Assembly (NCBI RefSeq): GCF_014252955.1
Contig: NZ_JACMIA010000001.1
Coordinates: 1,364,001-1,428,000 of the forward strand
Direction: 5' to 3'
DNA: 64,000 nt
Origin: Stappia sp. 28M-7
Lineage (GTDB): Bacteria; Pseudomonadota; Alphaproteobacteria; Rhizobiales; Stappiaceae
The notes beneath the pieces are model-generated. The model ran no database searches. It saw only the letters and a list, made by a program, of their open reading frames with translations, and was not told the DNA's origin. Made by a program: the position numbers and the translations under genes. Positions within the stretch are counted from its first letter, which is position 1. Each line of letters begins with the position of its first letter. Of this stretch, positions 1-64,000 are shown in pieces.

Positions 1-1590
1 CTCGCCGTGATCCTGCTGTTGCTGGAGGGTGTGCGCCGCGTTGCCGGCTTCGCCCTGATGGCCATCATCCTTGTCTTTCTAATCTACGGGCTGTGGGGCT
101 ACATGATGCCCGCGCCGCTGACCGGCCAGCAGGTCTCTCCCCAGCGGCTGGCGGTCCAGATCGCCTTCGACCCGAGCGCTATCCTCGGTACGGCGCTGTT
201 CATCTGCGCGACCGCCGTGGTCACATTCATCCTGTTCGGCTCGATCCTGGAAAAGGCGGGCGGCACGGAATTCTTCAACGATATCTCGCTTGCCCTGTTC
301 GGCGGCTATCGCGGCGGAGCTGCCAAGATCGCCGTGGCCTCGTCGGCGCTGATGGGCTCTATCTCGGGCAGTGCGGTCGCCAATGTCGTCTCGTCCGGCG
401 TCATCACCATCCCCTTGATGAAGCGCAGCGGCTATCGCGCGCAGACCGCCGCGGCGGTCGAGACCGTCGCCTCCACCGGCGGCCAGTTGGCCCCGCCCGT
501 GATGGGCGCCGCGGCCTTCCTGATGGCCGACTTCCTGCAGGTGGATTATTCGGAAGTCGTGCTGGCCGCGTTGATCCCGGCCTTGCTCTACTTCCTCTCC
601 ATCTTCTTCCAGGTCGACCTTGCTGCCGCGCGCCGGGGCCTGCGCGCGCTTTCGAAGTCCGAGCTGCCGGCGGCGCGCGCGGTCATGGCGCGGGGCTGGA
701 TCTATCCGCTGCCCTTCGTCGTCCTGATCGTCGCGATGTTCTGGCTGCATCTGCGGGTCGAGGAAGCGGCCCTGTGGGCCTGCGTCTCCCTGCTGCCGAT
801 CCTCCTCTGGAAGAAGGGGGGCCGGCGCAGCCCGGTCGACCTGTTCGCCGCCTTCGTGGCGGCCGGCCGGTCGTCGGTGTCCGTCATCCTGATTGCGGCG
901 GCGGCAGGCATCATCATCGGCATCCTCAACCTGACCGGGCTCAGCTTCTCGCTCACGCGCATCCTGATCACGCTCGGCGAGAACAACCTGTTCCTGCTGC
1001 TCCTGCTGTCGGCGGCCCTGTCCATCGTTCTGGGAATGGGCATGCCGACCGTCGGCGTCTATGTGCTGCTGGCCACCCTGGTCACCCCCTCGATGATCAA
1101 GCTGGGGGTGGAGCCCATCGCCGCGCACATGTTCGTTCTCTACTTCGGCATGATGTCGATGATCACCCCGCCGGTCGCGGTGGCGGCGTTTTCGGCCGCG
1201 ACCCTTGCGTCCAGCCCGCCGATGCGCACGGCGATCGAGGCGACGATCATGGCCTGGCCGGCCTTCGTCGTGCCGTTCCTCTTCGTGTTCTCGCCCACCT
1301 TGCTGGGCGTCGGGCCGAGCCTTGCGGTGGTTGCCTCGACGGTGACGGCGCTTGCCGGCGTGTGGTGCATCACGGCGGGCGGCATCGGCTACATCCGCGA
1401 CGCCGCCGGCCCGCTGTCGCGGCTGCTCATCTTCGCGGCCGGCGCCGCATTGCTGATGCCCACCGACCTGTTCCAGGGCGCGCTTCTGCTCAATATCGCG
1501 GGCCTTGCGGTCATGATCGCGATGCTGGTGTTGTCCAGGAGAGCCAGGTCCGTCTCGGTATCCGCCCCGCAGGAAACGCGGGCCGGATAG
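1..1590 (+). CDS. TRAP transporter fused permease (4TM/12TM type), 5' end missing
   Basis: The reading frame is already open at base 1 and ends in TAG at 1588-1590, so the N-terminus lies outside the window. About 530 very hydrophobic residues are visible. The small-residue stretches around the conserved GSISGSAVANV-type motif and the later GMGMPT and TPPVA motifs are those of DctM/SiaM large TRAP permeases, and their order fits the fused 4TM/12TM proteins that work with TAXI-type binding proteins. It would bring an organic acid across the inner membrane using an ion gradient. No binding protein is visible; it is probably upstream of the window. The LysR gene that follows is convergent with it, with only 2 bases between the stop codons. 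Confidence 0.88.
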   Translation, partial: LAVILLLLEGVRRVAGFALMAIILVFLIYGLWGYMMPAPLTGQQVSPQRLAVQIAFDPSAILGTALFICATAVVTFILFGSILEKAGGTEFFNDISLALFGGYRGGAAKIAVASSALMGSISGSAVANVVSSGVITIPLMKRSGYRAQTAAAVETVASTGGQLAPPVMGAAAFLMADFLQVDYSEVVLAALIPALLYFLSIFFQVDLAAARRGLRALSKSELPAARAVMARGWIYPLPFVVLIVAMFWLHLRVEEAALWACVSLLPILLWKKGGRRSPVDLFAAFVAAGRSSVSVILIAAAAGIIIGILNLTGLSFSLTRILITLGENNLFLLLLLSAALSIVLGMGMPTVGVYVLLATLVTPSMIKLGVEPIAAHMFVLYFGMMSMITPPVAVAAFSAATLASSPPMRTAIEATIMAWPAFVVPFLFVFSPTLLGVGPSLAVVASTVTALAGVWCITAGGIGYIRDAAGPLSRLLIFAAGAALLMPTDLFQGALLLNIAGLAVMIAMLVLSRRARSVSVSAPQETRAG

Positions 1591-1592
1591 GT

Positions 1593-2528
1593 TCAGCCGG
1601 ACTGTTCGGCGTCGAGGTCCGGGTCGGGCGGCACCCCCGCCCGCAGGAGGACGGCGCGCAGCTGTTTGATGAACGTGTACCCCGCCGGGCTCAGCGAGCG
1701 GCTTGCCGGATAGACGCAGGAGATCTTGCGCACGATGTGCGGCTCACCGAGAGGCAGGGCAACGACATGGGTGTTGTGAACGCCGAGGATCGTGTAGCGC
1801 GGCAGGATCGCGATGCCGAGATTCTCGGCCAGCATGCCGAAGATGGTGGTGATCTGCTCCACCTCCCATTGCGGCTGGAAGTCGACGCCCGCCCGGGCGA
1901 AGCCCTGCTCCACCAGTTCGCGCAGGCCGCTGCCGCGTACCAGCGTGATGCAGGGAAACCGGACCGCCTCGCGCCAGTCGGTGGCATCGCCCGCCGCCAG
2001 CGGATGGTCCTTCAGGCAGAACACCATCATGTCTTCGCTTAAGAGCGGCATCGACCGCAGGTCGGTCTGGCCCGGCGTCATCGTTCCGATGCAAAGGTCG
2101 ACCCGGCCGTCCATCAACCGGATCAGCATCTCGTCGTTGGTGACGTCGGATATTTCCACTTTGATGCCGGGATGGAGCCTGGTGAACGCGGCCACCGCGC
2201 GCGGCAGGATGGTGGCCGCCAGAAACGGGGGAGCGGCCACGCGCAACCGGCCTTCGCGCAATTCGGTCAGGTTGCGCACGTCCGAAAACGTCTGCTCCAG
2301 CTCCTCGAAGGTCCGCACCGCGCCCTTGCGAAAGGTGCGTCCGGCTTCCGTCAGCTCGACGCGGCGCGTGGTCCGGTCGAAGAGGCTCGTGCCGAGCTCC
2401 GTTTCCAGGTCGCGGATGATCTGCGAGAGCGTCGGCTGGCTCAGGCCGATGCGTTCCGCCGTCCGCGAGAAATTGCAGGTCTCGGCCAGGACGAGGAAGG
2501 CGTTGAGCTGTCGGAACGTGATCTTCAT
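1593..2528 (-). CDS. LysR-family transcriptional regulator
   Basis: 311 residues, the normal LysR length. The N-terminal winged helix-turn-helix is clear (residues 1-60: FRQLNAFLVLAETCNFSRTA followed by the recognition helix SQPTLSQIIRDLE). The remainder is a two-lobed effector-binding domain of the periplasmic-binding-protein fold. It is divergent from the amidohydrolase, with 72 bp between the start codons, the classic arrangement in which a LysR protein controls both itself and its neighbour. That gap contains a short ATCGAT palindrome at about 2553-2558, too weak to call an operator. The inducer is unknown; a substrate of the amidohydrolase or the TRAP transporter is the natural guess. 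Confidence 0.9.
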   Translation of the reverse strand: MKITFRQLNAFLVLAETCNFSRTAERIGLSQPTLSQIIRDLETELGTSLFDRTTRRVELTEAGRTFRKGAVRTFEELEQTFSDVRNLTELREGRLRVAAPPFLAATILPRAVAAFTRLHPGIKVEISDVTNDEMLIRLMDGRVDLCIGTMTPGQTDLRSMPLLSEDMMVFCLKDHPLAAGDATDWREAVRFPCITLVRGSGLRELVEQGFARAGVDFQPQWEVEQITTIFGMLAENLGIAILPRYTILGVHNTHVVALPLGEPHIVRKISCVYPASRSLSPAGYTFIKQLRAVLLRAGVPPDPDLDAEQSG

Positions 2529-2600
2529 GCCATCCGTTTATCAGACAATCGCATCGATGTGTCGCAGCGCGCCGCGCGCCTGCCCAAGGAAGGAGCCGGG

Positions 2601-4286
2601 ATGATCCCTCAAGCACGGCCAGCCGAAATTATCCTGCACGGCGCGCGGCTCGTCGACCCTGCGGGAGACGATCCGGCCGGCGATGCCGTTGCCATCGGGG
2701 AAGGGCGCATTCTTGGCGTCGGCCCGCACGAACAGCTCAAGGGTCTGGCGACGCCCGAGACCGTCTCGCTGTGTTGCGAGGGCCTCTCCCTGATGCCGGG
2801 GATGATCGACGGCCACGCGCATCTCGACCGGGAGGGGCTGAAGAGCGTGCTGCCGTCGATCTCCGGCGCGCGGTCAATTGCCGAAATCCAGGCGATTCTG
2901 CGGGATGTGGCCGCGCGCACGCCGCCGGGCCAGTGGATCGTGCTGTCGCCCTTGGGCACGCCGCCGCTGTTTCTCGACAGCTGGTCCGGCCTTGCCGACG
3001 GGCGCTGCCCGGATCGGCATGACCTCGATGCCGCCGCGCCCGATCACCCGGTCTGGATCCGCCCGGCCTGGGGCTATTGGAGCAACAAGGCGGATCTGGT
3101 CTGCGTGGCCAACACCGCCGCCCTGGCGCTGGCCGGTGTGGGCCGGGACACCCCGTCGCCGCATCCGCTGGTCGAGATCCACCGCGCGGCAGACGGCCTG
3201 CCGGACGGGCGCTTCAGCGAGGCGACGCGCATCTCCATCGTCGAGACGACCTTGATGTCTGCCGCGCCCGGCTTCGACGTGGCGACCAGAACCGATGCGC
3301 TGGCCCGCTCGATGGATACCTACGCGCGCTTCGGCACGACCGGCGTCTATGAGGGCCACGGCGTCGCGCGGGAGGTCATCGCCGCCTACGGCGCCTTGCG
3401 GGACCGCTGCAAGCCGGGCATGCGGGCGACGCTCGTCGTCAGTCCGTCCTGGTCGGGCGTCGATGCCACAGCCGACATGGCTGCGCTGATCGCGGACTGG
3501 ACCCGGTGGGCGAAGCGCGGCTTCGCGGATGACGACCGCCTGCGCATCGAGGGCATCTATGCCGAGATCGATGAAACGGGCGAAGGGCTCGTCAGGGCGC
3601 GCGGCGGATGCTGCACCGGCTGGGCGGGCTTTCATCTCGACAGCGGGGCACCGCGCGCGATGGTCCGCGAGCTGCTGCTGGAGGCAGCCCGCCAGCGCCT
3701 TCGCGTCTCGACCATCTTCGACGACGTCATGGGCCTGATGGAGGAGGTGAACCGGTCGCAGCCGCTTGCCGGGCTGAACTGGGTGCGCGGCCATGTGGCG
3801 ACGCTGGACGAGCGCGCCCTCGGGGCCATTCAGGACATGGGCCTGATGCTCGTCACCCATACCAACCGGCACATCGCCAAGGGCGGCTCGGCCCATCTTG
3901 CGCGCCTGGGACCCGATCGCTGCAACGACATCGTGCCCATGCGCCGGATCCTCGACCGCGGCATCCCGGTCGCCCTCGGCTCGGACAATCTGCCCCCGTC
4001 CTTGCTGCATCCGGTGGCCGACCTTGAGCTGCGGCGCGACCACGGCACGGGTGAGCATGTCGCCCCCGATCAGGCCCTGACCCGCCGCGAGGCGCTGGCC
4101 CTGGCGACCGCCGGCGGCGCCAACCTGTTGCAGCGGGGGGAAGAACTCGGTCGGCTCAAGCCCGGATATCTTGCCGACCTCGTCGGCTTTCCCGGCGACA
4201 TCCTGACGATGGAGGCCGGCGAGCTGAGGCACCTCGAGGCGCGCCTCGCCCTTGTCGGCGGCCAGATCGTCCTCCGGCAAAGCTAG
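2601..4286 (+). CDS. Amidohydrolase (YtcJ-like, amidohydrolase_3 group)
   Basis: 561 residues. The ATG at 2601 is chosen because AAGGAGCC lies just upstream and because family homology starts a few residues in (IILHGARLVDP). Metal-site motifs are present: GHAH at residues 71-74 follows the MPGMID strand, and a late GSDN motif supplies the usual aspartate. The C-terminal LKPGYLADLVG segment closes the small beta-sandwich, as in urease-superfamily amidohydrolases. Such enzymes hydrolyse C-N bonds in amides, ureas or cyclic imides in the cytoplasm; the substrate cannot be told from sequence. Its position beside a TRAP permease and a divergent LysR gene suggests it opens the catabolism of an imported compound. 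Confidence 0.85.
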   Translation: MIPQARPAEIILHGARLVDPAGDDPAGDAVAIGEGRILGVGPHEQLKGLATPETVSLCCEGLSLMPGMIDGHAHLDREGLKSVLPSISGARSIAEIQAILRDVAARTPPGQWIVLSPLGTPPLFLDSWSGLADGRCPDRHDLDAAAPDHPVWIRPAWGYWSNKADLVCVANTAALALAGVGRDTPSPHPLVEIHRAADGLPDGRFSEATRISIVETTLMSAAPGFDVATRTDALARSMDTYARFGTTGVYEGHGVAREVIAAYGALRDRCKPGMRATLVVSPSWSGVDATADMAALIADWTRWAKRGFADDDRLRIEGIYAEIDETGEGLVRARGGCCTGWAGFHLDSGAPRAMVRELLLEAARQRLRVSTIFDDVMGLMEEVNRSQPLAGLNWVRGHVATLDERALGAIQDMGLMLVTHTNRHIAKGGSAHLARLGPDRCNDIVPMRRILDRGIPVALGSDNLPPSLLHPVADLELRRDHGTGEHVAPDQALTRREALALATAGGANLLQRGEELGRLKPGYLADLVGFPGDILTMEAGELRHLEARLALVGGQIVLRQS

Positions 4287-4304
4287 GCCGGCGCGGTGTC
4301 GCCC

Positions 4305-5012
4305 CTAGTGGGCGGCCTCGCTTGCCTTGCGGATACGGCTGAAGCTCATGGCGATATGGGCGCGCCGCACATGGCCGGCGGCGGCAAGGTCGCCATGCTC
4401 CACCGCCTCGGTGATGTCGGTGACCTCGCGCTGGAAGGTGGTGAACTCCGTATGGATGAGCTCCTCGAAATTCTTCAGCCGTGAGGCGGTCTTCAGCCAG
4501 ATCCGCGCGGTCTGGTAATAGAGCCGCTCGCTGATCTCGCGCAGCGGCTCATTGGTCGTCAACGCGTTGAACAGGTGGAAGAATTCCATGTTGATCCGCG
4601 AGAAGGTGCGCGGGTCGCCCTCATGCACCATCTCGTCGCAGCGGGCGCGGATCTCGTGGAAGCGTGCGATCAGCGCCGCATCGACCGGGGTGGGAGACAG
4701 CTTGCCGACCAGCTCGGCCAGCTCCACCCGCAGCTCGTAGACCTGCGCCAACGCGTCGACCTCTATGTCCGTGACGATGGTGCCGACCCCGTGCACCGAG
4801 CGCAGCAGTCCTTCCGCCTCGAGCTTCACCAGGACGCGCCGCACCGGCGTGCGCGAGACGTGGAACTCCTCGGCCAGGTCTTCCTCGCGCAGTCGGCTGC
4901 CGGGCGCGTAGTCGAGCAGGCAGATCCGCATTCGCAAGGCCTGGTAGATCCGCTCGAAGCGGCCGCGCGCGCCTTCTTCCGCCGGTCGCCCGGCACCCTC
5001 GTTCACCGTCAT
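4305..5012 (-). CDS. GntR-family regulator (FCD/FadR subgroup)
   Basis: 235 residues from the ATG at 5012, which has GAGGGGAG upstream; the frame extends further 5' but that part has no family resemblance. The N-terminal winged helix contains the GntR signature (SRLREEDLAEEFHVSRTPVR, about residues 41-60). The C-terminal two-thirds is the helical FCD ligand-binding domain with histidines suited to a metal site (FFHLFN, HTEF, HVRRAHI). It is divergent from the ehu/eut operon, and a perfect 16-bp palindrome sits between them, so it is the likely local repressor. Many ectoine-use operons instead carry the MocR-type regulator EnuR, so control here may differ. Confidence 0.88.
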   Translation of the reverse strand: MTVNEGAGRPAEEGARGRFERIYQALRMRICLLDYAPGSRLREEDLAEEFHVSRTPVRRVLVKLEAEGLLRSVHGVGTIVTDIEVDALAQVYELRVELAELVGKLSPTPVDAALIARFHEIRARCDEMVHEGDPRTFSRINMEFFHLFNALTTNEPLREISERLYYQTARIWLKTASRLKNFEELIHTEFTTFQREVTDITEAVEHGDLAAAGHVRRAHIAMSFSRIRKASEAAH

Positions 5013-5284
5013 CAGGCCTGTCCGCTCCCCTCGCATACATGCGTGCCGCCTGCCCGGCGGGGCCGCGTCTTGTCCGGCATTTCCGCTCTCCCGGCAAGCG
5101 TCTCGCCATGGGCGGACCTGCCTGCCGCTGCTGGCCGCGCCCCGTTCGGCGGGCGATCTTTCCACAATCCGTCCAGAGCCTTGGCCGCGGCGCTGGAGGG
5201 GGCTTCGTTCCTTATAATGTGTACATCTGCGGATGGTCCAGAAAACCACACAAGGAAGTCTCTCGGTCAATCCGGCAAATTCCG

Positions 5285-5323
5285 TTGACACAGTCTGACC
5301 CAGCATGATGTTGTGCACAACAT
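5285..5323 (+). promoter_or_regulatory. Candidate ehu promoter with GntR-type palindromic operator
   Basis: TTGACA at 5285-5290 is a good -35 box. Seventeen bases later, where the -10 should lie, is the perfect 16-bp palindrome ATGTTGTGCACAACAT (5308-5323). Its centre TTGTGCACAA looks like the operators of FCD-type GntR regulators. The ehuB start codon is 36 bp downstream. The divergent gntR gene lies on the other side. A separate TATAAT at 5213-5218 has no convincing partner. The overlap of palindrome and -10 region suggests repression by occlusion (inference). Confidence 0.5.
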
Positions 5324-5359
5324 AAGAAGCAAGAGTTGGTGGAACAGAGGAGCTCAACC

Positions 5360-6211
5360 ATGAAAAACACGATCTTCAAAGGCCTTGCCACGCTCGGCAT
5401 GGCCGCGCTCGCCTTTGGCTTTGCAGGCAGCGCAAACGCCCAGTCGCTGCTGGAGCGCGCCGAGAAGGGCGAGCCGATCCGCATCGGCTTCGCCAACGAG
5501 GTGCCCTTCGCCTATCCGGGCGAGGACGGCAGCCCCAAGGGCTTCGTGAACGCCTATACGATCGGCGTTCTCAAGACGATGGGTTTCGAGAACATCGAGC
5601 CGGTGCAGACCGAGTGGGGCGGCCTCATTCCGGGCCTCAACGCCAACCGCTTCGACATCGTCACCGGCGGCATGAACATCCTGGCGAGCCGCTGCGAGAA
5701 CATCGCCTTCTCCGAGCCGATGGCCAAGGTCGGCGACGGCTTCATCGTTGCTCCGGGCAACCCGAAGAAGATCAGCGACTATGCGAGCCTCGTGGCGAAC
5801 GACGCGGTGATGGTCACGGGCGCCGGCTATTCCAACATCGAGGCGGCCAAGGAGGCCGGCGTTCCGGAAGCCAACATCATGCAGGTGCCCGGGCCGACCG
5901 AGATCCTGGCTGCCGTGCGTGCGGGCCGCGCCGATGCCGGTGCCGGCACCTACTTCACCATGAAGCAGCTGGCCGACAGCTCGAACGGTGCCGTCGAGGC
6001 GTCCGACCCGAACGCCATGCCGGAAGACTCCTTCAACTGGGCCGGCATCGGTTTCCGCAAGGCGGACAAGGCCTTCCTCGACAAGTTCAACGAGGCCCAG
6101 GCCAAGTATCTCGGCTCGGAAGAGATGCTCGCCGCCGTTGCCGAATACGGCTATGGCGAGGGCTCGCTGCCCGGCGACAAGACCACCGAGTGGGTCTGCG
6201 CCAACCGCTGA
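5360..6211 (+). CDS. ehuB: Ectoine/hydroxyectoine ABC transporter, periplasmic binding protein
   Basis: 283 residues from the ATG at 5360, preceded by AGAGGAG; the frame opens 24 bases earlier but that start lacks a ribosome site and would spoil the signal peptide. Residues 1-26 form a Sec signal peptide (KNTIFKGLATLG... ANA). The mature part is a family-3 solute-binding protein with the IRIGFANEVPFAY start and the GGMNI and MPEDSFNW segments typical of EhuB. It captures ectoine or 5-hydroxyectoine in the periplasm for the permeases EhuC and EhuD. It is first in the ehuBCDA-eutBC operon and is followed by a strong hairpin before ehuC. Ligand assignment rests on family resemblance plus the eut genes. 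Confidence 0.87.
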   Translation: MKNTIFKGLATLGMAALAFGFAGSANAQSLLERAEKGEPIRIGFANEVPFAYPGEDGSPKGFVNAYTIGVLKTMGFENIEPVQTEWGGLIPGLNANRFDIVTGGMNILASRCENIAFSEPMAKVGDGFIVAPGNPKKISDYASLVANDAVMVTGAGYSNIEAAKEAGVPEANIMQVPGPTEILAAVRAGRADAGAGTYFTMKQLADSSNGAVEASDPNAMPEDSFNWAGIGFRKADKAFLDKFNEAQAKYLGSEEMLAAVAEYGYGEGSLPGDKTTEWVCANR

Positions 6212-6271
6212 CATGACGACGACGGTGTGCGGCGAGCCGGCGCGGCCGGCCCTTCGCCCCGTCTCCCGCAT

Positions 6272-6293
6272 CCGGGCAGGGTTTCCTGCCCGG
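6272..6293 (+). terminator. Intra-operon hairpin between ehuB and ehuC
   Basis: Perfect 9-bp inverted repeat, CCGGGCAGG / CCTGCCCGG, around a 4-base loop, followed by GCTTTG rather than a long T run. It sits after the binding-protein gene and before the permease genes. It probably acts as a partial terminator or as an RNA 3'-end stabiliser that raises EhuB over the membrane components (inference). Confidence 0.5.
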
Positions 6294-6337
6294 GCTTTGC
6301 GGCCTTGATCGAGGTCTGACAGCAAGGGCTGGGCGGC

Positions 6338-7003
6338 ATGTCCTATTTCGAATTCCTCGGCCAGTATGGCGACCGGATCGCCAGCGGCACGCTCATCACC
6401 ATGGCGCTGACGGTCCTGTCGGCGCTGCTGGCGGTGGCGATCGCCGTGGCCGCCGGCCTGATGCGCATGGCGCCCAACATGGCGGTGCGCGGTCTGGCCA
6501 CCGTCTATATCGAGGTCTTTCGCGGCACATCGCTGCTCGTCCAGCTCTACTGGATCTTCTTCGTGCTGCCGCTCTTCGGCATCACGCTGGAAAAGTTCAC
6601 GGCCGGCTTCGTGGCCGTGGGCATGAATCTCGGCGCCTATGGTGCGGAGCTGGTGCGCGGCGCCATTCTCTCCGTGCCCAAGGGCCAGTGGGAGGCGGCG
6701 CTGGCGCTCAACATGTCGCCGGCCAAGCGGATGATCCGGGTGATCCTGCCGCAGGCCGTGCTGATCATGCTGCCCTCCTGGGGCAACCTGTTGATCGAGC
6801 TGCTGAAAGGTACGGCGCTCGTCGCGCTGATCTCCGTCGCCGACCTGATGTTCCAGGTGAAGCAGATCAACGGCACCACCTTCATGTCGGCCGAGACCTT
6901 CGGCACCGCGCTCATCATCTACTACGTGCTGGCCCGCTTCATGATCACGCCGTTCATGCGCTGGCTGGAGCGGTTCATGTTGCGCAAGATGGGGAGGGCC
7001 TGA
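6338..7003 (+). CDS. ehuC: Ectoine ABC transporter permease EhuC
   Basis: 221 residues with about five membrane helices. It has the polar amino-acid permease layout, with the EAA loop that contacts the ATPase visible as GAILSVPKGQWEAALALNMS (about residues 108-127). The N-terminus YFEFLGQYGDRIASGT resembles EhuC. It forms the inner-membrane channel with EhuD. The start ATG lies in a 126-bp gap after ehuB that contains the hairpin; ehuD follows after 3 bases. Confidence 0.86.
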   Translation: MSYFEFLGQYGDRIASGTLITMALTVLSALLAVAIAVAAGLMRMAPNMAVRGLATVYIEVFRGTSLLVQLYWIFFVLPLFGITLEKFTAGFVAVGMNLGAYGAELVRGAILSVPKGQWEAALALNMSPAKRMIRVILPQAVLIMLPSWGNLLIELLKGTALVALISVADLMFQVKQINGTTFMSAETFGTALIIYYVLARFMITPFMRWLERFMLRKMGRA

Positions 7004-7006
7004 GCC

Positions 7007-7675
7007 ATGTTCGACTGGCGCTGGGACTTCACCTTCGAGATCCTGCCCCGGCTGATCGCCGCCACCGGCAACACCTTGCTGGCCGCCGGCCTCGGCTATG
7101 CCATCGCGGTCGTTCTCGGCCTCGTTTTCGCGCTGGCGCAGCGCACGCCCTTCCGTCCGCTCACCCTGGGCGTGCGCGAGGCGGTGGAGTTCATCCGCTC
7201 CACGCCCCTGGTGCTGCAGATCTTCTTCGTCTTCTATGTCGGGCCGCAATTCGGCATCCGCCTGTCGCCCTGGACGGCCGGAATGATCGCCATCGGCCTG
7301 CACTATGCGGCCTACCTGTCGGAGGTCTATCGCGGCGGGCTGGAAAGCGTGCCCAAGGGGCAGTGGGAGGCGGCCAAGTCGCTCAACCTGTCGACGGCGC
7401 GCACCTACTTCCGCGTCATCCTTCCCCAGGCGCTGCCGCCTTCGCTTGCCGGCATGGGCAACTACCTTGTCGGCATCTTCAAGGACACGCCGATGCTGTC
7501 GGTGATCGGCGTTGCGGAGCTGATGCACACCGCCAATGCCATCGGCTCGGAAACCTACCGCTTCCTCGAGCCGTTCACGCTCGTCGGCATCATCTTCCTC
7601 TGCATTTCGTTGCCAACGGCGGCCCTGATCCGGCTCTTCGAGACCTGGGTGCGCCGCAAACTCGGATTGGGCTGA
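7007..7675 (+). CDS. ehuD: Ectoine ABC transporter permease EhuD
   Basis: 222 residues, the second permease of the transporter, with the same fold and its own EAA loop (GGLESVPKGQWEAAKSLNLS). The N-terminal FDWRWDFTFEILPRLI is typical of EhuD. A GGGGAGGG ribosome site lies in the end of ehuC. Its stop codon TGA shares one base with the ehuA start ATG, so the two are translationally coupled. It partners with EhuC as a heterodimeric channel. Confidence 0.86.
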   Translation: MFDWRWDFTFEILPRLIAATGNTLLAAGLGYAIAVVLGLVFALAQRTPFRPLTLGVREAVEFIRSTPLVLQIFFVFYVGPQFGIRLSPWTAGMIAIGLHYAAYLSEVYRGGLESVPKGQWEAAKSLNLSTARTYFRVILPQALPPSLAGMGNYLVGIFKDTPMLSVIGVAELMHTANAIGSETYRFLEPFTLVGIIFLCISLPTAALIRLFETWVRRKLGLG

Positions 7676-8496
7676 TGAACACCACAGACGTTTCCGCCTT
7701 CCCCCTCCGCCTTGAGGGGGATGCGATCCCGATGGTCAGCTTCAAGAAGGTCACCAAGTCCTACGGCAACCTGGTGGTGCTGGACTCGCTCGACCTCGAC
7801 GTCGCCGAAGGCGAGATGGTGACCGTCATCGGTCCGTCCGGCTCGGGCAAGACCACCGTGCTGCGCATGCTGATGACGCTGGAGACCATCAATGGGGGCG
7901 TCATCTATGTCGATGGCGAGCCGCTGACGCATATGGAGCGCGACGGCAAGCTGGTGCGCGCCGACAGCCGGCACCTGCGCAAGATGCGCTCGAAGATCGG
8001 CATGTGCTTCCAGCACTTCAACCTGTTCCCGCACATGACTGCGCTGGAAAACTGCATGGAAGGTCCCGTGCATGTGCTCGGCATGTCGAAAAAGGAAGCG
8101 CGCGAGCGCTCCGAGGAACTGCTGGCGATGGTCGGCATGGCGGAAAAGCGCGACCAGCATCCCTCGCGCCTGTCCGGCGGCCAGCAGCAGCGCGTGGCGA
8201 TTGCCCGCGCGCTGGCCATGCGGCCCAAGGTGATGCTGTTCGACGAGGTGACCTCGGCGCTCGATCCCGAGGTGATCGGCGAGGTGACCAATGTCATCCG
8301 CCAGCTGGTTGCCGAGCACAATCTCACCATGCTCATGGTCACGCACCAGATGGGCTTCGCCAAGGACATTTCCGACCGCATCTGCTTCTTCTACAGCGGG
8401 CGGATCGAGGAGCAGGGCACCCCGGACGAGCTGTTCGGCAATCCGCAGAAGGAGCGGACGCAGCAGTTCCTCAGCGCGGTCAAGGAGGCGAGTTGA
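7675..8496 (+). CDS. ehuA: Ectoine ABC transporter ATP-binding protein EhuA
   Basis: 273 residues from an ATG that overlaps the ehuD stop by one base. All ABC ATPase motifs are intact: Walker A GPSGSGKTT, Q-loop CFQHFNLF, signature LSGGQQQRVAIARALA, Walker B VMLFDEVTSALDP and the switch histidine in MVTHQM. The insertion between Walker A and the Q-loop, with LTHMERDGKLVRADSRHLRKM, is characteristic of EhuA rather than generic GlnQ proteins. It powers uptake through EhuCD. The end overlaps the TTG start of eutB by four bases. Confidence 0.88.
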   Translation: MNTTDVSAFPLRLEGDAIPMVSFKKVTKSYGNLVVLDSLDLDVAEGEMVTVIGPSGSGKTTVLRMLMTLETINGGVIYVDGEPLTHMERDGKLVRADSRHLRKMRSKIGMCFQHFNLFPHMTALENCMEGPVHVLGMSKKEARERSEELLAMVGMAEKRDQHPSRLSGGQQQRVAIARALAMRPKVMLFDEVTSALDPEVIGEVTNVIRQLVAEHNLTMLMVTHQMGFAKDISDRICFFYSGRIEEQGTPDELFGNPQKERTQQFLSAVKEAS

Positions 8497-9488
8497 GCAT
8501 CCAGCTTGCCGACATCCTCGCCGCGCGCCGCACCATTGCCGGCGTTGCCGCGCGCACCCCGATGGTGCCTTCGCTTGCCGTGGATGGAGACCTGCTGCTG
8601 AAGCTGGAGACGACCCAGCCCATCGGCGCGTTCAAGCTGCGCGGCGCATTGAACGCCGTCTCCGCCGTGCCGGCGGGCGCCCCCGGCGTCACCTGTTGCT
8701 CCACCGGCAATCACGGCCGCGGCGTTGCCTTTGCCGCGCGCGCCGCCGGCCTTCGCGCCGTCGTGTGCATGTCCGAGCTGGTGCCGAGAGCCAAGGTCGA
8801 GGGCATCCGCGCGCTGGGCGCCGAGGTGCATATCGCCGGCCGCAGCCAGGACGATGCCCAGGGCGAGAGCCTGCGGCTGGTGCGCGAGGAGGGGCTGGTC
8901 GAAATCCCGCCCTTCGACGACCCGCTGGTGATCGCCGGCCAGGGCACCATCGGTCTTGAAATGCTCGAGGACCGCCCGGACCTTGAAGCGATCCTCGTGC
9001 CGCTGTCCGGCGGCGGGCTTGCCGCCGGCGTTGCGCTGGCCGCGAAGGCGATCAAGCCGTCAATCCGCCTCATCGGTGTCACCATGGACCGCGGTGCGGC
9101 GATGCACGCCTCCATCCGCGCCGGCCGTCCGGTCGAGGTCGTCGAGGTGGCGAGCCTTGCAGATTCCCTTGGCGGCGGCATCGGGCTGGAGAACCGGCTG
9201 ACCTTCGCCATGTGCCGCGACCTGCTGGACGACTGCATCCTCGTCACCGAGGACGAGATCTACGACGCCATGCAGGCGCTCTACTACGAGGACCGCATGG
9301 TGGCCGAGGGCGGCAGCGTCGTCGGCATCGCCGCGATGCGCTCGGGCCGCCTGCCGGCCTTCGGCGGTCCAGTCGCCACCATCCTCACGGGCCGCAATGT
9401 CGACATGACCACCTTCACCGAGATCGTCGCCGGGCGCGGCGTCCGCCTCGGCGAGGTCGAGCTGAAAGGGCGCAGCTATGGCGCATGA
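8493..9488 (+). CDS. eutB: Hydroxyectoine utilization dehydratase EutB (threonine-dehydratase-like)
   Basis: 331 residues, starting at the TTG at 8493, which has AAGGAGG seven bases upstream and overlaps the ehuA stop (TTGA); no ATG fits the family N-terminus. It is a fold-type II PLP enzyme: the PLP lysine lies in IGAFKLRGA, the substrate loop is STGNHGRG and the phosphate-binding loop is SGGGLAAG. In ectoine users EutB works with EutA and EutC to convert 5-hydroxyectoine toward ectoine; the chemistry is only partly established. EutA is not in this operon, nor are the ectoine hydrolase and deacetylase genes (doeA/eutD, doeB/eutE). They must be elsewhere, or the operon is reduced. The 11-base overlap with eutC suggests coupling. 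Confidence 0.82.
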   Translation: MSIQLADILAARRTIAGVAARTPMVPSLAVDGDLLLKLETTQPIGAFKLRGALNAVSAVPAGAPGVTCCSTGNHGRGVAFAARAAGLRAVVCMSELVPRAKVEGIRALGAEVHIAGRSQDDAQGESLRLVREEGLVEIPPFDDPLVIAGQGTIGLEMLEDRPDLEAILVPLSGGGLAAGVALAAKAIKPSIRLIGVTMDRGAAMHASIRAGRPVEVVEVASLADSLGGGIGLENRLTFAMCRDLLDDCILVTEDEIYDAMQALYYEDRMVAEGGSVVGIAAMRSGRLPAFGGPVATILTGRNVDMTTFTEIVAGRGVRLGEVELKGRSYGA

Positions 9489-10470
9489 AGTGACCGTCCT
9501 GACCGCCGGCGAGCTGCGCGGGCTGGTGCAGCTGGATCCTGCCGCCGTCGATGTGGTCGAGCGGGCCTTCGCCGCGCTCGCCTCCGGCACGGTGGTGATG
9601 CCGCCGATCCTATCGATGGCGATCCCTGAGGCCAATGGCGAGGTCGACGTCAAGACCGCCTATATCCCCGGTTTCGACGGGTTCGCGATCAAGGTCAGCC
9701 CCGGCTTCTTCGACAATCCGAAGCTCGGCCTGCCGAGCCTCAACGGCTTGATGATCCTGTTTTCCGCCAAGACCGGTCTGGTCGAGGCGCTGCTGCTCGA
9801 CAATGGCTACCTGACGGATGTGCGCACGGCTGCCGCCGGCGCTGTCGCCGCGCGCCATCTTGCGCCCTCGAAGGTCGAGACGGCCTGTGTCATCGGCACC
9901 GGCATCCAGGCGCGGCTGCAGATCGAGGCGGCCCATCTGGTGCGCCCGTTCTCCCGCGTTCTCGTCTGGGGCCGCGACATGGCGAAGGCGGAAGCCTGCG
10001 CCGCCGATCTCTCCGAGCGGCTGAAGATCGAGGCCGAAGCCGTCGCGGACCCGGCCGAGGCGGTGGCGCGGAGCCAGCTCGTCGTCACCACCACCCCGGC
10101 CGAGCATCCGGTGCTCAAGGCCGAGTGGCTGCATCCCGGCCTCCACATCACGGCGATGGGCTCGGATCAGGCGGGCAAGAACGAGATCGAGCCGGCAGCG
10201 CTCGTTGCGGCGGACCTTTATGTCTGCGACCGGGTCAGCCAGTGCGAGGCTCTCGGCGAGCTGCGCAGCGCCATCTCTGCGGGCCTGTGGCAGGGCGGCA
10301 CGCCGCCGGAGCTCGGCGAGATCGTCACGGGGCGCCATCCCGGCCGCCGCTCGGACGACGAGATCACCATCTGCGATCTCACCGGCACGGGCGCGCAGGA
10401 CACGGCGATTGCGACCTCCACCATCGCTGCCGCCCGCAAGGCCGGCGCCGGTTCGACGATCCTGACCTAA
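9478..10470 (+). CDS. eutC: Ectoine utilization protein EutC (ornithine cyclodeaminase/mu-crystallin family)
   Basis: 330 residues. The Rossmann motif is VIGTGIQARLQIEA (about residues 137-150), preceded by the family segment DNGYLTDVRTAAAGAVAARHL and followed by the late ICDLTGTGAQDTAIA signature. It is an NAD(P)-binding cyclodeaminase-like enzyme of the EutC group, acting with EutB on hydroxyectoine. It is the last gene of the operon. Its stop codon overlaps by three bases the end of the convergent SecY-like gene, and no separate terminator is seen. Confidence 0.84.
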   Translation: MAHEVTVLTAGELRGLVQLDPAAVDVVERAFAALASGTVVMPPILSMAIPEANGEVDVKTAYIPGFDGFAIKVSPGFFDNPKLGLPSLNGLMILFSAKTGLVEALLLDNGYLTDVRTAAAGAVAARHLAPSKVETACVIGTGIQARLQIEAAHLVRPFSRVLVWGRDMAKAEACAADLSERLKIEAEAVADPAEAVARSQLVVTTTPAEHPVLKAEWLHPGLHITAMGSDQAGKNEIEPAALVAADLYVCDRVSQCEALGELRSAISAGLWQGGTPPELGEIVTGRHPGRRSDDEITICDLTGTGAQDTAIATSTIAAARKAGAGSTILT

Positions 10471-11600
10471 CGGGCTGGTGTGGCAGGGGCGGCTGCCGGC
10501 CGCAGCAGCTCGGCCAGCACCAGCGCGCTTGCCACCATCACCAGGATCGGCGTCGCTCCGAAGGCGGCGGGCAGCATGTAGAACGAGCGGACCAGCACCG
10601 CACCGAGCACCAGCGCCATCTGCAACGCGGCGATGGTTGCGACCGGCATGGTCTCCAGTCCCCGGGCGGCGTCGGGCGTGCCGACCGGCACTTTCAGATA
10701 GGCCGTGAGGAACAGCGGCACCAGCAGCGCAGTCAGCACGAAATGCGCCGTGTAGAGCGGCCAGCCCAAGGCGCCGATGTCGTCCGGCAGCACCCACCAC
10801 ACCAGCAGGACCAGATAGCCCGCCGCGGTGTTGGCGAGAACCGGCGGCCACAGCAGCAGGGTCAACCAGGCGGACGGTGCTGCGCCTGCCTGTCGCGCCG
10901 TCGTCTGCAAGCCTCTGGCGACGTGGATCGTCGCGGCCGTTGCCGCCACGACGAAGGCGAGGGGGACCAGCAGGTCCATCGGCAGGCCCGACTGCAGGAA
11001 CATGCCGGAGCGATACTGCGAGAAGGCCAGCTCGAGTTCCGACGGCAGGCTGGCGATCATCGGAAAGACCATCAGCAGCAGGATGCCCTGTCCGGCCCCC
11101 GGCAGGCGGAGGCGTCCGGCCAGCCAGATCAGCACCGCGGTCGCCCCGCAATAGGCGGCAAGGCTGGCGACCACTCCGCCGGTGGACAGGTCCCGCAGCA
11201 ACCGGCCTGTCTGCATGCCGTGCAGCACGCCGGCGCCCTGCGCCAGCGTCATCAGCAGAGCGATCAGGCCGGTGATGGCGACCAGCACCTGAGCGTTGCG
11301 GGCCGAGGCGGCCTGCCAGCGCGCCAGCGGCGGGATCAGCAGGCGGGCGATCTCCACATGGGCGATGGCCACCACCAGCGGCCCGGTCCACAGGGCGAAG
11401 ATCGAGGCCATCCGGATCGAGCTGCCGCCGGTGAAGCCGTCGTGGTAGTCGAGCCGCTCCGCATCCACTCCGGGAATCGGGATCCACAGTCCGACCAGAT
11501 AGATGGCCAGCGCGGCCGCAAGCGGCCACAGCACCGGCCAGAGCGTGCGAGAAGGCGCGGTGCCGGACGTGGAGGGCGGGGGAGGCTGGGTTTCGGTCAT
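10467..11600 (-). CDS. Divergent SecY-like membrane protein
   Basis: 377 residues if the ATG at 11600 is used; another ATG at 11633 adds 11 residues, and neither has a strong ribosome site. About ten hydrophobic segments are visible. Several stretches can be lined up with SecY: AIYLVGLWIPIPGVDAERL with SecY helix 1, GFTGGSSIRMASIFAL with the plug/helix 2 region, WLAGRLRLPGAGQGI with the WLGEQITERGIGNGI region before helix 5, and a late FGATPILV. The large cytoplasmic loops that bind SecA and the ribosome appear much shortened. It is not next to ribosomal-protein genes, so it is not the housekeeping secY. Role unknown: an accessory translocase or a membrane-insertion factor for the neighbouring RiPP system are guesses. 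Confidence 0.7.
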   Translation of the reverse strand: MTETQPPPPSTSGTAPSRTLWPVLWPLAAALAIYLVGLWIPIPGVDAERLDYHDGFTGGSSIRMASIFALWTGPLVVAIAHVEIARLLIPPLARWQAASARNAQVLVAITGLIALLMTLAQGAGVLHGMQTGRLLRDLSTGGVVASLAAYCGATAVLIWLAGRLRLPGAGQGILLLMVFPMIASLPSELELAFSQYRSGMFLQSGLPMDLLVPLAFVVAATAATIHVARGLQTTARQAGAAPSAWLTLLLWPPVLANTAAGYLVLLVWWVLPDDIGALGWPLYTAHFVLTALLVPLFLTAYLKVPVGTPDAARGLETMPVATIAALQMALVLGAVLVRSFYMLPAAFGATPILVMVASALVLAELLRPAAAPATPAR

Positions 11601-12065
11601 CGGGGCCTGTGTTCGCAGCGAACCTGAGCGCATGGCTTGCGATCGTTTCAGGGCGAAACCTTAGCGGCGCAGCTTCGGCATCTGCAAGGGGCACGAACGG
11701 CGGACTGATCCGGGGCTGCCGTAAAGGTGCCTGACCGATATTGGGTGGTTCCTTGTATCTGACGAGTGAATTTTCGTCTTTATCGTCAATATCTGTCAAA
11801 AATATCCATGGGGAAAAATGCGATAAGTCTCGAAAATAGGTAATTTTTACATGTCGCATCGAAAGTAATAGCGAGTTGACACCTTGGGCGCGCCATTTAA
11901 GATTGAAAGCGTCAGCCAGCCGTCGCGCGCGGATTGCAAGCGGACTTTCGCCTGCAGCTCCCATTCCGGCCAGCCATCGACAGTGTCCGTCTGCCCCGCC
12001 GGGGCAACGGCGCGGGCTTCGGGGCTGTGGCGGTGGGTGTATCCGGACTATTTCCGACGGTTGCC
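11601..12065. other. Divergent intergenic region with an AT-rich core
   Basis: This gap lies between the SecY-like gene and the first gene of the RiPP operon. Its centre (about 11740-11880) is strikingly AT-rich compared with everything around it. It ends in a promoter-like pair (11876-11903). No convincing small gene was found. The exact right edge depends on the uncertain start of the permease gene. Confidence 0.5.
11876..11903 (+). promoter_or_regulatory. Candidate sigma-70 promoter of the RiPP operon
   Basis: TTGACA at 11876-11881 and TAAGAT at 11898-11903 are separated by 16 bases, just downstream of an AT-rich upstream element. This is the best promoter-like match in the region and points into the permease-precursor operon. 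Transcription would start near 11910. Confidence 0.5.
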
Positions 12066-14462
12066 GTGCTTCGCGCTGTTGCGGCGAAGCTCCGCCGGCA
12101 ATGGCTCAGCTTTGCCCTGCTCTTCGTCGCGCTTGTCGTTGCCGTTGCCGTCTGCGTCGTGCTGCTGGGGGCGATCCGCTACTACTTCGCGCCCGGCCGC
12201 CTGGCCGACGCCGATCTGTGGCGCATCGACACCATCTGGAGCTCCAGCCACTCCGGCGAGAACGGGCGCTGGGCGACCTCGCCGGATCCTCTGGCCCGGC
12301 TGATCCGCCAGAACCACGGCTCGCTCGTCCATGCCGGCCGCTTCACGCCCCTTCGCTCGCAGCTGACGATCGACGACATGTCGCTGCCGGGCGGGGCGCT
12401 TTTCCGCAGTGATCCGCCCTCGCTTGCCGTCTTCGACTGGCGACTGCGGCAGGGCGCCTTTTCCCTCGAGCGGCTGGGTCCTGGCGAGGCCTTGATCAGC
12501 TCCGCCGAGGCGCGGCGCCTTTTCGGCACGCGCGACCCGGTGGGCCAGCGGATCACGCCGGCCCAGCCCGACCGCCGGGGCAAGACCACCACCTATTCGG
12601 TCGCGGCCGTTTTCCAGCCCTTCGCCGAAAATGCCGTCTTCCGACCCGACATCGTCCTTGTCGATGCGGTGCCCGGCGCCATCGACCGGGCGCTGCTGCC
12701 GAGCACGCTGCAGCAGCTGCCGATGGAGTGGCTGCGCCCCAGCGCCTACACCTTTGTCCGCTTCCGGGGGGAGGCAGGACAAGCGCAGGCGGACGCGATC
12801 GCCGCCGACCTCACCACCCGCGCGCCTTATCTGGGCGGCTGGGAGCCGGACTTCCGCGCACGGCCGGCGGCCGGGATCTGGCTGTCGGACGGCGTCTACG
12901 AGGAACTTGTCGCCGCGATACCGACCGGCTCCGCCCGCCTGCTGTGGATCAGCGCGCTCGTGCTGGCGGGCGCAGCGCTCGCCGCGTTCGGTCATGGCGT
13001 CGGGCTCGCCCGCCTCCAGCTCGCGCCGCTGGCCGAGACGCTGGCCAGCCTGGCGGTGCCTCCTGCGGCCGGCCGGCTGGCGCTTGCCGGCTTCGCGGCG
13101 CTGGCGGCGCTCGGTTTTTGCATCGTCGGCACGGCCGCAGGCATCGCCCTGTCGCGTCTTGTCGCGCGGGGCTTGCGGATGGACCCCGCCGCTTTCGCCC
13201 TGACGCCGATGGAGGGGCTGGCCCTTGCCGGGGCAGCGCTTCTCGCCTTCGCCGTCGCGGGGCTCTTGCCGCTGGTCCGCCGACAGGCGCATGCGCGCGC
13301 CGCGCGCCGGATCCTGCCGCTCTGGGCGACATTCGTCGTCTGCGGCACGGCGGCGGGCCTGTCCATCGTGCTGGTAATGCAGCAGCTGCATCTGGCGGGC
13401 CGCGACAGCGGCATGTCGCTGGAGCGTACCCTTGCCCTGCAGGTGGACCAGGACGGCGTTCTCGGCGACCGCCACGACGCCTTCCGCCAGGAGCTCCTGT
13501 CCCTGCCGGGCGTGCGAGAGGTGGGCTTCGCCAAGACCCTTCCCGGCGCGCTGCACGACTACAGCTACATGGAGCTGCGCGCCGCGACCGACCGGCGCCA
13601 GACCGAGAAGCGCTATCAGGCGCTTGCCGCCGATGACGGCTTCCTGCGCAGCATCGGCGTGGTGCCGCTGGCCGGGGCGCTGCCCTCCAACTGGGCCGAG
13701 CGCCGCGACCAGGCCGTGCTCAACCGCAGCGCGGCGGAGCAGCTCGGCTTTGCTTCGCCGAGCGAAGCCGTCGGGCAGCTGCTGCTCAGCTTCGACGGCG
13801 GGCCGCAGGTCAGCCTGCGTGTCGCGGCGGTGGTCGAGGATTTCCGCCTGAACGGCCGCCATGTGCCGAGCCCGCCGCTGGTCGTCTACCACGATCCGCG
13901 CCTGTTCCGCGTCGCCACCATCCGCTTCGATGCGGAAGCCGGCCCCGCGCGCCTTGCCGACGTCTTTCCCGTGTGGTGGCGGCTGTGGTCCCAGACGACA
14001 CCCTCGCGCATCGAGCCGGGGGCGCTTTACGGCGCGGCGAACCGGCCGGCGGAGGGCGCGGCCCTGCTCAGCCTCGGAGCCTGGATCGCCACCCTTGCGG
14101 TGATCGCCGGCGTGCTTTTCGCCGTGATCCGCTTCCGCTCGGTCAGCTGCCGGCGCGAGCTCGGCCTGCGCCAGCTGCTGGGCGCCCGGCCGCTGCAGCT
14201 GGCCCCGGTTCTGGCCAGCCGCCTTGCGGCGCCGCTGCTGCTTGCCATCCCGGTTGCCGCCGCCGCGACCGTCCTTCTCGGGCAGGCGTGGCTGGCGGGG
14301 CAGGCGGACCGCATCGCGGTCACCTCGGTCCCCGTTCTGGCCACCGTCTGCCTCGGGCTGGCGCTCTCGTCGGTGCTGGCTCTCGCCGCGTGTATCGCCG
14401 TCGAGCTCCTGCTGGTTTCGCGGGGGTCGAACCTTGTCGCCACTGCCACGGGAGGAGCCTGA
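12066..14462 (+). CDS. FtsX/MacB-type ABC transporter permease
   Basis: About 798 residues from a GTG at 12066; the open frame continues upstream to about 11934 and GTGs at 12027 and 12033 are alternatives, none with a clear ribosome site. GTG 12066 gives the usual N-terminus VLRAVAAKLRRQWLSF leading into the first helix. Layout: helix, large periplasmic MacB_PCD-like domain (about residues 50-280), three helices, second periplasmic domain, three C-terminal helices: a duplicated FtsX permease. It has no ATPase domain. The likely partners are the MacA-like adaptor (24116-25486) and MacB/LolD-like ATPase (25499-26233) at the far end of the cluster. Likely role: export or self-protection for the modified peptide. 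Confidence 0.75.
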   Translation: MLRAVAAKLRRQWLSFALLFVALVVAVAVCVVLLGAIRYYFAPGRLADADLWRIDTIWSSSHSGENGRWATSPDPLARLIRQNHGSLVHAGRFTPLRSQLTIDDMSLPGGALFRSDPPSLAVFDWRLRQGAFSLERLGPGEALISSAEARRLFGTRDPVGQRITPAQPDRRGKTTTYSVAAVFQPFAENAVFRPDIVLVDAVPGAIDRALLPSTLQQLPMEWLRPSAYTFVRFRGEAGQAQADAIAADLTTRAPYLGGWEPDFRARPAAGIWLSDGVYEELVAAIPTGSARLLWISALVLAGAALAAFGHGVGLARLQLAPLAETLASLAVPPAAGRLALAGFAALAALGFCIVGTAAGIALSRLVARGLRMDPAAFALTPMEGLALAGAALLAFAVAGLLPLVRRQAHARAARRILPLWATFVVCGTAAGLSIVLVMQQLHLAGRDSGMSLERTLALQVDQDGVLGDRHDAFRQELLSLPGVREVGFAKTLPGALHDYSYMELRAATDRRQTEKRYQALAADDGFLRSIGVVPLAGALPSNWAERRDQAVLNRSAAEQLGFASPSEAVGQLLLSFDGGPQVSLRVAAVVEDFRLNGRHVPSPPLVVYHDPRLFRVATIRFDAEAGPARLADVFPVWWRLWSQTTPSRIEPGALYGAANRPAEGAALLSLGAWIATLAVIAGVLFAVIRFRSVSCRRELGLRQLLGARPLQLAPVLASRLAAPLLLAIPVAAAATVLLGQAWLAGQADRIAVTSVPVLATVCLGLALSSVLALAACIAVELLLVSRGSNLVATATGGA

Positions 14463-14575
14463 ACCAAGACCTGTCCGATCACCAGGACTGATCTCCGATG
14501 AAAGCCGTTCGACCGTCTGGGCCGGCCGGCACGAGGGAGTTTCCCGCATCAACGAAGATACGGAAGGAGAATGGA

Positions 14576-14803
14576 ATGCAGCATGTACTCGACATCACGG
14601 CCTCGTCCGCGCACGCGGCCGTCTACGAAAGCTACATCGAGGAAACGGAGCCGATGCTGGCCCGGGCGACCACCAGCGACTGCCTGTCGACCGGCACCAC
14701 GGTCAGCAGCGGCACCGGTTCGTCGGTCGGCAGCTTCTTCTGCATCGGCTGCATAACCGGCACCGGTGGCTACGACTCGGGCTGCAGCAGCTGCCACGAA
14801 TAG
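14576..14803 (+). CDS. Putative RiPP precursor peptide (azole/dehydroamino-acid type)
   Basis: 75 residues, too small for most gene callers. The ATG at 14576 follows GGAAGGAG at 6 bases; an ATG at 14571 is in another frame. Residues 1-30 look like an acidic, helical leader (IEETEP at 21-26, then MLARA). Residues 31-75 are an extreme composition: by count 10 Ser, 8 Thr, 5 Cys (36, 56, 59, 70, 73) and 9 Gly in 45 residues, ending GCSSCHE. That is what YcaO cyclodehydratases and LanB dehydratases act on. Cleavage near residues 30-31 is plausible but unproven. It lies between the permease and the exporter genes, immediately upstream of the modification operon. Confidence 0.8.
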   Translation: MQHVLDITASSAHAAVYESYIEETEPMLARATTSDCLSTGTTVSSGTGSSVGSFFCIGCITGTGGYDSGCSSCHE

Positions 14804-14824
14804 GCTGACGGACCGGGCCCGGGG

Positions 14825-15868
14825 ATGATGAAGACGATGACCGATACCGCTGGTGTCGCGGCCCTGCACGGCGGAAGCTCCGCTGCGCAGAACCGCGGCC
14901 GCCTTCGCGTCTCCGGGCGTTCCGGCCCGTCGGGGCTGATGCTGGACGGGCTGCGCAAGCGCTATGGCGACCATCTGGCGCTCGATGGCGTCAGCCTCGA
15001 CTGCCGGGCGGGGTCGCTGACCTCGCTGCTCGGGCCGAACGGCGCCGGCAAGACGACGCTGCTGGAAATCCTCGTCGGGCTTCGCAAGCCCGATGCCGGG
15101 CGGGCCGAAATCCTCGGCGCGCCGTTCCCCGACCTGCCGCTGGAGCGCCGGCGCCGTGTCGGCATCGTGCTGCAGCAGCAGAGCCTGCCGCCGCTGCTGC
15201 GCACCGACGAATACCTGTCGATGGTCCGCACCGCCTATCGCAGCCGCGACATCCCGATGCACCTGGTCGAGGCCTTCTCGCTCGAGGGCGCCTGGAAGAA
15301 GCGGATCGGCCAGCTGTCCGGCGGCCAGCAGCGCAAGCTGGCGCTCGTCGCCGCGCTGGTCGGCGAGCCGCAGGTGCTGATCCTCGACGAGCCGACGGCC
15401 AGCCTCGATCCGTTCAGCCGCCTGGCCTTCTGGCAGGAGCTGCGGCGGCTGTGCGACCGGGGCGAGGGCGCTTCGGCGATCCTGCTCGCCACCCACGACA
15501 TGGCCGAGGCGACCGAGCTCAGCAGCGACGTGGTCATTCTGGAGAACGGCCGCGTGCGCGAAACCGGCACGCCGGACGAGCTGATCGCGCGCAACGGCGC
15601 GCCGCCGCGTCTGGCCGTGGCGCTGCGCGAGGTGGAAACCGCCGAAAAGCTTCTCGCCGCGCACCCGCAGTTGGCGGCGGACGTGAGCTTGGAGACCGGC
15701 AGGGACGGGACCGTGCATGCGGTGTTCGACGCCGGCCGGCTGGACGCGCTGCTTGCCTCCCCCTTGCGCCCGCATCTCGATCTGGCGCGCCTCAGCCAGC
15801 GCCGCTCGACGCTGGAGGACGTTTTCGTCGCCCTGCTCGGGCCGGGGCTGAAGGAGACACGGCCGTGA
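14825..15868 (+). CDS. ABC-2 type exporter ATP-binding protein
   Basis: 347 residues. Walker A GPNGAGKTT is at residues 70-78, the signature LSGGQQR at 164-170, and Walker B VLILDEPTASLDP follows. A roughly 35-residue N-terminal extension precedes the domain, and a C-terminal 80-residue region ends in the ABC-2 type (DrrA/CcmA-like) segment STLEDVFVALLG. It pairs with the permease that starts within its stop codon. In RiPP clusters such pairs export the product or give immunity. The start ATG (14825) is followed at once by another ATG (14828); the ribosome site is weak. Confidence 0.85.
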   Translation: MMKTMTDTAGVAALHGGSSAAQNRGRLRVSGRSGPSGLMLDGLRKRYGDHLALDGVSLDCRAGSLTSLLGPNGAGKTTLLEILVGLRKPDAGRAEILGAPFPDLPLERRRRVGIVLQQQSLPPLLRTDEYLSMVRTAYRSRDIPMHLVEAFSLEGAWKKRIGQLSGGQQRKLALVAALVGEPQVLILDEPTASLDPFSRLAFWQELRRLCDRGEGASAILLATHDMAEATELSSDVVILENGRVRETGTPDELIARNGAPPRLAVALREVETAEKLLAAHPQLAADVSLETGRDGTVHAVFDAGRLDALLASPLRPHLDLARLSQRRSTLEDVFVALLGPGLKETRP

Positions 15869-16893
15869 ACATGCCGCTGCTCGCCATTCTGGTGCTCAAC
15901 AATTTTCGCGAATACCTGCGGGACTTCACGTCCAGCTTCTTCACCTTCGTGTTCCCGCTGATCTTCGTCGTGATCTTTTTCATGAGCAGCTCCGGCGGCG
16001 GGGCGCCGGGCGCGCTGCCGCTGTCGCTGCAGGGCGATCTCGCCGCGCCCCAGGCGCAGGCGGTGGTCGAGGCTCTGTCCGCAGTTCCCGGCGTGCGGCT
16101 GCTGCCCGCCGGGCATGAGGCGGCGGGGACGGTCACTCTCACCGTGGGGGCGGGCGGGCGCGTGGCCCTGTCCGCGGCGGCCGACCCCTCGCTGGCGCGC
16201 GTGCTGGAGACCGCGATGCTCGCCGCCGCCGGGCGACAGGCCGGCTCCCTGCCGTTCGACTACAGTTTCGAGCCGGTGCGCAGGACCTCGGAGCTGGTGC
16301 AGCTGCTGCCGGCCTTCTTCGCCATGTCGCTGCTGCAGCTCGGACTGTTCGGCACCTCGACACCCTTGTTGCAGCAGCGCGCGCGGGGCGTTTTCCGCCA
16401 CATGAAGACCCTGCCGATCACGGTCGTGCAGATTGTCTCGGCCTTGCTGGTCACCCGGCTGGCGATCGCGTTGGTGCAGATGGTCGGCCTCTATGCCATC
16501 GCCACCGGCTTCTTCGGCTTTCGCATCGAGGGCAGCGGCCTGCTCTTCGCCGCGCTGCTGGCGCTGGGCACCGGGTGCTTCGTTGCCATGGGCTTCGCGC
16601 TCGGCGGCATCATCGGCAACCAGCAGGTCGGGGTGCTGGCGACGCTGGCGATCAACTTCCTGATGCTGAGCTTCGGCAACGTCTTCTTCCAGGTGCCGCG
16701 CGACAGCGCGCTGGCGGTGGTCTCCGACCTGCTGCCGATCACCTATCTCGTCGACGGATTGCGGCAGGCCGCCACGGGCGAGCCGCAGGCCCTGCCGCTG
16801 GCGCTGGTGCTGGCCGTGCTGGCGGCCGCGACCGTGCTTCTGACGGCGGTTTCCGTCCGCTTCTTCCGGTTCGACATGGGGCAACAGGCATGA
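15865..16893 (+). CDS. ABC-2 type exporter permease
   Basis: 342 residues from the GTG at 15865, which has AAGGAG at 8 bases and overlaps the ATPase stop (GTGA); the ATG six bases on is less well spaced. The N-terminal helix FVFPLIFVVIFFM is followed by an extracytoplasmic domain (about residues 45-135) and then five C-terminal helices containing the ABC-2 membrane signature region around residue 270 (FQVPRDSALAVVSDLLPITYLVDGLR). It is the membrane half of the exporter encoded with the preceding gene. Confidence 0.82.
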   Translation: MNMPLLAILVLNNFREYLRDFTSSFFTFVFPLIFVVIFFMSSSGGGAPGALPLSLQGDLAAPQAQAVVEALSAVPGVRLLPAGHEAAGTVTLTVGAGGRVALSAAADPSLARVLETAMLAAAGRQAGSLPFDYSFEPVRRTSELVQLLPAFFAMSLLQLGLFGTSTPLLQQRARGVFRHMKTLPITVVQIVSALLVTRLAIALVQMVGLYAIATGFFGFRIEGSGLLFAALLALGTGCFVAMGFALGGIIGNQQVGVLATLAINFLMLSFGNVFFQVPRDSALAVVSDLLPITYLVDGLRQAATGEPQALPLALVLAVLAAATVLLTAVSVRFFRFDMGQQA

Positions 16894-16936
16894 GGCCGAC
16901 CAAAGGCATGGAACATGTGCAGGAGAGGCACGGCAG

Positions 16937-17848
16937 ATGACGGTTTTGCACGGGGCGCGCTGGGCCTATTTCAAGCTCTATCCGGGCGTGTTCGGGTCCG
17001 GCTTCGACCATCTGGTCGCCAATGACCTGGCGTCCCTGCTGGGCGGCGGCGACGTCGCGAAATGGCACTTCCTGCGCATGACGGACGACGGCGGGCCGCA
17101 TCTGCGGCTGCGCCTGCTGCCGGTCGATCCGGCGGTGCTGGAGCCTTTGGCCGCGCGGGCGCAGCAGCAGCTGGCAACGCTGGTCGCCGAACTGCCGTTC
17201 ACGCCCGAAAGCCCGTTCACGCCGCTGGTCGCCTCGGCCGCGCCTCAGGCCGTGCAAGGGGCGGCGGCGCCTGCGCATTTCGCGCGCGCCCATGTGCAGC
17301 GCGACACCTACGAGCCGGAGACCGGCAAATACGGCACCGGCGAGATGCTGGAGATCTGCGAGACGCATTTCCAGCGCTCCAGCGAGATCGCCGTTGCGGC
17401 CATTGCCGCGGAGCTGCTCGAGGGGCGCTCGCGCAAGTGGATCGCGCCGCTGCTGATGGCCCGCTGCGTGCACCTGTTCGAGCTGCCGCGCTCGCCCCGC
17501 CAGTTCCTCAGTGACTATTGCGACTACTGGATGCGCAGCGCCGATCCCACGCAGGATCATGTCGGCCGCTTCTCCGAGCGGATCGCCGAAATCCGGGCGA
17601 TCCCCTTCGACCCGCTCGACGCGGGCGCGGTGCTCGTCGCCGGCGAGAAGGACCTGCTCGCCCGCTGGGAAGCCTCGATCCGCGAGGTGTCGCGCGCTGC
17701 CCGCCGGCATTTCCCGCAGAACGACAATTTCCGCGACCAGCTTGCCTTCAACCTCTGCCACCTGATGATGAACCGGCTCGGCTTCCCGGCGGTCGACGAG
17801 GCCTATCTCGCCAGCCTCGTTGCCGCGTTCGACGGGGTGCCTGCATGA
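16937..17848 (+). CDS. SpaB_C/TbtC-like elimination protein (thiopeptide-type RiPP biosynthesis)
   Basis: 303 residues, the size of a free-standing LanB C-terminal domain. Recognisable family features: the WHFLRMTDDGGPHLRLR strand pair (residues 43-59), YEPETGKYGTGEML (125-138) followed by the helix ETHFQRSSEIA, and the C-terminal LMMNRLGFPAVDEAY. In split LanB systems (goadsporin GodG, thiomuracin TbtC) this protein removes glutamate from glutamylated Ser/Thr to leave dehydroalanine/dehydrobutyrine. A related paralogue, TbtD, forms the pyridine ring of thiopeptides; only one such gene is present, so pyridine formation is unlikely unless this protein does it. AGGAGAGG precedes the ATG. The stop overlaps the ycaO start. 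Confidence 0.82.
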   Translation: MTVLHGARWAYFKLYPGVFGSGFDHLVANDLASLLGGGDVAKWHFLRMTDDGGPHLRLRLLPVDPAVLEPLAARAQQQLATLVAELPFTPESPFTPLVASAAPQAVQGAAAPAHFARAHVQRDTYEPETGKYGTGEMLEICETHFQRSSEIAVAAIAAELLEGRSRKWIAPLLMARCVHLFELPRSPRQFLSDYCDYWMRSADPTQDHVGRFSERIAEIRAIPFDPLDAGAVLVAGEKDLLARWEASIREVSRAARRHFPQNDNFRDQLAFNLCHLMMNRLGFPAVDEAYLASLVAAFDGVPA

Positions 17849-19185
17849 TCGACGTGTTCGAGAAGGGCGACTTCCGCGCCCGCTTTCCCTGGTCGTCGAT
17901 CCTCAGCCCCTCCTGCGGCATCGTCCAGAGCGTTGCCGGCATCGACGACGAGGAGCTGGGCGTGCCGGACTTCCGCCGCCGCACCGCCAAACTTTGCAAC
18001 GTCTCGCTGGGCTATCCCCGGATCCGCGCCGGCGACGGATCCAGCACGGCCGAGACGCTGACTGCCGGCAGCGGCGGCGACGTGCGCGCCGACCTTGCCT
18101 ATGTGCGCGCGGTGGCGGAGGCGGCGGAGCGCTATTCCAGCGCGATCTTCGACGAGCGCGATTACATCGTCGCCAGCGCCCGCGAGCTCGGCTCGGCGGC
18201 GCTCGACCATCGCCGCTGGCCGAAATGCGATGCGGCGGAACTGGCCGACCCGCGCTGCCAGCTCCATGCCTTCGATCCCGACCGGCCGATCCGCTGGGTC
18301 GAGGGCTATTCGGTGACGCAGTCGCGCACCGTCTGGCTGCCGCTCGTGATGTCGCATCTGGTGTTCGAGCTGTTGCCGGGCGAGGCGTTCTGGGCGCCGA
18401 TCACCACCGGCATCGCGCTGCACAGCTGCCCCTACCAGGCGGCGGTCTCGGCGATCTGCGAGAGCATCGAGCGCGACGCCATCGCCTTGACCTGGAACTG
18501 CCGGCTGCCGCTGCCCCGCCTGTCCTTCGATGTCGAGCCGCCGGCCGAAGTCGGCGAGGCGCTGGGGCGGATCGACGGTCTGCCACTCCAGCATCATTTC
18601 CACGATGCGACGACGGATCTCGGGGTGCCGACGGTCTATCTCCTGCAGAAATACGAGGGTCACCCGCAGCTGGCGACCTTTGTCGGCTGCAGCACCGAGT
18701 TCGACCCCTGGATCGCCTGCGGCAAGGTGGTGCGCGAGGCCTGCGTCGCGCGCACGGCGATCCCGTATTTCCAGGACATTCCCGACGATCCGCTCCAGTT
18801 CACCCGCCTGGAATACGGCGCCACCTACATGGGCCGCCCGGAGCAGGCGGGTGCGTTCGACTTTCTCGCCGGTCACGACCGGGAGAGCCCGATTTCGCGG
18901 TTGGCGCCGGAGTGCGGGCCCGTCGCGCGCGAGCGGTTCGAGTGGCTGGTGCAGCGCTTCCGCGCGCTCGACTTCGAGCTGACCCTGGTCGACCTCACCA
19001 CCGACGACCTGCGCGAGCAGGGCTTGAGCGTCATCCGCGCCTTCACGCCCGACCTGATGCCGCTCGATTTCCTGCCCTCGGCCCGATACCTCGGCCACGC
19101 GCGCCTCTACGACTACCCGCCGAAGGCCGGCTACGGGACGTTCCGCCGCGCCGCCGTCAATCCCTATCCCCAGCCCTTCGCGTGA
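17845..19185 (+). CDS. YcaO-domain azoline cyclodehydratase
   Basis: 446 residues; the start ATG overlaps the preceding stop (ATGA). The ATP-binding signature of YcaO proteins is visible: EAAERYS (residues 92-98) and CESIERDAIAL (205-215), with later acidic segments (GKVVREAC). The C-terminus is proline-rich, ending NPYPQPFA, matching the PxPxP tail that azoline-forming YcaO proteins need for cyclodehydration. It phosphorylates the amide backbone to close Cys/Ser/Thr side chains into thiazolines or (methyl)oxazolines. The short E1-like protein encoded 14 bases downstream should be its partner. Confidence 0.9.
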   Translation: MIDVFEKGDFRARFPWSSILSPSCGIVQSVAGIDDEELGVPDFRRRTAKLCNVSLGYPRIRAGDGSSTAETLTAGSGGDVRADLAYVRAVAEAAERYSSAIFDERDYIVASARELGSAALDHRRWPKCDAAELADPRCQLHAFDPDRPIRWVEGYSVTQSRTVWLPLVMSHLVFELLPGEAFWAPITTGIALHSCPYQAAVSAICESIERDAIALTWNCRLPLPRLSFDVEPPAEVGEALGRIDGLPLQHHFHDATTDLGVPTVYLLQKYEGHPQLATFVGCSTEFDPWIACGKVVREACVARTAIPYFQDIPDDPLQFTRLEYGATYMGRPEQAGAFDFLAGHDRESPISRLAPECGPVARERFEWLVQRFRALDFELTLVDLTTDDLREQGLSVIRAFTPDLMPLDFLPSARYLGHARLYDYPPKAGYGTFRRAAVNPYPQPFA

Positions 19186-19199
19186 GAGGAGCCGACGAG

Positions 19200-19940
19200 A
19201 TGGCCGATTCCCTGGCGCTGTCCTCGCCCGTTTCCGGGGCCCCGGCTACCGCCGCTCCGGTGCTGCAATGCGTGATCTCCGGCGCCTTCGGCCAGCGTGT
19301 GCTGGAGGCCCTGCGCGCCGCCGGCGTGACCATTGCCGGCACCGTTGACCTCGACGGACCCTCGGCGGATCTGGAGAGCCTTGCGGCGGCCGATACGCTG
19401 GCGATCCTCGATTTCGACCGGCCGGACGTGATGGGCAGCCTTTGGGACCGCTTGTCGGTCAGCGGTTCGCGTCTCCACCTCATCGGCCTGTTCGAGGATG
19501 CGCTGACCGTCGGCCCGCAGTTCCGGGCCGGCCGGCCCGGATGCCCGGAATGCTTTGCCCGCCGGCGCCTCGCCATCTCGAGCTATGACGATGCCGGCCG
19601 CCTCGACAAGCTGAGCCGGACCTGTCTGGCCCGCATGCCGTCGGCCCGTCCTGGCTATCCGCCCTACCTGCCGGCCCTCGCCGCGGGTGCTCTTGCCGCG
19701 CGCCTGCGCCGTCCGGCGGAGGAGAATGACGGGCGCTTCCTGCGTTTTCTGACCGACGGCAGCTTTCTGGAGGAGGGGCGTCTTCTGGCGCTGCACGGTT
19801 GCCGCTGCCGAACCGCCGGTGCGGATGCTGCGGGCAACGCCGGCGCTCGGCGGACCAGCCGGCACCTTGCGGACATGCTCGGCCTTGCCGCCATGCCTGT
19901 TGCGGTGCCCACCGGAACGCGGGGGAGCGGGTCATGCTGA
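19200..19940 (+). CDS. Short E1-like (ThiF-fold) cyclodehydratase partner with a four-Cys site
   Basis: 246 residues, much shorter than usual E1-like/ocin-ThiF partners. Residues 21-110 look like a Rossmann-type half (VLQCVISGAFGQRVLEAL...). CPEC at 115-118 and CRC at 201-203 are placed like the zinc tetrathiolate of TOMM E1-like proteins. The N-terminal leader-recognition domain (RRE) found in larger homologues is not apparent; a PqqD-like domain instead fronts the next protein. Role: scaffold that stimulates YcaO. It starts 14 bases after ycaO with a GAGAGGAGCC ribosome site and overlaps the next gene by 7 bases. Confidence 0.7.
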   Translation: MADSLALSSPVSGAPATAAPVLQCVISGAFGQRVLEALRAAGVTIAGTVDLDGPSADLESLAAADTLAILDFDRPDVMGSLWDRLSVSGSRLHLIGLFEDALTVGPQFRAGRPGCPECFARRRLAISSYDDAGRLDKLSRTCLARMPSARPGYPPYLPALAAGALAARLRRPAEENDGRFLRFLTDGSFLEEGRLLALHGCRCRTAGADAAGNAGARRTSRHLADMLGLAAMPVAVPTGTRGSGSC

Positions 19941-22279
19941 CGGTCGAGCGCAGCCACGCCCGCGAGCTTGCCGCACAGCGGGTGACCGATCCCGAACTGC
20001 TGCGCCTGTCGGTCGAGGCGCCCTATTTCCCGCCGGATTTCCCGGTCCTGCCCTTCGGGCCCGGGCGGCTGGCGATCCTGTGCGGCGGCCGCCGCGAGGT
20101 CCTGCGCAGCACCATTCCGCTGGATCTGGTGAAGCGGGTTCTCGGCCGGTGCGACGGCACGCGTCCTGTCGGCGAGATCGCGGCGGGCCTTGCCCCGGAC
20201 TTCGGCGGCACCGAGGAAGCGCTGCGCAATGTCGACGAGCTGGTGACGCTGCTGGACCGCCGGGGCCTGTTGCAGGACGGCGCGCCGCAGGCGGAGGGCG
20301 GTACGGCCTTGCGCGATCCCGAGACCGAGCGGTTCTGGGAGCAGGTCTGCGCGGCCGACAGCGTGCATCGCTCGCGCGCGTCCCTGCGCGCTGCGGTCGA
20401 CCGGTTCAGCGTCTGCGTCCACGGGCCGGCGCATCTGGGGGGGGCAGCGGAAGCGGCGCTCCGGGCCGCCGGTCTGCATCTCGGCGCGGCAGGCACACAG
20501 GATGTCGCCCTGGTGCTCTATGACGGGGCGGGCGATCTTGCGCTCCCGCAAGAGGTTCTGCGCCCCGGCGGCCTCGTCCTGTTCGCCGGGGGCGGCGCGG
20601 ACTGTTTCCGGCTCGGGCCGCTGGTTCCGGCCGAACGCGCGGCGACCGCTGCCGGCTGGCTGGCCGAGCGCTTCGTCGGCGGCGCGCTGGAGGCGGACGG
20701 GCAGGGACTGCGCGCGCCCGTGTTCGACGGAGTGCGCGCCAGCTTGTGCGCGGCAAAGCTCTTCCGTCTTGCCGGCGGCATCGAGCGCGGACGCAAGTTC
20801 AACTGTATTGAGCTGTTCCGCCGCGAGGGGCCGGACGGCGACCTTGCCCGCAACATCGTGCTGGTCTCGCCCTATCTCGCCGCGGACGCTGGCGACGGCG
20901 CCCCCGGCGAGGCGATGCTGGTCGCCGCCGCGCAATCGGGCATCGAGGAGCCGTTCAGCCGGCATCTCAGCCAGCGCACCTACCTGATGCACTACTCCAG
21001 CAAGAACCGGAAGCTCGCCGCTGGAACCGCGCCTGCCTTCTTCGGCGCGCCTGCTCTTGCCCTGCCTGAAGATGTCCCCCTGGAAACGAGCGTGGGAACG
21101 ATGGCGGAGCGGCTGTCGCTTCTGTGCAAGTGGGCGTTCGGCGAAGAGGACGGCCGGCGCATCACGCCCTCGGGCGGCGACCTGCGCTCGGCCTCTCTTC
21201 TGGTCAACCTGCCGCGCGACAGCGACCTGCCGGCGGGGCTCTACCGCTATCGCGACACCGATCACGTGCTGGAACGGCTGGCTGGGCCGCTCGACCCGGC
21301 CGCGACCGGGGTGCCGGACACCGGGCCGGCCTTCCTGCTCGTCTCGCGGATGCGGCGGGTGGCGCGCAAGTACCAGGATGCGGCCTACAAGATCTGCGGC
21401 CTCGATGTGGGCGTCTCCAGCGCGGTGCTGATGGAGATCGCGGCGCGGCTCGGCCTCGGCCTTTGCGTGCGCAGCGACCTCGACATGCGCGCCATCGAAA
21501 GCCGCCTGCCGCTGCCCTTCATCGACGACCGCCACATGCTGTCGCTGTGCCTTGCCCCGCCGCAGGACGAGGGCAGGGGCGCAGCGCGCGCGCCGGCGAC
21601 CCTTGCGCCCCCCGCCCGGCCGGGCGACCGGGAAGCCCTGCACGAGCCGCGCCTGCCTCATTGGATCGCGGCGCTCGGCAGGGCGCCGCTGCGCACGGGA
21701 GAGCCCGCGCCGGATCGGCAGGCGGCGCCGGCTCCCGCCGCCCAGTCCTCGCTGGGCTCGCTTGCGCAGATGCAGCAGGTGCTCCTTGCGCGCCGCGCGG
21801 TGCGGATGCTGCCACCGGTGCCGCTGCCGCCGGAAACGATCCTCGCTCTGCTGGCCGAGGCGCAGGCCGGCGTTGCCCGCCATGCCCCGGACATCGCCCG
21901 CCATGTGCGCATCCACGCCGTGGACCGGGCGCGGGGCCTTGTCGCCGATGCGGCGGACGGCGGGCCGCGCTGGCGGCCGGGCGTCGGCGACACAAGGGTC
22001 TTCTGGCAGGCGGTGCCCGACATGGCGCCGGCCATGCTGGTTGCCGGGCTGGAGATGGAGCCGCTGGCGACAGGCTTCGGTGCGCCGGGCTATCGCTATG
22101 CGCTGCAGGCCGTCGGCGCGGGCCTGCACCTTGCCTGGCTCGGCGCCTGCGCGCGCGGCCTGCAGGGCACCCTGCTCGGCGGCGTCTTCAACGAGGGGCT
22201 GAATGCCTGCTCTGCCGACGAGCGCTGGCGGATCGCCCCGATTGCCGGACTTGTCTTCGGGGAGGGCGCCGTCTCGTGA
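19934..22279 (+). CDS. SagB/ThcOx-type azoline dehydrogenase with tandem nitroreductase domains and N-terminal PqqD-like domain
   Basis: 781 residues. Residues about 60-115 (VLGRCDGTRPVGEIAAGL ... NVDELVTLLDRRGLL) look like the PqqD-like winged helix that binds RiPP leaders. Residues about 260-560 form the first FMN nitroreductase-fold domain, with HYSSKNRKL and a YQDAAYKICGLDVG segment typical of SagB oxidases. Residues about 610-780 form a second, shorter domain ending in QAVGAGLHLAWLGACARGLQG and a conserved glycine-rich close. The enzyme should oxidise azolines to thiazoles/oxazoles with FMN. A fusion of leader binder and double oxidase domains is unusual and could explain why the E1-like partner is short. 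Confidence 0.82.
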   Translation: MLTVERSHARELAAQRVTDPELLRLSVEAPYFPPDFPVLPFGPGRLAILCGGRREVLRSTIPLDLVKRVLGRCDGTRPVGEIAAGLAPDFGGTEEALRNVDELVTLLDRRGLLQDGAPQAEGGTALRDPETERFWEQVCAADSVHRSRASLRAAVDRFSVCVHGPAHLGGAAEAALRAAGLHLGAAGTQDVALVLYDGAGDLALPQEVLRPGGLVLFAGGGADCFRLGPLVPAERAATAAGWLAERFVGGALEADGQGLRAPVFDGVRASLCAAKLFRLAGGIERGRKFNCIELFRREGPDGDLARNIVLVSPYLAADAGDGAPGEAMLVAAAQSGIEEPFSRHLSQRTYLMHYSSKNRKLAAGTAPAFFGAPALALPEDVPLETSVGTMAERLSLLCKWAFGEEDGRRITPSGGDLRSASLLVNLPRDSDLPAGLYRYRDTDHVLERLAGPLDPAATGVPDTGPAFLLVSRMRRVARKYQDAAYKICGLDVGVSSAVLMEIAARLGLGLCVRSDLDMRAIESRLPLPFIDDRHMLSLCLAPPQDEGRGAARAPATLAPPARPGDREALHEPRLPHWIAALGRAPLRTGEPAPDRQAAPAPAAQSSLGSLAQMQQVLLARRAVRMLPPVPLPPETILALLAEAQAGVARHAPDIARHVRIHAVDRARGLVADAADGGPRWRPGVGDTRVFWQAVPDMAPAMLVAGLEMEPLATGFGAPGYRYALQAVGAGLHLAWLGACARGLQGTLLGGVFNEGLNACSADERWRIAPIAGLVFGEGAVS

Positions 22280-23208
22280 GCCCGGACACCGCCAGCCTTG
22301 CAGGCCCCTCGGCCCCCTTGCTGCTGCAGGCGGAAGGGCGGCTCTTCATCATCCCGCGCCGGTCGGGTCCCTATGTCAGGGTCAGCGGCCCGCTCTCGCG
22401 CGCCGTGGTGGCGCTGCTCGGCGGGCGCGAGCGCGGCGCGGTGCTGGACGAACTGGCCGCCTCCGGTGAAGCCCGCGCACCCGCGATCCTGTCCGCCGCC
22501 GAAGGCCTGATCGCCCGTCACGCGCTGGCGCTGCCGGCGGACCGGCATGTGCCCAGCCGCCGGGGGCTTGCCTTGTCGGCGGCGATGGGCGCGCTGGCCC
22601 TGGCCTCGCTCATGCTCTGCGCCGGCTTTCTCGTCGCACTGTTTGCGGGAACGGCGAGGGAGGGCGGCTTTCCCCTCTCGTTGGCAACGCTCGGCTGGTT
22701 GCTCGCGCTCGCCCCCGGTCTCGTCGTCCTGCACGAGCTGGCGCATCTGCTGACGGCGCGGCTGTTTGCGGTCAGGCCCTCCGCCGCCGGGTTCCACCGC
22801 GGGCGCTTCGGCCTGCCGATGCCCTGGCTCGACCTGCGCGAGGGGTGGAAGCTGGCGCCGCGCGATCATGCGCTGATCCATCTGGCCGGGCCGGCCTGCG
22901 ACCTGCTGCTCACCGGGGCGGCGGTGCTGGCGCTCTGGCGCGCAGGGGCGCCGGTCGCCTGGCTCCAGGCCTGCGCGCTGGCGGGGACCGGCTTCCTCTT
23001 CGCCAATCTCAATCCCTTTACCCGGAGCGATCTGGTCGGCGCCTGCCGTGCCGCCCTTGCCGATCCCGACTACGGCCCCTGCCGCCTGGTGCGCGGGCGT
23101 CCCGTCGGCCCGCCGGCGCTCCGGCGGCTTGCCGGCCTCTATCTCGCGGTGCTGGCGGTCCTGCCCGCGCTTCTGTGTCTTGCAACCCTTGGAAAGATCC
23201 TGCGATGA
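22276..23208 (+). CDS. M50-like membrane zinc metalloprotease, RiPP-associated
   Basis: 310 residues from a GTG overlapping the upstream stop (GTGA). Residues 20-85 resemble a PqqD-like winged helix (VRVSGPLSRAVVALLGG ... GLIARHALA). Then come membrane helices with HELAH at 153-157 (metal and catalytic residues of HExxH) and a downstream NPFTRSD at 246-252, corresponding to the third-ligand motif of site-2-protease-like enzymes. The HLAGPACDLL segment is also typical. Similar proteins in RiPP clusters (YydH-like) are thought to act on peptide maturation at the membrane. It may remove the leader or cut the product during export. Confidence 0.75.
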   Translation: MSPDTASLAGPSAPLLLQAEGRLFIIPRRSGPYVRVSGPLSRAVVALLGGRERGAVLDELAASGEARAPAILSAAEGLIARHALALPADRHVPSRRGLALSAAMGALALASLMLCAGFLVALFAGTAREGGFPLSLATLGWLLALAPGLVVLHELAHLLTARLFAVRPSAAGFHRGRFGLPMPWLDLREGWKLAPRDHALIHLAGPACDLLLTGAAVLALWRAGAPVAWLQACALAGTGFLFANLNPFTRSDLVGACRAALADPDYGPCRLVRGRPVGPPALRRLAGLYLAVLAVLPALLCLATLGKILR

Positions 23209-24119
23209 AAGCTCTCGTCTCCGTCCTGCTGGGCGTCCTGCTCGCCGTCGCACCGCCGGCGCTCGCGCAGCACGCGGTCGCGCCTCCCGGTCTCAGCGGG
23301 CCGTCCGCCGGTCCCATCGCCGGCGCCAGCGAAAACGTCGAGACCGTCGGCTTCGTCCGCATCGCCGTGGAGGACGTGCCGGCGACGGCACAGTGGCTGA
23401 CGGACGAGATGGGCTTCACCCTGTGGCAAATCGGCGAGCGGGCCAGCGGCGAGCAGAGCGTCATGGTGATGCTGCCGTCGGGCCAGAGCGTCGAGTTCTT
23501 CAGCCGCCGCCCGTTTTACGAGCGGCTGGAGATGAAGGGCGCGCGCACCGTCTCCCTGTCGCTCTATGTGCGCGATATCGCCGCCGCGATGATGGCGCTG
23601 GCCGCGACCGGTGTTCCGACCACGGACATCGTTCCCCTGCATGCGGGCGGCGAGACGACCTATCCGAAGATGTTCGACCTGCTCTTCGTCCGCTCGTTCC
23701 AGTTCCCGCTGTGGAACTTCAGCTTTGCGCAGCGCGATGCCGAGGGCATCGAGAAGGTGCGGGCCGATTATCCCCAATACGACGACCGCAAGTGGCAGGA
23801 GCATGGAAACGGCGCCGACGGACTGGCCGAGGTCTGGTTCGGCGTTCGCGATCTGGAGGCGAGCGAGCGCTCGCTGGCCGAGCTCGCCCTGATCGCGCGC
23901 ACGCAGGAGCAGGGGCCGGGCGAGCGCGTCTATGCGCTGGACGGCATGGTCCTGCGCCTCGTCTCGCCCGATCATCCCGAGCGCGGCGAGGAGATCGCCC
24001 GGCGCATCGAGGCCGGCGGCGAGGGCGCGTTCCATATCGTCTTCCGCTCGGATGCCGGTACGGCCGCATCCGGCGCGCGCGCGATCCCGGGAAGCGAGCT
24101 GCTGCTGGAGGTTCGATGA
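23205..24119 (+). CDS. Secreted VOC (glyoxalase-fold) protein
   Basis: 304 residues; ATG overlaps the previous stop (ATGA). Residues 1-22 form a clear signal peptide (KALVSVLLGVLLAVAPPALAQ), so the mature protein is periplasmic. Two paired beta-alpha-beta-beta-beta repeats follow: VETVGFVRIAVEDVPATAQWL (about 42-62) and GLAEVWFGVRDLEASERSL (about 206-224), as in vicinal-oxygen-chelate proteins. Many VOC proteins bind antibiotics or metals, so immunity by sequestration is possible, but a catalytic role is not excluded. It lies inside the RiPP operon with coupled start and stop codons, so co-expression is nearly certain. Confidence 0.68.
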   Translation: MKALVSVLLGVLLAVAPPALAQHAVAPPGLSGPSAGPIAGASENVETVGFVRIAVEDVPATAQWLTDEMGFTLWQIGERASGEQSVMVMLPSGQSVEFFSRRPFYERLEMKGARTVSLSLYVRDIAAAMMALAATGVPTTDIVPLHAGGETTYPKMFDLLFVRSFQFPLWNFSFAQRDAEGIEKVRADYPQYDDRKWQEHGNGADGLAEVWFGVRDLEASERSLAELALIARTQEQGPGERVYALDGMVLRLVSPDHPERGEEIARRIEAGGEGAFHIVFRSDAGTAASGARAIPGSELLLEVR

Positions 24120-25486
24120 CCTTGCACGAGGCGCCGCGCCCGCATCCCTTCGTGCGTCCCGCCCCGGGTACCGGCGGCGGGCCGTCCGCTGCCGCCGCCA
24201 CGGCGGCGCAGGAGCGGCTGGAGGCGATGGACCGGCCGGTCCGGCGGCCGGTGTGGAAGGCGGTGCTCCTGTGGGGCGCGCTTGCGGCGGCCTGCAGCGC
24301 GCTGATCGGGCTGGCCGCCGCCCGTCTCGACTGGTCCGATGATCGCGTGGTCGAGGTGGCGCGCGGCGATGTGGTGCTCGACCGGGTGCGCCTTGGTGCC
24401 TTCCAGCCGGTTCTGCATGCCACCGGCCAGGTCAAGCCGCGCACCTCGGTTGCGCTCCAGAACAGCATTTCGGGTCGGGTCGATGCCGTCCACGTCAAGC
24501 CGGGCGACCGGGTGAGTTCGGGCAAGCTCCTGTTCGAGCTGTCCAATCCCGAGACGGAGATGAGCTTCTTCAATCTCGAGGTCCAGGTCGCCGAACAGCT
24601 CAACGCCCTGACCCAGCGCGAGCAGAGCCTGGAGCGCGGGCGCCAGGAGGACGAGCTGGAAGTGCTGCGGCTGACCAACGAGATCGGCGAGATCAAGATC
24701 CAGCTCGAGCGCCGCCGTCAGCTGCTGAGCCGGGGCCACGACAAGCCCTTCGAGGTGGAGGCGCTGGTGCGCCAGGAAGGCCATCTCGACACCGTTCTGG
24801 AAATGCGCGTGACCATGCTGAAGTCGCGCATTCAGTGGCAGACCGACCAGCTGCAGCAGGCCCGCACCCTGTCCGGCAACCTGATGCGCAATCTGGAGAC
24901 CGCGCGCGAGTCCCTCGACGCGCTGAACATCCGCGCCACCATGGACGGCACCCTGTCGGACTTCAGCGTCAAGCGCGGCGAGGTCGTGGAGCGCGGCAGC
25001 AACCTGGTGACGCTGTTCGAGCTCGGCACGCCGATCATCGAGGCGGAGGTCGACGAGATCTATCTCGACCGCATCTCGGTCGGCGACGAGGCCAGCTGGC
25101 GCGATGTGCAGGGCGCATGGCGGGCGCTTCGGGTGCGGCGGATCCTGCCGGAGGTGATCGACGGCAAGATCACGCTGGAGATGGACTTCGTCGACGCGCC
25201 GCCCGAGGGGCTCGTCCACGGCCAGCGGCTCGACATCCAGATCCGCACCCGCGCGCTCGCCGAGGACGTGCTGATCGTCGCCAATGGCGGCTTCCTCGCT
25301 CAGACCGGCGGCAACTGGATCTTCGTTCTGGACGAGACCACGGGCCGGGCGGCCAAGGTCCCTGTCGAGATCCTCGCCACCACCCGCGAGGAGGTAGCGC
25401 TGAAGACCGGCCCGGCGGCGGGCAGCGCCGTCGTCGTCTCCTCCTATCTCGGCCTGTCCGAGGCCGACTATCTCAGGATCGAGTGA
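24116..25486 (+). CDS. MacA/HlyD-type periplasmic adaptor
   Basis: 456 residues. A 50-residue cytoplasmic N-terminus precedes one membrane helix (AVLLWGALAAACSALIGLAA). Then come a biotinyl-lipoyl half (ISGRVDAVHVKPGDRVSSG), a long alpha-helical hairpin/coiled coil (about residues 140-275), the second lipoyl half (IRATMDGTLSDFSVKRGEVV) and beta-barrel domains. It should bridge an inner-membrane ABC pump and an outer-membrane channel. The start overlaps the VOC stop and the ATPase follows after 12 bases, so it belongs to a MacAB-like exporter whose permease is probably the gene at 12066-14462. Confidence 0.83.
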   Translation: MTLHEAPRPHPFVRPAPGTGGGPSAAAATAAQERLEAMDRPVRRPVWKAVLLWGALAAACSALIGLAAARLDWSDDRVVEVARGDVVLDRVRLGAFQPVLHATGQVKPRTSVALQNSISGRVDAVHVKPGDRVSSGKLLFELSNPETEMSFFNLEVQVAEQLNALTQREQSLERGRQEDELEVLRLTNEIGEIKIQLERRRQLLSRGHDKPFEVEALVRQEGHLDTVLEMRVTMLKSRIQWQTDQLQQARTLSGNLMRNLETARESLDALNIRATMDGTLSDFSVKRGEVVERGSNLVTLFELGTPIIEAEVDEIYLDRISVGDEASWRDVQGAWRALRVRRILPEVIDGKITLEMDFVDAPPEGLVHGQRLDIQIRTRALAEDVLIVANGGFLAQTGGNWIFVLDETTGRAAKVPVEILATTREEVALKTGPAAGSAVVVSSYLGLSEADYLRIE

Positions 25487-25498
25487 GCAGGACGCGTC

Positions 25499-26233
25499 AT
25501 GCAGATCGAGCTTCACGGCGTCACCAGGCGCTTCCGCAGCCGCGATGTCGAAACCACGGCGCTGAACGGGCTGTCGCTGGAGATCCCGTCCGGCCGCCTC
25601 ACCACGGTCATCGGTCCGTCGGGCTGCGGCAAGACGACGATGCTGGCGATCATGGGCCTTCTGGAGGTGCCGGACGAGGGGGAGGTGCGCTTCGACGGCG
25701 AGCCGGTCTCCCGTCTTGGCCGCCGGCGTCGTCTGGAGCTGCGCCGCGAGCGCGTCTCCTTCATCTTCCAGTCGCTGAACCTCATCGAGGAGATCTCGGT
25801 GACCGAGAATGTCGCCCTGCCGGCGCGCTACATGTCGTTGCCGGCGCGCGAGTGCCGCCAGCGGGCCGAGCAGGCGCTGGAGGAGCTGGGTCTGGGGTTC
25901 CGCGCCGGCCATTTTCCCTTCCAGCTTTCGGGCGGCCAGCGCCAGCGGGTCGCCATCGCCCGGGCGCTGGCGATGCGCTCGGACCTGATCCTCGCCGACG
26001 AGCCGACCGGCAATCTCGACCGGGAAAGCAGCGCCAGCGTGCTGGAGGCGCTGCTCGCCTGCCGGGCGCGCGGCACCACCATCGTTCTGGTCACCCATGA
26101 TCCGGACATTGCCGAGCTGGGCGACTTCGTCATCGAGATGCAGGGCGGCCATGTGGTGCGGGGCCGGGCCGGGGAGCTGGGCAACCGCCAGCCGGCGTCC
26201 TCCGGCCGCTGGGTCGAGGCGATCGCCACATGA
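25499..26233 (+). CDS. MacB/LolD-type ABC ATP-binding protein
   Basis: 244 residues, ATPase domain only. Motifs: Walker A GPSGCGKTT, Q-loop IFQSLNLI, signature LSGGQRQRVAIARALAM, Walker B LILADEPTGNLD, H-switch VTHDP. This is the MacB/LolD family pattern (EPTGNLD). No permease follows; the duplicated FtsX-type permease at the start of the same operon is the natural partner. The last four bases overlap the start of the LanB gene. Confidence 0.87.
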   Translation: MQIELHGVTRRFRSRDVETTALNGLSLEIPSGRLTTVIGPSGCGKTTMLAIMGLLEVPDEGEVRFDGEPVSRLGRRRRLELRRERVSFIFQSLNLIEEISVTENVALPARYMSLPARECRQRAEQALEELGLGFRAGHFPFQLSGGQRQRVAIARALAMRSDLILADEPTGNLDRESSASVLEALLACRARGTTIVLVTHDPDIAELGDFVIEMQGGHVVRGRAGELGNRQPASSGRWVEAIAT

Positions 26234-28416
26234 GCGCGCTTGCCGGCGAAATGGCGCAGGAGCGGCCCCCTGCCGGTGCGCTCCCCGGCGACAGCGCGGC
26301 CCCGCGTGCGGCCTCCGCCGACATGCTGGTGCTGCGGCTCGCGCCCCTGCCGGCGGAGGTGCTGGAGGGGCTGGTGTCGCCCGCCTTTCGTGCGGCGCTT
26401 GCCGCCGCTGGCGCGGGAGACGGCCGCGCGGGGCAGGAGGTGGCCGGCGCTTTGCCCGCCGAGCTCGAGCGCATTCTGGCGGCGCTTCGGGCCATGACGC
26501 TCGATGCCCACGCCCGGTGGGTGCTGGACGAGGTGCAGGAACGGCTCGACCGGCTGGCAGGCACCCTCGGCAAGCCGTCGGAAAAGCCCGGCCGCCGGTT
26601 CCGCGCCGCGATGCGGGCCCTGCGCTATCTCTCGCGCGTCTCGCACAAGACCAGCCCCTTCCAGCGTTACATGGCTGTCGGCATCTGCGAGGGCGATGGC
26701 GCCGCCAGCACCGGCGGCCCGGTCCGCTTCGAGCTGGAAAGCCGCGAGCGCCTGGCGCAGGAGTGGATCGCGGTGCTGCGGCACGGCCATGCCGATGCGC
26801 TCGGCCAGGGCGGCCTGTTCGAGCTCGCCGGAGAGCTCTCCGCCGATGCGGACCGGCTCGACGCGGAGCTGCACACCCTGATGCTGACGCGCGGCACCTT
26901 GTGGCGCACGGGGCGGCGCAAGAGCTTCACCCTGCGCGCGCCGGTCGACCGGATCTTCCGTGCGCTTTCCGGCCGGACCTTCGCGCTGGAGGAGCTGACG
27001 GCGGCCTGCGGCGAGGCGGGGCTTTCGCCGGCGGAAACGGCCGGGCTCGTCCGCGGCCTGGTCGACAGGGGCCTGGTGCGCCGTGCCCCGGCCGGCGTCA
27101 AGGCCGCCGAAGCCGCGCTGGCGGGCGCGCCCGATCCGGCGCTTGTCGGGCGCCTTGCCGCCGACCCGCTGCTGCAGGATGCGCCGCGGCTCTACCGCGA
27201 TTGCTGGATGCGGCTGGACGACCGGCCGGATTATGACGTTGCCGCGATCCGCGACCGGGTCTGCGATGTCTTGCGCGACCTGTCGATGCCCTCGCCGGAG
27301 CACCGGTTGCTGCGCGACCTCTTCCAGAGCCTTGCGCCCGGTAAGGGCGCTTCCCTTCCGCTGCCGCGCCTTGCCGCCGAGATCGAGAGCGCCGCACCGC
27401 AGCTGCTGGCCCGCCTCTCCGACCTGTCGCTGGCGCAGCGTCTTGCCGCCGAAGGCCTTGGCCCGGGCAGTGGCCACCATCCGTTCTGCGCCCACGTCCA
27501 GCCGTTCCGCGAGAACGGCGCGCTGCGGCTGGTGCTGAACGGCACTTTCGACGAGCCGGTCTGGCTCCTGTCCCGCTACACCCAGGGCGAGGATGGCAAG
27601 GCGCTGGCGATGCGCCGCCGCCTGCGCGCATGGCTGGCACGGCAGACCGAGCTGACCAGTGAGCGCTTCGTCGGGCTGTCGCGCGGCGGCGAGGTGAGCA
27701 GCCTGCAGCGCCACGGCGGTCTTGCCGAGCGCTATCTCGCCGGCTTCGCCCCTTCGGGAGATCCGACGCCGGTCCTGCCGCTTGCCGATTGTCATGTCTC
27801 CCTTGCTCCCGGCGGCCGACGGCTGCAGGTGACGGACGGCGAGGGCCTGCCGGTGCGGTTCGTCAATTTCGGCAGCGTCCTGCCGTCGCCCGCCTGGGGC
27901 CTGCACTACTGGCTGATCCACCTGACCGCGCCTGTCGCCGTCATGCGGCCCGGCCTCGACAAGGGCTTCGTCGGCGACGAGACCGCGCCCCGCCGCCACC
28001 GGCCGCGCGAGTATCGCGGCGACTGCGTGCTCTTTCGCGAGACCTGGTACGAAACCTCGCAGGACCTTCTGGACGCGGTATGGAAGGGCGAGGGCGAGGC
28101 GCATCTGCCGACGGCCACGGCGATGACCGCGCTGGCGCGATATTTCCACGAACGCGGCATGCCGGCGCAGGTCTTCGTCGCCCGCAAGCCGGGCATGGAC
28201 TGGCATGCCAGCAACTCCATGGCCAACCGCCACCGCAAGCCGCAATGGATCGACATCGCCAATCCCGTCTGCGTCGCCCTGCTGCGCCGGATCCTGCGCG
28301 AGAGCCGGACCGTGGTGTTCCAGGAGGTGCTTCCCGGCCCGCAGGACCGGCTCGCCCGCGCGGGCGGGGGATCGCATGCGGTGGAGCTGCATCTGGAGGC
28401 GAGCCTGACATGGTAG
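26230..28416 (+). CDS. Split LanB dehydratase, glutamylation domain (TbtB/GodF-like)
   Basis: 728 residues, matching the N-terminal glutamylation part of class I LanB proteins without the elimination domain. The family motif SRVSHKTSPFQRYMAVG is at residues 135-151. C-terminal motifs include a DCVLFRETWY-like strand, the PAQVFVARKPG strand and RKPQWIDIANPVCVALL. It transfers glutamate from glutamyl-tRNA(Glu) to Ser/Thr of the precursor; the SpaB_C protein encoded 9 kb upstream then eliminates it. No LanC cyclase is present, so lanthionine formation is not expected. Residues about 250-280 resemble an embedded winged-helix leader-binding site (inference). The ATG overlaps the preceding stop (ATGA), and the 3' end overlaps the next gene by 7 bases. 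Confidence 0.87.
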   Translation: MSALAGEMAQERPPAGALPGDSAAPRAASADMLVLRLAPLPAEVLEGLVSPAFRAALAAAGAGDGRAGQEVAGALPAELERILAALRAMTLDAHARWVLDEVQERLDRLAGTLGKPSEKPGRRFRAAMRALRYLSRVSHKTSPFQRYMAVGICEGDGAASTGGPVRFELESRERLAQEWIAVLRHGHADALGQGGLFELAGELSADADRLDAELHTLMLTRGTLWRTGRRKSFTLRAPVDRIFRALSGRTFALEELTAACGEAGLSPAETAGLVRGLVDRGLVRRAPAGVKAAEAALAGAPDPALVGRLAADPLLQDAPRLYRDCWMRLDDRPDYDVAAIRDRVCDVLRDLSMPSPEHRLLRDLFQSLAPGKGASLPLPRLAAEIESAAPQLLARLSDLSLAQRLAAEGLGPGSGHHPFCAHVQPFRENGALRLVLNGTFDEPVWLLSRYTQGEDGKALAMRRRLRAWLARQTELTSERFVGLSRGGEVSSLQRHGGLAERYLAGFAPSGDPTPVLPLADCHVSLAPGGRRLQVTDGEGLPVRFVNFGSVLPSPAWGLHYWLIHLTAPVAVMRPGLDKGFVGDETAPRRHRPREYRGDCVLFRETWYETSQDLLDAVWKGEGEAHLPTATAMTALARYFHERGMPAQVFVARKPGMDWHASNSMANRHRKPQWIDIANPVCVALLRRILRESRTVVFQEVLPGPQDRLARAGGGSHAVELHLEASLTW

Positions 28417-29243
28417 GCGCGGTGCGGGGTCTCATCGCCGCTCTGTTTCTGGCGCTCGCCCAATCCGCGCTCGCCCAGCCAACGCCCGCCGACATCGTGA
28501 TCCTCGGCGAGGTGCACGACAACCTGGAAACCCACCTGGCCCAGGCACGCCGGATCGAGGAGCTGCGCCCCGCTGCCGTCGTCTTCGAGATGCTGTCGCC
28601 GGATGCCGCCGACCGCGCCATGCGGGCCGACCGGACGGACCCGGCCGCGCTCGCGGCGGCAACGCGCTGGCATGAGACGCGCTGGCCACCCTTCGATCTC
28701 TACGCGCCGGTGTTTCTCGCAGCCCGGGAGGCGGCGCTTTTCGGCATGGCGGTGACGTCCGGCGAGGCGCGCAAGGCGGTGTTTCTCGGCGCGAGCGCGG
28801 TCTTCGGGGCGCAGGGCGCGCGTTTCGGGCTGGACCGGCCTTTGCCGCGGGAGGAGCAGGCCGCGCGCGAGGCGCTGAAGCTGCAGACCCATTGCGGGGC
28901 CCTGCCGCCGGTGCTGAGGCGCGGCTTCGTCGAGGCGCAGCGCCTGCGCGATGCCGCGCTGGCGCAGGCCGCGCTGTCCGCGTTGGCGGCGCACGGCCCC
29001 CCCGTCGTGGTGATCACGGGCCATGGCCATGCCCGCAAGGACTGGGGCGTGCCCCGGCTGATCGCGCGTGCCGCCCCGCACGTCACCGTCCACTCGGTCG
29101 GCTATGTCGAGACGGAGGACGGGGCGCCCTTCGACGAGACGGTTCTGGTGCCGGCCACCCCGCGCGCCGATCCTTGCGCGCGCTCCGTCCGCCCTCGGGC
29201 CGATGCCGCTCCCGGAAAGCTCAGTCGCCGGCCGCCGCCGTGA
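28410..29243 (+). CDS. ChaN-family (DUF399) haem-binding-like secreted protein
   Basis: 277 residues; a 7-base overlap with the LanB gene couples them. Residues 1-23 are a signal peptide (GLIAALFLALAQSALAQ), with no lipobox cysteine visible. The mature start DIVILGEVHDNLETHLAQ is the ChaN/Tiki-superfamily signature, where Glu and His residues face the active or haem-binding groove. A late ITGHGHARKDWGVP segment is also typical. Known ChaN proteins bind haem; relatives are metal-dependent peptidases, so a role in leader trimming in the periplasm is a fair alternative. Last gene of the RiPP operon; its 3' end overlaps the convergent tetR by 23 bases. Confidence 0.75.
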   Translation: MVGAVRGLIAALFLALAQSALAQPTPADIVILGEVHDNLETHLAQARRIEELRPAAVVFEMLSPDAADRAMRADRTDPAALAAATRWHETRWPPFDLYAPVFLAAREAALFGMAVTSGEARKAVFLGASAVFGAQGARFGLDRPLPREEQAAREALKLQTHCGALPPVLRRGFVEAQRLRDAALAQAALSALAAHGPPVVVITGHGHARKDWGVPRLIARAAPHVTVHSVGYVETEDGAPFDETVLVPATPRADPCARSVRPRADAAPGKLSRRPPP

Positions 29244-29784
29244 CCGGCACCAGGCCGAACCGCGCCTCCAGCAGGGCGATGTCGACACCGTCGTCCGCGT
29301 TGCCGTCCGCCGCCTGCTCCCCGACCAGCCGCCGCATGCCGAGCCCGCGCAGCGCGGAGAGGAACATCGTCACGTCCGGATCGCCCGGCGGCCGGCCGTA
29401 ATAGGCCGCGACCCTGGCGTCGAACCGGGCCATGTGCTCGTCGACCAGGACTTTCAGCTCCGGTTCCAGCTGCGCTTCCAGGATCAGGCTGAGGAAGAAT
29501 CGCATCCGGCCGGGATTGGAGGTCAGGACCGCCAGCCCCTTGCGGATCGCCTCGGGGGCAGGGGGCGCGGGCGGCGTCCCGCCGGCATCCGCGTGGTGCG
29601 GCAGGTGGCCCTGCAGCAGGCCCTTGATCAGGTCGATCTTCTTGGGAAAGTAGTAGGTCAGGTGCGACTGGCGCACGCCGGCCGCCTTTGCCACCTGCGG
29701 CTGGGTGAACTTCTTCACCCCATAGGTCTGCATCAGGTCCAGCGCGGCCCTCAGGATCTTTTCACGTACTGGATCGTCCGCCAT
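29221..29784 (-). CDS. TetR-family transcriptional regulator
   Basis: 187 residues from the ATG at 29784, with GGAGGGG just upstream. The N-terminal helix-turn-helix is standard (residues about 19-48: TYGVKKFTQPQVAKAAGVRQ then SHLTYYFPKK). The ligand domain is helical and not assignable. It sits downstream of, and on the same strand as, the TonB receptor-MFS-methyltransferase genes, 106 bases after the methyltransferase stop, and may control them. Candidate operators lie in front of the receptor gene at 34103-34149. Confidence 0.88.
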   Translation of the reverse strand: MADDPVREKILRAALDLMQTYGVKKFTQPQVAKAAGVRQSHLTYYFPKKIDLIKGLLQGHLPHHADAGGTPPAPPAPEAIRKGLAVLTSNPGRMRFFLSLILEAQLEPELKVLVDEHMARFDARVAAYYGRPPGDPDVTMFLSALRGLGMRRLVGEQAADGNADDGVDIALLEARFGLVPVTAAAGD

Positions 29785-29890
29785 GGACCCCTCCATGAAA
29801 GCATCTGCGCACCCGCGTCGGCGCGAAAGCGGGACGACCGACACGTAAGCCATCGGCCCGGCGAACGGAACCCGCTGCGCGTCGCCCGCC

Positions 29891-30601
29891 TTACTCCGCC
29901 TCGGGGCTTCGGTAGCTCGCCAGCGCGTGATAGTCGAGCGCCCGGAAGAATGGCTGCGGCTCGTCGAAGCCGGCCGTGCGAAGCAGCTCGGCAAGGCGCG
30001 CGGCCTCCGCCGCATCCCAGCTGCCGCGGATCCGCTTTTCCATCGTCGCGGCTTCGCTGTCTGTCTGCCCGGCGAGCAGGGCCCAGGCGCGATAGGCCGG
30101 GTCGAACGTGCCGCCCTCGGGCAGGTAGTCGAGATGGAACAGGCCGGCACCGGGCGCCAGCCGCGCCGCGATGGCGCGGAAGAAGGCGAGCTTGTCGCCA
30201 TCGCCCTTGATGAAGTGGCTGACCAGATGGGCGATGCAGGCGTCCGCACGAAGGCCTGCATCCGCATCCTCCACCGTTCCCTCGACGATCTCCACCCGGT
30301 CGCCGAGGCCCGCCTTCGCAACGCGCGCCTTGAGGATCGCCAGCATGTCGGGCGAGGGCTCGACGGCGATGAAGCGCCAGCCGGGCCGGTGGCTAGCCTG
30401 GATCAGGATCTCTGTCCCGGTGCCGGCCCCCGCGACGAGGATCGTCGCCTCGTCCGGCAGCCCGGCGGCAAGGCGCGCCAGCGTCAACTCGTGGGCGAGG
30501 CGGTATCCGGGCACCAGGCGGTCGATGCGCGTTTCGTAGGTTTCGGCGAAGGCGGCGGAAAACAGCGTCGAGGTCTTGGCCGCGGTCTTGGAAGAGGTCA
30601 T
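29891..30601 (-). CDS. Class I SAM-dependent methyltransferase
   Basis: 236 residues. Motif I is ILVAGAGTGTEILIQA (about residues 53-68), followed by the acidic strand FIAVEPSPDML (motif II) and the DACIAHLVSHF segment. The N-terminal FSAAFAETYETRIDRLVPGY helps position substrate. The target is unknown. The start ATG overlaps the MFS stop by four bases, so it is co-translated with the transporter, which suggests a small-molecule substrate handled by the same locus, for example a metallophore or an exported metabolite. Confidence 0.85.
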   Translation of the reverse strand: MTSSKTAAKTSTLFSAAFAETYETRIDRLVPGYRLAHELTLARLAAGLPDEATILVAGAGTGTEILIQASHRPGWRFIAVEPSPDMLAILKARVAKAGLGDRVEIVEGTVEDADAGLRADACIAHLVSHFIKGDGDKLAFFRAIAARLAPGAGLFHLDYLPEGGTFDPAYRAWALLAGQTDSEAATMEKRIRGSWDAAEAARLAELLRTAGFDEPQPFFRALDYHALASYRSPEAE

Positions 30602-31866
30602 GGGCGGGGCTCCACGGGCGTTGCGAATGTGTCGGCGGTGTCGGGATGCGGCGCGCCGAGACGCGCCAGTGCGGCCGCGACGAGCAGCAGGGCGATGCAA
30701 AGGGCCGGAACGGCGGCGAAGGAGTGCGCGTTGAGGACGGCGCCGAGCAGCGGCCCGCACGCCATGCCGAGGCCCTGAAACGTCGCGTTGATCCCGGCTG
30801 CCTTGCCTTGCGCACGCGCCGGGGCGCTCAGGCTGATCGCGCCGAGATTGCCGGGAAACAGCAGCCCCAGCCCGGCGCCGAACACCATCATCGCGGCCAG
30901 CAGGGAGACCGGCCCGGTGGCGGCCCAAAAGCCCGCCATCGCCAGTGCCGCCAGCACCGCGCCGCGCAGCAGAAAGGCCCTCGGGCTCCAGGCAAGGTGC
31001 CGGATGACGATCCCCTGCACCGTGATCATGCAGATCGCGGCGGCGGCCAGGATGAAGCCGGCGCGGGAGACGGAGGCCTCCCCGCTGAGCCCGTAATAGT
31101 CCTGCAGCCGCAGGGCCATGACCTGCTGCAACGTGCCGTAGATCGCGACCGCCAGCAGCGTGATCACGAAATGCGGCCACAGCCGCGCCAGGCTCGCCGA
31201 ACGGGTGTCCGCGCCCGCGCCTGTGGGCTCTCGTCCGCCCGCTGTCGGGCGCTCGCGCGTTTCGGGCAGGCACAGCCAGACGGCGAGCCCGGCGGCGAAG
31301 GCGAGCGCGGCGAGCACGGCGAAGGAGACGGTCGGCGCGCTGCCGCCGATGCGCCAGGCGACCATGCCGCCCAGGATCGCGCCCAGGCCGAAGGACGAGC
31401 CGAGAAAGCCCATGCCCTGGACCCGCTGCTGACGGCCGGTCGTGTCGGCCATGTGGGCCTGCGCCGCCGGCAGCACGCTGCCGGAAAAGGCGGCCTGCAG
31501 CACCCTGACGGCGAAGACGGCGGCAAGGGCGAGGCCGGCGGAGATCGCCAGCGACAGGCGCATCTCGACCAGCGCCGCCGTCAGTCCCAGGCAGGCGGCC
31601 GGCACCAGCATGCCGGCAAGCAGCACCGGCTTGCGGCCGGCCCGCTCCGTCAGGAAGCCCCAGACCGGCGCCGCGACGATGCCGGCAAGGGCCGACAGGC
31701 TCATGATCATGCCGGTCTCGATGTCGGTGAAGCCCATCTGCCGGCCGAGCGGCGGCATCAGGACCACGAACAGGCTGAGGCCTGCAGCCTTCAGAACGAG
31801 GGCGGTGAAGAGCGCGATCCGCGCCGAACGGGCCGGCGCGGGCAAGGAGGGGAGGGGGCGTGTCAT
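30598..31866 (-). CDS. Major facilitator superfamily transporter
   Basis: 422 residues with 12 predicted helices. The MFS loop 2-3 signature is GFLTERAGRKPVL (about residues 70-82), and a cytoplasmic loop with poly-Arg/Gly separates the halves (about 205-225). It lies 4 bases after the TonB receptor stop. With an outer-membrane receptor upstream it may move an imported chelate across the inner membrane (RhtX/FptX-like) or may export a compound; sequence does not decide. Confidence 0.85.
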   Translation of the reverse strand: MTRPLPSLPAPARSARIALFTALVLKAAGLSLFVVLMPPLGRQMGFTDIETGMIMSLSALAGIVAAPVWGFLTERAGRKPVLLAGMLVPAACLGLTAALVEMRLSLAISAGLALAAVFAVRVLQAAFSGSVLPAAQAHMADTTGRQQRVQGMGFLGSSFGLGAILGGMVAWRIGGSAPTVSFAVLAALAFAAGLAVWLCLPETRERPTAGGREPTGAGADTRSASLARLWPHFVITLLAVAIYGTLQQVMALRLQDYYGLSGEASVSRAGFILAAAAICMITVQGIVIRHLAWSPRAFLLRGAVLAALAMAGFWAATGPVSLLAAMMVFGAGLGLLFPGNLGAISLSAPARAQGKAAGINATFQGLGMACGPLLGAVLNAHSFAAVPALCIALLLVAAALARLGAPHPDTADTFATPVEPRP

Positions 31867-31870
31867 GACG

Positions 31871-34075
31871 TCAGAACCTCACCCTTGCGCCCAGGCCAAG
31901 CGTCCGGCCGGTTCCCGGAATGCCGGCGTAGACGCCGCCCCCGCCGACCGCGTTGCCGGTGCGATAGGCGGACGTCGTGTAGCTCTCGTCGAAGATATTC
32001 TCGGCAAAGCCGTAGACGTCGAAACTGTCGCTTTCCCAGCCCGCGCGCAGGTTGACGAGGTTGTACGCATCCAGCCTCCGGCTGTTGGCCGGATCGATCT
32101 GGCGCGATCCCACATGCTGGTATTCGGCACGCCCGAAGGCCTCGCCCGCCAGCCCGGCGATCTGCAGCGGATGGCGGTACTCGGCAAACAGCGAGGCGGT
32201 GAACTCCGGCGCGTAAGGCACCTCGTTGCCTTCGAGCAATGCGCCGCCGGAGGTGATCTCGGCATGCAGCAGGCCGGCCGCGGCGCCGAAGTGCCAGTTG
32301 TCCGTCGGGCGGGCCGTCACGGTCAGCTCCCAGCCATAGCTGCGCGTGTCGGCGTTCTGTACGTCGAAGCGTCCGGCCACCGGGTTGAAGGTGAAGAGCT
32401 GCTCGTCGCTCGTGTCGTTCAGGAACACCGCCGTCGACATCTCCAGCCAGTCGGCGAAGGGTCGGCCCTTCAGCCCGGCCTCGTAGGACCATGTGCCGGA
32501 GCTCTTGAACTCCGTCAGCGGAATGCCGGCGGAGGCGAACTGGTTGAAGAACAGGTAGCCGCCGGGCTTCTCGCCGCGGGCGATGGTGCCGTAGACGGTG
32601 AGCTCCGGCGCCAGGTCGAAGCTGACGCCGGCGCGCCCGGTGACGAAGCCGAAGGTGCTCTCCTGGCTTTCGGCGAAGGCGGCGACACCCGGCACGCCGC
32701 CGGGCCGGCCGGCATAGGTGCCGTCGAACTGCTGGCGCTCGTAGGTGTAGCGGGCGCCGCCGATGATCCGCAGCCGCTCCGTGACGGGAACGGTCACCTC
32801 GCCGAAGGCGGCAAGGTTGGTCTTCTTCAGCCGGCCGGTATAGGCGCCATTGGCCATGGCAAGGCTGGTGATGTCGGTGGTGCTCTCCAGATCGGAGTAC
32901 AGTCCGCTGACGCCGGCAACCCACTGTCCGCCCTGGCCGAACTCGCCGTTGAGCCGCAGCTCCTGGCTGACCTGCGAGCTGGTCTCGTCGATCCGCCGCA
33001 CATTTACCCCCGCCGCGCCGAAGGCGGAGGGCGGCAGGCCGGTCTGCGCGCCGCCGATGAAACCGTCCAGCAGGTCGGCGTCCAGATCGAGCTCGTAATG
33101 GCTGATGCCGGTCAGCGAGGTGAGCGTCGCGAAACCGAGATCGTGGGTGATCTCCAGCGATCCGCCGGTGGTCTCGGTCGTCGTCTCGGGAACCGGGGCG
33201 AAGGCGTTGCGCGGGAAATGCGGGTCGTCCAGCCACACGCCGGTCGTCGGCCGCTCGCGGGTCCGCGAATGGCGCAGCGACAGCACCGCGTCGGTGCTGT
33301 CCGACAGCTCGGCGGCGACCTTGGCCGAGATCGCGCCCGAATACTGCTCGCGCACCGACATGTCATCCTGCACGACATTGCCCAGCCCGTCGAAGACGAT
33401 GTTGCGGATGTCGCCGTCGAACCCGTAGAGCGTGCCCGAAAGGCGCGCCGAGACACGATCCGTGATCGCCCCGCCGACGCTCGCGTCGAGCTTGCGCTCG
33501 CCGTGCGAGCCGACCTCGACCCCGATCTCGCCGCCGAAGTCCGGCGTGGCGTCCTGTGTCGAGACAACCACCGCGCCCGCTTGCGAGTTCAGCCCGAACA
33601 GCGTGCCCTGCGGCCCCTTCAGCACCTCGATGGAGCGGACGTCCATGAAGCGTTGGTCGAACACCCGCGCCGGCAGCGGGATGCCGTCGACATAGTAGTT
33701 TACGGATGGCGAGATCAGCGCCGACGACGAGCCGATGCCCCGGATGTTGAGCGTGTTGGCGTAGGTCAGGCCGGTGTCGGCGAAGTTGAAGTTCGGCAGC
33801 CGCCCGACGAGATCGGCCGTGTTCTTGATGCGCGCGCTTGCGATGTCCTCGGCCGGCAGCGCCTCGACGGTGAACGGCACCTCGCGGATCGGCTCCTCGA
33901 ACTTGCGCGCCTTGACGACGACGGTGTCCAGCCGGGTCGCGCTGCTGAAGTCGACGGCGGAGAGGTCGATGCCGTCATCGTCGCTGTCCTGAGCCTTCGA
34001 CGCCGTGGGAGCCGAGACGGCCAGGGCCGCGAAGAGGAGCGTGCAGGTGAGGTCCTTGGCGTGTCGGTTCCGCAT
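31871..34075 (-). CDS. TonB-dependent outer-membrane receptor
   Basis: 734 residues with a signal peptide (LLFAALAVSAPTASKAQ). The plug domain begins near the TonB-box-like LDTVVVKARK (residues about 49-58) and contains NTLNIRGIG and VEVLKGPQGTLFG-type segments (here SIEVLKGPQGTLFG). The 22-strand barrel ends in the canonical aromatic terminus GLGARVRF. It imports a siderophore, haem or another bulky nutrient using TonB energy. First gene of a four-gene same-strand group with MFS, methyltransferase and TetR. The promoter region holds two inverted repeats overlapping a likely promoter. Confidence 0.9.
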   Translation of the reverse strand: MRNRHAKDLTCTLLFAALAVSAPTASKAQDSDDDGIDLSAVDFSSATRLDTVVVKARKFEEPIREVPFTVEALPAEDIASARIKNTADLVGRLPNFNFADTGLTYANTLNIRGIGSSSALISPSVNYYVDGIPLPARVFDQRFMDVRSIEVLKGPQGTLFGLNSQAGAVVVSTQDATPDFGGEIGVEVGSHGERKLDASVGGAITDRVSARLSGTLYGFDGDIRNIVFDGLGNVVQDDMSVREQYSGAISAKVAAELSDSTDAVLSLRHSRTRERPTTGVWLDDPHFPRNAFAPVPETTTETTGGSLEITHDLGFATLTSLTGISHYELDLDADLLDGFIGGAQTGLPPSAFGAAGVNVRRIDETSSQVSQELRLNGEFGQGGQWVAGVSGLYSDLESTTDITSLAMANGAYTGRLKKTNLAAFGEVTVPVTERLRIIGGARYTYERQQFDGTYAGRPGGVPGVAAFAESQESTFGFVTGRAGVSFDLAPELTVYGTIARGEKPGGYLFFNQFASAGIPLTEFKSSGTWSYEAGLKGRPFADWLEMSTAVFLNDTSDEQLFTFNPVAGRFDVQNADTRSYGWELTVTARPTDNWHFGAAAGLLHAEITSGGALLEGNEVPYAPEFTASLFAEYRHPLQIAGLAGEAFGRAEYQHVGSRQIDPANSRRLDAYNLVNLRAGWESDSFDVYGFAENIFDESYTTSAYRTGNAVGGGGVYAGIPGTGRTLGLGARVRF

Positions 34076-34102
34076 GGCGATCCTGTTGTGTGGCGGTCGA
34101 TT

Positions 34103-34149
34103 TTGGTTTGTCTACCAACCAACAAATATGAGAGTCAAACTCATATTTG
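34103..34149 (-). promoter_or_regulatory. TonB-receptor promoter with two inverted-repeat operators
   Basis: A perfect 10-bp inverted repeat, CAAATATGAG / CTCATATTTG with a 7-base spacer, occupies 34123-34149. A second, TTGGT / ACCAA with 6 bases between, is at 34103-34118. Read on the minus strand, the spacer of the first carries TTGACT (-35-like), and 18 bases on is TAGACA (-10-like) inside the second repeat. The receptor ATG is about 30 bases further. Binding by the TetR protein or an iron-responsive regulator would block transcription (inference). Confidence 0.5.
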
Positions 34150-34200
34150 AGCGGATCGCGAAGTACCGGGAACCACGGGGCAGGGCGTGCCTTTGGGGAG

Positions 34201-34269
34201 GCGGGGATATCTGGAAAAGCCGCTCGGGGATAAGTCGGCACGGCGCGCGGGGATATCTCCAAATCGGGG
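34201..34269. repeat. Three degenerate 23-bp tandem units with GGGGATA core
   Basis: GGGGATA occurs at 34203, 34226 and 34249, exactly 23 bases apart. Units 1 and 3 share GCGGGGATATCT; unit 2 reads TCGGGGATAAGT. The constant spacing (about two helix turns) looks like a protein-binding array rather than chance. Confidence 0.55.
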
Positions 34270-34413
34270 CCGGACGCGAGTCGGAGCCGAGATGACGCCG
34301 CCGACATGTGTCGCCAGACGGGGATTGAGCGGGGACAAATGCTCTCGCGCCTCACTGCTCCGCCGACCTTTTCGCCAGCGCCGGCCCGCCGTCTCCACCG
34401 CCTCGGCGATTGC

Positions 34414-34457
34414 CGATTTCGAGACGGTCACCGCAACTTTGCGCGATTTCGAGACGG
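34414..34457. repeat. 14-bp direct repeat CGATTTCGAGACGG, 30-bp period
   Basis: Perfect copies at 34414-34427 and 34444-34457. A related TTTCGAGA is at 34481-34488. The 30-base spacing puts the copies on the same DNA face, about 130 bases upstream of the next gene, suggesting a regulator site. Confidence 0.5.
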
Positions 34458-34583
34458 AATTTTGCTAAATCCATCTCAATTTTCGAGAGGCAAGCTATTT
34501 CAATGGGTTAAACGGGGCGGGACAGGTTTTGCGCTCGCTCGTCTGGCGCGCGCCCTTTGTGGAGCGGCAGGACCTGCTGCATC

Positions 34584-35414
34584 ATGCCCGGTATGTTTCA
34601 GACAGGATGTGTTCGAAGCAGTTTGCTCTTCAGTCCTTTTGTCACCCAGGGTGCCGATCTCGAAATGGTTGCCTCTCCATCCTGCTCTCATCTGTGCAGA
34701 GCGCTCGCCGCCAGCCTCCACAGAAAGGTCTGGCAGGATGCGCGCGGTGATCTTGAACGTTTTTCGCGTGTCTTCGACTACGGTTCCTCGCATCTGGAGG
34801 CGGCACTCCATGCCCTGGAGCGGGTCGGTGCTGTCGAGCGCGTCGAAACGGCGGGATCCTATCGGGTTCTGGTCATTAACGCCGATTTCGATGACTTTGT
34901 TTCCGGGATGGAATTCTCTCAGGAGGATCTGGATGAGCTTCTGTCTGCGTTCCTGTCTTGGGAAATCGGCTTTCTGGGCAGGCTTGGCCCATGGGATGAG
35001 CCGTTCGAGGTTCCCGGCGATCTCGCCCCGATCTCGGAGCTGCTTCGCGACGCCGGTTATCTGACGCTCGACGGGCCTGGCGCATCGTGGCTGCCGCCCG
35101 CGTTGCCCTGGCTTCTTCATGTCGATGCGCTGCGTCACGAAGACTTGCCGCAGGTCGACCCTGCCCGTGTGCAGTCGGCCGTTCTGACGCTTCCGGATGA
35201 GATCCGTACTGTCCTCGTTCGACACTCAAGTGCCCGTAACCTCTACGAGAATGCAAGGTTTCTGTGCTTGTACTGGAGCGCGAGCGGATGGGATCCTGAT
35301 CGACAGGCGCCATCATGGGCGACATCGAGCTGGGATGTTCCGCTGATCTTTTCTGTACTTGAGATTCTGGCGAGCGCTGAGTCTCAGCAGGTGCCGCCGC
35401 GCAGCGCCTTGTAG
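34584..35414 (+). CDS. Unrecognised protein, possible winged-helix regulator
   Basis: Up to 276 residues if the ATG at 34584 is used; 34593 is an alternative, and no strong ribosome site supports either. I do not recognise the family. The protein is acidic with normal hydrophobic spacing, unlike the basic antisense frame, so this strand is favoured. Residues about 50-100 (SSHLEAALHALERVGAVERV then a short hairpin ETAGSYRVLVIN) could form a winged helix. The base composition is visibly lower in G+C than the neighbours, hinting at transfer. Its 3' end overlaps the convergent HMG-CoA lyase by 31 bases. Repeats lie upstream. Confidence 0.5.
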   Translation: MPGMFQTGCVRSSLLFSPFVTQGADLEMVASPSCSHLCRALAASLHRKVWQDARGDLERFSRVFDYGSSHLEAALHALERVGAVERVETAGSYRVLVINADFDDFVSGMEFSQEDLDELLSAFLSWEIGFLGRLGPWDEPFEVPGDLAPISELLRDAGYLTLDGPGASWLPPALPWLLHVDALRHEDLPQVDPARVQSAVLTLPDEIRTVLVRHSSARNLYENARFLCLYWSASGWDPDRQAPSWATSSWDVPLIFSVLEILASAESQQVPPRSAL

Positions 35415-36283
35415 ACGCGGCTGGTCGGGCGGATGCCCATCTCGCGCTCGATGAAGGCGACCGCGTCGAGCAGCGGTTCCATCGCAATGTCGCACTCGTA
35501 GCCGTCGCCCTGCAGCAGGTAGAGCACGTCCTCGGTCGCAACGTTTCCGGCCGCTCCCGGCGCGAAGGGGCAGCCGCCGAGCCCGCCGGCGGCCGCATCG
35601 ACGGTCCGGATGCCAAGGCGCAGGGCCTCGGCGACATTGGCGATGCCCATTCCGTAGGTGTCGTGAAAATGCGCGGCCAGCTCGGCGAGCGGCACGTGCC
35701 TGGCGACCGCCTCCATCACCGCGGCGATGCGCGCCGGCGTCGCCTTGCCCAGCGTTTCGCCGAGCGAAATCTCGCCGCAGCCCATGTCCTTCAGCGCCCG
35801 CGACACGTCAGCCACCGGGGCGGGCGCGATCCGTCCCGCATAGGGGCAGTCGGTGATCGTCGAGACGTAGCCGCGCACGAAAACACCGGAATTCCGCGCT
35901 TTTTCGATGAGCGGGCGAAACCGGTCGAGCGACTCGGCGACGGTGCAGCCGATGTTCTTTTCCGCAAACGCGTCGCTTGCGGCGGTGAACACGGCGACCG
36001 ACCGGGCGCCGTGCTCGATGGCCTGGTCGAGGCCGCGTTCGTTGGCGACGAGCACCATGTCGCCGTCCCGCTGGCGCGAGCCGGTCGCGGCCATCACCTC
36101 GGCGGTGTCGGCCATCCGCGGCACGGCCTTGGGAGAGACGAACGAGCCGACCTCGATGCGCCCTGCGCCGGCCCGGCGCAGATGCTCGACGAGGCCGATG
36201 CGCGCTGCCGTCGCGATGGGCTCCTTGCGGGCCTGCAGCCCGTCGCGCGGGCCGACTTCGACGATCTGAACGCGCTCGCTCAT
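35384..36283 (-). CDS. Hydroxymethylglutaryl-CoA lyase
   Basis: 299 residues, full family length. The N-terminal VEVGPRDGLQ holds the metal/catalytic Arg-Asp of the DRE-TIM barrel; HFHDTYG supplies metal-binding histidines; and the lyase signature GGLGGCPFAPGAAGNVATED contains the active-site cysteine. It splits HMG-CoA to acetyl-CoA and acetoacetate in leucine or mevalonate breakdown. Here it is directly downstream of a degradative HMG-CoA reductase and a TRAP transporter on the same strand, with no leucine-pathway carboxylase, so the mevalonate route is favoured. Confidence 0.9.
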   Translation of the reverse strand: MSERVQIVEVGPRDGLQARKEPIATAARIGLVEHLRRAGAGRIEVGSFVSPKAVPRMADTAEVMAATGSRQRDGDMVLVANERGLDQAIEHGARSVAVFTAASDAFAEKNIGCTVAESLDRFRPLIEKARNSGVFVRGYVSTITDCPYAGRIAPAPVADVSRALKDMGCGEISLGETLGKATPARIAAVMEAVARHVPLAELAAHFHDTYGMGIANVAEALRLGIRTVDAAAGGLGGCPFAPGAAGNVATEDVLYLLQGDGYECDIAMEPLLDAVAFIEREMGIRPTSRVYKALRGGTC

Positions 36284-36307
36284 TCCGCTCTCCCTGCTCC
36301 GGCCGGC

Positions 36308-37585
<1,278 letters not shown>

Positions 37586-37610
37586 GGTCAGTCCTGTCCT
37601 GGGTGAGTTC

Positions 37611-38924
37611 TTACTGGATCATGGAACGCGGCAGCCACAGCACCAGCTCGGGGAACATGGCGCAGATCAGGATGCCGAGGGCCTGGAGGAGCATGAAAGG
37701 GATGATGGCGCGGTAGACCGTACCCATGCCGATGCCGGCGGGCAGGACCCCCTTCATGTAGAAAAGTGTGTAGCCGAAGGGCGGCGAGATGTAGGCCATC
37801 TGCGCCGAGACGAGAAACAGGATGCCGAACCACAGCCGGTCGAATCCAAGGAAGTCGATCACCGGCAGGAACACCGGCACGCACAGCAGGATGATGCCGA
37901 TCTCGTCCAGGAACATGCCCAGGAAGAACAGGATCGCCAGCATGACCACCAGCACGACCCAGCGGTTGGCGTCGAGGTCCTGGATGAAACCGAGCAGGAA
38001 GTCGGCACCGCCCGTGCCGGTAAAGATCGCCACGAAGGCACGCGCGCCGATGGTGATCCACAGGATCATGGTCGTGACCTTGACCACGTCGAGGGCAACG
38101 CCGGTGATCAGCTCGCCATTGAGCCGGCGCTCGATCAGCGCCGAGACGAAGGCGAGCGCGACACCGACGGCGGCGGCTTCGGTCGGGGTGGCGATGCCCA
38201 TGTAGATCGTGCCGAGCACGCCGACGATGATCAGCATCGGCAGGATCAGCGACTTCAGCGCGCCGAGCCGCATGGCCCAGGTGATGCCCTCGCTGTCCGT
38301 CGGGCGCGGGGCGATCGACGGGTTCAGCGCCGAGCGCAGCACGATGTAGCCGATATAGAGCGAGGCCAGCAGCAGGCCCGGCACCACGCCGGCAATGAAC
38401 ATCTGGCCGATGGAGGCCTGCGCCGTCACCGCATAGACGATGGTGATCACCGACGGCGGGATCAGGATGCCGAGCGTGCCGCCGGCGCAGATCGTGCCGA
38501 TGGCCAGCTCCGGCTGGTAGCCGCGCTTCAGCATCGACGGCAGGGCCAGCATGCCCATGGCCGCGACGGCCGCGCCGACGATGCCGGTCATTGCGGCGAT
38601 GATGGTGCAGATGGCCACCGTGCCGACGGCAAGGCCGCCCGGCAGGCGCCGCGACCAGATCTCCATCGCCTTGTACAGGCTCTCGATCACGCCGGAGCGC
38701 TGCAGCACGCTGGCCATCATCACGTAGAGCGGGATCGCCAGCAGCGATTCCGAGCGCATCGTGTCGTAGAGGTTCAGCACCGTCACGGTGAGGGCCGACG
38801 GGCCCCACAGGACGACGGTGAAGAACAGCGCCAGCGAGCCGAGAACGAAGGCGAGCGGCAGGCCGGTGAGCAGCAGGCCGACGAGGCCGCTGAACATCAC
38901 CATGAGAACGAGTTCGGAGCTCAC
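37611..38924 (-). CDS. TRAP transporter large permease (DctM)
   Basis: 437 residues starting at the GTG at 38924, which has AAGGAGG at 8 bases and overlaps the dctQ stop (GTGA). A longer frame upstream is antisense-like and ignored. About twelve helices. The GAAVAAMGMLALPSML, GGTLGILIPPSVITIVYA and ISPPFGYTLFYMKG motifs are DctM hallmarks. It forms the ion-coupled channel with DctQ. Part of the dctP-dctQ-dctM-HMGR-HMGL operon, so mevalonate is the suggested substrate. Confidence 0.9.
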   Translation of the reverse strand: MSSELVLMVMFSGLVGLLLTGLPLAFVLGSLALFFTVVLWGPSALTVTVLNLYDTMRSESLLAIPLYVMMASVLQRSGVIESLYKAMEIWSRRLPGGLAVGTVAICTIIAAMTGIVGAAVAAMGMLALPSMLKRGYQPELAIGTICAGGTLGILIPPSVITIVYAVTAQASIGQMFIAGVVPGLLLASLYIGYIVLRSALNPSIAPRPTDSEGITWAMRLGALKSLILPMLIIVGVLGTIYMGIATPTEAAAVGVALAFVSALIERRLNGELITGVALDVVKVTTMILWITIGARAFVAIFTGTGGADFLLGFIQDLDANRWVVLVVMLAILFFLGMFLDEIGIILLCVPVFLPVIDFLGFDRLWFGILFLVSAQMAYISPPFGYTLFYMKGVLPAGIGMGTVYRAIIPFMLLQALGILICAMFPELVLWLPRSMIQ

Positions 38925-39433
38925 GGGCGTGCCTCCTTGGCGGGGGCCGCGGGCGGCGTGCGCAGTGCCATGGCGGCTTCGACGAGCGCCTGGGCGAACA
39001 GCATCAGGAAGGCGAAGGGCACGATGAACTTGATCCACCAGATCGGCGGGTTCCAGGCCGAGAAGCTGGTCTCGCCGAGCTGGAAGGCGTTGACCGCGAG
39101 CGGCCAGCTCACCCAGCCGAGCACGGCGGCGAACGCTGCGATCACCAGCAGGCCGAAGATTTCGAGGACCTGTCGGGTGCGCCCGGAGGCGCGCTCGGAA
39201 AGAATGTCGACGGCGACATGCCCGCGCAGGTGCAGCAGGTACGGGCCTGCCAGCATGAAATGCGGTCCGAACAGGAGCGTGCTCGCTTCCATCGCCCAGA
39301 CGGTCGGGGCGTTGAAGGCGTAGCGGGCCACCACCTCGTAGAGCAGCATCGGCACCACGGCGAAGATCGCGAGTGCGGCAATGCCGAAGAGGATCCGGTT
39401 GAGGCCGGTGACGAAGTTGAAGACTGGGGTCAT
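38921..39433 (-). CDS. TRAP transporter small permease (DctQ)
   Basis: 170 residues from the ATG at 39433. Four helices, with the DctQ-typical sequence VVARYAFNAPTVWAME in the first half and the charged RGHVAVDILSERAS loop between helices 2 and 3. The C-terminus overlaps the dctM start. It docks the binding protein and stabilises DctM. Confidence 0.86.
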   Translation of the reverse strand: MTPVFNFVTGLNRILFGIAALAIFAVVPMLLYEVVARYAFNAPTVWAMEASTLLFGPHFMLAGPYLLHLRGHVAVDILSERASGRTRQVLEIFGLLVIAAFAAVLGWVSWPLAVNAFQLGETSFSAWNPPIWWIKFIVPFAFLMLFAQALVEAAMALRTPPAAPAKEARP

Positions 39434-39491
39434 GAAGAAAAGCCTGCTGTCGGTGACCGTCTGCTGTGGGTCAGGCAGGACGCAGCAAAAC

Positions 39492-39519
39492 GGCGGGCGA
39501 CGCAAGCGCGCCGCCCGCC
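39492..39519 (-). terminator. Hairpin with T run between dctP and dctQ
   Basis: On the minus strand GGCGGGCG and CGCCCGCC form a perfect 8-bp stem over a 12-base loop and are followed by a TTTT run (AAAA at 39487-39490 on the plus strand). It lies between the binding-protein gene and the permease genes, so it probably terminates part of the transcripts and keeps DctP in excess. Confidence 0.55.
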
Positions 39520-39532
39520 CGGTAGGAAAGGC

Positions 39533-40564
39533 TCAGAGGAGCCCCAAAGACTGCATGAAGGCGGTCTGGCTCTCGACGATCTTGGTCGCCAGCGCGTCGC
39601 CCTTGGTCGCGGTCTTCCACGAGGTGACGGCCTTGCTGCGCGCTTCGGCGATGTCGGCCGGGTCGAGACGGATGATCTCGACGCCCTTCTCGCGATACTT
39701 GTCGAGGACGATCGTGTCCTGGACGATGATGCGCTGGCGCAGCGAACCGGAGATCTCGCGGGCCGCGACCGCAAGCGCGGCCTTGAACGAGGCCGGCAGG
39801 GCCTCGTAGGCGGCCGTGTTGGCCACGTAGCTGGTGGCGGTCGTCGGCTGGTGCACGCCCGGCAGGATGATGAACTTGGCCACCTCGGCAAGGCCCGCCT
39901 CGAAGTTGGCGGTCAGGTCGCCGCGGTCGGCGAAGTCGATCAGGCCCTTCTCGAGGCCGGAATAGACGTCGGCGGTCGCCATCGGGGTCACGGCAACGCC
40001 GAGGTCGCCCATCACCGCGGAGGCGAGGCCCACGAAGCGGCCCTTCTTGCCGGCCATGTCGGCAATGCTCTCGATCTTGACGGTCGAGTGCATCGGCTCT
40101 TCGCCGTAGACGGTCGGGGCGATGTAGAACAGGCCGGCCTTGCCGTAGGCCTCGCGGGCCATGTCGAGGCCGCCGAGCTCGTAGAACCACGCCTCGTACT
40201 GGTCGGGATCCGGGAAGCCGAAGGGAATGGTCGAGGTGAAGGCGAAGGACGGGATCTTGCCGGCCTCGTAGCCGTCGAAGGTCTTCATCATCTGGAACGC
40301 GCCGCTACGCACCGCGTCGAAGGCCTGCGCCGCCGGGACCAGCTGGCCGGCCGAGAACAGCTTGATGTCGAACTTGCCGTCGGTCAGCTCCGCAACGCGG
40401 GCGACAAAGGCCTTCTCGAATTCGAACGGCGTGGTGCCACCGTCCCACAGAGCCTGCATGCGCCACGTGACGGCTTCCTGCGCGCGGGCGACCGCGGGCA
40501 TGGCAAGCGCGCCACCGCCAATGGCGGAAGCGGCGAGAAAACGGCGTCTGGAAACATCCTTCAT
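39533..40564 (-). CDS. TRAP transporter binding protein (DctP), probably for mevalonate
   Basis: 343 residues. The ATG at 40564 is preferred to the one at 40570 because GGGAGG is then six bases away. A Tat-type signal (SRRRFLAASAIGGGALAMPAVARA) directs folded export. The mature protein is a family-7 TRAP solute receptor; the conserved carboxylate-binding arginine lies in the middle region (about residue 170-195, GKKGRFVGLAS). Its ligand is inferred from the downstream HMG-CoA reductase and lyase. First gene of the operon; the divergent MocR gene starts 138 bases away across four GGGACA boxes. Confidence 0.87.
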   Translation of the reverse strand: MKDVSRRRFLAASAIGGGALAMPAVARAQEAVTWRMQALWDGGTTPFEFEKAFVARVAELTDGKFDIKLFSAGQLVPAAQAFDAVRSGAFQMMKTFDGYEAGKIPSFAFTSTIPFGFPDPDQYEAWFYELGGLDMAREAYGKAGLFYIAPTVYGEEPMHSTVKIESIADMAGKKGRFVGLASAVMGDLGVAVTPMATADVYSGLEKGLIDFADRGDLTANFEAGLAEVAKFIILPGVHQPTTATSYVANTAAYEALPASFKAALAVAAREISGSLRQRIIVQDTIVLDKYREKGVEIIRLDPADIAEARSKAVTSWKTATKGDALATKIVESQTAFMQSLGLL

Positions 40565-40617
40565 GTGCATCCTCCCGGATAGCTGGTTTTTTATCTCCGC
40601 GAACTGTCATAAGAATG

Positions 40618-40686
40618 ACTGGGACAATCAAGGGACAGTTGCTGTCAATTTTGCGATGACTGTCCCAATTTTAATACTGGGACAGT
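40618..40686. promoter_or_regulatory. Cluster of four GGGACA boxes, MocR operator
   Basis: GGGACA occurs at 40621-40626, 40632-40637 and 40679-40684, and inverted (TGTCCC) at 40661-40666. Each is flanked by ACT or AGT, giving extended forms such as ACTGGGACAGT (40676-40686). Four copies in 70 bases, between the divergent dctP operon and the mocR gene, fit MocR proteins, which bind paired direct or inverted sites. The last copy is 17 bases before the mocR ATG, suggesting self-repression. Confidence 0.65.
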
Positions 40687-40702
40687 GGTCGGGAAACGGC
40701 AG

Positions 40703-42103
40703 ATGGCGCGGCTTTCACGAGCAGACACGATCGTCCAGCATGTCAGCGGGTTGCTGTCCGCGGGCGCCTACAAGGCAGGCGAGCGGCTGCCGTCCGTGCG
40801 CCAGGCTGCGCGCGAACACGGCGTTTCGAAGAACACCATGGCCGAGGCCTACGACCGGCTGGTGGCGCGGGGCCTGCTCGAATCGCGGGCCGGGTCCGGA
40901 TACTACGTCGCCCAGTTCCAGCCGCCGCGCCAGGTGCCGCCCGCCGCCCATGTCGCCGCCGCTGTCGATGTGGTCTCCCTGCTGCGCGAACAGCTCGACC
41001 AGCATTACGAGGTGCGCCCCGGCGACGGCCGCCCGCCGCCGCTTTGGATGGAGGGCTCGGAGCTCAAGCGCTATTTCTCGGTGTTCAAGGCTGCCGGCCC
41101 CGCCTCCGTCGATTTCGGCTATGGCAGCTCCTGGGGCTATGCGCCCTTGCGCGAGCGCCTGCGCGTCCTGCTCATGGAGCGGGCCATCGCGGTGCAGCCG
41201 GACGGATTGCTGCTCACCCACGGGGTCAATCACGGTGTCGACCTGATCATCCGACACCTGATCGAGCCCGGCGATACGGTCTTCGTCGACGATCCCGGCT
41301 ACTATCCGCTGTTCGGCAAGCTGACGCTGGCCAAGGCGAAGATGGTCGGCATCCGCCGCCTGCATGACGGGCCGGACCTCGATGACCTTGCCGCGAAGCT
41401 CGCCATCCACCGTCCGAAGATCTTCTTCACCCAGTCGCTGGCCCACAATCCGACCGGCGGCTCGCTGTCGCCGGCGGTGGCCTTCGGGCTGATGCGGCTT
41501 GCCGAACGCTGGGGCTTCCTGCTTGTGGAGAACGATGTGCTCGGCGACATCCTGCCGGCGACGCTGCCGCGCCTTGCCGCGCTCGACCAGCTCAACCGCG
41601 TGCTCTATGTCGGCACCTTTTCCAAGACCCTGTCGGCGAGCCTGCGCTGCGGCTTCGTCGCCGGGCACCCGTCGATCATCTCCTCGCTCGGCAATCTCAA
41701 GATGCTGACGACAGTCGCAACGTCCGACTATGTCGAGCGCTTCGTCTTCAAGCTGATCCAGGACGGCCACTACCTGCGGCACCTGCGCCGGCTGAGGGCG
41801 CGCGTGGAGGAGGCGCACAAGGCCTCGCTCGACCAGATGGAGGCGCTGGGGCTGACGGTGCGCGCCAGCGTGACGCCGGGCTTCTATCTCTGGACGGAGT
41901 TTCCCGAAGGCATCGACGAGCTGGAGCTCTGCCGCAAGGCGGCCGAGCGCAGCATCTTTCTGGCACCCGGAAGCGTGTTCACGCCCGATCGTTCGGCGCC
42001 GGACCGGGCAGGGCGCGGCCGCGCGGCGATCCGGATCAATGTCGCCTACGGCACCAATCCGCGCTTCATCGAGTTCCTGCGGGACATCATGGCCGGGCGC
42101 TGA
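40703..42103 (+). CDS. MocR-type regulator (GntR helix-turn-helix plus aminotransferase domain)
   Basis: 466 residues from the ATG at 40703; a GTG at 40685 overlaps an operator box. The N-terminal GntR winged helix is at about residues 1-72 (ERLPSVRQAAREHGVSKNT). The C-terminal fold-type I aminotransferase domain has DPGYYPLF, the NPTG motif (AHNPTGGS) and the PLP lysine in GTFSKTLSASLRCG. Such proteins sense a metabolite through PLP. Its divergent position points to control of the TRAP/HMG-CoA genes rather than the ectoine genes 30 kb away, although EnuR of ectoine users belongs to the same family. The tail overlaps the convergent aroE-like gene by 17 bases. Confidence 0.87.
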   Translation: MARLSRADTIVQHVSGLLSAGAYKAGERLPSVRQAAREHGVSKNTMAEAYDRLVARGLLESRAGSGYYVAQFQPPRQVPPAAHVAAAVDVVSLLREQLDQHYEVRPGDGRPPPLWMEGSELKRYFSVFKAAGPASVDFGYGSSWGYAPLRERLRVLLMERAIAVQPDGLLLTHGVNHGVDLIIRHLIEPGDTVFVDDPGYYPLFGKLTLAKAKMVGIRRLHDGPDLDDLAAKLAIHRPKIFFTQSLAHNPTGGSLSPAVAFGLMRLAERWGFLLVENDVLGDILPATLPRLAALDQLNRVLYVGTFSKTLSASLRCGFVAGHPSIISSLGNLKMLTTVATSDYVERFVFKLIQDGHYLRHLRRLRARVEEAHKASLDQMEALGLTVRASVTPGFYLWTEFPEGIDELELCRKAAERSIFLAPGSVFTPDRSAPDRAGRGRAAIRINVAYGTNPRFIEFLRDIMAGR

Positions 42104-42950
42104 CGGCCTCCGGTGCAGCGTCCTGCGCGGCCAGCGCATCACGCAGGGCCCTCGGGTCGACTTCGGCGCCGGTGAAATGGCGGAACGCGTCGATCCCCTG
42201 GTGGAAGAACAGCTCGTAGCCGCTGATGATCGTCGCGCCGGCCGCTTGCGCACCCGCCAGGAAGGCGGTGTCGATGGGCGTGTAGACCGCGTCGAACGCC
42301 CAGGACGCGCCGCGCATCAGGCCGGTATCGATGGGGCTTCCCGGATTGCCGACCATGCCGACGGGGGTGCAGTTGAGGAAGCCGTCGGCTCCCTCCGCCG
42401 CCTCTTCCGCCGTCTCCACATGGCGCGCGCCGGGCAGGATGCCGCCCTCGCGCAAGGCGCGGGCAAGGGCAGCCGCGCGTGTGCTGTCCCGGTCGAAGAT
42501 CCGAAGGTCCCCGGCACCCAGCGTTGAAAGCGCGAAGGCGATGGCCTTGCCGACCCCGCCGGCGCCGATCATCGCCACGCGGCCGGGCGAGGCGGCTCCG
42601 AAGCCGGCGCGAAAGGCCGAGATGAAGCCGGAATGGTCCGTGTTGTGTCCCTCCGGCCGGCCTGGACCGAACAGCACGGTGTTGCAGGCGCCGATGGCGC
42701 GGATGCGCGCGTCGGGTACGACAAGCTGCGCGACCACCTGCTCCTTGTAGGGGTAGGTGATGTTGATGCCCCGATAGCCCTCCTCGACGCAGCGCCGGAA
42801 CACGGCGTCGAAGGACAGCCCGAGATCGCGGGGAACCAGCCGTTCGTAGGTCACATCGAGCCCGCAAAGCCGGCCGGCCTCCACATGCAGGCGGGGTGAT
42901 TGAGAGCGGGCGATGTTGTCGCCGATGAGGCCGAGCCTGATGACGGCCAT
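42087..42950 (-). CDS. Shikimate/quinate dehydrogenase family protein
   Basis: 287 residues. The substrate domain holds GDNIARSQSPRLH and the catalytic Lys in NITYPYKEQV, with Asp in NTDHSGF; the Rossmann loop is MIGAGGVGKAIAFAL. These are AroE-family hallmarks. It may reduce dehydroshikimate in biosynthesis, but its place beside a TRAP transporter and a type II dehydroquinase suggests oxidation of imported quinate or shikimate (QuiB/YdiB-like). NAD versus NADP use cannot be fixed by eye. A GntR gene lies 114 bases upstream on the same strand. Confidence 0.85.
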   Translation of the reverse strand: MAVIRLGLIGDNIARSQSPRLHVEAGRLCGLDVTYERLVPRDLGLSFDAVFRRCVEEGYRGINITYPYKEQVVAQLVVPDARIRAIGACNTVLFGPGRPEGHNTDHSGFISAFRAGFGAASPGRVAMIGAGGVGKAIAFALSTLGAGDLRIFDRDSTRAAALARALREGGILPGARHVETAEEAAEGADGFLNCTPVGMVGNPGSPIDTGLMRGASWAFDAVYTPIDTAFLAGAQAAGATIISGYELFFHQGIDAFRHFTGAEVDPRALRDALAAQDAAPEAVSARP

Positions 42951-43064
42951 GGTGGTTCCCTCTGGCGCTGTCTGTGACGAATGGCCGGAGGTTAGTCGCT
43001 GGTGAGCGAGCTATCAACGAGTGTTTTTGTTTTTATCCGATATTTTCAGTTTCGTTGGTTGTGT

Positions 43065-43751
43065 TTATCGGATCGTCCCGGTCGCCAGGGCGTGTTCGAC
43101 GCCGCCTTCCACATGGCGGATGAGCACTGCCCGCGCCTGCTCGGCATCGCGGGAAATGGCGCATTCGCGCAGGATCCGGTGCTCCTCGGCGGCGATCTCG
43201 CCGCGGAAGGACAGGGCGATCATCTGGTAGCGCAGGTACTTGTCGAAGACGCCGGCATGGGTCTCCATCAGCACGGCCGAGCCGCAGGCGGAGATCAGCG
43301 CCTGATGGAACTCCCAGTCGTAGCGCTTCCAGACCTCGGTCTGGCTGCGGTCTCCGCCCTGCATCCGCTGCTCCAGCGTCGCCAGCTTGTGATGGGCCGC
43401 GACCACCCGGCCTTCCCATTCCATGTCGCCGCCAGCGAAGGACAGCACCAGCGCATGGCTTTCCAGAAGCAGGCGTAATTCCGCGATTTGCTTGAGGTTT
43501 TCGACGGAGACCGGGGCGACTTCGAACCCCCGCTGGCCCTCTGCAATGACGAGGCTTTCCGACGACAGGCGGTTCAGGATCTCGCGCAGGGTGCTGATGC
43601 TGGCGCCATAGGCATCGCGCAGCCGGTCGAGCTTGAGCTTCTGGCCCGGAGCCAGCCGGCCGAAGATGATGTCGGTGCGGATCCGGCGATAGGCGTTCTC
43701 GCCGATCGTCTGGGTCTGGTCGCCGTCTGTGGCGGAAGCGTCGTGTTTCAT
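43065..43751 (-). CDS. GntR-family regulator (FCD domain)
   Basis: 228 residues from the ATG at 43751; upstream frame is not conserved-looking and the ribosome site is weak. GntR winged helix at about residues 14-77 (APGQKLKLDRLRDAYGASIS then TLREILNRL), FCD ligand domain after it with metal-type residues (DWEFHQALISAC, HVEGGVEHAL). Located between the aroE-like gene (same strand) and the divergent TRAP-aroQ genes. A repressor of both, responding to a quinate-pathway intermediate, is the likely role. Confidence 0.87.
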   Translation of the reverse strand: MKHDASATDGDQTQTIGENAYRRIRTDIIFGRLAPGQKLKLDRLRDAYGASISTLREILNRLSSESLVIAEGQRGFEVAPVSVENLKQIAELRLLLESHALVLSFAGGDMEWEGRVVAAHHKLATLEQRMQGGDRSQTEVWKRYDWEFHQALISACGSAVLMETHAGVFDKYLRYQMIALSFRGEIAAEEHRILRECAISRDAEQARAVLIRHVEGGVEHALATGTIR

Positions 43752-44036
43752 AGGATCGTGATAATGTCGGATCGCCTGCAAGGCAACGCGGTTGCCGGCC
43801 GGGGTGGTGGAAGGTCGGGGCCGCAAGGCGCGAGGCGGCGGCGGACTGCGGTTTCGGGGAAAGCCATCTGTGCGCCAGGATGGAGGTTTAGGGTCGGGTC
43901 GATAAATGATGTAATCGAAAATATCATAGATTTTTGCAATCGACTATTGATGCGGCGTCCCTCTAGTGGCATGAATCCCCTATGACGGGCCGGCGACGCG
44001 GGCCTCCGTCAACGAAAATGGCTTGGGAGGAGTGCC
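43752..44036. promoter_or_regulatory. AT-rich divergent control region for the TRAP-aroQ genes
   Basis: The segment 43895-43965 is clearly AT-rich. It contains TCGAT/ATCGA half-sites at 43899-43903 and 43914-43918, and an AATCGA at 43937-43942. These are modest but placed where a GntR repressor should bind. GGGAGGAG just before 44037 is the ribosome site of the TRAP binding-protein gene. Confidence 0.4.
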
Positions 44037-45023
44037 ATGTTCACTTTCACACGACGGTCGCTGATCGCGGCCGGCACTGCGCTGGCGATTGCCGGGTTTG
44101 CCACCACGGCGATGGCCCAGGACAAGGTCCAGCTTCGCTTTTCCGCCGTCTTCTCGGACCAGGACATCCGGGCCGGGATGATGCAGCGCTTCGCCGACGG
44201 TATCGGCGACGGCTTCGACTACCAGGGCTACTACGGCGGCACGCTGTTCAAGCAGGGCACCGAGCTCGTCGCCCTGCAGCGCGGCAACCTGGAGATGGGC
44301 AACATCGCCCCCCAGGACATCTCCAACCAGATCCCCGAGTGGTCGGCGCTGACCTCGGCCTATCTTTTCCGCGACGCGGATCACCTGCGCACCTTCTTCG
44401 CCAGCGATGTCGGCAAGGAGATGTCGCAGATGGTCGAGGACCGGCTGAAGGTGAAGATCCTCGGCCCGACCTATTTCGGCTCGCGGCAGGTGGGCCTGCG
44501 CGTCGACAAGAAGATCGAGACGCCCGCCGACATGGCCGGCATCAAGCTGCGCATGCCCGGCGGCGATGCCTGGCAGTTCCTGGGGCAGGCGCTGGGCGCC
44601 AACCCGACGCCGATGGCCTATGCCGAGGTCTATACGGGCCTCCAGACCGGTGCCATCGACGGCCAGGACAACCCGCTGCCGAACGTCCAGAACATGAAGT
44701 TCTACGAGGTGATGTCGCAGATCGTCCTGACCTCGCATCTGGTCGGCTATGACCTGCTGACGATCTCGCTCGACACCTGGAATGCTCTCTCGCCCGAACA
44801 GCAGGCGAAGGTGCAGGAAGCCGCCGACGCGGCCATCGCCTGGAGCACCGCCGAGCACATCAAGCGCGAGGAGGAGCTGGCAGCCTTCTTCAAGGAGCAG
44901 GGCTTGCAGATCTACAAGCCGAATGTCGATGCCTTCCGCACCCATGCGCAGAAGATGTATCTGGAATCGGACCTGGCGAAGGACTGGCCCGAGGGCCTGA
45001 TCGATCGTATCAACGCACTTTGA
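44037..45023 (+). CDS. TRAP transporter binding protein (DctP), quinate/shikimate locus
   Basis: 328 residues with a Tat-like signal (FTRRSLIAAGTALAIAGFATTAMA). The DctP fold shows LRFSAVFSDQ at the mature start, the central KLRMPGGDAWQFLGQALGANPTPM segment with the carboxylate-binding arginine, and EVYTGLQTGAIDGQDNPLPN in the hinge, all classical. GGGAGGAG is the ribosome site. The ligand is inferred as quinate, shikimate or a related hydroxy acid from aroE- and aroQ-type neighbours. A hairpin follows before the permease genes. Confidence 0.88.
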   Translation: MFTFTRRSLIAAGTALAIAGFATTAMAQDKVQLRFSAVFSDQDIRAGMMQRFADGIGDGFDYQGYYGGTLFKQGTELVALQRGNLEMGNIAPQDISNQIPEWSALTSAYLFRDADHLRTFFASDVGKEMSQMVEDRLKVKILGPTYFGSRQVGLRVDKKIETPADMAGIKLRMPGGDAWQFLGQALGANPTPMAYAEVYTGLQTGAIDGQDNPLPNVQNMKFYEVMSQIVLTSHLVGYDLLTISLDTWNALSPEQQAKVQEAADAAIAWSTAEHIKREEELAAFFKEQGLQIYKPNVDAFRTHAQKMYLESDLAKDWPEGLIDRINAL

Positions 45024-45031
45024 CCGGTGCT

Positions 45032-45059
45032 GCGGGGGAGGGCACGTGTCCTCCCCCGC
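45032..45059 (+). terminator. Hairpin after the TRAP binding-protein gene
   Basis: Perfect 10-bp stem GCGGGGGAGG / CCTCCCCCGC with an 8-base loop, 8 bases after the stop codon and followed by TTGTC. It separates binding protein from permeases, as in the two other transporter operons of this window. Confidence 0.55.
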
Positions 45060-45110
45060 TTGTCTGCCGCGCCGTTGACGACCCTTGCCCCGAACGCTCC
45101 GGAGGCCCGC

Positions 45111-45635
45111 ATGCGGATCGCCCAGATCGGCCGCTTCCTGTATCGCCGCGCAGAAAACCTGCTCGCCCTGATGCTGGCGGTGATGTTCATCGCCTTCCTG
45201 CTGCAGATCGCCTTCCGCTACCTCCTCAACCTGCCGACCGGCTGGACCTCGGAACTGACCGTGGTGATGTGGCTGTGGCTGGTGCTGTGGGGCGCGGCCT
45301 TCGTCCTGCGCGAGGATGAGGAGATCCGCTTCGACCTCCTGCATTCCGGCGTCGGACCGCGGGCGCGGCGGATCATGACGGCCCTTGGCGCTCTCGCCCT
45401 GATCGGGCTCTATCTTCTGTCGCTGCCGGCCGTCGTCGACTACGTGACCTTCATGAAGGTGCAGTCGACCGCCTATCTGAAGATCCGCTTCGACCACCTG
45501 TTCTCGATTTATGTGGTCTTCGCGGTGGCCGTGCTCGTCCGCTACCTGTGGATCCTCTGGCGCGCCGTTTCGGGCAGCGACGGCAGGGACCGCGACGGCA
45601 ACAGTGCCGCGCCGACATCGGAGGGGCAGGCGTGA
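45111..45635 (+). CDS. TRAP transporter small permease (DctQ)
   Basis: 174 residues from the ATG at 45111, preceded by GGAGG; the frame opens earlier without support. Four helices, with QIAFRYLLNLPTGWTSELTVVMWLWL matching DctQ helices 1-2 and the acidic loop REDEEIRFDLL after helix 2. The stop overlaps the GTG of dctM by three bases. Confidence 0.85.
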   Translation: MRIAQIGRFLYRRAENLLALMLAVMFIAFLLQIAFRYLLNLPTGWTSELTVVMWLWLVLWGAAFVLREDEEIRFDLLHSGVGPRARRIMTALGALALIGLYLLSLPAVVDYVTFMKVQSTAYLKIRFDHLFSIYVVFAVAVLVRYLWILWRAVSGSDGRDRDGNSAAPTSEGQA

Positions 45636-46927
45636 TCGATCCCTTTGCCGCCTGCATCGTCGCGATCCTCGGGCTTGCCCTGCTCGGGCTGCCCATCGGC
45701 CACTCGATGATCGCCGGCTCGATCCTCTATCTCTATCTCGCCGGCCTCGACATGGGCACGGCGGCCGAGCAGCTGTTGAACGGCATGTACACCAGCTACG
45801 TGCTGCTCGCCGTGCCGCTGTTCATCCTCTCGGCCGAGATCATGAATTCCGGCTCGATGACGCTGCGCCTGCTCGATTTCTGCAATGCGCTGGTCGGCCG
45901 GTTCCGCGGCGGCCTGGCGCAGGTCAACGTCATCCAGTCGATCATCTTCGCCGGCATGTCCGGCTCGGCCATCGCCGATGCGGCCGGCGTCGGCAAGATG
46001 ATGCAGAAGATGATGACCGAGGGCGGGCGCTATCCGGCGAGCTTTGCAGCCGCCCTGACGGCCGCGACCTCGGTGATCGGGCCGATCATTCCGCCCTCGA
46101 TCCCCGTGGTGCTCTACGCGCTCGTCTCCGATGCCTCCATCGGCTACCTGTTCCTCGGCGGCATGGTTCCCGGCCTGCTGATGGGCGGCACGTTGATGCT
46201 GCTGGTGATGCTGACCGCGCGCCGGCGCGCCTTTCCGGTCGAGACCCCGGTCCCCTTTCGCGAGATCCCCGGCATCACCTTCAGGGCGCTGCCGGCGCTG
46301 ATGATGCCGGTGGTGCTGCTCGGCGGCATCTATTCCGGCATGACCACGCCGACGGAAGCCGCCGCCATCGCTGCCGCCTATGCCTTCCTGATCTCGGCGC
46401 TGGTCTACCGGACGGTGACGCCCGCCAGCGCCTATCGCTCGGTCCTGTCGAGCGCCCGCACCACCGCCTCCATCGGCATGCTGATCGCCGGTGCGCTGGT
46501 CTTCAACTACGTGGTGACGGTGGAGAACATCCCGCGCACCCTGACCGTGTTCATCCAGGGTCTGGACCTGTCGCCGCTCGCCTTCCTGATCCTCGTCAAC
46601 ATCCTGCTGCTGCTGCTCGGCTGCCTGCTGGAGGGCACGACGATCATCCTGATCGTGCTGCCGGTGCTGATCCCGACCGCCAAGGCGCTTGGCATCGATC
46701 TGGTGCATTTCGGCATCGTCAGCGTCGTCAACATCATGATCGGCCTGATCACGCCGCCCTACGGCCTGCTGCTCTTCATCATGACCAATATCGGCAAGGT
46801 GAGCCTCAGCGCGCTGGTGCGCGAGGTGATGCCGTTCCTCTACGCGCTGCTCTTCGCATTGGGGCTGATCACGCTCTTCCCCGATCTCGTTCTCTTCCTG
46901 CCACGCCTCTTCGGATACCAGGGCTGA
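45632..46927 (+). CDS. TRAP transporter large permease (DctM)
   Basis: 431 residues from the GTG at 45632 (GGAGGGGC upstream, overlapping the dctQ stop). Typical Dct[41 protein letters not shown] and [11 protein letters not shown] motifs and about twelve helices. It completes the TRAP carrier of the quinate/shikimate locus. aroQ follows after 4 bases, so they share a transcript. Confidence 0.9.
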
Positions 46928-46931
46928 TACC

Positions 46932-47381
46932 ATGTCTGCACCGATCTACGTCCTCAACGGTCCCAACCTGAACCGTCTCGGCACGCGCGAGCCGGAAATC
47001 TACGGTCGCACCACGCTCGCCGAGGTCGAGGCGATGTGCCGCGAGGCGGCCGGCGGCCATCCGCTGGAATTCCGCCAGTCCAATCGCGAATACGAGATCA
47101 TCGACTGGGTCCACGAGGCGATCGACCGGGAGGCGGCGGGCATCGTCATTAATCCGGCCGCCTTCACCTTCACCTCCATCGCCATTCTCGATGCGCTGAA
47201 GATGTTTCCCGGGCCGCTCATCGAGCTGCACATCTCCAACGTCCACCGGCGCGAGGAGATCTATCACCGCTCGCTGGTCTCGCGCACGGCGACAGCCGTC
47301 ATCGCAGGGCTGGGCGCGCAGGGCTATCCGGTCGCGGTCGGGGCCGTGCTGGAGCTCGCAGCGCGGCGCAAGGCCGCCTGA
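46932..47381 (+). CDS. aroQ: Type II 3-dehydroquinate dehydratase
   Basis: 149 residues, normal for the dodecameric type II enzyme. The active-site loop is [16 protein letters not shown], with the catalytic Tyr in the EIYG tail and the Arg in [17 protein letters not shown] and the catalytic His in [12 protein letters not shown] are also there. It interconverts 3-dehydroquinate and 3-dehydroshikimate. Being in an operon with a TRAP transporter points to the catabolic use of quinate (as for QuiB/QuiD-type genes) rather than aromatic amino-acid synthesis. Confidence 0.92.
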
Positions 47382-47393
47382 GCCGTCGACAGC

Positions 47394-48359
47394 TCAGGCC
47401 GTTTCCAGCAGCTTCGCAAGACGCCGCAGGTTGCCGCCGAAGGGCGACAGCACCGCGCTGAAGCGCGAGCGCGACGCCTCGCCGAGGTCCTGCCGGATGA
47501 TGGCCGCAAGGCTTCCCGTGGCGCTGAGGTCGATGTAGTGGGCGCCGCCCTGCGCTTCGATGGCCGCAACGCTGGCACCGAGCCGCATCGGTTCGCGCAC
47601 GATCCGCCAGGCAAGATCCGGAACGCCGGGCTTCACCGGCGCACCGAGGCAGGCGGACCAGACCGGCCAGAACGGGCTTTCCAGCCGCTCAGCCGCTGCA
47701 TCGGCGATGACGGCGGCGCGCGCGGGCTCGATCCAGCTCGAGTGAAAGGCGAAGGGCACCGGCAGCCGCTGGAACGGCGCGTCGAGCCGGGTGAGGATCG
47801 CCTCCACCTCGGCGACATTCTCGCCCGGCATGGCCAGCACATGGTGGCGTTCGGCGTTGATGCCGGCAAGCTCGGCAAGGTGCCCGAGACGGGGCTCGCT
47901 CTCGCACAGCGACGGCGGGCCGAGGACGGCGATCAGCGCGCCGGGCGCGCAGCTTTCCAGGAACAGGCGCGGCTGGCGGGCGACGGCGGCAAGCGCCGTC
48001 TCGAACGGCACCATCCCGGCGACGCTCATGGCGGCGAATTCCCCGAGGCTGACGCCCAGCAGCATGTCGGGGCGGATACCCTTGTGCTGCAGCAGCTTGG
48101 CCATGGCGAACTGGGTCATGAAGATCGCCGGATGGGTGTGCTCCAGCCGGTCGAAGGGCTCGCTGGCGCGCCGTCCGCTCGCATGGATTTCGGCGAGCGG
48201 CGAGACGCCGTGCCGGTCGCGCACGATGGCGTCGCCGATTTCCATCCATTGCCTGAACACCGGTTCTTCGGCAAGAAGGTCAGCGGCCATGTGGTAGTAC
48301 TGGGAGCCCTGGCCGGCGAAGCAGAAGACGATCGGCAGGGACGACGGAGCAGGCGGCAT
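47394..48359 (-). CDS. Free-standing acyltransferase (trans-AT PKS, malonyl transfer or acyl hydrolysis)
   Basis: 321 residues from the ATG at 48359; a longer frame uses TTG and is antisense to the next gene. FabD-like fold: FAGQGSQ near residue 14-20, nucleophile motif GVSLGE (Ser104), and the His in FAFHSSWIE. Carries a standalone AT domain only, as trans-AT polyketide systems need to load malonyl units onto AT-less synthases or to proofread stalled chains (PedC-like). The start codon overlaps on the opposite strand that of the phosphopantetheinyl transferase, so the two promoters must lie inside each other's coding sequence. Confidence 0.8.
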   Translation of the reverse strand: MPPAPSSLPIVFCFAGQGSQYYHMAADLLAEEPVFRQWMEIGDAIVRDRHGVSPLAEIHASGRRASEPFDRLEHTHPAIFMTQFAMAKLLQHKGIRPDMLLGVSLGEFAAMSVAGMVPFETALAAVARQPRLFLESCAPGALIAVLGPPSLCESEPRLGHLAELAGINAERHHVLAMPGENVAEVEAILTRLDAPFQRLPVPFAFHSSWIEPARAAVIADAAAERLESPFWPVWSACLGAPVKPGVPDLAWRIVREPMRLGASVAAIEAQGGAHYIDLSATGSLAAIIRQDLGEASRSRFSAVLSPFGGNLRRLAKLLETA

Positions 48360-49182
48360 GCAGGAATCCTGGCAGGGCGGTGCGAAGCAGGAGGGCTCTA
48401 TCTCGCACGGCCCGCCCTTTCGCGACAAGCTCGAGGCGGGCGTCGATCACGTCACGGTTTGGTGGCTGGACCTGAAGAGCATTCGCGAGGACGACTGGCA
48501 GCTGCTTGAAAGCCTGCTGGAAGACAGCGAACTGGAGCGCTCGACCCGTTTCCATTTCGACCGCGATCGAGACGTCTACATCGCCGCCCATGCGCTGACG
48601 CGCGGCCTCCTGACCTGGTGGACGGGCCTGCCGGCACGCGACTGGCGCTTCATCGCCGGCGATCATGGCAAGCCCGAGGTGACGCCGCCGCCCGGCCTGC
48701 CGCGTCTTCGGGTGAACCTGTCCCACACGCGGGAACTGGCAGCCGTCGCCCTGACGGTCGACAACGATGTTGGCGTCGATGTGGAGTGGCTGGAGCGGGT
48801 CAACGATGTTGATCAGCTGGCGAAACGCGTCTTCGCTGCGGATGAGCGCGCGCTGCTGGCCGCAACGCCGAGCGAGCGCAAGACCGAGATCTTCCTCACC
48901 TTCTGGACGCTGAAGGAGGCCTATGTGAAGGCCATCGGCAAGGGGCTGTCGCAGCCGCTCGATGCCTTCGCCTTCACCCTGGAGCCGCCGGTGATCCGCT
49001 TCGACGATATCGAGGCGGACGATGCAGCGCTCTGGCGCTTCCGGCATCTGCGGCCGACGGACCGGCACAAGCTTGCCGTCGGCGTGCGCCATCCCCATCC
49101 CGAGCGCCTGTCGATGGAGATCGGCGAGGCGCCCCTCGACTACTTGCGGAACCTCGGCGCGGCGAGTTCGTCCTCGGCCTGA
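48358..49182 (+). CDS. Sfp-type 4'-phosphopantetheinyl transferase
   Basis: 274 residues with GGAG at 8 bases before the ATG. The three family motifs are present: VNLSHTRELAAVAL, GVDVEWLERV (Mg-binding acids) and FWTLKEAYVKAIGKGL (Trp-x-x-Lys-Glu-Ala-x-x-Lys). It activates carrier proteins by adding phosphopantetheine from CoA, here surely the ACPs of the polyketide pathway. Its 3' end overlaps the convergent metallophosphoesterase gene by 43 bases, an intimate pairing that recalls pptT-pptH of mycobacteria. Confidence 0.9.
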   Translation: MQESWQGGAKQEGSISHGPPFRDKLEAGVDHVTVWWLDLKSIREDDWQLLESLLEDSELERSTRFHFDRDRDVYIAAHALTRGLLTWWTGLPARDWRFIAGDHGKPEVTPPPGLPRLRVNLSHTRELAAVALTVDNDVGVDVEWLERVNDVDQLAKRVFAADERALLAATPSERKTEIFLTFWTLKEAYVKAIGKGLSQPLDAFAFTLEPPVIRFDDIEADDAALWRFRHLRPTDRHKLAVGVRHPHPERLSMEIGEAPLDYLRNLGAASSSSA

Positions 49183-50006
49183 TCGGGGCCGGGCAGCACC
49201 TCGCGGATATAGGCGGCCATGCCGCGCGACTGGTCCCATTGGCGCGGGTAGCCGAGCGAGACTTCCTCGAAGCGGGTTCCGTCGCGCCAGTCGGTGCGCC
49301 GCACATGCAGATGGCCGGAGACCACGGCGCGTGCGTTGAACCGCCGGTGCCAGTCGGCTGTCGCCCGCGTCCCGCACCAGGGCGTGAAGCGCGGCGCGCG
49401 CGGAATGTGGATGAGATCCTCGCGCAGCGGAAAATGGTTGATCAGCACCGTCGGCATGTCCGGGGGCAGGGCGGCCAGTCGCGCCTCCGTCTGCCGCAGG
49501 CGCTCGCTGCACCAGGCCTCGCGCGAGGCGAAGGGGGCGGGATTGAGGAACATCTCGTCGGCGCAGACCGAGCCCATCTCGCGCGCCCAGCCGACGACGC
49601 CGTCGCGGCTGACATGCGCCGGGCGGAAACTGTAGTCGTAGAGCAGGAACAACGGCGCGATGGCGCAGGGGCCGCCGTCGCCGGTCCAGATCTCGTACGG
49701 GTCTTCCGGGGTGACGACGCCATGCGCGCGCGCCGTCTCGACGAGGCGGCGGTAGCGCTCCTCGCCCACCAGCGCGGGCAGCCCCGTCTCCTCCGGAATT
49801 GCCCACAGGTCGTGATTGCCCGGAACCCAGAACACACGCGCGAAGCGGCGTGTCAGCTCGGTGAAGGCAAGGCGCATGTGCTCGAACCGCTCGCCGACAT
49901 CGCCGGCCAGAATCAGCCAGTCGTCGGAATAGTCCGGCAGCGCGACAAGGGCGTCGCGGTTTGCCGGGCTGGCGAGATGCAGGTCGCTGATGGCGCGAAG
50001 TTTCAT
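49140..50006 (-). CDS. Calcineurin-like metallophosphoesterase (possible PptH-type)
   Basis: 288 residues. Metal ligands in order: SDLH (Asp8, His10), GDVGE, GNHDLW, NHFPL and GHLHV, the complete calcineurin-like set. No signal peptide, so it is cytoplasmic. The family is broad, but in Mycobacterium tuberculosis the neighbour of the Sfp-type transferase gene pptT is pptH, encoding a metallophosphoesterase that removes phosphopantetheine from carrier proteins. The same neighbourhood here suggests an antagonist of the transferase. That is inference; general phosphodiesterase activity is the alternative. Confidence 0.85.
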   Translation of the reverse strand: MKLRAISDLHLASPANRDALVALPDYSDDWLILAGDVGERFEHMRLAFTELTRRFARVFWVPGNHDLWAIPEETGLPALVGEERYRRLVETARAHGVVTPEDPYEIWTGDGGPCAIAPLFLLYDYSFRPAHVSRDGVVGWAREMGSVCADEMFLNPAPFASREAWCSERLRQTEARLAALPPDMPTVLINHFPLREDLIHIPRAPRFTPWCGTRATADWHRRFNARAVVSGHLHVRRTDWRDGTRFEEVSLGYPRQWDQSRGMAAYIREVLPGPDQAEDELAAPRFRK

Positions 50007-50061
50007 GCGGGGGCCTTGCCGGGAACCATGTCCGGGATCGTTCCTTGACCCCTGTTTTCAC

Positions 50062-50940
50062 ATGGGGAACACTCGCTACCGACGTCAACCCCTTGAGGCG
50101 CGTTATGATTCCCCTTCGGCGACGGACGATCCCGTGACCTTGAAGACTGCGCTTCTGCCCGACGGCCGGGAAATCGCCTGCATCAACCCCTACGAGGTTG
50201 ATTTTGCAGTGCATGAGATCTTTTCGCAGGACCTTGCAGCGCATGGCCTGAGCCCGCCGCAGGACGGAACGATCTTCGATGTCGGCGCGAATATCGGCCT
50301 GTTCTCGCTCTATGCGCTCCAGCAGGCGCCGTCCGCGCGTATCATCGCCTTCGAGCCGGTGCCGCAGGTCTTTGCCGCGCTGGAACGCAACCTGGAGGCC
50401 GCCGGGCCGCAGGCCCTTGCCGTGCCGCTGGGGCTTGGCGCCACGGCCGGCGAGGTGGAGTTCGACTATTTTCCCGGCGTTGCCGCATTGTCGACCGCGC
50501 ATAGCGAGGTCGGCGAGCGGATGGCCGGCGGCATTCGCGACCTTCTCACGGGAAGCGCCGGCGAGGCGGTGCGCGCCGTGATCGAGCGCACCGGTGCCGG
50601 CGAACTGGCGCAGACGGAGGGCTTTCTCGATACGCTGCTCCGGGTGGAGCGGGTGCGGGCCCGCATCGACACCGTGTCGTCGCAGATGGCAGCCTACGGT
50701 GTCGAGGCGATCGACCTTCTGAAGATCGATACGGAAGGCGCCGAGGAGGAGGTGCTTGCCGGCATCAAGGAGGCCGACTGGCCGCGCATCCGCCAGCTGA
50801 TGGTCGAGGTGCATCTGGGCCGGCCGAAACTGGAAGAGATCGCGTCCGGGCTGGCGGCGCGCGGCTATCGGGTGACGACCGACACGCATCCGCTTGCCGA
50901 AGGCGGGGCCGCGGTGTTTCACATCTACGCGGCGCGATAG
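50062..50940 (+). CDS. FkbM-family SAM-dependent methyltransferase
   Basis: 292 residues if the ATG at 50062 is used; a GTG near 50133 (VTLKTALLPDGREI) is an alternative, neither with a clear ribosome site. Motif I is IFDVGANIGLFSLYAL, followed by IIAFEPVPQVF (acidic residue for SAM) and the FkbM signature IDLLKIDTEGAEEEVLAGI. FkbM proteins methylate hydroxyl groups of polyketides and sugars. In the polyketide cluster it is an O-methyltransferase candidate, 15 bases before the P450 gene. Confidence 0.82.
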   Translation: MGNTRYRRQPLEARYDSPSATDDPVTLKTALLPDGREIACINPYEVDFAVHEIFSQDLAAHGLSPPQDGTIFDVGANIGLFSLYALQQAPSARIIAFEPVPQVFAALERNLEAAGPQALAVPLGLGATAGEVEFDYFPGVAALSTAHSEVGERMAGGIRDLLTGSAGEAVRAVIERTGAGELAQTEGFLDTLLRVERVRARIDTVSSQMAAYGVEAIDLLKIDTEGAEEEVLAGIKEADWPRIRQLMVEVHLGRPKLEEIASGLAARGYRVTTDTHPLAEGGAAVFHIYAAR

Positions 50941-50955
50941 GAGCGGGCGGGGCGC

Positions 50956-52212
50956 ATGAGCGAGCAAGGGGCTGCTGCGACGGGCGAGGGGATCGACTGG
51001 TGGTCGATCCTGACCGACCGGGCGTTCCTGGAGAACCCTTATGACGAGCTGAAGCGGCTGCAGGCGCTCGGCCCCGTTCATCTCGACGAGGCGTCCGGCG
51101 TCTATTTCGTGCTCGGGCACCGCGCCTTCCTGAAGGTCGCGAAGTCCTCGGAACTCGGCCGCGACACCCGCCACTGGAAGAACGGATGGACCGCGCCCGA
51201 TTACCGGGTGCACGACCCCGTCGGCTACCGGCTGTTCAGCGAGTTCCAGCCGCAGATGATCAATTGCGACGGCGCGGAGCATGCGCGCATGCGCAAGGTC
51301 TACGAGCCGGCTTTCCGCTCGCAGGCGGTGCGCGATGTCGGCGCCCTTGTCGAGGCCGAAGCCGCGCAACTGCTTGATGCGATGCCTCGCGAGGGCACGG
51401 TCGATTTCATCGAGGCCTTTGCTGGTCCCCTGCCGCTGCGGGTCCTGTGCAAGCTCTTCGACATTCCCCAGAGCCTCGACGAGACGGTCGGGCGCTGGAG
51501 CGCCTCGCTGATCCGCATCGGCGATATCCTGATGACGCCGGACCAGAAGAGCGAAGCGCTCGAGGCGCTGACCGAGTTCAAGGCCTTCCTGCGCGAGCAC
51601 GTCGCCGCCCGCCGGGCCCGGCCGGGCGACAGCCTGATGGACCTTGCGATCCGCGCCCATGACGACGGCACGCTCGACGAGGAGGAGACGCTGACCAATC
51701 TCGTCTCCATGCTGGTCGCAGGCCACGAGACCACGGTGACGCTGATCGGCAACGGCCTGCTGCTGCTGCTCCGGCATCCGGGCGAGATGGCGCGGCTGCG
51801 CGCCGACCGGAGCCTGCTGCGTACCGCCATCGAGGAGTTCCTGCGCATGGAGCCTGGCGGCAACATGATCCTGCGGGTGGCGCGCGAGGATGTCGAGGTC
51901 GAAAGCACGCTGATCCCGGCCGGCGCCCCGGTGCTCGGCCTTGTCGGCGCCATCAACCGCGATCCGGCCCGGTTCGAGCGCGCCGACGAGGTGGATATCG
52001 GCCGGCCGGCCAATGCCCAGCTCACCTTCGGCTCGGGCCCGCATGTGTGCATCGGCGCGCCGCTGGCCCGGCTCGAGGCGCATATCGCCTTTTCCGCGCT
52101 GTTGGACCGCTACGGCTCCATCGAACTGGCCGGCGAGCCCGAATGGCGGCTCGACCGGCTCAACGCCCGTGGGCTCGGCCGGCTGCCGGTGCGCGTTGGA
52201 GGTGCTGCATGA
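50956..52212 (+). CDS. Cytochrome P450
   Basis: 418 residues, soluble bacterial type. I-helix oxygen motif LVAGHETT (residues 253-260), ExxR in the K helix (EEFLRM) and heme loop FGSGPHVCIGAPLARLE with Cys365 as the iron ligand. It would hydroxylate or otherwise oxidise the polyketide; electron-transfer partners are not encoded nearby. Its stop overlaps the start of the HMG-synthase gene (ATGA), tying it to the beta-branching cassette. Confidence 0.93.
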   Translation: MSEQGAAATGEGIDWWSILTDRAFLENPYDELKRLQALGPVHLDEASGVYFVLGHRAFLKVAKSSELGRDTRHWKNGWTAPDYRVHDPVGYRLFSEFQPQMINCDGAEHARMRKVYEPAFRSQAVRDVGALVEAEAAQLLDAMPREGTVDFIEAFAGPLPLRVLCKLFDIPQSLDETVGRWSASLIRIGDILMTPDQKSEALEALTEFKAFLREHVAARRARPGDSLMDLAIRAHDDGTLDEEETLTNLVSMLVAGHETTVTLIGNGLLLLLRHPGEMARLRADRSLLRTAIEEFLRMEPGGNMILRVAREDVEVESTLIPAGAPVLGLVGAINRDPARFERADEVDIGRPANAQLTFGSGPHVCIGAPLARLEAHIAFSALLDRYGSIELAGEPEWRLDRLNARGLGRLPVRVGGAA

Positions 52213-53465
52213 CCCGTGCGGTCGGTATCGAGGCGATGAACGTCTATGGCGGCATGGCCTGCCTCGACGTGAAGGAACTGTGCCTGCATCGCGGGCTCGA
52301 CATGCCCCGGTTCGAGAACCTCTTGGTTCAGGAAAAGACGGTGGCGCTGCCTTACGAGGACCCGGTCACCTTCGCGGTGAATGCGGCCCGGCCGTTGATC
52401 GATGCGCTGGCGCCGGAGGAGCGGGCCCGCATCGAGATGGTGGTGACCTGCACCGAGTCCGGTATCGACTTCGGAAAGTCGCTCAGCACCTATGTGCATG
52501 CGCATCTGGACCTGCCGTCCAACTGCCGGCTCTTCGAGATCAAGCAGGCCTGCTACTCCGGTACGGCCGGCTTGCAGATGGCGGTGAATTTCCTGCTCGC
52601 CCAGACCTCGCCCGGCGCCAAGGCCCTGGTGGTGGCGACCGACATTTCCCGCTTCGCGCTCGCCGACGCCGGGGCAGTGGAGGAATGGGCCTATTCGGAG
52701 CCGAGCTCCGGCGCCGGCGCGGTGGCGATGCTGGTCTCCGATACGCCGCATGTCCTGCGCATCGATGCAGGGGCCTACGGTAACCACGCCTTCGAGGTGA
52801 TGGACACCTGCCGTCCGGGTCCCGATACGGAGGCGGGCGATGCGGACCTGTCGCTGATGGCCTATCTCGACTGCTGCGAGGGCGCGTTCCGCGACTACAG
52901 CCGCCGGGTGGAGAATGCGGACTTTCGCGAAAGCTTCGGCCAGCTGTGCTTCCACACGCCGTTCGGCGGCATGGTCAAGGGCGCCCACCGGCACCTGATG
53001 CGCCGGCTCTACAAGGCGCCGCCCAAGGAGATCGAGGCGGACTTTCAGGCGCGCCTGGCGGCGAGCCTTGCCTTCGGCAAGCGGGTCGGCAACACCGCGG
53101 GCGGCTCGGTCTTCGTGGCGCTTGCCGGCATGCTGGAGACGGTGGCAATCGATGCGCCAATGCGGGTCGGACTGTTCTCCTACGGTTCGGGCTGCTGCTC
53201 GGAGTTCTACAGCGGCGTGGTGACGCCGGAGAGCGGCGAGCGTCTGCGCGCGATGCGCATCCCGCAGGCGCTGGACCGCCGCCATCGCCTCACGATCGAG
53301 GAATACGAGATGCTGCTGCGCGGCGAGAGCGTCGTGCGCTTCGGCACGAAGGATGCCGAGCTGAACCACCAGATCGTGCCAGACGCCTGGCCGGTTGATG
53401 CGGCCGGCGATCGGCTTGTGCTGGATGCGGTCGTCGGCTACCACCGCAAGTACATCTGGATCTGA
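52209..53465 (+). CDS. HMG-CoA synthase-like beta-branching enzyme
   Basis: 418 residues. The catalytic triad region is visible: Glu in TCTESGIDF (about residue 83), Cys115 in IKQACYSGTAG, and His in LCFHTPFGGMVKGAH. The closest match in kind is PksG/CurD/MupH rather than a metabolic HMG-CoA synthase, given its neighbours (ACP, Cys-to-Ser ketosynthase, enoyl-CoA hydratase). It adds acetyl-S-ACP to a beta-keto polyketide thioester to start a beta-methyl or exomethylene branch. Confidence 0.92.
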   Translation: MTRAVGIEAMNVYGGMACLDVKELCLHRGLDMPRFENLLVQEKTVALPYEDPVTFAVNAARPLIDALAPEERARIEMVVTCTESGIDFGKSLSTYVHAHLDLPSNCRLFEIKQACYSGTAGLQMAVNFLLAQTSPGAKALVVATDISRFALADAGAVEEWAYSEPSSGAGAVAMLVSDTPHVLRIDAGAYGNHAFEVMDTCRPGPDTEAGDADLSLMAYLDCCEGAFRDYSRRVENADFRESFGQLCFHTPFGGMVKGAHRHLMRRLYKAPPKEIEADFQARLAASLAFGKRVGNTAGGSVFVALAGMLETVAIDAPMRVGLFSYGSGCCSEFYSGVVTPESGERLRAMRIPQALDRRHRLTIEEYEMLLRGESVVRFGTKDAELNHQIVPDAWPVDAAGDRLVLDAVVGYHRKYIWI

Positions 53466-53509
53466 GCCGGGCTGTCGCAACAGCGGCAGAACCTGGAAAA
53501 GGGGGCGAG

Positions 53510-53755
53510 TTGGACAGCGACCGGATTGCCGAGATCATCATTGCCGAGATCCGCAGCACCGTGCCGGAGCTGGAGGCGCAGCCCATCACCCGCGCCGATT
53601 CCATGGCCGATCTCGGGGTCGACTCCATCGAGCGCAGCGAGATCATCCTGGCGACGCTGGAGGCCATCGGCGTGAAGGTGCCGATGGTCCAGCTGCACGG
53701 CCCGCGCAACATCGGCGAGCTGGCCGATCTCCTGCATGCCAAGTCCAAGGCCTGA
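53510..53755 (+). CDS. Donor acyl carrier protein of the beta-branching cassette
   Basis: 81 residues starting at a TTG (53510) with GGGGGCGAG just before it; no in-frame ATG or GTG lies between the previous stop and this codon. The phosphopantetheine site is DLGVDSIERSE with Ser39. Small, acidic and helical, as expected. Located between the HMG synthase and the decarboxylating ketosynthase, exactly where cassettes encode the ACP that carries acetyl for the branching step. Its end overlaps the ketosynthase start by 20 bases. Confidence 0.9.
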   Translation: MDSDRIAEIIIAEIRSTVPELEAQPITRADSMADLGVDSIERSEIILATLEAIGVKVPMVQLHGPRNIGELADLLHAKSKA

Positions 53756-54956
53756 CCTGCACTCGCTCGTTGTCACCGGCATCGGGGTCGCCAGCGGTCT
53801 CGGCCACGGCAAGGATGCGTTCCGCGCCGGACTGTTCGAGGGGCGGAGCGTTTTCGCGCCGCTTGCCCGTCCCGGCCGGCAGCGCGGCGACGGCAGCCCG
53901 CCGTTCTTCGGCGTCGAGATGCCCGATCCTCCCTCCATTCTGCCGCCCCGGGTCGAGCGCACCGCGGGCCTGAGCGGGCGTGCGGCGGTCGCCGTCCTGG
54001 ACGAGGCCTGGCGCGAAGCGGGGCTGGACCATGTGATGCCCGAGCGGATCGGCCTGATCGTCGGCGGGTCGAACCTGATGGCGCGCGAGCAGCTCTTGAG
54101 CCTGCGCGAATACGCCGACCGGCTCGACTTCCTGCCGCCGCGACACGGCCACGTCTTCCTAGACACCGATATCTGCGGCCTGTGCGCCTCGCAGTTTCCC
54201 ATCCGCGGCTTTGCCCACACGATCGGAGCGGCCTCGGCGAGCGGCGCGGCCGCCATCGTCGAGGCGGTCGAGGCCGTGCGGAGCGGCAGGGTCGATGCCT
54301 GCATCGCCCTCGGCGCGTTGCAGGACGTCTCCCTGATGGACCTGCAAGGCTTCCGGGCGCTCGGTGCGCTGGGCGCCGGGCCGGTCTGCCGGCCGATGGA
54401 CACGGGTCATGACGGCTTCCTCTATGGCGAGGCCTGCGCCGCGCTCGTCGTCACCCGGTCGGAACATTCCGCAGGCACGGTCTATGGCCGCGTGCTTGGA
54501 ACGGGCTTTTGCACCGATGGCAGCCGCGGCCCGGAGCCGAATTCCGACGCGCAGGTCCGTGCCGCGCAAGACGCGCTGGCCGCGGCCGGACTGGTGGCTG
54601 CCGACATCGACTACGTCAACGGCCATGCCACGGGAACGCCATCCGGCGACGAGGCGGAGCTCGCCACCATGCGCAGGCTTGGCCTCGGTCACGCGCTGGT
54701 CAACGCCACCAAGTCGATCATCGGGCATGGGCTGAGCGCGGCCGGCGCGGTCGAGGCCGCTGCCCTGCTGATCCAGATGCGCGAGGGGCTGCTGCACCCG
54801 ACGCTTCATCTCGATGCGCCGCTGGATGAGGCTTTTCGCTGGGTACGGGGCGCGGCGCAGGAGCACCGCATCCGCCACGCATTGAAGTTCTCCTTCGGTT
54901 TCGGCGGCACCAATGTCGCGCTGGTCTTCGGGGCGCCGGAGGGAGAGGCGATATGA
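53736..54956 (+). CDS. Decarboxylating ketosynthase, active-site Cys replaced by Ser
   Basis: 406 residues, thiolase fold with VVTGIGVASGLG at the start. Where condensing enzymes have Cys (TACASG-type), this one has IGAASASG with Ser167. The two histidine motifs are intact: NGHATGTPSGDEAE and KSIIGHGLSAAG. Loss of the nucleophile with kept histidines is the mark of PksF/CurC-type enzymes, which decarboxylate malonyl-ACP to acetyl-ACP for the branching step. Start overlaps the ACP gene, and end overlaps the hydratase gene by four bases. Confidence 0.88.
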   Translation: MPSPRPDLHSLVVTGIGVASGLGHGKDAFRAGLFEGRSVFAPLARPGRQRGDGSPPFFGVEMPDPPSILPPRVERTAGLSGRAAVAVLDEAWREAGLDHVMPERIGLIVGGSNLMAREQLLSLREYADRLDFLPPRHGHVFLDTDICGLCASQFPIRGFAHTIGAASASGAAAIVEAVEAVRSGRVDACIALGALQDVSLMDLQGFRALGALGAGPVCRPMDTGHDGFLYGEACAALVVTRSEHSAGTVYGRVLGTGFCTDGSRGPEPNSDAQVRAAQDALAAAGLVAADIDYVNGHATGTPSGDEAELATMRRLGLGHALVNATKSIIGHGLSAAGAVEAAALLIQMREGLLHPTLHLDAPLDEAFRWVRGAAQEHRIRHALKFSFGFGGTNVALVFGAPEGEAI

Positions 54957-55726
54957 GCGGGTTCTCGACGATTTCCTGCAGCATCGCGCAGGGCATCTGC
55001 CGCATCCGCTTCGTCCGGCCGGAGGCGGGCAACAGCATCACGCCGCAGATGGTGCAAGAGCTGCACGCCGCCTTCGACCTTTGCGAGGCGGACGAGGGGC
55101 CGGATGGCCGCGCGGTTACGGTCGTGGTGCTGGAAGGCAACGACGATGTCTTCTGCATGGGCGGAGATTTCGATGCCGTCGCGGAGGATGCCGTGCCAAT
55201 GGACCCTGCGCCCCTCTACGATCTGTGGCTGCGTATGGCGCGCGGGCCCTTCGTCACGGTCAGCGTGGTGCGGGGCAGGGCCAATGCCGGCGGCGTCGGA
55301 CTGGCCGCCGCGGCCGATATCGTGCTGGCGGACGAGAGCGCGAGCTTTGCCCTGTCCGAGCTGCTGTTCGGCCTGTTTCCGGCCTGCGTGATGCCGTTCC
55401 TGGCGCGCCGGGTCGGGGCGCAGCGCGCCCGCTACATGACCTTGATGACGCGGCCGGTGGGAGCGCGCGATGCCCTGTCCTTCGGGCTTGTCGATGCGCT
55501 TGGCGAACGGGCCGACGAGCTGTTGCGCCAGCATCTGATGCGGCTGCGGCTGCCGGGGCGGGCGGGCATCGCCCGCTTCAAGACGCATGCGGCCGCAGGG
55601 CTCGACGACCTTGAGGGCCAGCGCGAAGCAGCGCTTGCCGCCAATCGCGAGATGTTCGCCGATCCGCAGATCCGGGCCGACATCCGCCGCTACGTGAGGG
55701 ACGCAAAGTTCCCCTGGGAGGCGTGA
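54953..55726 (+). CDS. Enoyl-CoA hydratase family protein of the beta-branching cassette
   Basis: 257 residues, crotonase fold, ATGA overlap with the ketosynthase. Oxyanion-hole segments are FCMGGDFDAV (about residues 67-76) and GRANAGGVGLAAAADIV. It dehydrates (PksH/ECH1-like) or decarboxylates (PksI/ECH2-like) the HMG-ACP intermediate; GGDF and the lack of other catalytic landmarks slightly favour ECH1. Full cassettes have two such enzymes; only one is in the window, so the second is either beyond 64 kb, a domain of a synthase, or absent. Its 3' end overlaps the convergent asnB by 37 bases. Confidence 0.85.
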   Translation: MSGFSTISCSIAQGICRIRFVRPEAGNSITPQMVQELHAAFDLCEADEGPDGRAVTVVVLEGNDDVFCMGGDFDAVAEDAVPMDPAPLYDLWLRMARGPFVTVSVVRGRANAGGVGLAAAADIVLADESASFALSELLFGLFPACVMPFLARRVGAQRARYMTLMTRPVGARDALSFGLVDALGERADELLRQHLMRLRLPGRAGIARFKTHAAAGLDDLEGQREAALAANREMFADPQIRADIRRYVRDAKFPWEA

Positions 55727-57699
55727 GGCGCAGCCTCCGCACGCAGGTCCACCGCGCGTTGCAGGGGCGGCAGGACACTTGACCCGCCTGTGTGCGCCAG
55801 CCCCTGCCGCTGCACGAAGAACCGGTCGAGCAGGGCGATGGACAGCAGGAACAGGAAGGTCTGGTTTTCCTTCGTGCTGACCTCCTCGGCCGGCTTGGTC
55901 AGCACCTTCGTGGCAAGGCGCTGGGCGAACTTGGCATTGAGGAAGGGCAGGTTCGCCAGCTCGCTCTCCGACAGGACGAGATCGAGATAGTCGGGCCGGC
56001 ACGCCGCGAAGGCTGCGGCGTCCGGCGCCCGGTACGGGAACTTGCGCTTGTCGGCGACCGCGCCCGGCAGCCGGTCGCGGAAGGCATCGCGCAACAGCCG
56101 CTTCTCGGTGAACCCGTCGTCGAAGCGCAGGTTGACCGAGGAGGCGAGCCCGATCACCGACGGATCGAGGAACGGGCAGCGGTTCTCCACCCCATGGGCA
56201 AGGCTCATGCGGTCGCCCTGGGTCGACAGCAGGTAACCAGGCAGCAGGGTCTTGTATTCTAGCCACTGGGCCTTCTCGACCGCGCTCATCGAGCCGAACG
56301 CCGGATTGCCGGCGACAAGCGCCGAAATCTCGGCGAAGGGATCGCCGGGCGCGCTCAGCAGGCGGGCCGAAAACTGGCCGTTCTGGAAGCGCAGCTCGTG
56401 AGAGAAGAGGCCCGGCATCTTCTCGGCCGAGAACTGATGGTAGAGCCCGGTGACGGCGGCGATGTCCTTCGGCCCGTAATGGGCAAGGTGCGGGTAGAGC
56501 CGCTCCAGCCGGCTCCGGCGCATGTCCTCGGGAAGCTCGTTCCACGCGGCGCGCAGCAGCGTTTCCTTGAACAGGTCGTAGCCGAGGAACGCTTCGTCGG
56601 CGCCTTCGCCGCTGAGGATCACCTTGATGCCGGCCTCGCGGGTGCGCTGCGACAGCAGGAACATGGGGATGAAGGCGCTGCGGAAGGCCGGCACCTCCGC
56701 GTGATAGACCGCATCGGGGCAGGCCTCGGCGATGTCGGCATGGCTGATGCGACGGGCATGATGGCGGGTGCCCAGATGCTCCGCGACGAGCCGCTGTTCT
56801 GCCGACTCGTCGAACTCCGCATCCTCGAACTCGACCGAGAACGTGGAGAGCGGATGCGGGGTCAGCTCGCGGGCGAGCGCGGCGACGATGGCCGAATCCA
56901 CCCCGCCGCTGAGATAGACGCCGACCTCCACGTCGCTGCGCAGCCGCAGGGAAACGGCGTCGGTGAGCTGCGCGCGGATCCGCTCGACCGCCTCGTGCTC
57001 GCTGGAGATGGTCTCGCTGGGTGCGAAGGACAGCTCGTCATAGACGAAGCGCTCGATCCGGCCTTCGCGCACCCTTGCCCATTCTCCCATGGGCAGGCTC
57101 TCGATGCCGCGAAAGCCCGACTGGTGCGGCAGCGGCGTCCATTGGCCGAGAATGGAGGCGAACTGCTCGGGATCCTGCTCGAACCAGAAGCCGGGAACGG
57201 CCAGGAACGCCTTCATCTCGGAGGCGAAGAGAATCGTCTCGCCGTGGCGGGCGAGGAACAGCGGGCGCTTGCCGTAGCGGTCGCGGGCGAGAAACAGCTC
57301 CTTCTGCCGGCGGTCGTAGAGCGCGAAGGAGAAACCGCCGTTGAAGCGCTTCAGGCAATCCGGGCCCCAGGCCATCCAGGCGCGCAGCACGACTTCGGTG
57401 TCGCAGTCCGTGCGGAAGACGTGGCCGAGGCCGACAAGCGTCTCGCGCAGCTCCCGATAATTGTAGACCTCGCCGTTGTAGCAGAGCCAGTAGCGCCCGC
57501 TCTCGTCGCTGATCGGCTGTATGCCGGCGGCCGGATCGAGGATCGCCAGCCGCACCGTGCCCATGGCCAGTCCGTCGTCGAGCACATAGCCGGCGCCGTC
57601 CGGCCCGCGATGGGCGATTGCGGTCAGCATGCCGCAGATCTGGCCCCGCGGATCGTCGCAGCCGCGATCGGCGCTGATGAAGCCGGCAATGCCGCACAT
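55690..57699 (-). CDS. Asparagine synthase-type amidotransferase
   Basis: 669 residues from MCGIAGF at 57699, so Cys2 is the glutaminase nucleophile. N-terminal Ntn glutaminase (HRGPDGAG, YNGEVYNYRELR) and C-terminal ATP-pyrophosphatase with SGGVDSAIVAAL and SGEGADEAFLGYD. It transfers ammonia from glutamine to a carboxylate. In glutarimide polyketides a protein of this family with its own ACP makes a malonamyl starter. Here an ACP gene lies 55 bases upstream on the same strand, inside a polyketide locus, so a terminal amide or glutarimide in the product is expected. General asparagine synthesis is a weaker alternative. Confidence 0.87.
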   Translation of the reverse strand: MCGIAGFISADRGCDDPRGQICGMLTAIAHRGPDGAGYVLDDGLAMGTVRLAILDPAAGIQPISDESGRYWLCYNGEVYNYRELRETLVGLGHVFRTDCDTEVVLRAWMAWGPDCLKRFNGGFSFALYDRRQKELFLARDRYGKRPLFLARHGETILFASEMKAFLAVPGFWFEQDPEQFASILGQWTPLPHQSGFRGIESLPMGEWARVREGRIERFVYDELSFAPSETISSEHEAVERIRAQLTDAVSLRLRSDVEVGVYLSGGVDSAIVAALARELTPHPLSTFSVEFEDAEFDESAEQRLVAEHLGTRHHARRISHADIAEACPDAVYHAEVPAFRSAFIPMFLLSQRTREAGIKVILSGEGADEAFLGYDLFKETLLRAAWNELPEDMRRSRLERLYPHLAHYGPKDIAAVTGLYHQFSAEKMPGLFSHELRFQNGQFSARLLSAPGDPFAEISALVAGNPAFGSMSAVEKAQWLEYKTLLPGYLLSTQGDRMSLAHGVENRCPFLDPSVIGLASSVNLRFDDGFTEKRLLRDAFRDRLPGAVADKRKFPYRAPDAAAFAACRPDYLDLVLSESELANLPFLNAKFAQRLATKVLTKPAEEVSTKENQTFLFLLSIALLDRFFVQRQGLAHTGGSSVLPPLQRAVDLRAEAAPHASQGNFASLT

Positions 57700-57754
57700 G
57701 ACGTCGCGTGCCCCCTGGTCGCTCTCTGCTTGCTGGCGTTCGGTGTCGCGGCGA

Positions 57755-58003
57755 TCAGCCCGCTGCGCGCTCGGCAACCTTTCGGGCGACCGTCTCGCGG
57801 ATCTGGACGAGGCTCACCAGCACATCGCCGGTCATTTCCTGCTCCGTGAAGCGGATGTCGAACTCCTGCTCGAGAAAGCGGATCAGCTGCACGTAGCCGA
57901 AGGAGTCCATCACGCCTTCCTTGAACAGGTCGGAGTCCTCGGGAAAGGAGTCGTCGAACTCGATCAGGAACTGTTCCTCGATGAAGTCCCGAATTTTGTC
58001 CAT
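57755..58003 (-). CDS. Acyl carrier protein paired with the amidotransferase
   Basis: 82 residues from the ATG at 58003. The modification site is KEGVMDSFGYVQLI with Ser34; DSF instead of DSL is seen in several specialised carrier proteins. Very acidic. It is on the same strand as asnB, 55 bases upstream, and likely holds the acyl chain during amidation. It is quite different from the beta-branching ACP (53510-53755). Confidence 0.88.
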   Translation of the reverse strand: MDKIRDFIEEQFLIEFDDSFPEDSDLFKEGVMDSFGYVQLIRFLEQEFDIRFTEQEMTGDVLVSLVQIRETVARKVAERAAG

Positions 58004-58422
58004 GCGCTCTGATCGCCTGCAGCCGGGCTGGAAAGCCGCTCGGTGTCCTATGGAGATCGGACATGCAGGTCGCCTCTGGTCGGCGCCCCTGTCGTCCCCC
58101 CGGGTGCCCCGCACGAAGCGGAACGACCTTACGGTAGCGAATAAGTGTGCGCCGCAACAGTCTTTCCGCTACCTGTGGACGACGTGCTCTGCGAACGAGC
58201 TTAATGCACGCCAGGAGGAAAATCCCGGACGCGCTGGCAAGGCGTGCACTTGCCAGCGGAAGGCGTGCTGAATAGCATTCCGTAACGGCGGTCGGAGCTG
58301 CCGAAGATGACGAAACACCAGTGAAATCTGATCCGTGAACAGGGCGCTGCCGGCAGGCCGGATGCACCATGGGGCGGGTTGCGCGGCATCGGGACAGGGG
58401 CAGTCACCGTGGTTTCATCTGC
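58004..58422. other. Divergent intergenic region between the ACP-asnB and transporter genes
   Basis: About 420 bases, without a convincing gene; short frames here lack ribosome sites. It must contain promoters for both directions. It includes a perfect 10-bp inverted repeat (58232-58258). Some AT-richer stretches (58135-58160) may mark promoters, but no textbook -35/-10 pair was found. Confidence 0.5.
58232..58258. promoter_or_regulatory. Perfect 10-bp inverted repeat, candidate operator
   Basis: CGCTGGCAAG and CTTGCCAGCG flank a 7-base spacer. There is no T run after it and genes point away on both sides, so a terminator is unlikely. Its overall size (27 bp) suits a dimeric regulator of the divergent polyketide genes. 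Confidence 0.5.
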
Positions 58423-60060
58423 ATGAATATCCTGCGGCTGCTCAGATCCGGCCCTCCCGTGAACCGCCGGTCGATCCTGCTGATCACCAGCCTTGCTGGC
58501 CTTGGAAATGCGGGGCTTGTCGGCCTCATCAACGAGGCGGCCGAAAAAGCGGTGCTTGCGGAACCCGTCGGGACGCAGCTGCTTCTCGTCTACGTGACGA
58601 TGCTCGCCTTCGTGCTGCTGTCGAGCCGAGCCTCGCTGCATGAAGCCAACCGTTTCGTCCAGTCCCGTCTGGAGGCGACGCGTCGGCGAATCGTCAGCAA
58701 GATCCGCCGTGTAGACCTGAGGACACTCGAGCGGCTAGGCCATGGCGACGTCTTCGTCACCGTCTCGCAGGAAACCGACCACCTGTCGCAGACGCTGCCG
58801 CTGCTGATCGGCGCGGCCCAGAACGCCTTCCTGCTGGTTTTCCTGTTGCTCTACGTGGCGACCCTGTCGCCGATCTCCTTCCTTGTCGTCACCGTGTTCC
58901 TGGCCGCCGGGCTCTATGTCTTTTGGCGGCGCCAGAGCGCACTGACCGGGGCCCTGGCCGACGTGCATCACCGCGAAGCGGAAATGCTCGACAGCCTGTC
59001 CCATTTCACGCTGGGCTTTCAGGAAATCCGGCTCAACGCCGACAAGAACGATGCGCTGCAGGCGCATTTCGCGGACGTCACCTCGCGTCTGCGGCAGGTC
59101 GTGGTGGGCTTGGGCGACCGCTGGGTCTCCCTGCTGCAATTCGCCAATGCCTTCATCTTCCTGCTCATCGGCGTCGTCGTGCTGGTCCTGCCGGTGTTCT
59201 TCCAAGGCTATACCGACACGATCTACAAGATCACCGCCGCGACCGTCTTCGCGCTCGGTCCCATCGCGGCGATCACCTCGGTCGTGCGGTTGATCGCCCG
59301 GGCCGAAGCCGGCCTTGCCCATGTCTACGCGCTGGAACGCCGTCTCGACGCCGGCCTGACGCCGGAGCCGAAGGGGGCTGCGCGCGCGCCCTCGCGCTAC
59401 CGCTCGTTCCGTACCATCGAGATGCGCGCCGTCACGTTCAGCTATCTCGACGCTGAAGGAACCGCGCTCTTCACCTCCGGTCCCTGGGATCTGTCTTTGA
59501 AGCGCGGCGAGATCCTGTTCCTGACGGGCGGCAACGGCAGCGGCAAGTCGACGGCGCTGAAGCTGCTGTGCGGCCTCTACACGCCGGATGGGGGCGAGAT
59601 CTCTTGCGACGGTGCACTGGTGAGCGCCGAGACGCGGCGCGACTACCGCGAGATATTCTCCAGCATCTTCACCGACTTTCACCTGTTCGACCGGCTCTAC
59701 GGGCTGGAGCACGTCACGCAGCGCGAGGTCGAGAGGCTGATCGCCCGCATGGAGTTGGACGGCAAGGTGCGCTTCGAGGACGGGCGCTTTTCCACCACGG
59801 ACCTGTCGACCGGGCAGCGCAAGCGGCTGGCGATGATCGTGGCGCTGCTGGAGGACCGCGAGGTCTATCTCTTCGATGAATGGGCGGCCGACCAGGACGC
59901 GCATTTCCGCGAGGTCTTCTACACCGAGCTGCTGCCGGACCTGAAGGCGCGCGGCAAGACGGTGGTTGCGGTGACCCACGACGACCGCTTCTGGTCCTGC
60001 TGCGACCGGCGGTTGGAGCTGGATCTCGGCCGCCTTTCAGACGTGACCGGGGAGGTGTGA
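58423..60060 (+). CDS. Cyclic-peptide-type ABC exporter half (PvdE/SyrD family), copy 1
   Basis: 545 residues from the ATG at 58423 (no strong ribosome site; earlier in-frame start is less likely). Six helices (about residues 15-305) precede the ATPase domain: Walker A LTGGNGSGKSTA, signature LSTGQRKRLAMI, Walker B VYLFDEWAADQDAHFRE, H-loop VTHDD. DEWAADQD is diagnostic of the cyclic peptide transporter family. It would export the polyketide or give resistance. The next gene is a homologous half-transporter 2 bases downstream, so the pump may be a heterodimer. Confidence 0.88.
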   Translation: MNILRLLRSGPPVNRRSILLITSLAGLGNAGLVGLINEAAEKAVLAEPVGTQLLLVYVTMLAFVLLSSRASLHEANRFVQSRLEATRRRIVSKIRRVDLRTLERLGHGDVFVTVSQETDHLSQTLPLLIGAAQNAFLLVFLLLYVATLSPISFLVVTVFLAAGLYVFWRRQSALTGALADVHHREAEMLDSLSHFTLGFQEIRLNADKNDALQAHFADVTSRLRQVVVGLGDRWVSLLQFANAFIFLLIGVVVLVLPVFFQGYTDTIYKITAATVFALGPIAAITSVVRLIARAEAGLAHVYALERRLDAGLTPEPKGAARAPSRYRSFRTIEMRAVTFSYLDAEGTALFTSGPWDLSLKRGEILFLTGGNGSGKSTALKLLCGLYTPDGGEISCDGALVSAETRRDYREIFSSIFTDFHLFDRLYGLEHVTQREVERLIARMELDGKVRFEDGRFSTTDLSTGQRKRLAMIVALLEDREVYLFDEWAADQDAHFREVFYTELLPDLKARGKTVVAVTHDDRFWSCCDRRLELDLGRLSDVTGEV

Positions 60061-60062
60061 GC

Positions 60063-61712
60063 ATGGAGCTGATCGCCTTCATCCGCGCATCCGGCCGCCG
60101 CAAGCTGCAGCTGATGTTTGCCCTCAGCCTGCTGGCGGGCGTCGCCAATGCGGCGCTGGTGGTGGTGATCACCACGGTCGCGGAGCGGGTGGCGCGGGCC
60201 GAGCATCCAGGGCTGATCGCCTGGGCTGCCTTCGGCGCCGCGTTCCTGATCTACTATCTGGCCAACCAGTTCGCCCTGGTGCGGGCGACCACGCTGATCG
60301 AGGACCGGCTCAACGAGTTGCGGCTGGAACTGGCGGAGAAGCTGCGCCAGTCGGAACTGCTGACCGTGGACCGGATCGGCCGGGGCCGTCTCTACGGACT
60401 GATCGCTAAGGAAACCAACCATCTGTCGGTGACCTTCCCGCTGATCATGGACGCGATCCAGCAGATGGTGCTGCTCGCCGTGGCGCTGCTCTATCTGCTC
60501 TATCTGTCGCCGCTCGCCTTCCTGTGCTTCCTGCTGGCGGTGGTCGGCGGCGTCTACGGCTACAAGGCGATCAACAACCGGTTCGGCCGGATTCTCGGGC
60601 TCGTCGAAAAGCTGCAGGCGCAGATGCTCGATGCGATCGCCGACATCATCCACGGCAGCAAGGAACTGCGGCTGAACGCCCGTCGTAGCGAGGCCGTCTC
60701 CAAGGCCTATCGCAAGCGCTCCAACGTGCTCGAATTGATGCTGGTACGCACCATCGACCACTGGGTATCGCTGATCCTGCTCGGCAGTCTGGTCACCTTC
60801 GCGCTGCTCGGTGTCGTTGCCTTCGGCTTTCCCGCGCTTGTGTCCGGGCACACTGTCATCGTCTTCCAGCTGGTGCCGGTACTGCTGGTCTGCCTCGGCA
60901 CGCTGACGAAGACGGTTGCGCAGTCGCCGATGTTCATGCGTGCCGAGTTCGGCCTGCAGTCGATCCTCGCCGTGGAACGCGAGCTCGATGCTTCGAAGGG
61001 GATCACGACGCATGAGGCGCGCCAGCATGCCCATGCCTTTCGCGGTTTCCAGACCATCGACTTGCGCGAGATCGGCTTCAGCTATCCGGCGGAGCAGGGC
61101 GTCGGCTATCACGTCGGCCCGCTGTCGCTCACCCTGTCACGGGGCGAGGTGGTATTCCTCGTCGGCGGAAATGGCAGCGGCAAGTCTACGGCGCTGCGCA
61201 TGATGTGCGGCCTCTATCCCTTGTCGAGCGGGCGCATCGATTTCGATGGCCATGCGGTCGAGGGCGCGGCGGCCGGCGGTTACCGCGAGCTGTTCTCGGC
61301 GATCTTCGTCGACTTCCACCTGTTCGACCGGCTCTACGGGCTCGAACGCGTGGACCCGGACCGGGTCAATGCGCTGATCGACGAGATGGGCCTTGCCGGC
61401 AAGGTCCGTTTCACGGACGGCCGTTTTTCCCAGCTTCACCTGTCGACCGGGCAGCGCAAGCGTCTGGCCCTGATCGCGGCGGTTCTGGAGGACCGGCCTG
61501 TCTACGTTTTCGACGAATGGTCGGCGGAACAGGATGTTCATTTTCGCGAATATTTTTACCAGACGTTTATCCCGAAACTCAAAGCGGCAGGAAAACTTGT
61601 CATCGCGGCAACACACGATGAGCGATACTGGGGCGTTGCCGATAGGGTCATCAAGATGGACCTCGGCCAGATCGAGTGGGTGAAGGATCAGGCCGGGCTG
61701 GAGGAGCAATGA
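60063..61712 (+). CDS. Cyclic-peptide-type ABC exporter half (PvdE/SyrD family), copy 2
   Basis: 549 residues. Same layout as copy 1: six helices, then Walker A LVGGNGSGKSTA, signature LSTGQRKRLALI, Walker B VYVFDEWSAEQDVHFRE and H-loop ATHDE. The helical parts differ more than the ATPase parts, and Walker B reads DEWSAEQD rather than DEWAADQD, so the pair has diverged after duplication. Likely forms one pump with copy 1. Its stop overlaps the start of the AT-enoylreductase gene (ATGA). Confidence 0.88.
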   Translation: MELIAFIRASGRRKLQLMFALSLLAGVANAALVVVITTVAERVARAEHPGLIAWAAFGAAFLIYYLANQFALVRATTLIEDRLNELRLELAEKLRQSELLTVDRIGRGRLYGLIAKETNHLSVTFPLIMDAIQQMVLLAVALLYLLYLSPLAFLCFLLAVVGGVYGYKAINNRFGRILGLVEKLQAQMLDAIADIIHGSKELRLNARRSEAVSKAYRKRSNVLELMLVRTIDHWVSLILLGSLVTFALLGVVAFGFPALVSGHTVIVFQLVPVLLVCLGTLTKTVAQSPMFMRAEFGLQSILAVERELDASKGITTHEARQHAHAFRGFQTIDLREIGFSYPAEQGVGYHVGPLSLTLSRGEVVFLVGGNGSGKSTALRMMCGLYPLSSGRIDFDGHAVEGAAAGGYRELFSAIFVDFHLFDRLYGLERVDPDRVNALIDEMGLAGKVRFTDGRFSQLHLSTGQRKRLALIAAVLEDRPVYVFDEWSAEQDVHFREYFYQTFIPKLKAAGKLVIAATHDERYWGVADRVIKMDLGQIEWVKDQAGLEEQ

Positions 61713-64000
61713 AGGCCTTCATGTTTCCAGGGCAAGGCGCGCAGCGCGTCGGCATGGGCGAGGGGCTGTTCGAGGCCTTTCCGCAGCTCGTTGCCGAGGC
61801 GGACGCCGTTCTGGGATACTCCATCGCGCAGCTGTGTCTGGAAGGGCCGATGGATCGGCTCACCCGCACGCAGTTCACCCAGCCCGCGCTCTATGTGGTC
61901 AACGCGCTGACCTATCTCCGTCATGTCCGCGAGGCCGGCGAACGGCCGGATTTCGTCCTCGGGCACAGCGTTTCGGAATATGTCGCCCTGTTCGCCGCGG
62001 GAGCTGTCGATTTCGCCAGCGGCCTGTCGATGGTAGCGCGACGCGGGGCGCTGATGGGCGGGGCAAGCGGCGGCGGCATGGCCGCTGTGATCGGTCTCGA
62101 TGCCGACGGCATTGCGGCGGTGATCGACCGCAATGGCCTGAGGGACGTCTTCGCCGCCAACTACAACACGCCCCGGCAGATCGTCGTGTCCGGCCGTCGC
62201 GAGGCAGTGGTCGCCGCCGAGCCGCTGTTCCGCGAGGCGGGTGCCAGCCATTATGTTGTCCTGCCGGTGAGCGGGGCCTTTCACACGCCCTACATGGAGG
62301 CCGCGCGCACAGCGTTCGCCGAGCATCTGGCAAGCCTGACCTTCAAGGCGCCCGAGATCCCCGTCATCTCCAACGTGACCGCACGGCCACATGAGGCTGG
62401 AACTCTGCGCGAGCGGATGATCGAGCAGATCACCGCGCCGGTGCGCTGGGCCGAGAGCATCCGCTACCTGCTGGCCAAGGGCGTCACCTTCGCCGATGTC
62501 ACCGAACTGGGGCCGGCCGGCAGCGCCGTGGTCAAGCCGATGGTGAAGCGCACGGAACTCGAGGCGGGGCCGCTCGACGCGAGCCTGCTGGCGCGCGAGG
62601 AGGCGGACGCGGCTGCGGCCGCGAGGATCGTCGAGCCGGAGCTCGAGACCGCCCGAAAGGCGTCGGATGAAACGCCGTCTCCCAGGCTCAACGGCCATGC
62701 GTCTTTCCGGTTCAGTCCGGAAAATCTCGGCTCGCGTGCCTTTTGCGAGGCGTTCGGGCTCGAATATCCCTATGTCGCCGGCGCGATGTATCAGGGCATC
62801 GCCTCGGTCGCTCTGGTGGAGCGCATGGCCCGCGCCGGCCTGCTCGGCTTCTTCGGGGCGGGCGGCCTGCCGATGGCCGAGGTAGAGCGCGCGATCCTTC
62901 GCCTGCGCGACGTGCTTCCCGAGGGCGCGCCCTACGGCATCAATTTCATCGCCCATGTGAACAGGCCGCATCTGGAGGATGAGCTCACCGATCTCCTGAT
63001 CCGGCACGGCGTCGGCATCATCGAGGCCTCCGCCTTCATGGAGGTGACGCCGGCTCTGGTGCGCTACCGCGCCGCCGGGCTTGAGGACCAGGGCGGTGGC
63101 CGGATCGCCGCGCGCAACCGCATCATCGCCAAGGTGTCCCGGCCCGATGTTGCCTCGCAGTTCCTGGCGCCCGCGCCCGAGCGGCTGCTGAGCAAGCTGC
63201 TCGCAAGCGGCGCGATCACCGCTGACGAGGCCAACCTGCTGCGCCAGGTACCGATGGCCGATGCCATCTGCGTCGAGGCGGACTCGGGCGGGCATACCGA
63301 CCAGGGCATGCCTTTCGCCCTGATCCCGGCCGTGCTGAAGGTGCGGGACGAGGCGCAGGCGTGCTTTGCGAAGTTCGGCCCGATCTTCGTCGGGTCGGGC
63401 GGCGGCATCGGCACGCCGGAGGCGGCAGCGGCCGTCTTCATGCTGGGGGCCGACTTCATCGTCACCGGCTCCGTCAACCAGTGCACCGTCGAGGCCGGGA
63501 CCAGCGATGCGGTCAAGGACCTGCTGGAAGGCATCAACGTCCACGACACGGCCTATGCGCCGTCGGGCGAGATGTTCGAGCTGGGCGCCAAGGTGCAGGT
63601 GCTGAAGAAGGGGCTGTTCTTCCCCGCCCGTGCCGAAAAGCTGGTCTCGCTCTACCGTCAGCACGAGAGCCTCGAGGAGATCGAAGCGAAGCTGCGCCAG
63701 CAGATCGAGGAACGCTATTTCCGTCGCAGCTTCGACGAGGTGTTCCGCGATGTGGCGATGAGCTATCCGGCATCCGAGATCGAGCGCGCGGAGCGCTCGC
63801 CCCGGCATCGCATGGGCCTCGTCTTCCGTCGCTACTTCAAGGACACGACCACCTGGGCGCTTGCAGGCGATCTCGATCACAAGGTCGACTTCCAGGTGCA
63901 TTGCGGCCCGGCGCTCGGCGCGTTCAACCAGCGGGTCGAGGGCAGCGAGCTTGCGTCCTGGCGCGCCCGCCATGCCGACGTCATCGCGGCGCGGCTGCTG
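61709..64000 (+). CDS. Acyltransferase-enoylreductase fusion (PfaD/PksE-type), 3' end missing
   Basis: Open from the ATG at 61709 to the end of the window, 764 residues, with no stop. Residues 1-310: malonyl-transferase fold with FPGQGAQ, GHSVSE (Ser87; the second Gly of the usual GHSxGE is Ser here) and GAFH (His192), a malonyl-type pattern. From about residue 330: flavin-dependent enoylreductase of the PfaD family (FGAGGLPMAEVE, EADSGGHTDQG, GSGGGIGTPEAAAAVFMLGADFIVTGSVNQ). This is the trans-acting AT-ER of trans-AT PKS clusters: it supplies extender units and reduces double bonds on the chain. The synthases are expected downstream. Confidence 0.9.
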   Translation, partial: MKAFMFPGQGAQRVGMGEGLFEAFPQLVAEADAVLGYSIAQLCLEGPMDRLTRTQFTQPALYVVNALTYLRHVREAGERPDFVLGHSVSEYVALFAAGAVDFASGLSMVARRGALMGGASGGGMAAVIGLDADGIAAVIDRNGLRDVFAANYNTPRQIVVSGRREAVVAAEPLFREAGASHYVVLPVSGAFHTPYMEAARTAFAEHLASLTFKAPEIPVISNVTARPHEAGTLRERMIEQITAPVRWAESIRYLLAKGVTFADVTELGPAGSAVVKPMVKRTELEAGPLDASLLAREEADAAAAARIVEPELETARKASDETPSPRLNGHASFRFSPENLGSRAFCEAFGLEYPYVAGAMYQGIASVALVERMARAGLLGFFGAGGLPMAEVERAILRLRDVLPEGAPYGINFIAHVNRPHLEDELTDLLIRHGVGIIEASAFMEVTPALVRYRAAGLEDQGGGRIAARNRIIAKVSRPDVASQFLAPAPERLLSKLLASGAITADEANLLRQVPMADAICVEADSGGHTDQGMPFALIPAVLKVRDEAQACFAKFGPIFVGSGGGIGTPEAAAAVFMLGADFIVTGSVNQCTVEAGTSDAVKDLLEGINVHDTAYAPSGEMFELGAKVQVLKKGLFFPARAEKLVSLYRQHESLEEIEAKLRQQIEERYFRRSFDEVFRDVAMSYPASEIERAERSPRHRMGLVFRRYFKDTTTWALAGDLDHKVDFQVHCGPALGAFNQRVEGSELASWRARHADVIAARLL

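Follow-up and report, generated by a model that had tools for sequence, protein, structure and literature searches.

Goadsporin and the thiopeptides, the best-known peptides that combine azoles with dehydrated residues, come mainly from Gram-positive bacteria. Goadsporin, from Streptomyces sp. TP-A0584, is made with a fused cyclodehydratase (PMC4603692); according to the available text on its biosynthesis, azoles are made first, GodF glutamylates only once azoles are present, and the GodA-H set includes an acetyltransferase, GodH, and a peptidase-ABC transporter, GodB (PMC5303826). In the accessible part of the sulfomycin report, SulD, SulE, SulF, and SulG are described as a discrete YcaO protein, an E1-like protein, an RRE-containing dehydrogenase, and a second dehydrogenase (PMC10634744), and the cyclodehydratases of berninamycin and TP-1161 are likewise discrete (PMC4603692). 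The available text of a 2021 in silico survey notes TfuA-linked clusters of Proteobacteria whose lanthipeptide dehydratase is split in the way known from goadsporin and describes most of its azole clusters as having fused cyclodehydratases, and this main text mentions neither Paracoccus nor Roseivivax (PMC8120280). The dehydrazoles (carnazolamide) also carry both azoles and dehydro residues, and their clusters, found chiefly in Proteobacteria and Actinobacteria, are described in the text available as having LanM-type DUF4135 dehydration and a long nitrile-hydratase-like leader (PMC10676384).

We analyzed a window of 64,000 nucleotides (contig positions 1,364,001 to 1,428,000) from the 5.13-Mb, 99.98% complete genome of Stappia sp. 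28M-7. Positions 12066 to 29243 of the window hold 14 genes on one strand (Table 1), several of which overlap by a few bases, and these overlapping gene ends fit an operon. The cassette is real, appears to be a complete RiPP set, and includes its precursor gene, and it is likely that it directs the synthesis of a peptide with azoles and Dha/Dhb residues that serves as an antibacterial or a signal. Our findings link the precursor, the delimited cassette, and the seemingly full set of azole and dehydro enzymes of Stappia to a branch with 15 further loci. A peptide of this kind from a Gram-negative producer that has a MacAB-type exporter would reveal how these bacteria make, release, and tolerate such compounds.

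Table 1. Features of the Stappia cassette, with genes in their order along the DNA (window coordinates)
Feature	Coordinates	Strand	Evidence
Whole cassette	11842..29195	.	81% identity block common to Stappia sp. TSB10P1A
Divergent MacB/FtsX-type ABC permease, 798 aa from GTG at 12066, start uncertain	12066..14462	+	Pfam FtsX only E 4.9
Precursor peptide, 75 aa	14576..14803	+	Conserved in TSB10P1A; aligns with precursors of other loci
Putative core of precursor, TTSDCLSTGTTVSSGTGSSVGSFFCIGCITGTGGYDSGCSSCHE			Probable start at about residue 32
ABC exporter ATPase, DrrA-like	14825..15868	+	PF00005 E 5e-29; best NCBIfam is DrrA, below cut-off
ABC-2 permease	15871..16893	+	PF12698 E 9e-22
SpaB_C/LanB elimination protein, 303 aa	16937..17848	+	PF14028 E 1e-33
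Discrete YcaO cyclodehydratase, 446 aa, C terminus PYPQPFA	17845..19185	+	TIGR03604 E 4e-74; PF02624 E 3e-54
E1-like/leader-binding-type partner (SulE-like position)	19200..19940	+	TIGR03882 E 4e-6, below cut-off
Fusion of RRE/E1-like, SagB dehydrogenase, and second nitroreductase domain, 781 aa	19934..22279	+	TIGR03605, PF00881
M50-type intramembrane metalloprotease, candidate leader peptidase	22276..23208	+	HELAH motif; two sub-cut-off matches
VOC/glyoxalase-fold protein, signal-peptide-like N terminus (by eye)	23205..24119	+	PF13669 E 2e-6
MacA/DarC-type periplasmic adaptor	24116..25486	+	NF038010 (darobactin exporter adaptor DarC) E 1e-32
MacB-type ABC ATPase	25499..26233	+	PF00005 E 5e-34
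LanB glutamylation protein, 728 aa, embedded RRE-like domain at about residues 195-286	26230..28416	+	Nearest folds TbtB, GodF
ChaN-like (Tiki superfamily), signal-peptide-like N terminus (by eye)	28410..29243	+	PF04187 E 9e-36

The block shared with Stappia sp. TSB10P1A was delimited by blastn, using window positions 4001 to 40000 against 31.5 kb of that genome, and is bordered by flanks without homology. Its G+C content is about 0.70 to 0.74, versus about 0.63 to 0.69 in most of the surroundings, and YcaO was found in two of the 14 Stappia genomes searched and in three of the 87 from the family, one of these three being a distant match at 29% identity. Because of the sharp shared block, the high G+C content, and the patchy occurrence of YcaO, the cassette looks like, and probably is, a transferred or mobile unit. 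The TetR, methyltransferase, MFS, and TonB-receptor genes that follow downstream (29.2 to 34.1 kb) were rejected as cassette parts because the shared block stops at 29195. Of 13 other Stappia genomes, three carry the upstream SecY-like gene (87 to 91% identity), all three without YcaO. We also set aside a second YcaO of the host genome (L002; G000:C1:1560208), about 178 kb from the cluster YcaO, which scores above the PF02624 cut-off and below that of TIGR03604. LanB gave no further match at an E value of 0.001 among 385 genomes of the class, and YcaO gave none at 1e-40 among 397 genomes of the order (both sets include the window's own genome); a search of IMG/VR with SpaB_C returned nothing useful.

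The preliminary description of this DNA had proposed a goadsporin-like system with YcaO, an E1-like partner, a SagB-type oxidase, and a LanB dehydratase split into glutamylation and elimination proteins. Profiles, models, and synteny bear out these assignments; searches for each domain recovered both the YcaO and the LanB folds, with the E1-like match below its cut-off. The YcaO protein has no TIGR03882 match of its own, and the E1-like protein is encoded by a separate gene. By eye, the latter protein has a CPEC pair that resembles a zinc site. A proline-rich C terminus is a hallmark of azole-type YcaO proteins, and the Stappia YcaO has one; together with a TIGR03604 match above cut-off and an adjoining Cys/Ser/Thr-rich precursor, this places the cassette within the broad TOMM/linear azol(in)e peptide class. 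In a profile search, the N-terminal part of the SagB fusion matched PbtF (E = 8e-4) and MusD (E = 2e-4). Using split profiles, we found the two dehydrogenase domains as separate genes in 6 of the 8 Gram-positive loci shown; they are arranged differently in Nonomuraea (L050), and both lie in one frame in Amycolatopsis (L064), as in Stappia. The notion that the fusion is confined to Gram-negative bacteria was dropped because of the Amycolatopsis protein.

The domain layout of the azole genes agrees with that of sulfomycin SulDEFG, as compared by description in the accessible part of that report and not by sequence, but the Stappia dehydrogenases are fused, and the cassette has no second YcaO set (SulB/C) and no pyridine synthase match (PMC10634744). 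The fused dehydrogenase may be a simpler version, for study, of the multiprotein sulfomycin azole complex. With goadsporin, which contains azoles and dehydroalanines, the cassette shares a YcaO protein with a dehydrogenase and a split LanB (GodF/GodG); goadsporin, however, has a fused cyclodehydratase, GodH, and GodB, whereas Stappia has a discrete YcaO, an M50 protease, and two exporters. At an E value of 0.01, no acetyltransferase model matched any of the 14 cassette proteins in Pfam scans. Since its cyclodehydratase is unfused and no acetyltransferase was found in it, the cassette is not a member of the goadsporin family, and its chemistry should nevertheless be goadsporin-like. Of the proposed goadsporin likeness, then, the split-LanB logic stands, while the azole machinery, with its discrete YcaO and fused double dehydrogenase, follows a sulfomycin-like layout. 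TfuA is obligatory in the surveyed TfuA-linked clusters, as the available text defines them, whereas we saw no such gene in the cassette from Stappia (PMC8120280). Similarly, the LanM-type DUF4135 dehydratase of the dehydrazoles had no Pfam match among the 14 cassette proteins.

The split LanB, a feature of the goadsporin family, is present as separate glutamylation and elimination proteins. Single-sequence phmmer searches of the PDB with either protein gave nothing useful; for the LanB family, the PDB entry that matched best in sequence is GodF. PEARLs, which include some enzymes annotated as lantibiotic dehydratases according to the accessible text of one report (PMC11212132), offer a precedent for a different function, in which the LanB protein would add amino acids to a scaffold peptide. 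We give this reading hardly any credence: an elimination-type partner gene is present in all 16 clusters of the same gene order, and the nearest folds of the LanB protein, TbtB and GodF, are glutamylation enzymes.

Comparison of predicted structures placed the SpaB_C model nearest to the elimination domains of MibB and MadB, and residues R57, R59, E128, and H275 are invariant in 14 homologues. The fold is also common to PbtD and TbtD, and NisB and PbtD tied in the comparison, so that the fold alone is indecisive as to whether the lone SpaB_C protein might be a [4+2] cyclase. Such a cyclase, or one of an unrecognized kind, would make the product a pyridine-forming thiopeptide. The cassette does have the thiopeptide trait of YcaO with an azole dehydrogenase and a split LanB, its azole genes share the layout described for sulfomycin in the accessible text (PMC10634744), and a thiocillin family model matched precursors of some relatives, above cut-off in Anoxybacillus (E = 8e-11) and below it in Paracoccus (E = 2e-4) and Nitrospirales (E = 0.008), with Serratia reaching merely 0.17. 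However, a SpaB_C cyclase would leave the cassette without any elimination enzyme, and the protein keeps the elimination-type residues, whereas PbtD departs at the His. Moreover, the pyridine synthase model NF045556 had no match at an E value of 10 in the host genome or the second Stappia genome, in a search without a positive control (none of the 10 genomes searched passed its cut-off). SpaB_C occurs once in the host genome, as the preliminary description had claimed for the locus, and the cluster's own copy is the sole stand-alone SpaB_C in all seven further cluster-bearing genomes or MAGs; in Pseudoalteromonas rubra, an extra match lies within a 1049-aa frame that is probably a full-length LanB. 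With one SpaB_C and NF045556 unmatched, a product other than a thiopeptide is favored, as had been proposed, and a pyridine-forming thiopeptide is rather improbable.

The precursor was called on conservation and not on composition; 3 of the 301 small ORFs in the window passed the composition filter, which thus did not single it out. Its TSB10P1A counterpart is 91% identical at the protein level, and the two genes differ at 18 codons, 11 of them silently (dN of 0.054 and dS of 0.240), values indicating that the 75-aa ORF evolves under purifying selection. Three of the seven amino acid changes are Ser/Thr exchanges, and none affects the five Cys residues. In 11 of the 15 other same-order loci, we found a total of 12 precursors that align with that of Stappia. 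Each of the 15 aligned rows, two of them from Bacillales, has the EE in its leader, and the core starts with SDC in 12 of 13 same-order rows, the window counted. The motif pattern found no precursor in the remaining four loci (L029, L034, L036, and L042); the sequence examined for L034 and L042 begins only 5.0 and 2.6 kb, respectively, before YcaO. The putative 44-residue core of the Stappia precursor has five Cys and 18 Ser/Thr residues, a composition that would also suit a lanthipeptide-azole hybrid, in which free Cys residues join Dha/Dhb to form thioether rings, either spontaneously or via an unknown cyclase. Sulfomycin SulD prefers Ser/Thr, and Cys would remain free if the Stappia YcaO had a similar preference. 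LanC (PF05147), however, has no match in the host genome (the same search was positive in 1 of 14 control genomes); a LanC-type class I lanthipeptide was rejected on this ground, and we consider the hybrid unlikely.

For the azole and Dha/Dhb peptide that we favor, we infer from homology a pathway with its chemical steps, their order, leader cleavage, export, and biological role. The ribosome would make the 75-aa precursor, and RRE-type domains of the fused dehydrogenase and the LanB protein would hold its EE leader. YcaO and its E1-like partner would turn some core Cys, Ser, and Thr residues into azolines, which the fused SagB/nitroreductase protein would convert to azoles. The LanB protein would then glutamylate leftover Ser/Thr residues, with glutamyl-tRNA as the donor, and the SpaB_C protein would eliminate glutamate to give Dha/Dhb. 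Since a pyridine synthase and LanC were both unmatched, the product would probably stay linear; in the earlier proposal of a linear azole and Dha/Dhb peptide, the azole and split-LanB dehydration logic has held, and linearity is the part that we infer. The leader would be cut off by the M50 protease, a candidate whose matches to PF02163 (E = 0.0012) and to a daptide HExxH protease model (E = 2e-10) fall short of the respective cut-offs. A MacAB-type exporter, formed by the FtsX-like permease, MacA, and MacB, would take the peptide out. The permease homologue in a Nitrospirales MAG (L027; 31% identity) matches MacB_PCD with an E value of 2.8e-9, and the NF038010 match of the MacA-like adaptor scores 113 bits against a cut-off of 450. 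The DrrAB-like pair might serve in peptide export or in self-protection of the producer, and the peptide itself would likely be a secreted antibacterial or a signal.

In a YcaO tree of 91 rows (built by a quick method with SH-aLRT support only and with long-branch warnings, including one for L043), the window grouped with Stappia sp. TSB10P1A and the Nitrospirales MAG (support of 99). The enclosing clade, also with support of 99, has 19 rows (17 proteobacterial, plus one MAG each from Nitrospirales and Dehalococcoidia) that are partly nonindependent, with Paracoccus onubensis, Roseivivax, and Serratia represented twice each. The order SpaB_C-YcaO-E1-like-SagB-LanB is found in 16 of them, namely, the window, 13 other proteobacterial loci, and the two MAGs; in the sequence examined, one Sphingomonadales locus has SpaB_C without LanB and two Massilia loci have neither. 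The assertion that no known cluster matches therefore fails for the core order, given these 15 other loci and the survey in its available text (PMC8120280), and it survives for a Stappia/Nitrospirales subtype with exported VOC, ChaN, and a CxxCHE core end, which was not found in the literature searched (most subscription journals lay outside its scope). We regard the cassette as a variant of already known chemistry whose subtype is apparently unpublished within that literature, where no product was found for any of the 15 other loci either.

The Paracoccus aminophilus pAMI4 cluster and other proteobacterial clusters (L018, L028 to L036, L042, and L088) share the core order with Stappia, and related precursors were found in 8 of these 12 loci. 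These 12 loci differ from Stappia in having no VOC or ChaN homologue in the sequence examined and no CxxCHE in the precursors found; the pAMI4 cluster also has extra TfuA-YcaO and MoaD/MoeB genes, which the Stappia cassette does not. The Nitrospirales MAG, OFTM51 (a MAG, in which a binning error is possible), has homologues of all 13 nonprecursor cassette proteins and a precursor ending in CGGCHE, but its proteins are only 24 to 52% identical, and its ChaN gene lies upstream on the opposite strand. In the sequence examined around each locus, VOC and ChaN homologues are confined, among the 15 other loci, to the same two, L026 and L027. A CxxCHE core end is present in all three precursors whose clusters also encode VOC and ChaN (the window, L026, and L027) and in none of the 10 other aligned same-order precursors. 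As these three loci form one clade, the association counts as a single evolutionary observation. The Pfam name of the ChaN-like protein denotes a haem-binding family. It is conceivable, but very doubtful, that the CxxCHE end escapes modification and, once in the periplasm, binds haem or a metal, its partners being the apparently exported ChaN-like and VOC proteins; if so, the product would be an azole/Dha peptide with a c-type-cytochrome-like motif.

On one side the cassette is adjoined by a gene for a divergent SecY-like protein, whose match covers only part of SecY and scores below the TIGR00967 cut-off; among 13 further genomes of the genus Stappia, 3 carry copies at 87 to 91% identity. The genes on the far side had no counterpart in Stappia sp. 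TSB10P1A within the stretch compared.

Genes adjoining the cassette (window positions)
Feature	Position	Strand	Size
Divergent SecY-like protein	10467-11633		388 aa
TetR, methyltransferase, MFS and TonB-dependent receptor genes	29221-34075	minus	

Precursor-like genes were also seen in pairs at two other YcaO loci (positions within each locus). The Anoxybacillus amylolyticus plasmid cluster carries two (18324-18704), one annotated as a thiocillin family RiPP, and a single gene for SpaB_C, the LanB elimination protein; despite that annotation, no second SpaB_C gene was seen within the stretch. An uncultured Sphingomonadales locus has two TFG/CCC-rich precursor-like ORFs (6407-6894) together with SpaB_C, YcaO, and SagB genes, and LanB, the glutamylation protein, was not found within the stretch examined.

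In Paracoccus aminophilus pAMI4, a related cluster has on its flanks genes for MoaD/ThiS and MoeB as well as a second YcaO gene with TfuA (4364-5768 and 20232-22819 in that locus). These flanking genes suggest that the product of this cluster carries an additional thioamide, with a sulfur-carrier relay as the supply.

The Stappia sp. 28M-7 genome itself encodes a second YcaO (locus G000:C1:1558708-1562694), which scores below the TIGR03604 cut-off and is followed by an ORF that, by eye, resembles a transcriptional regulator.
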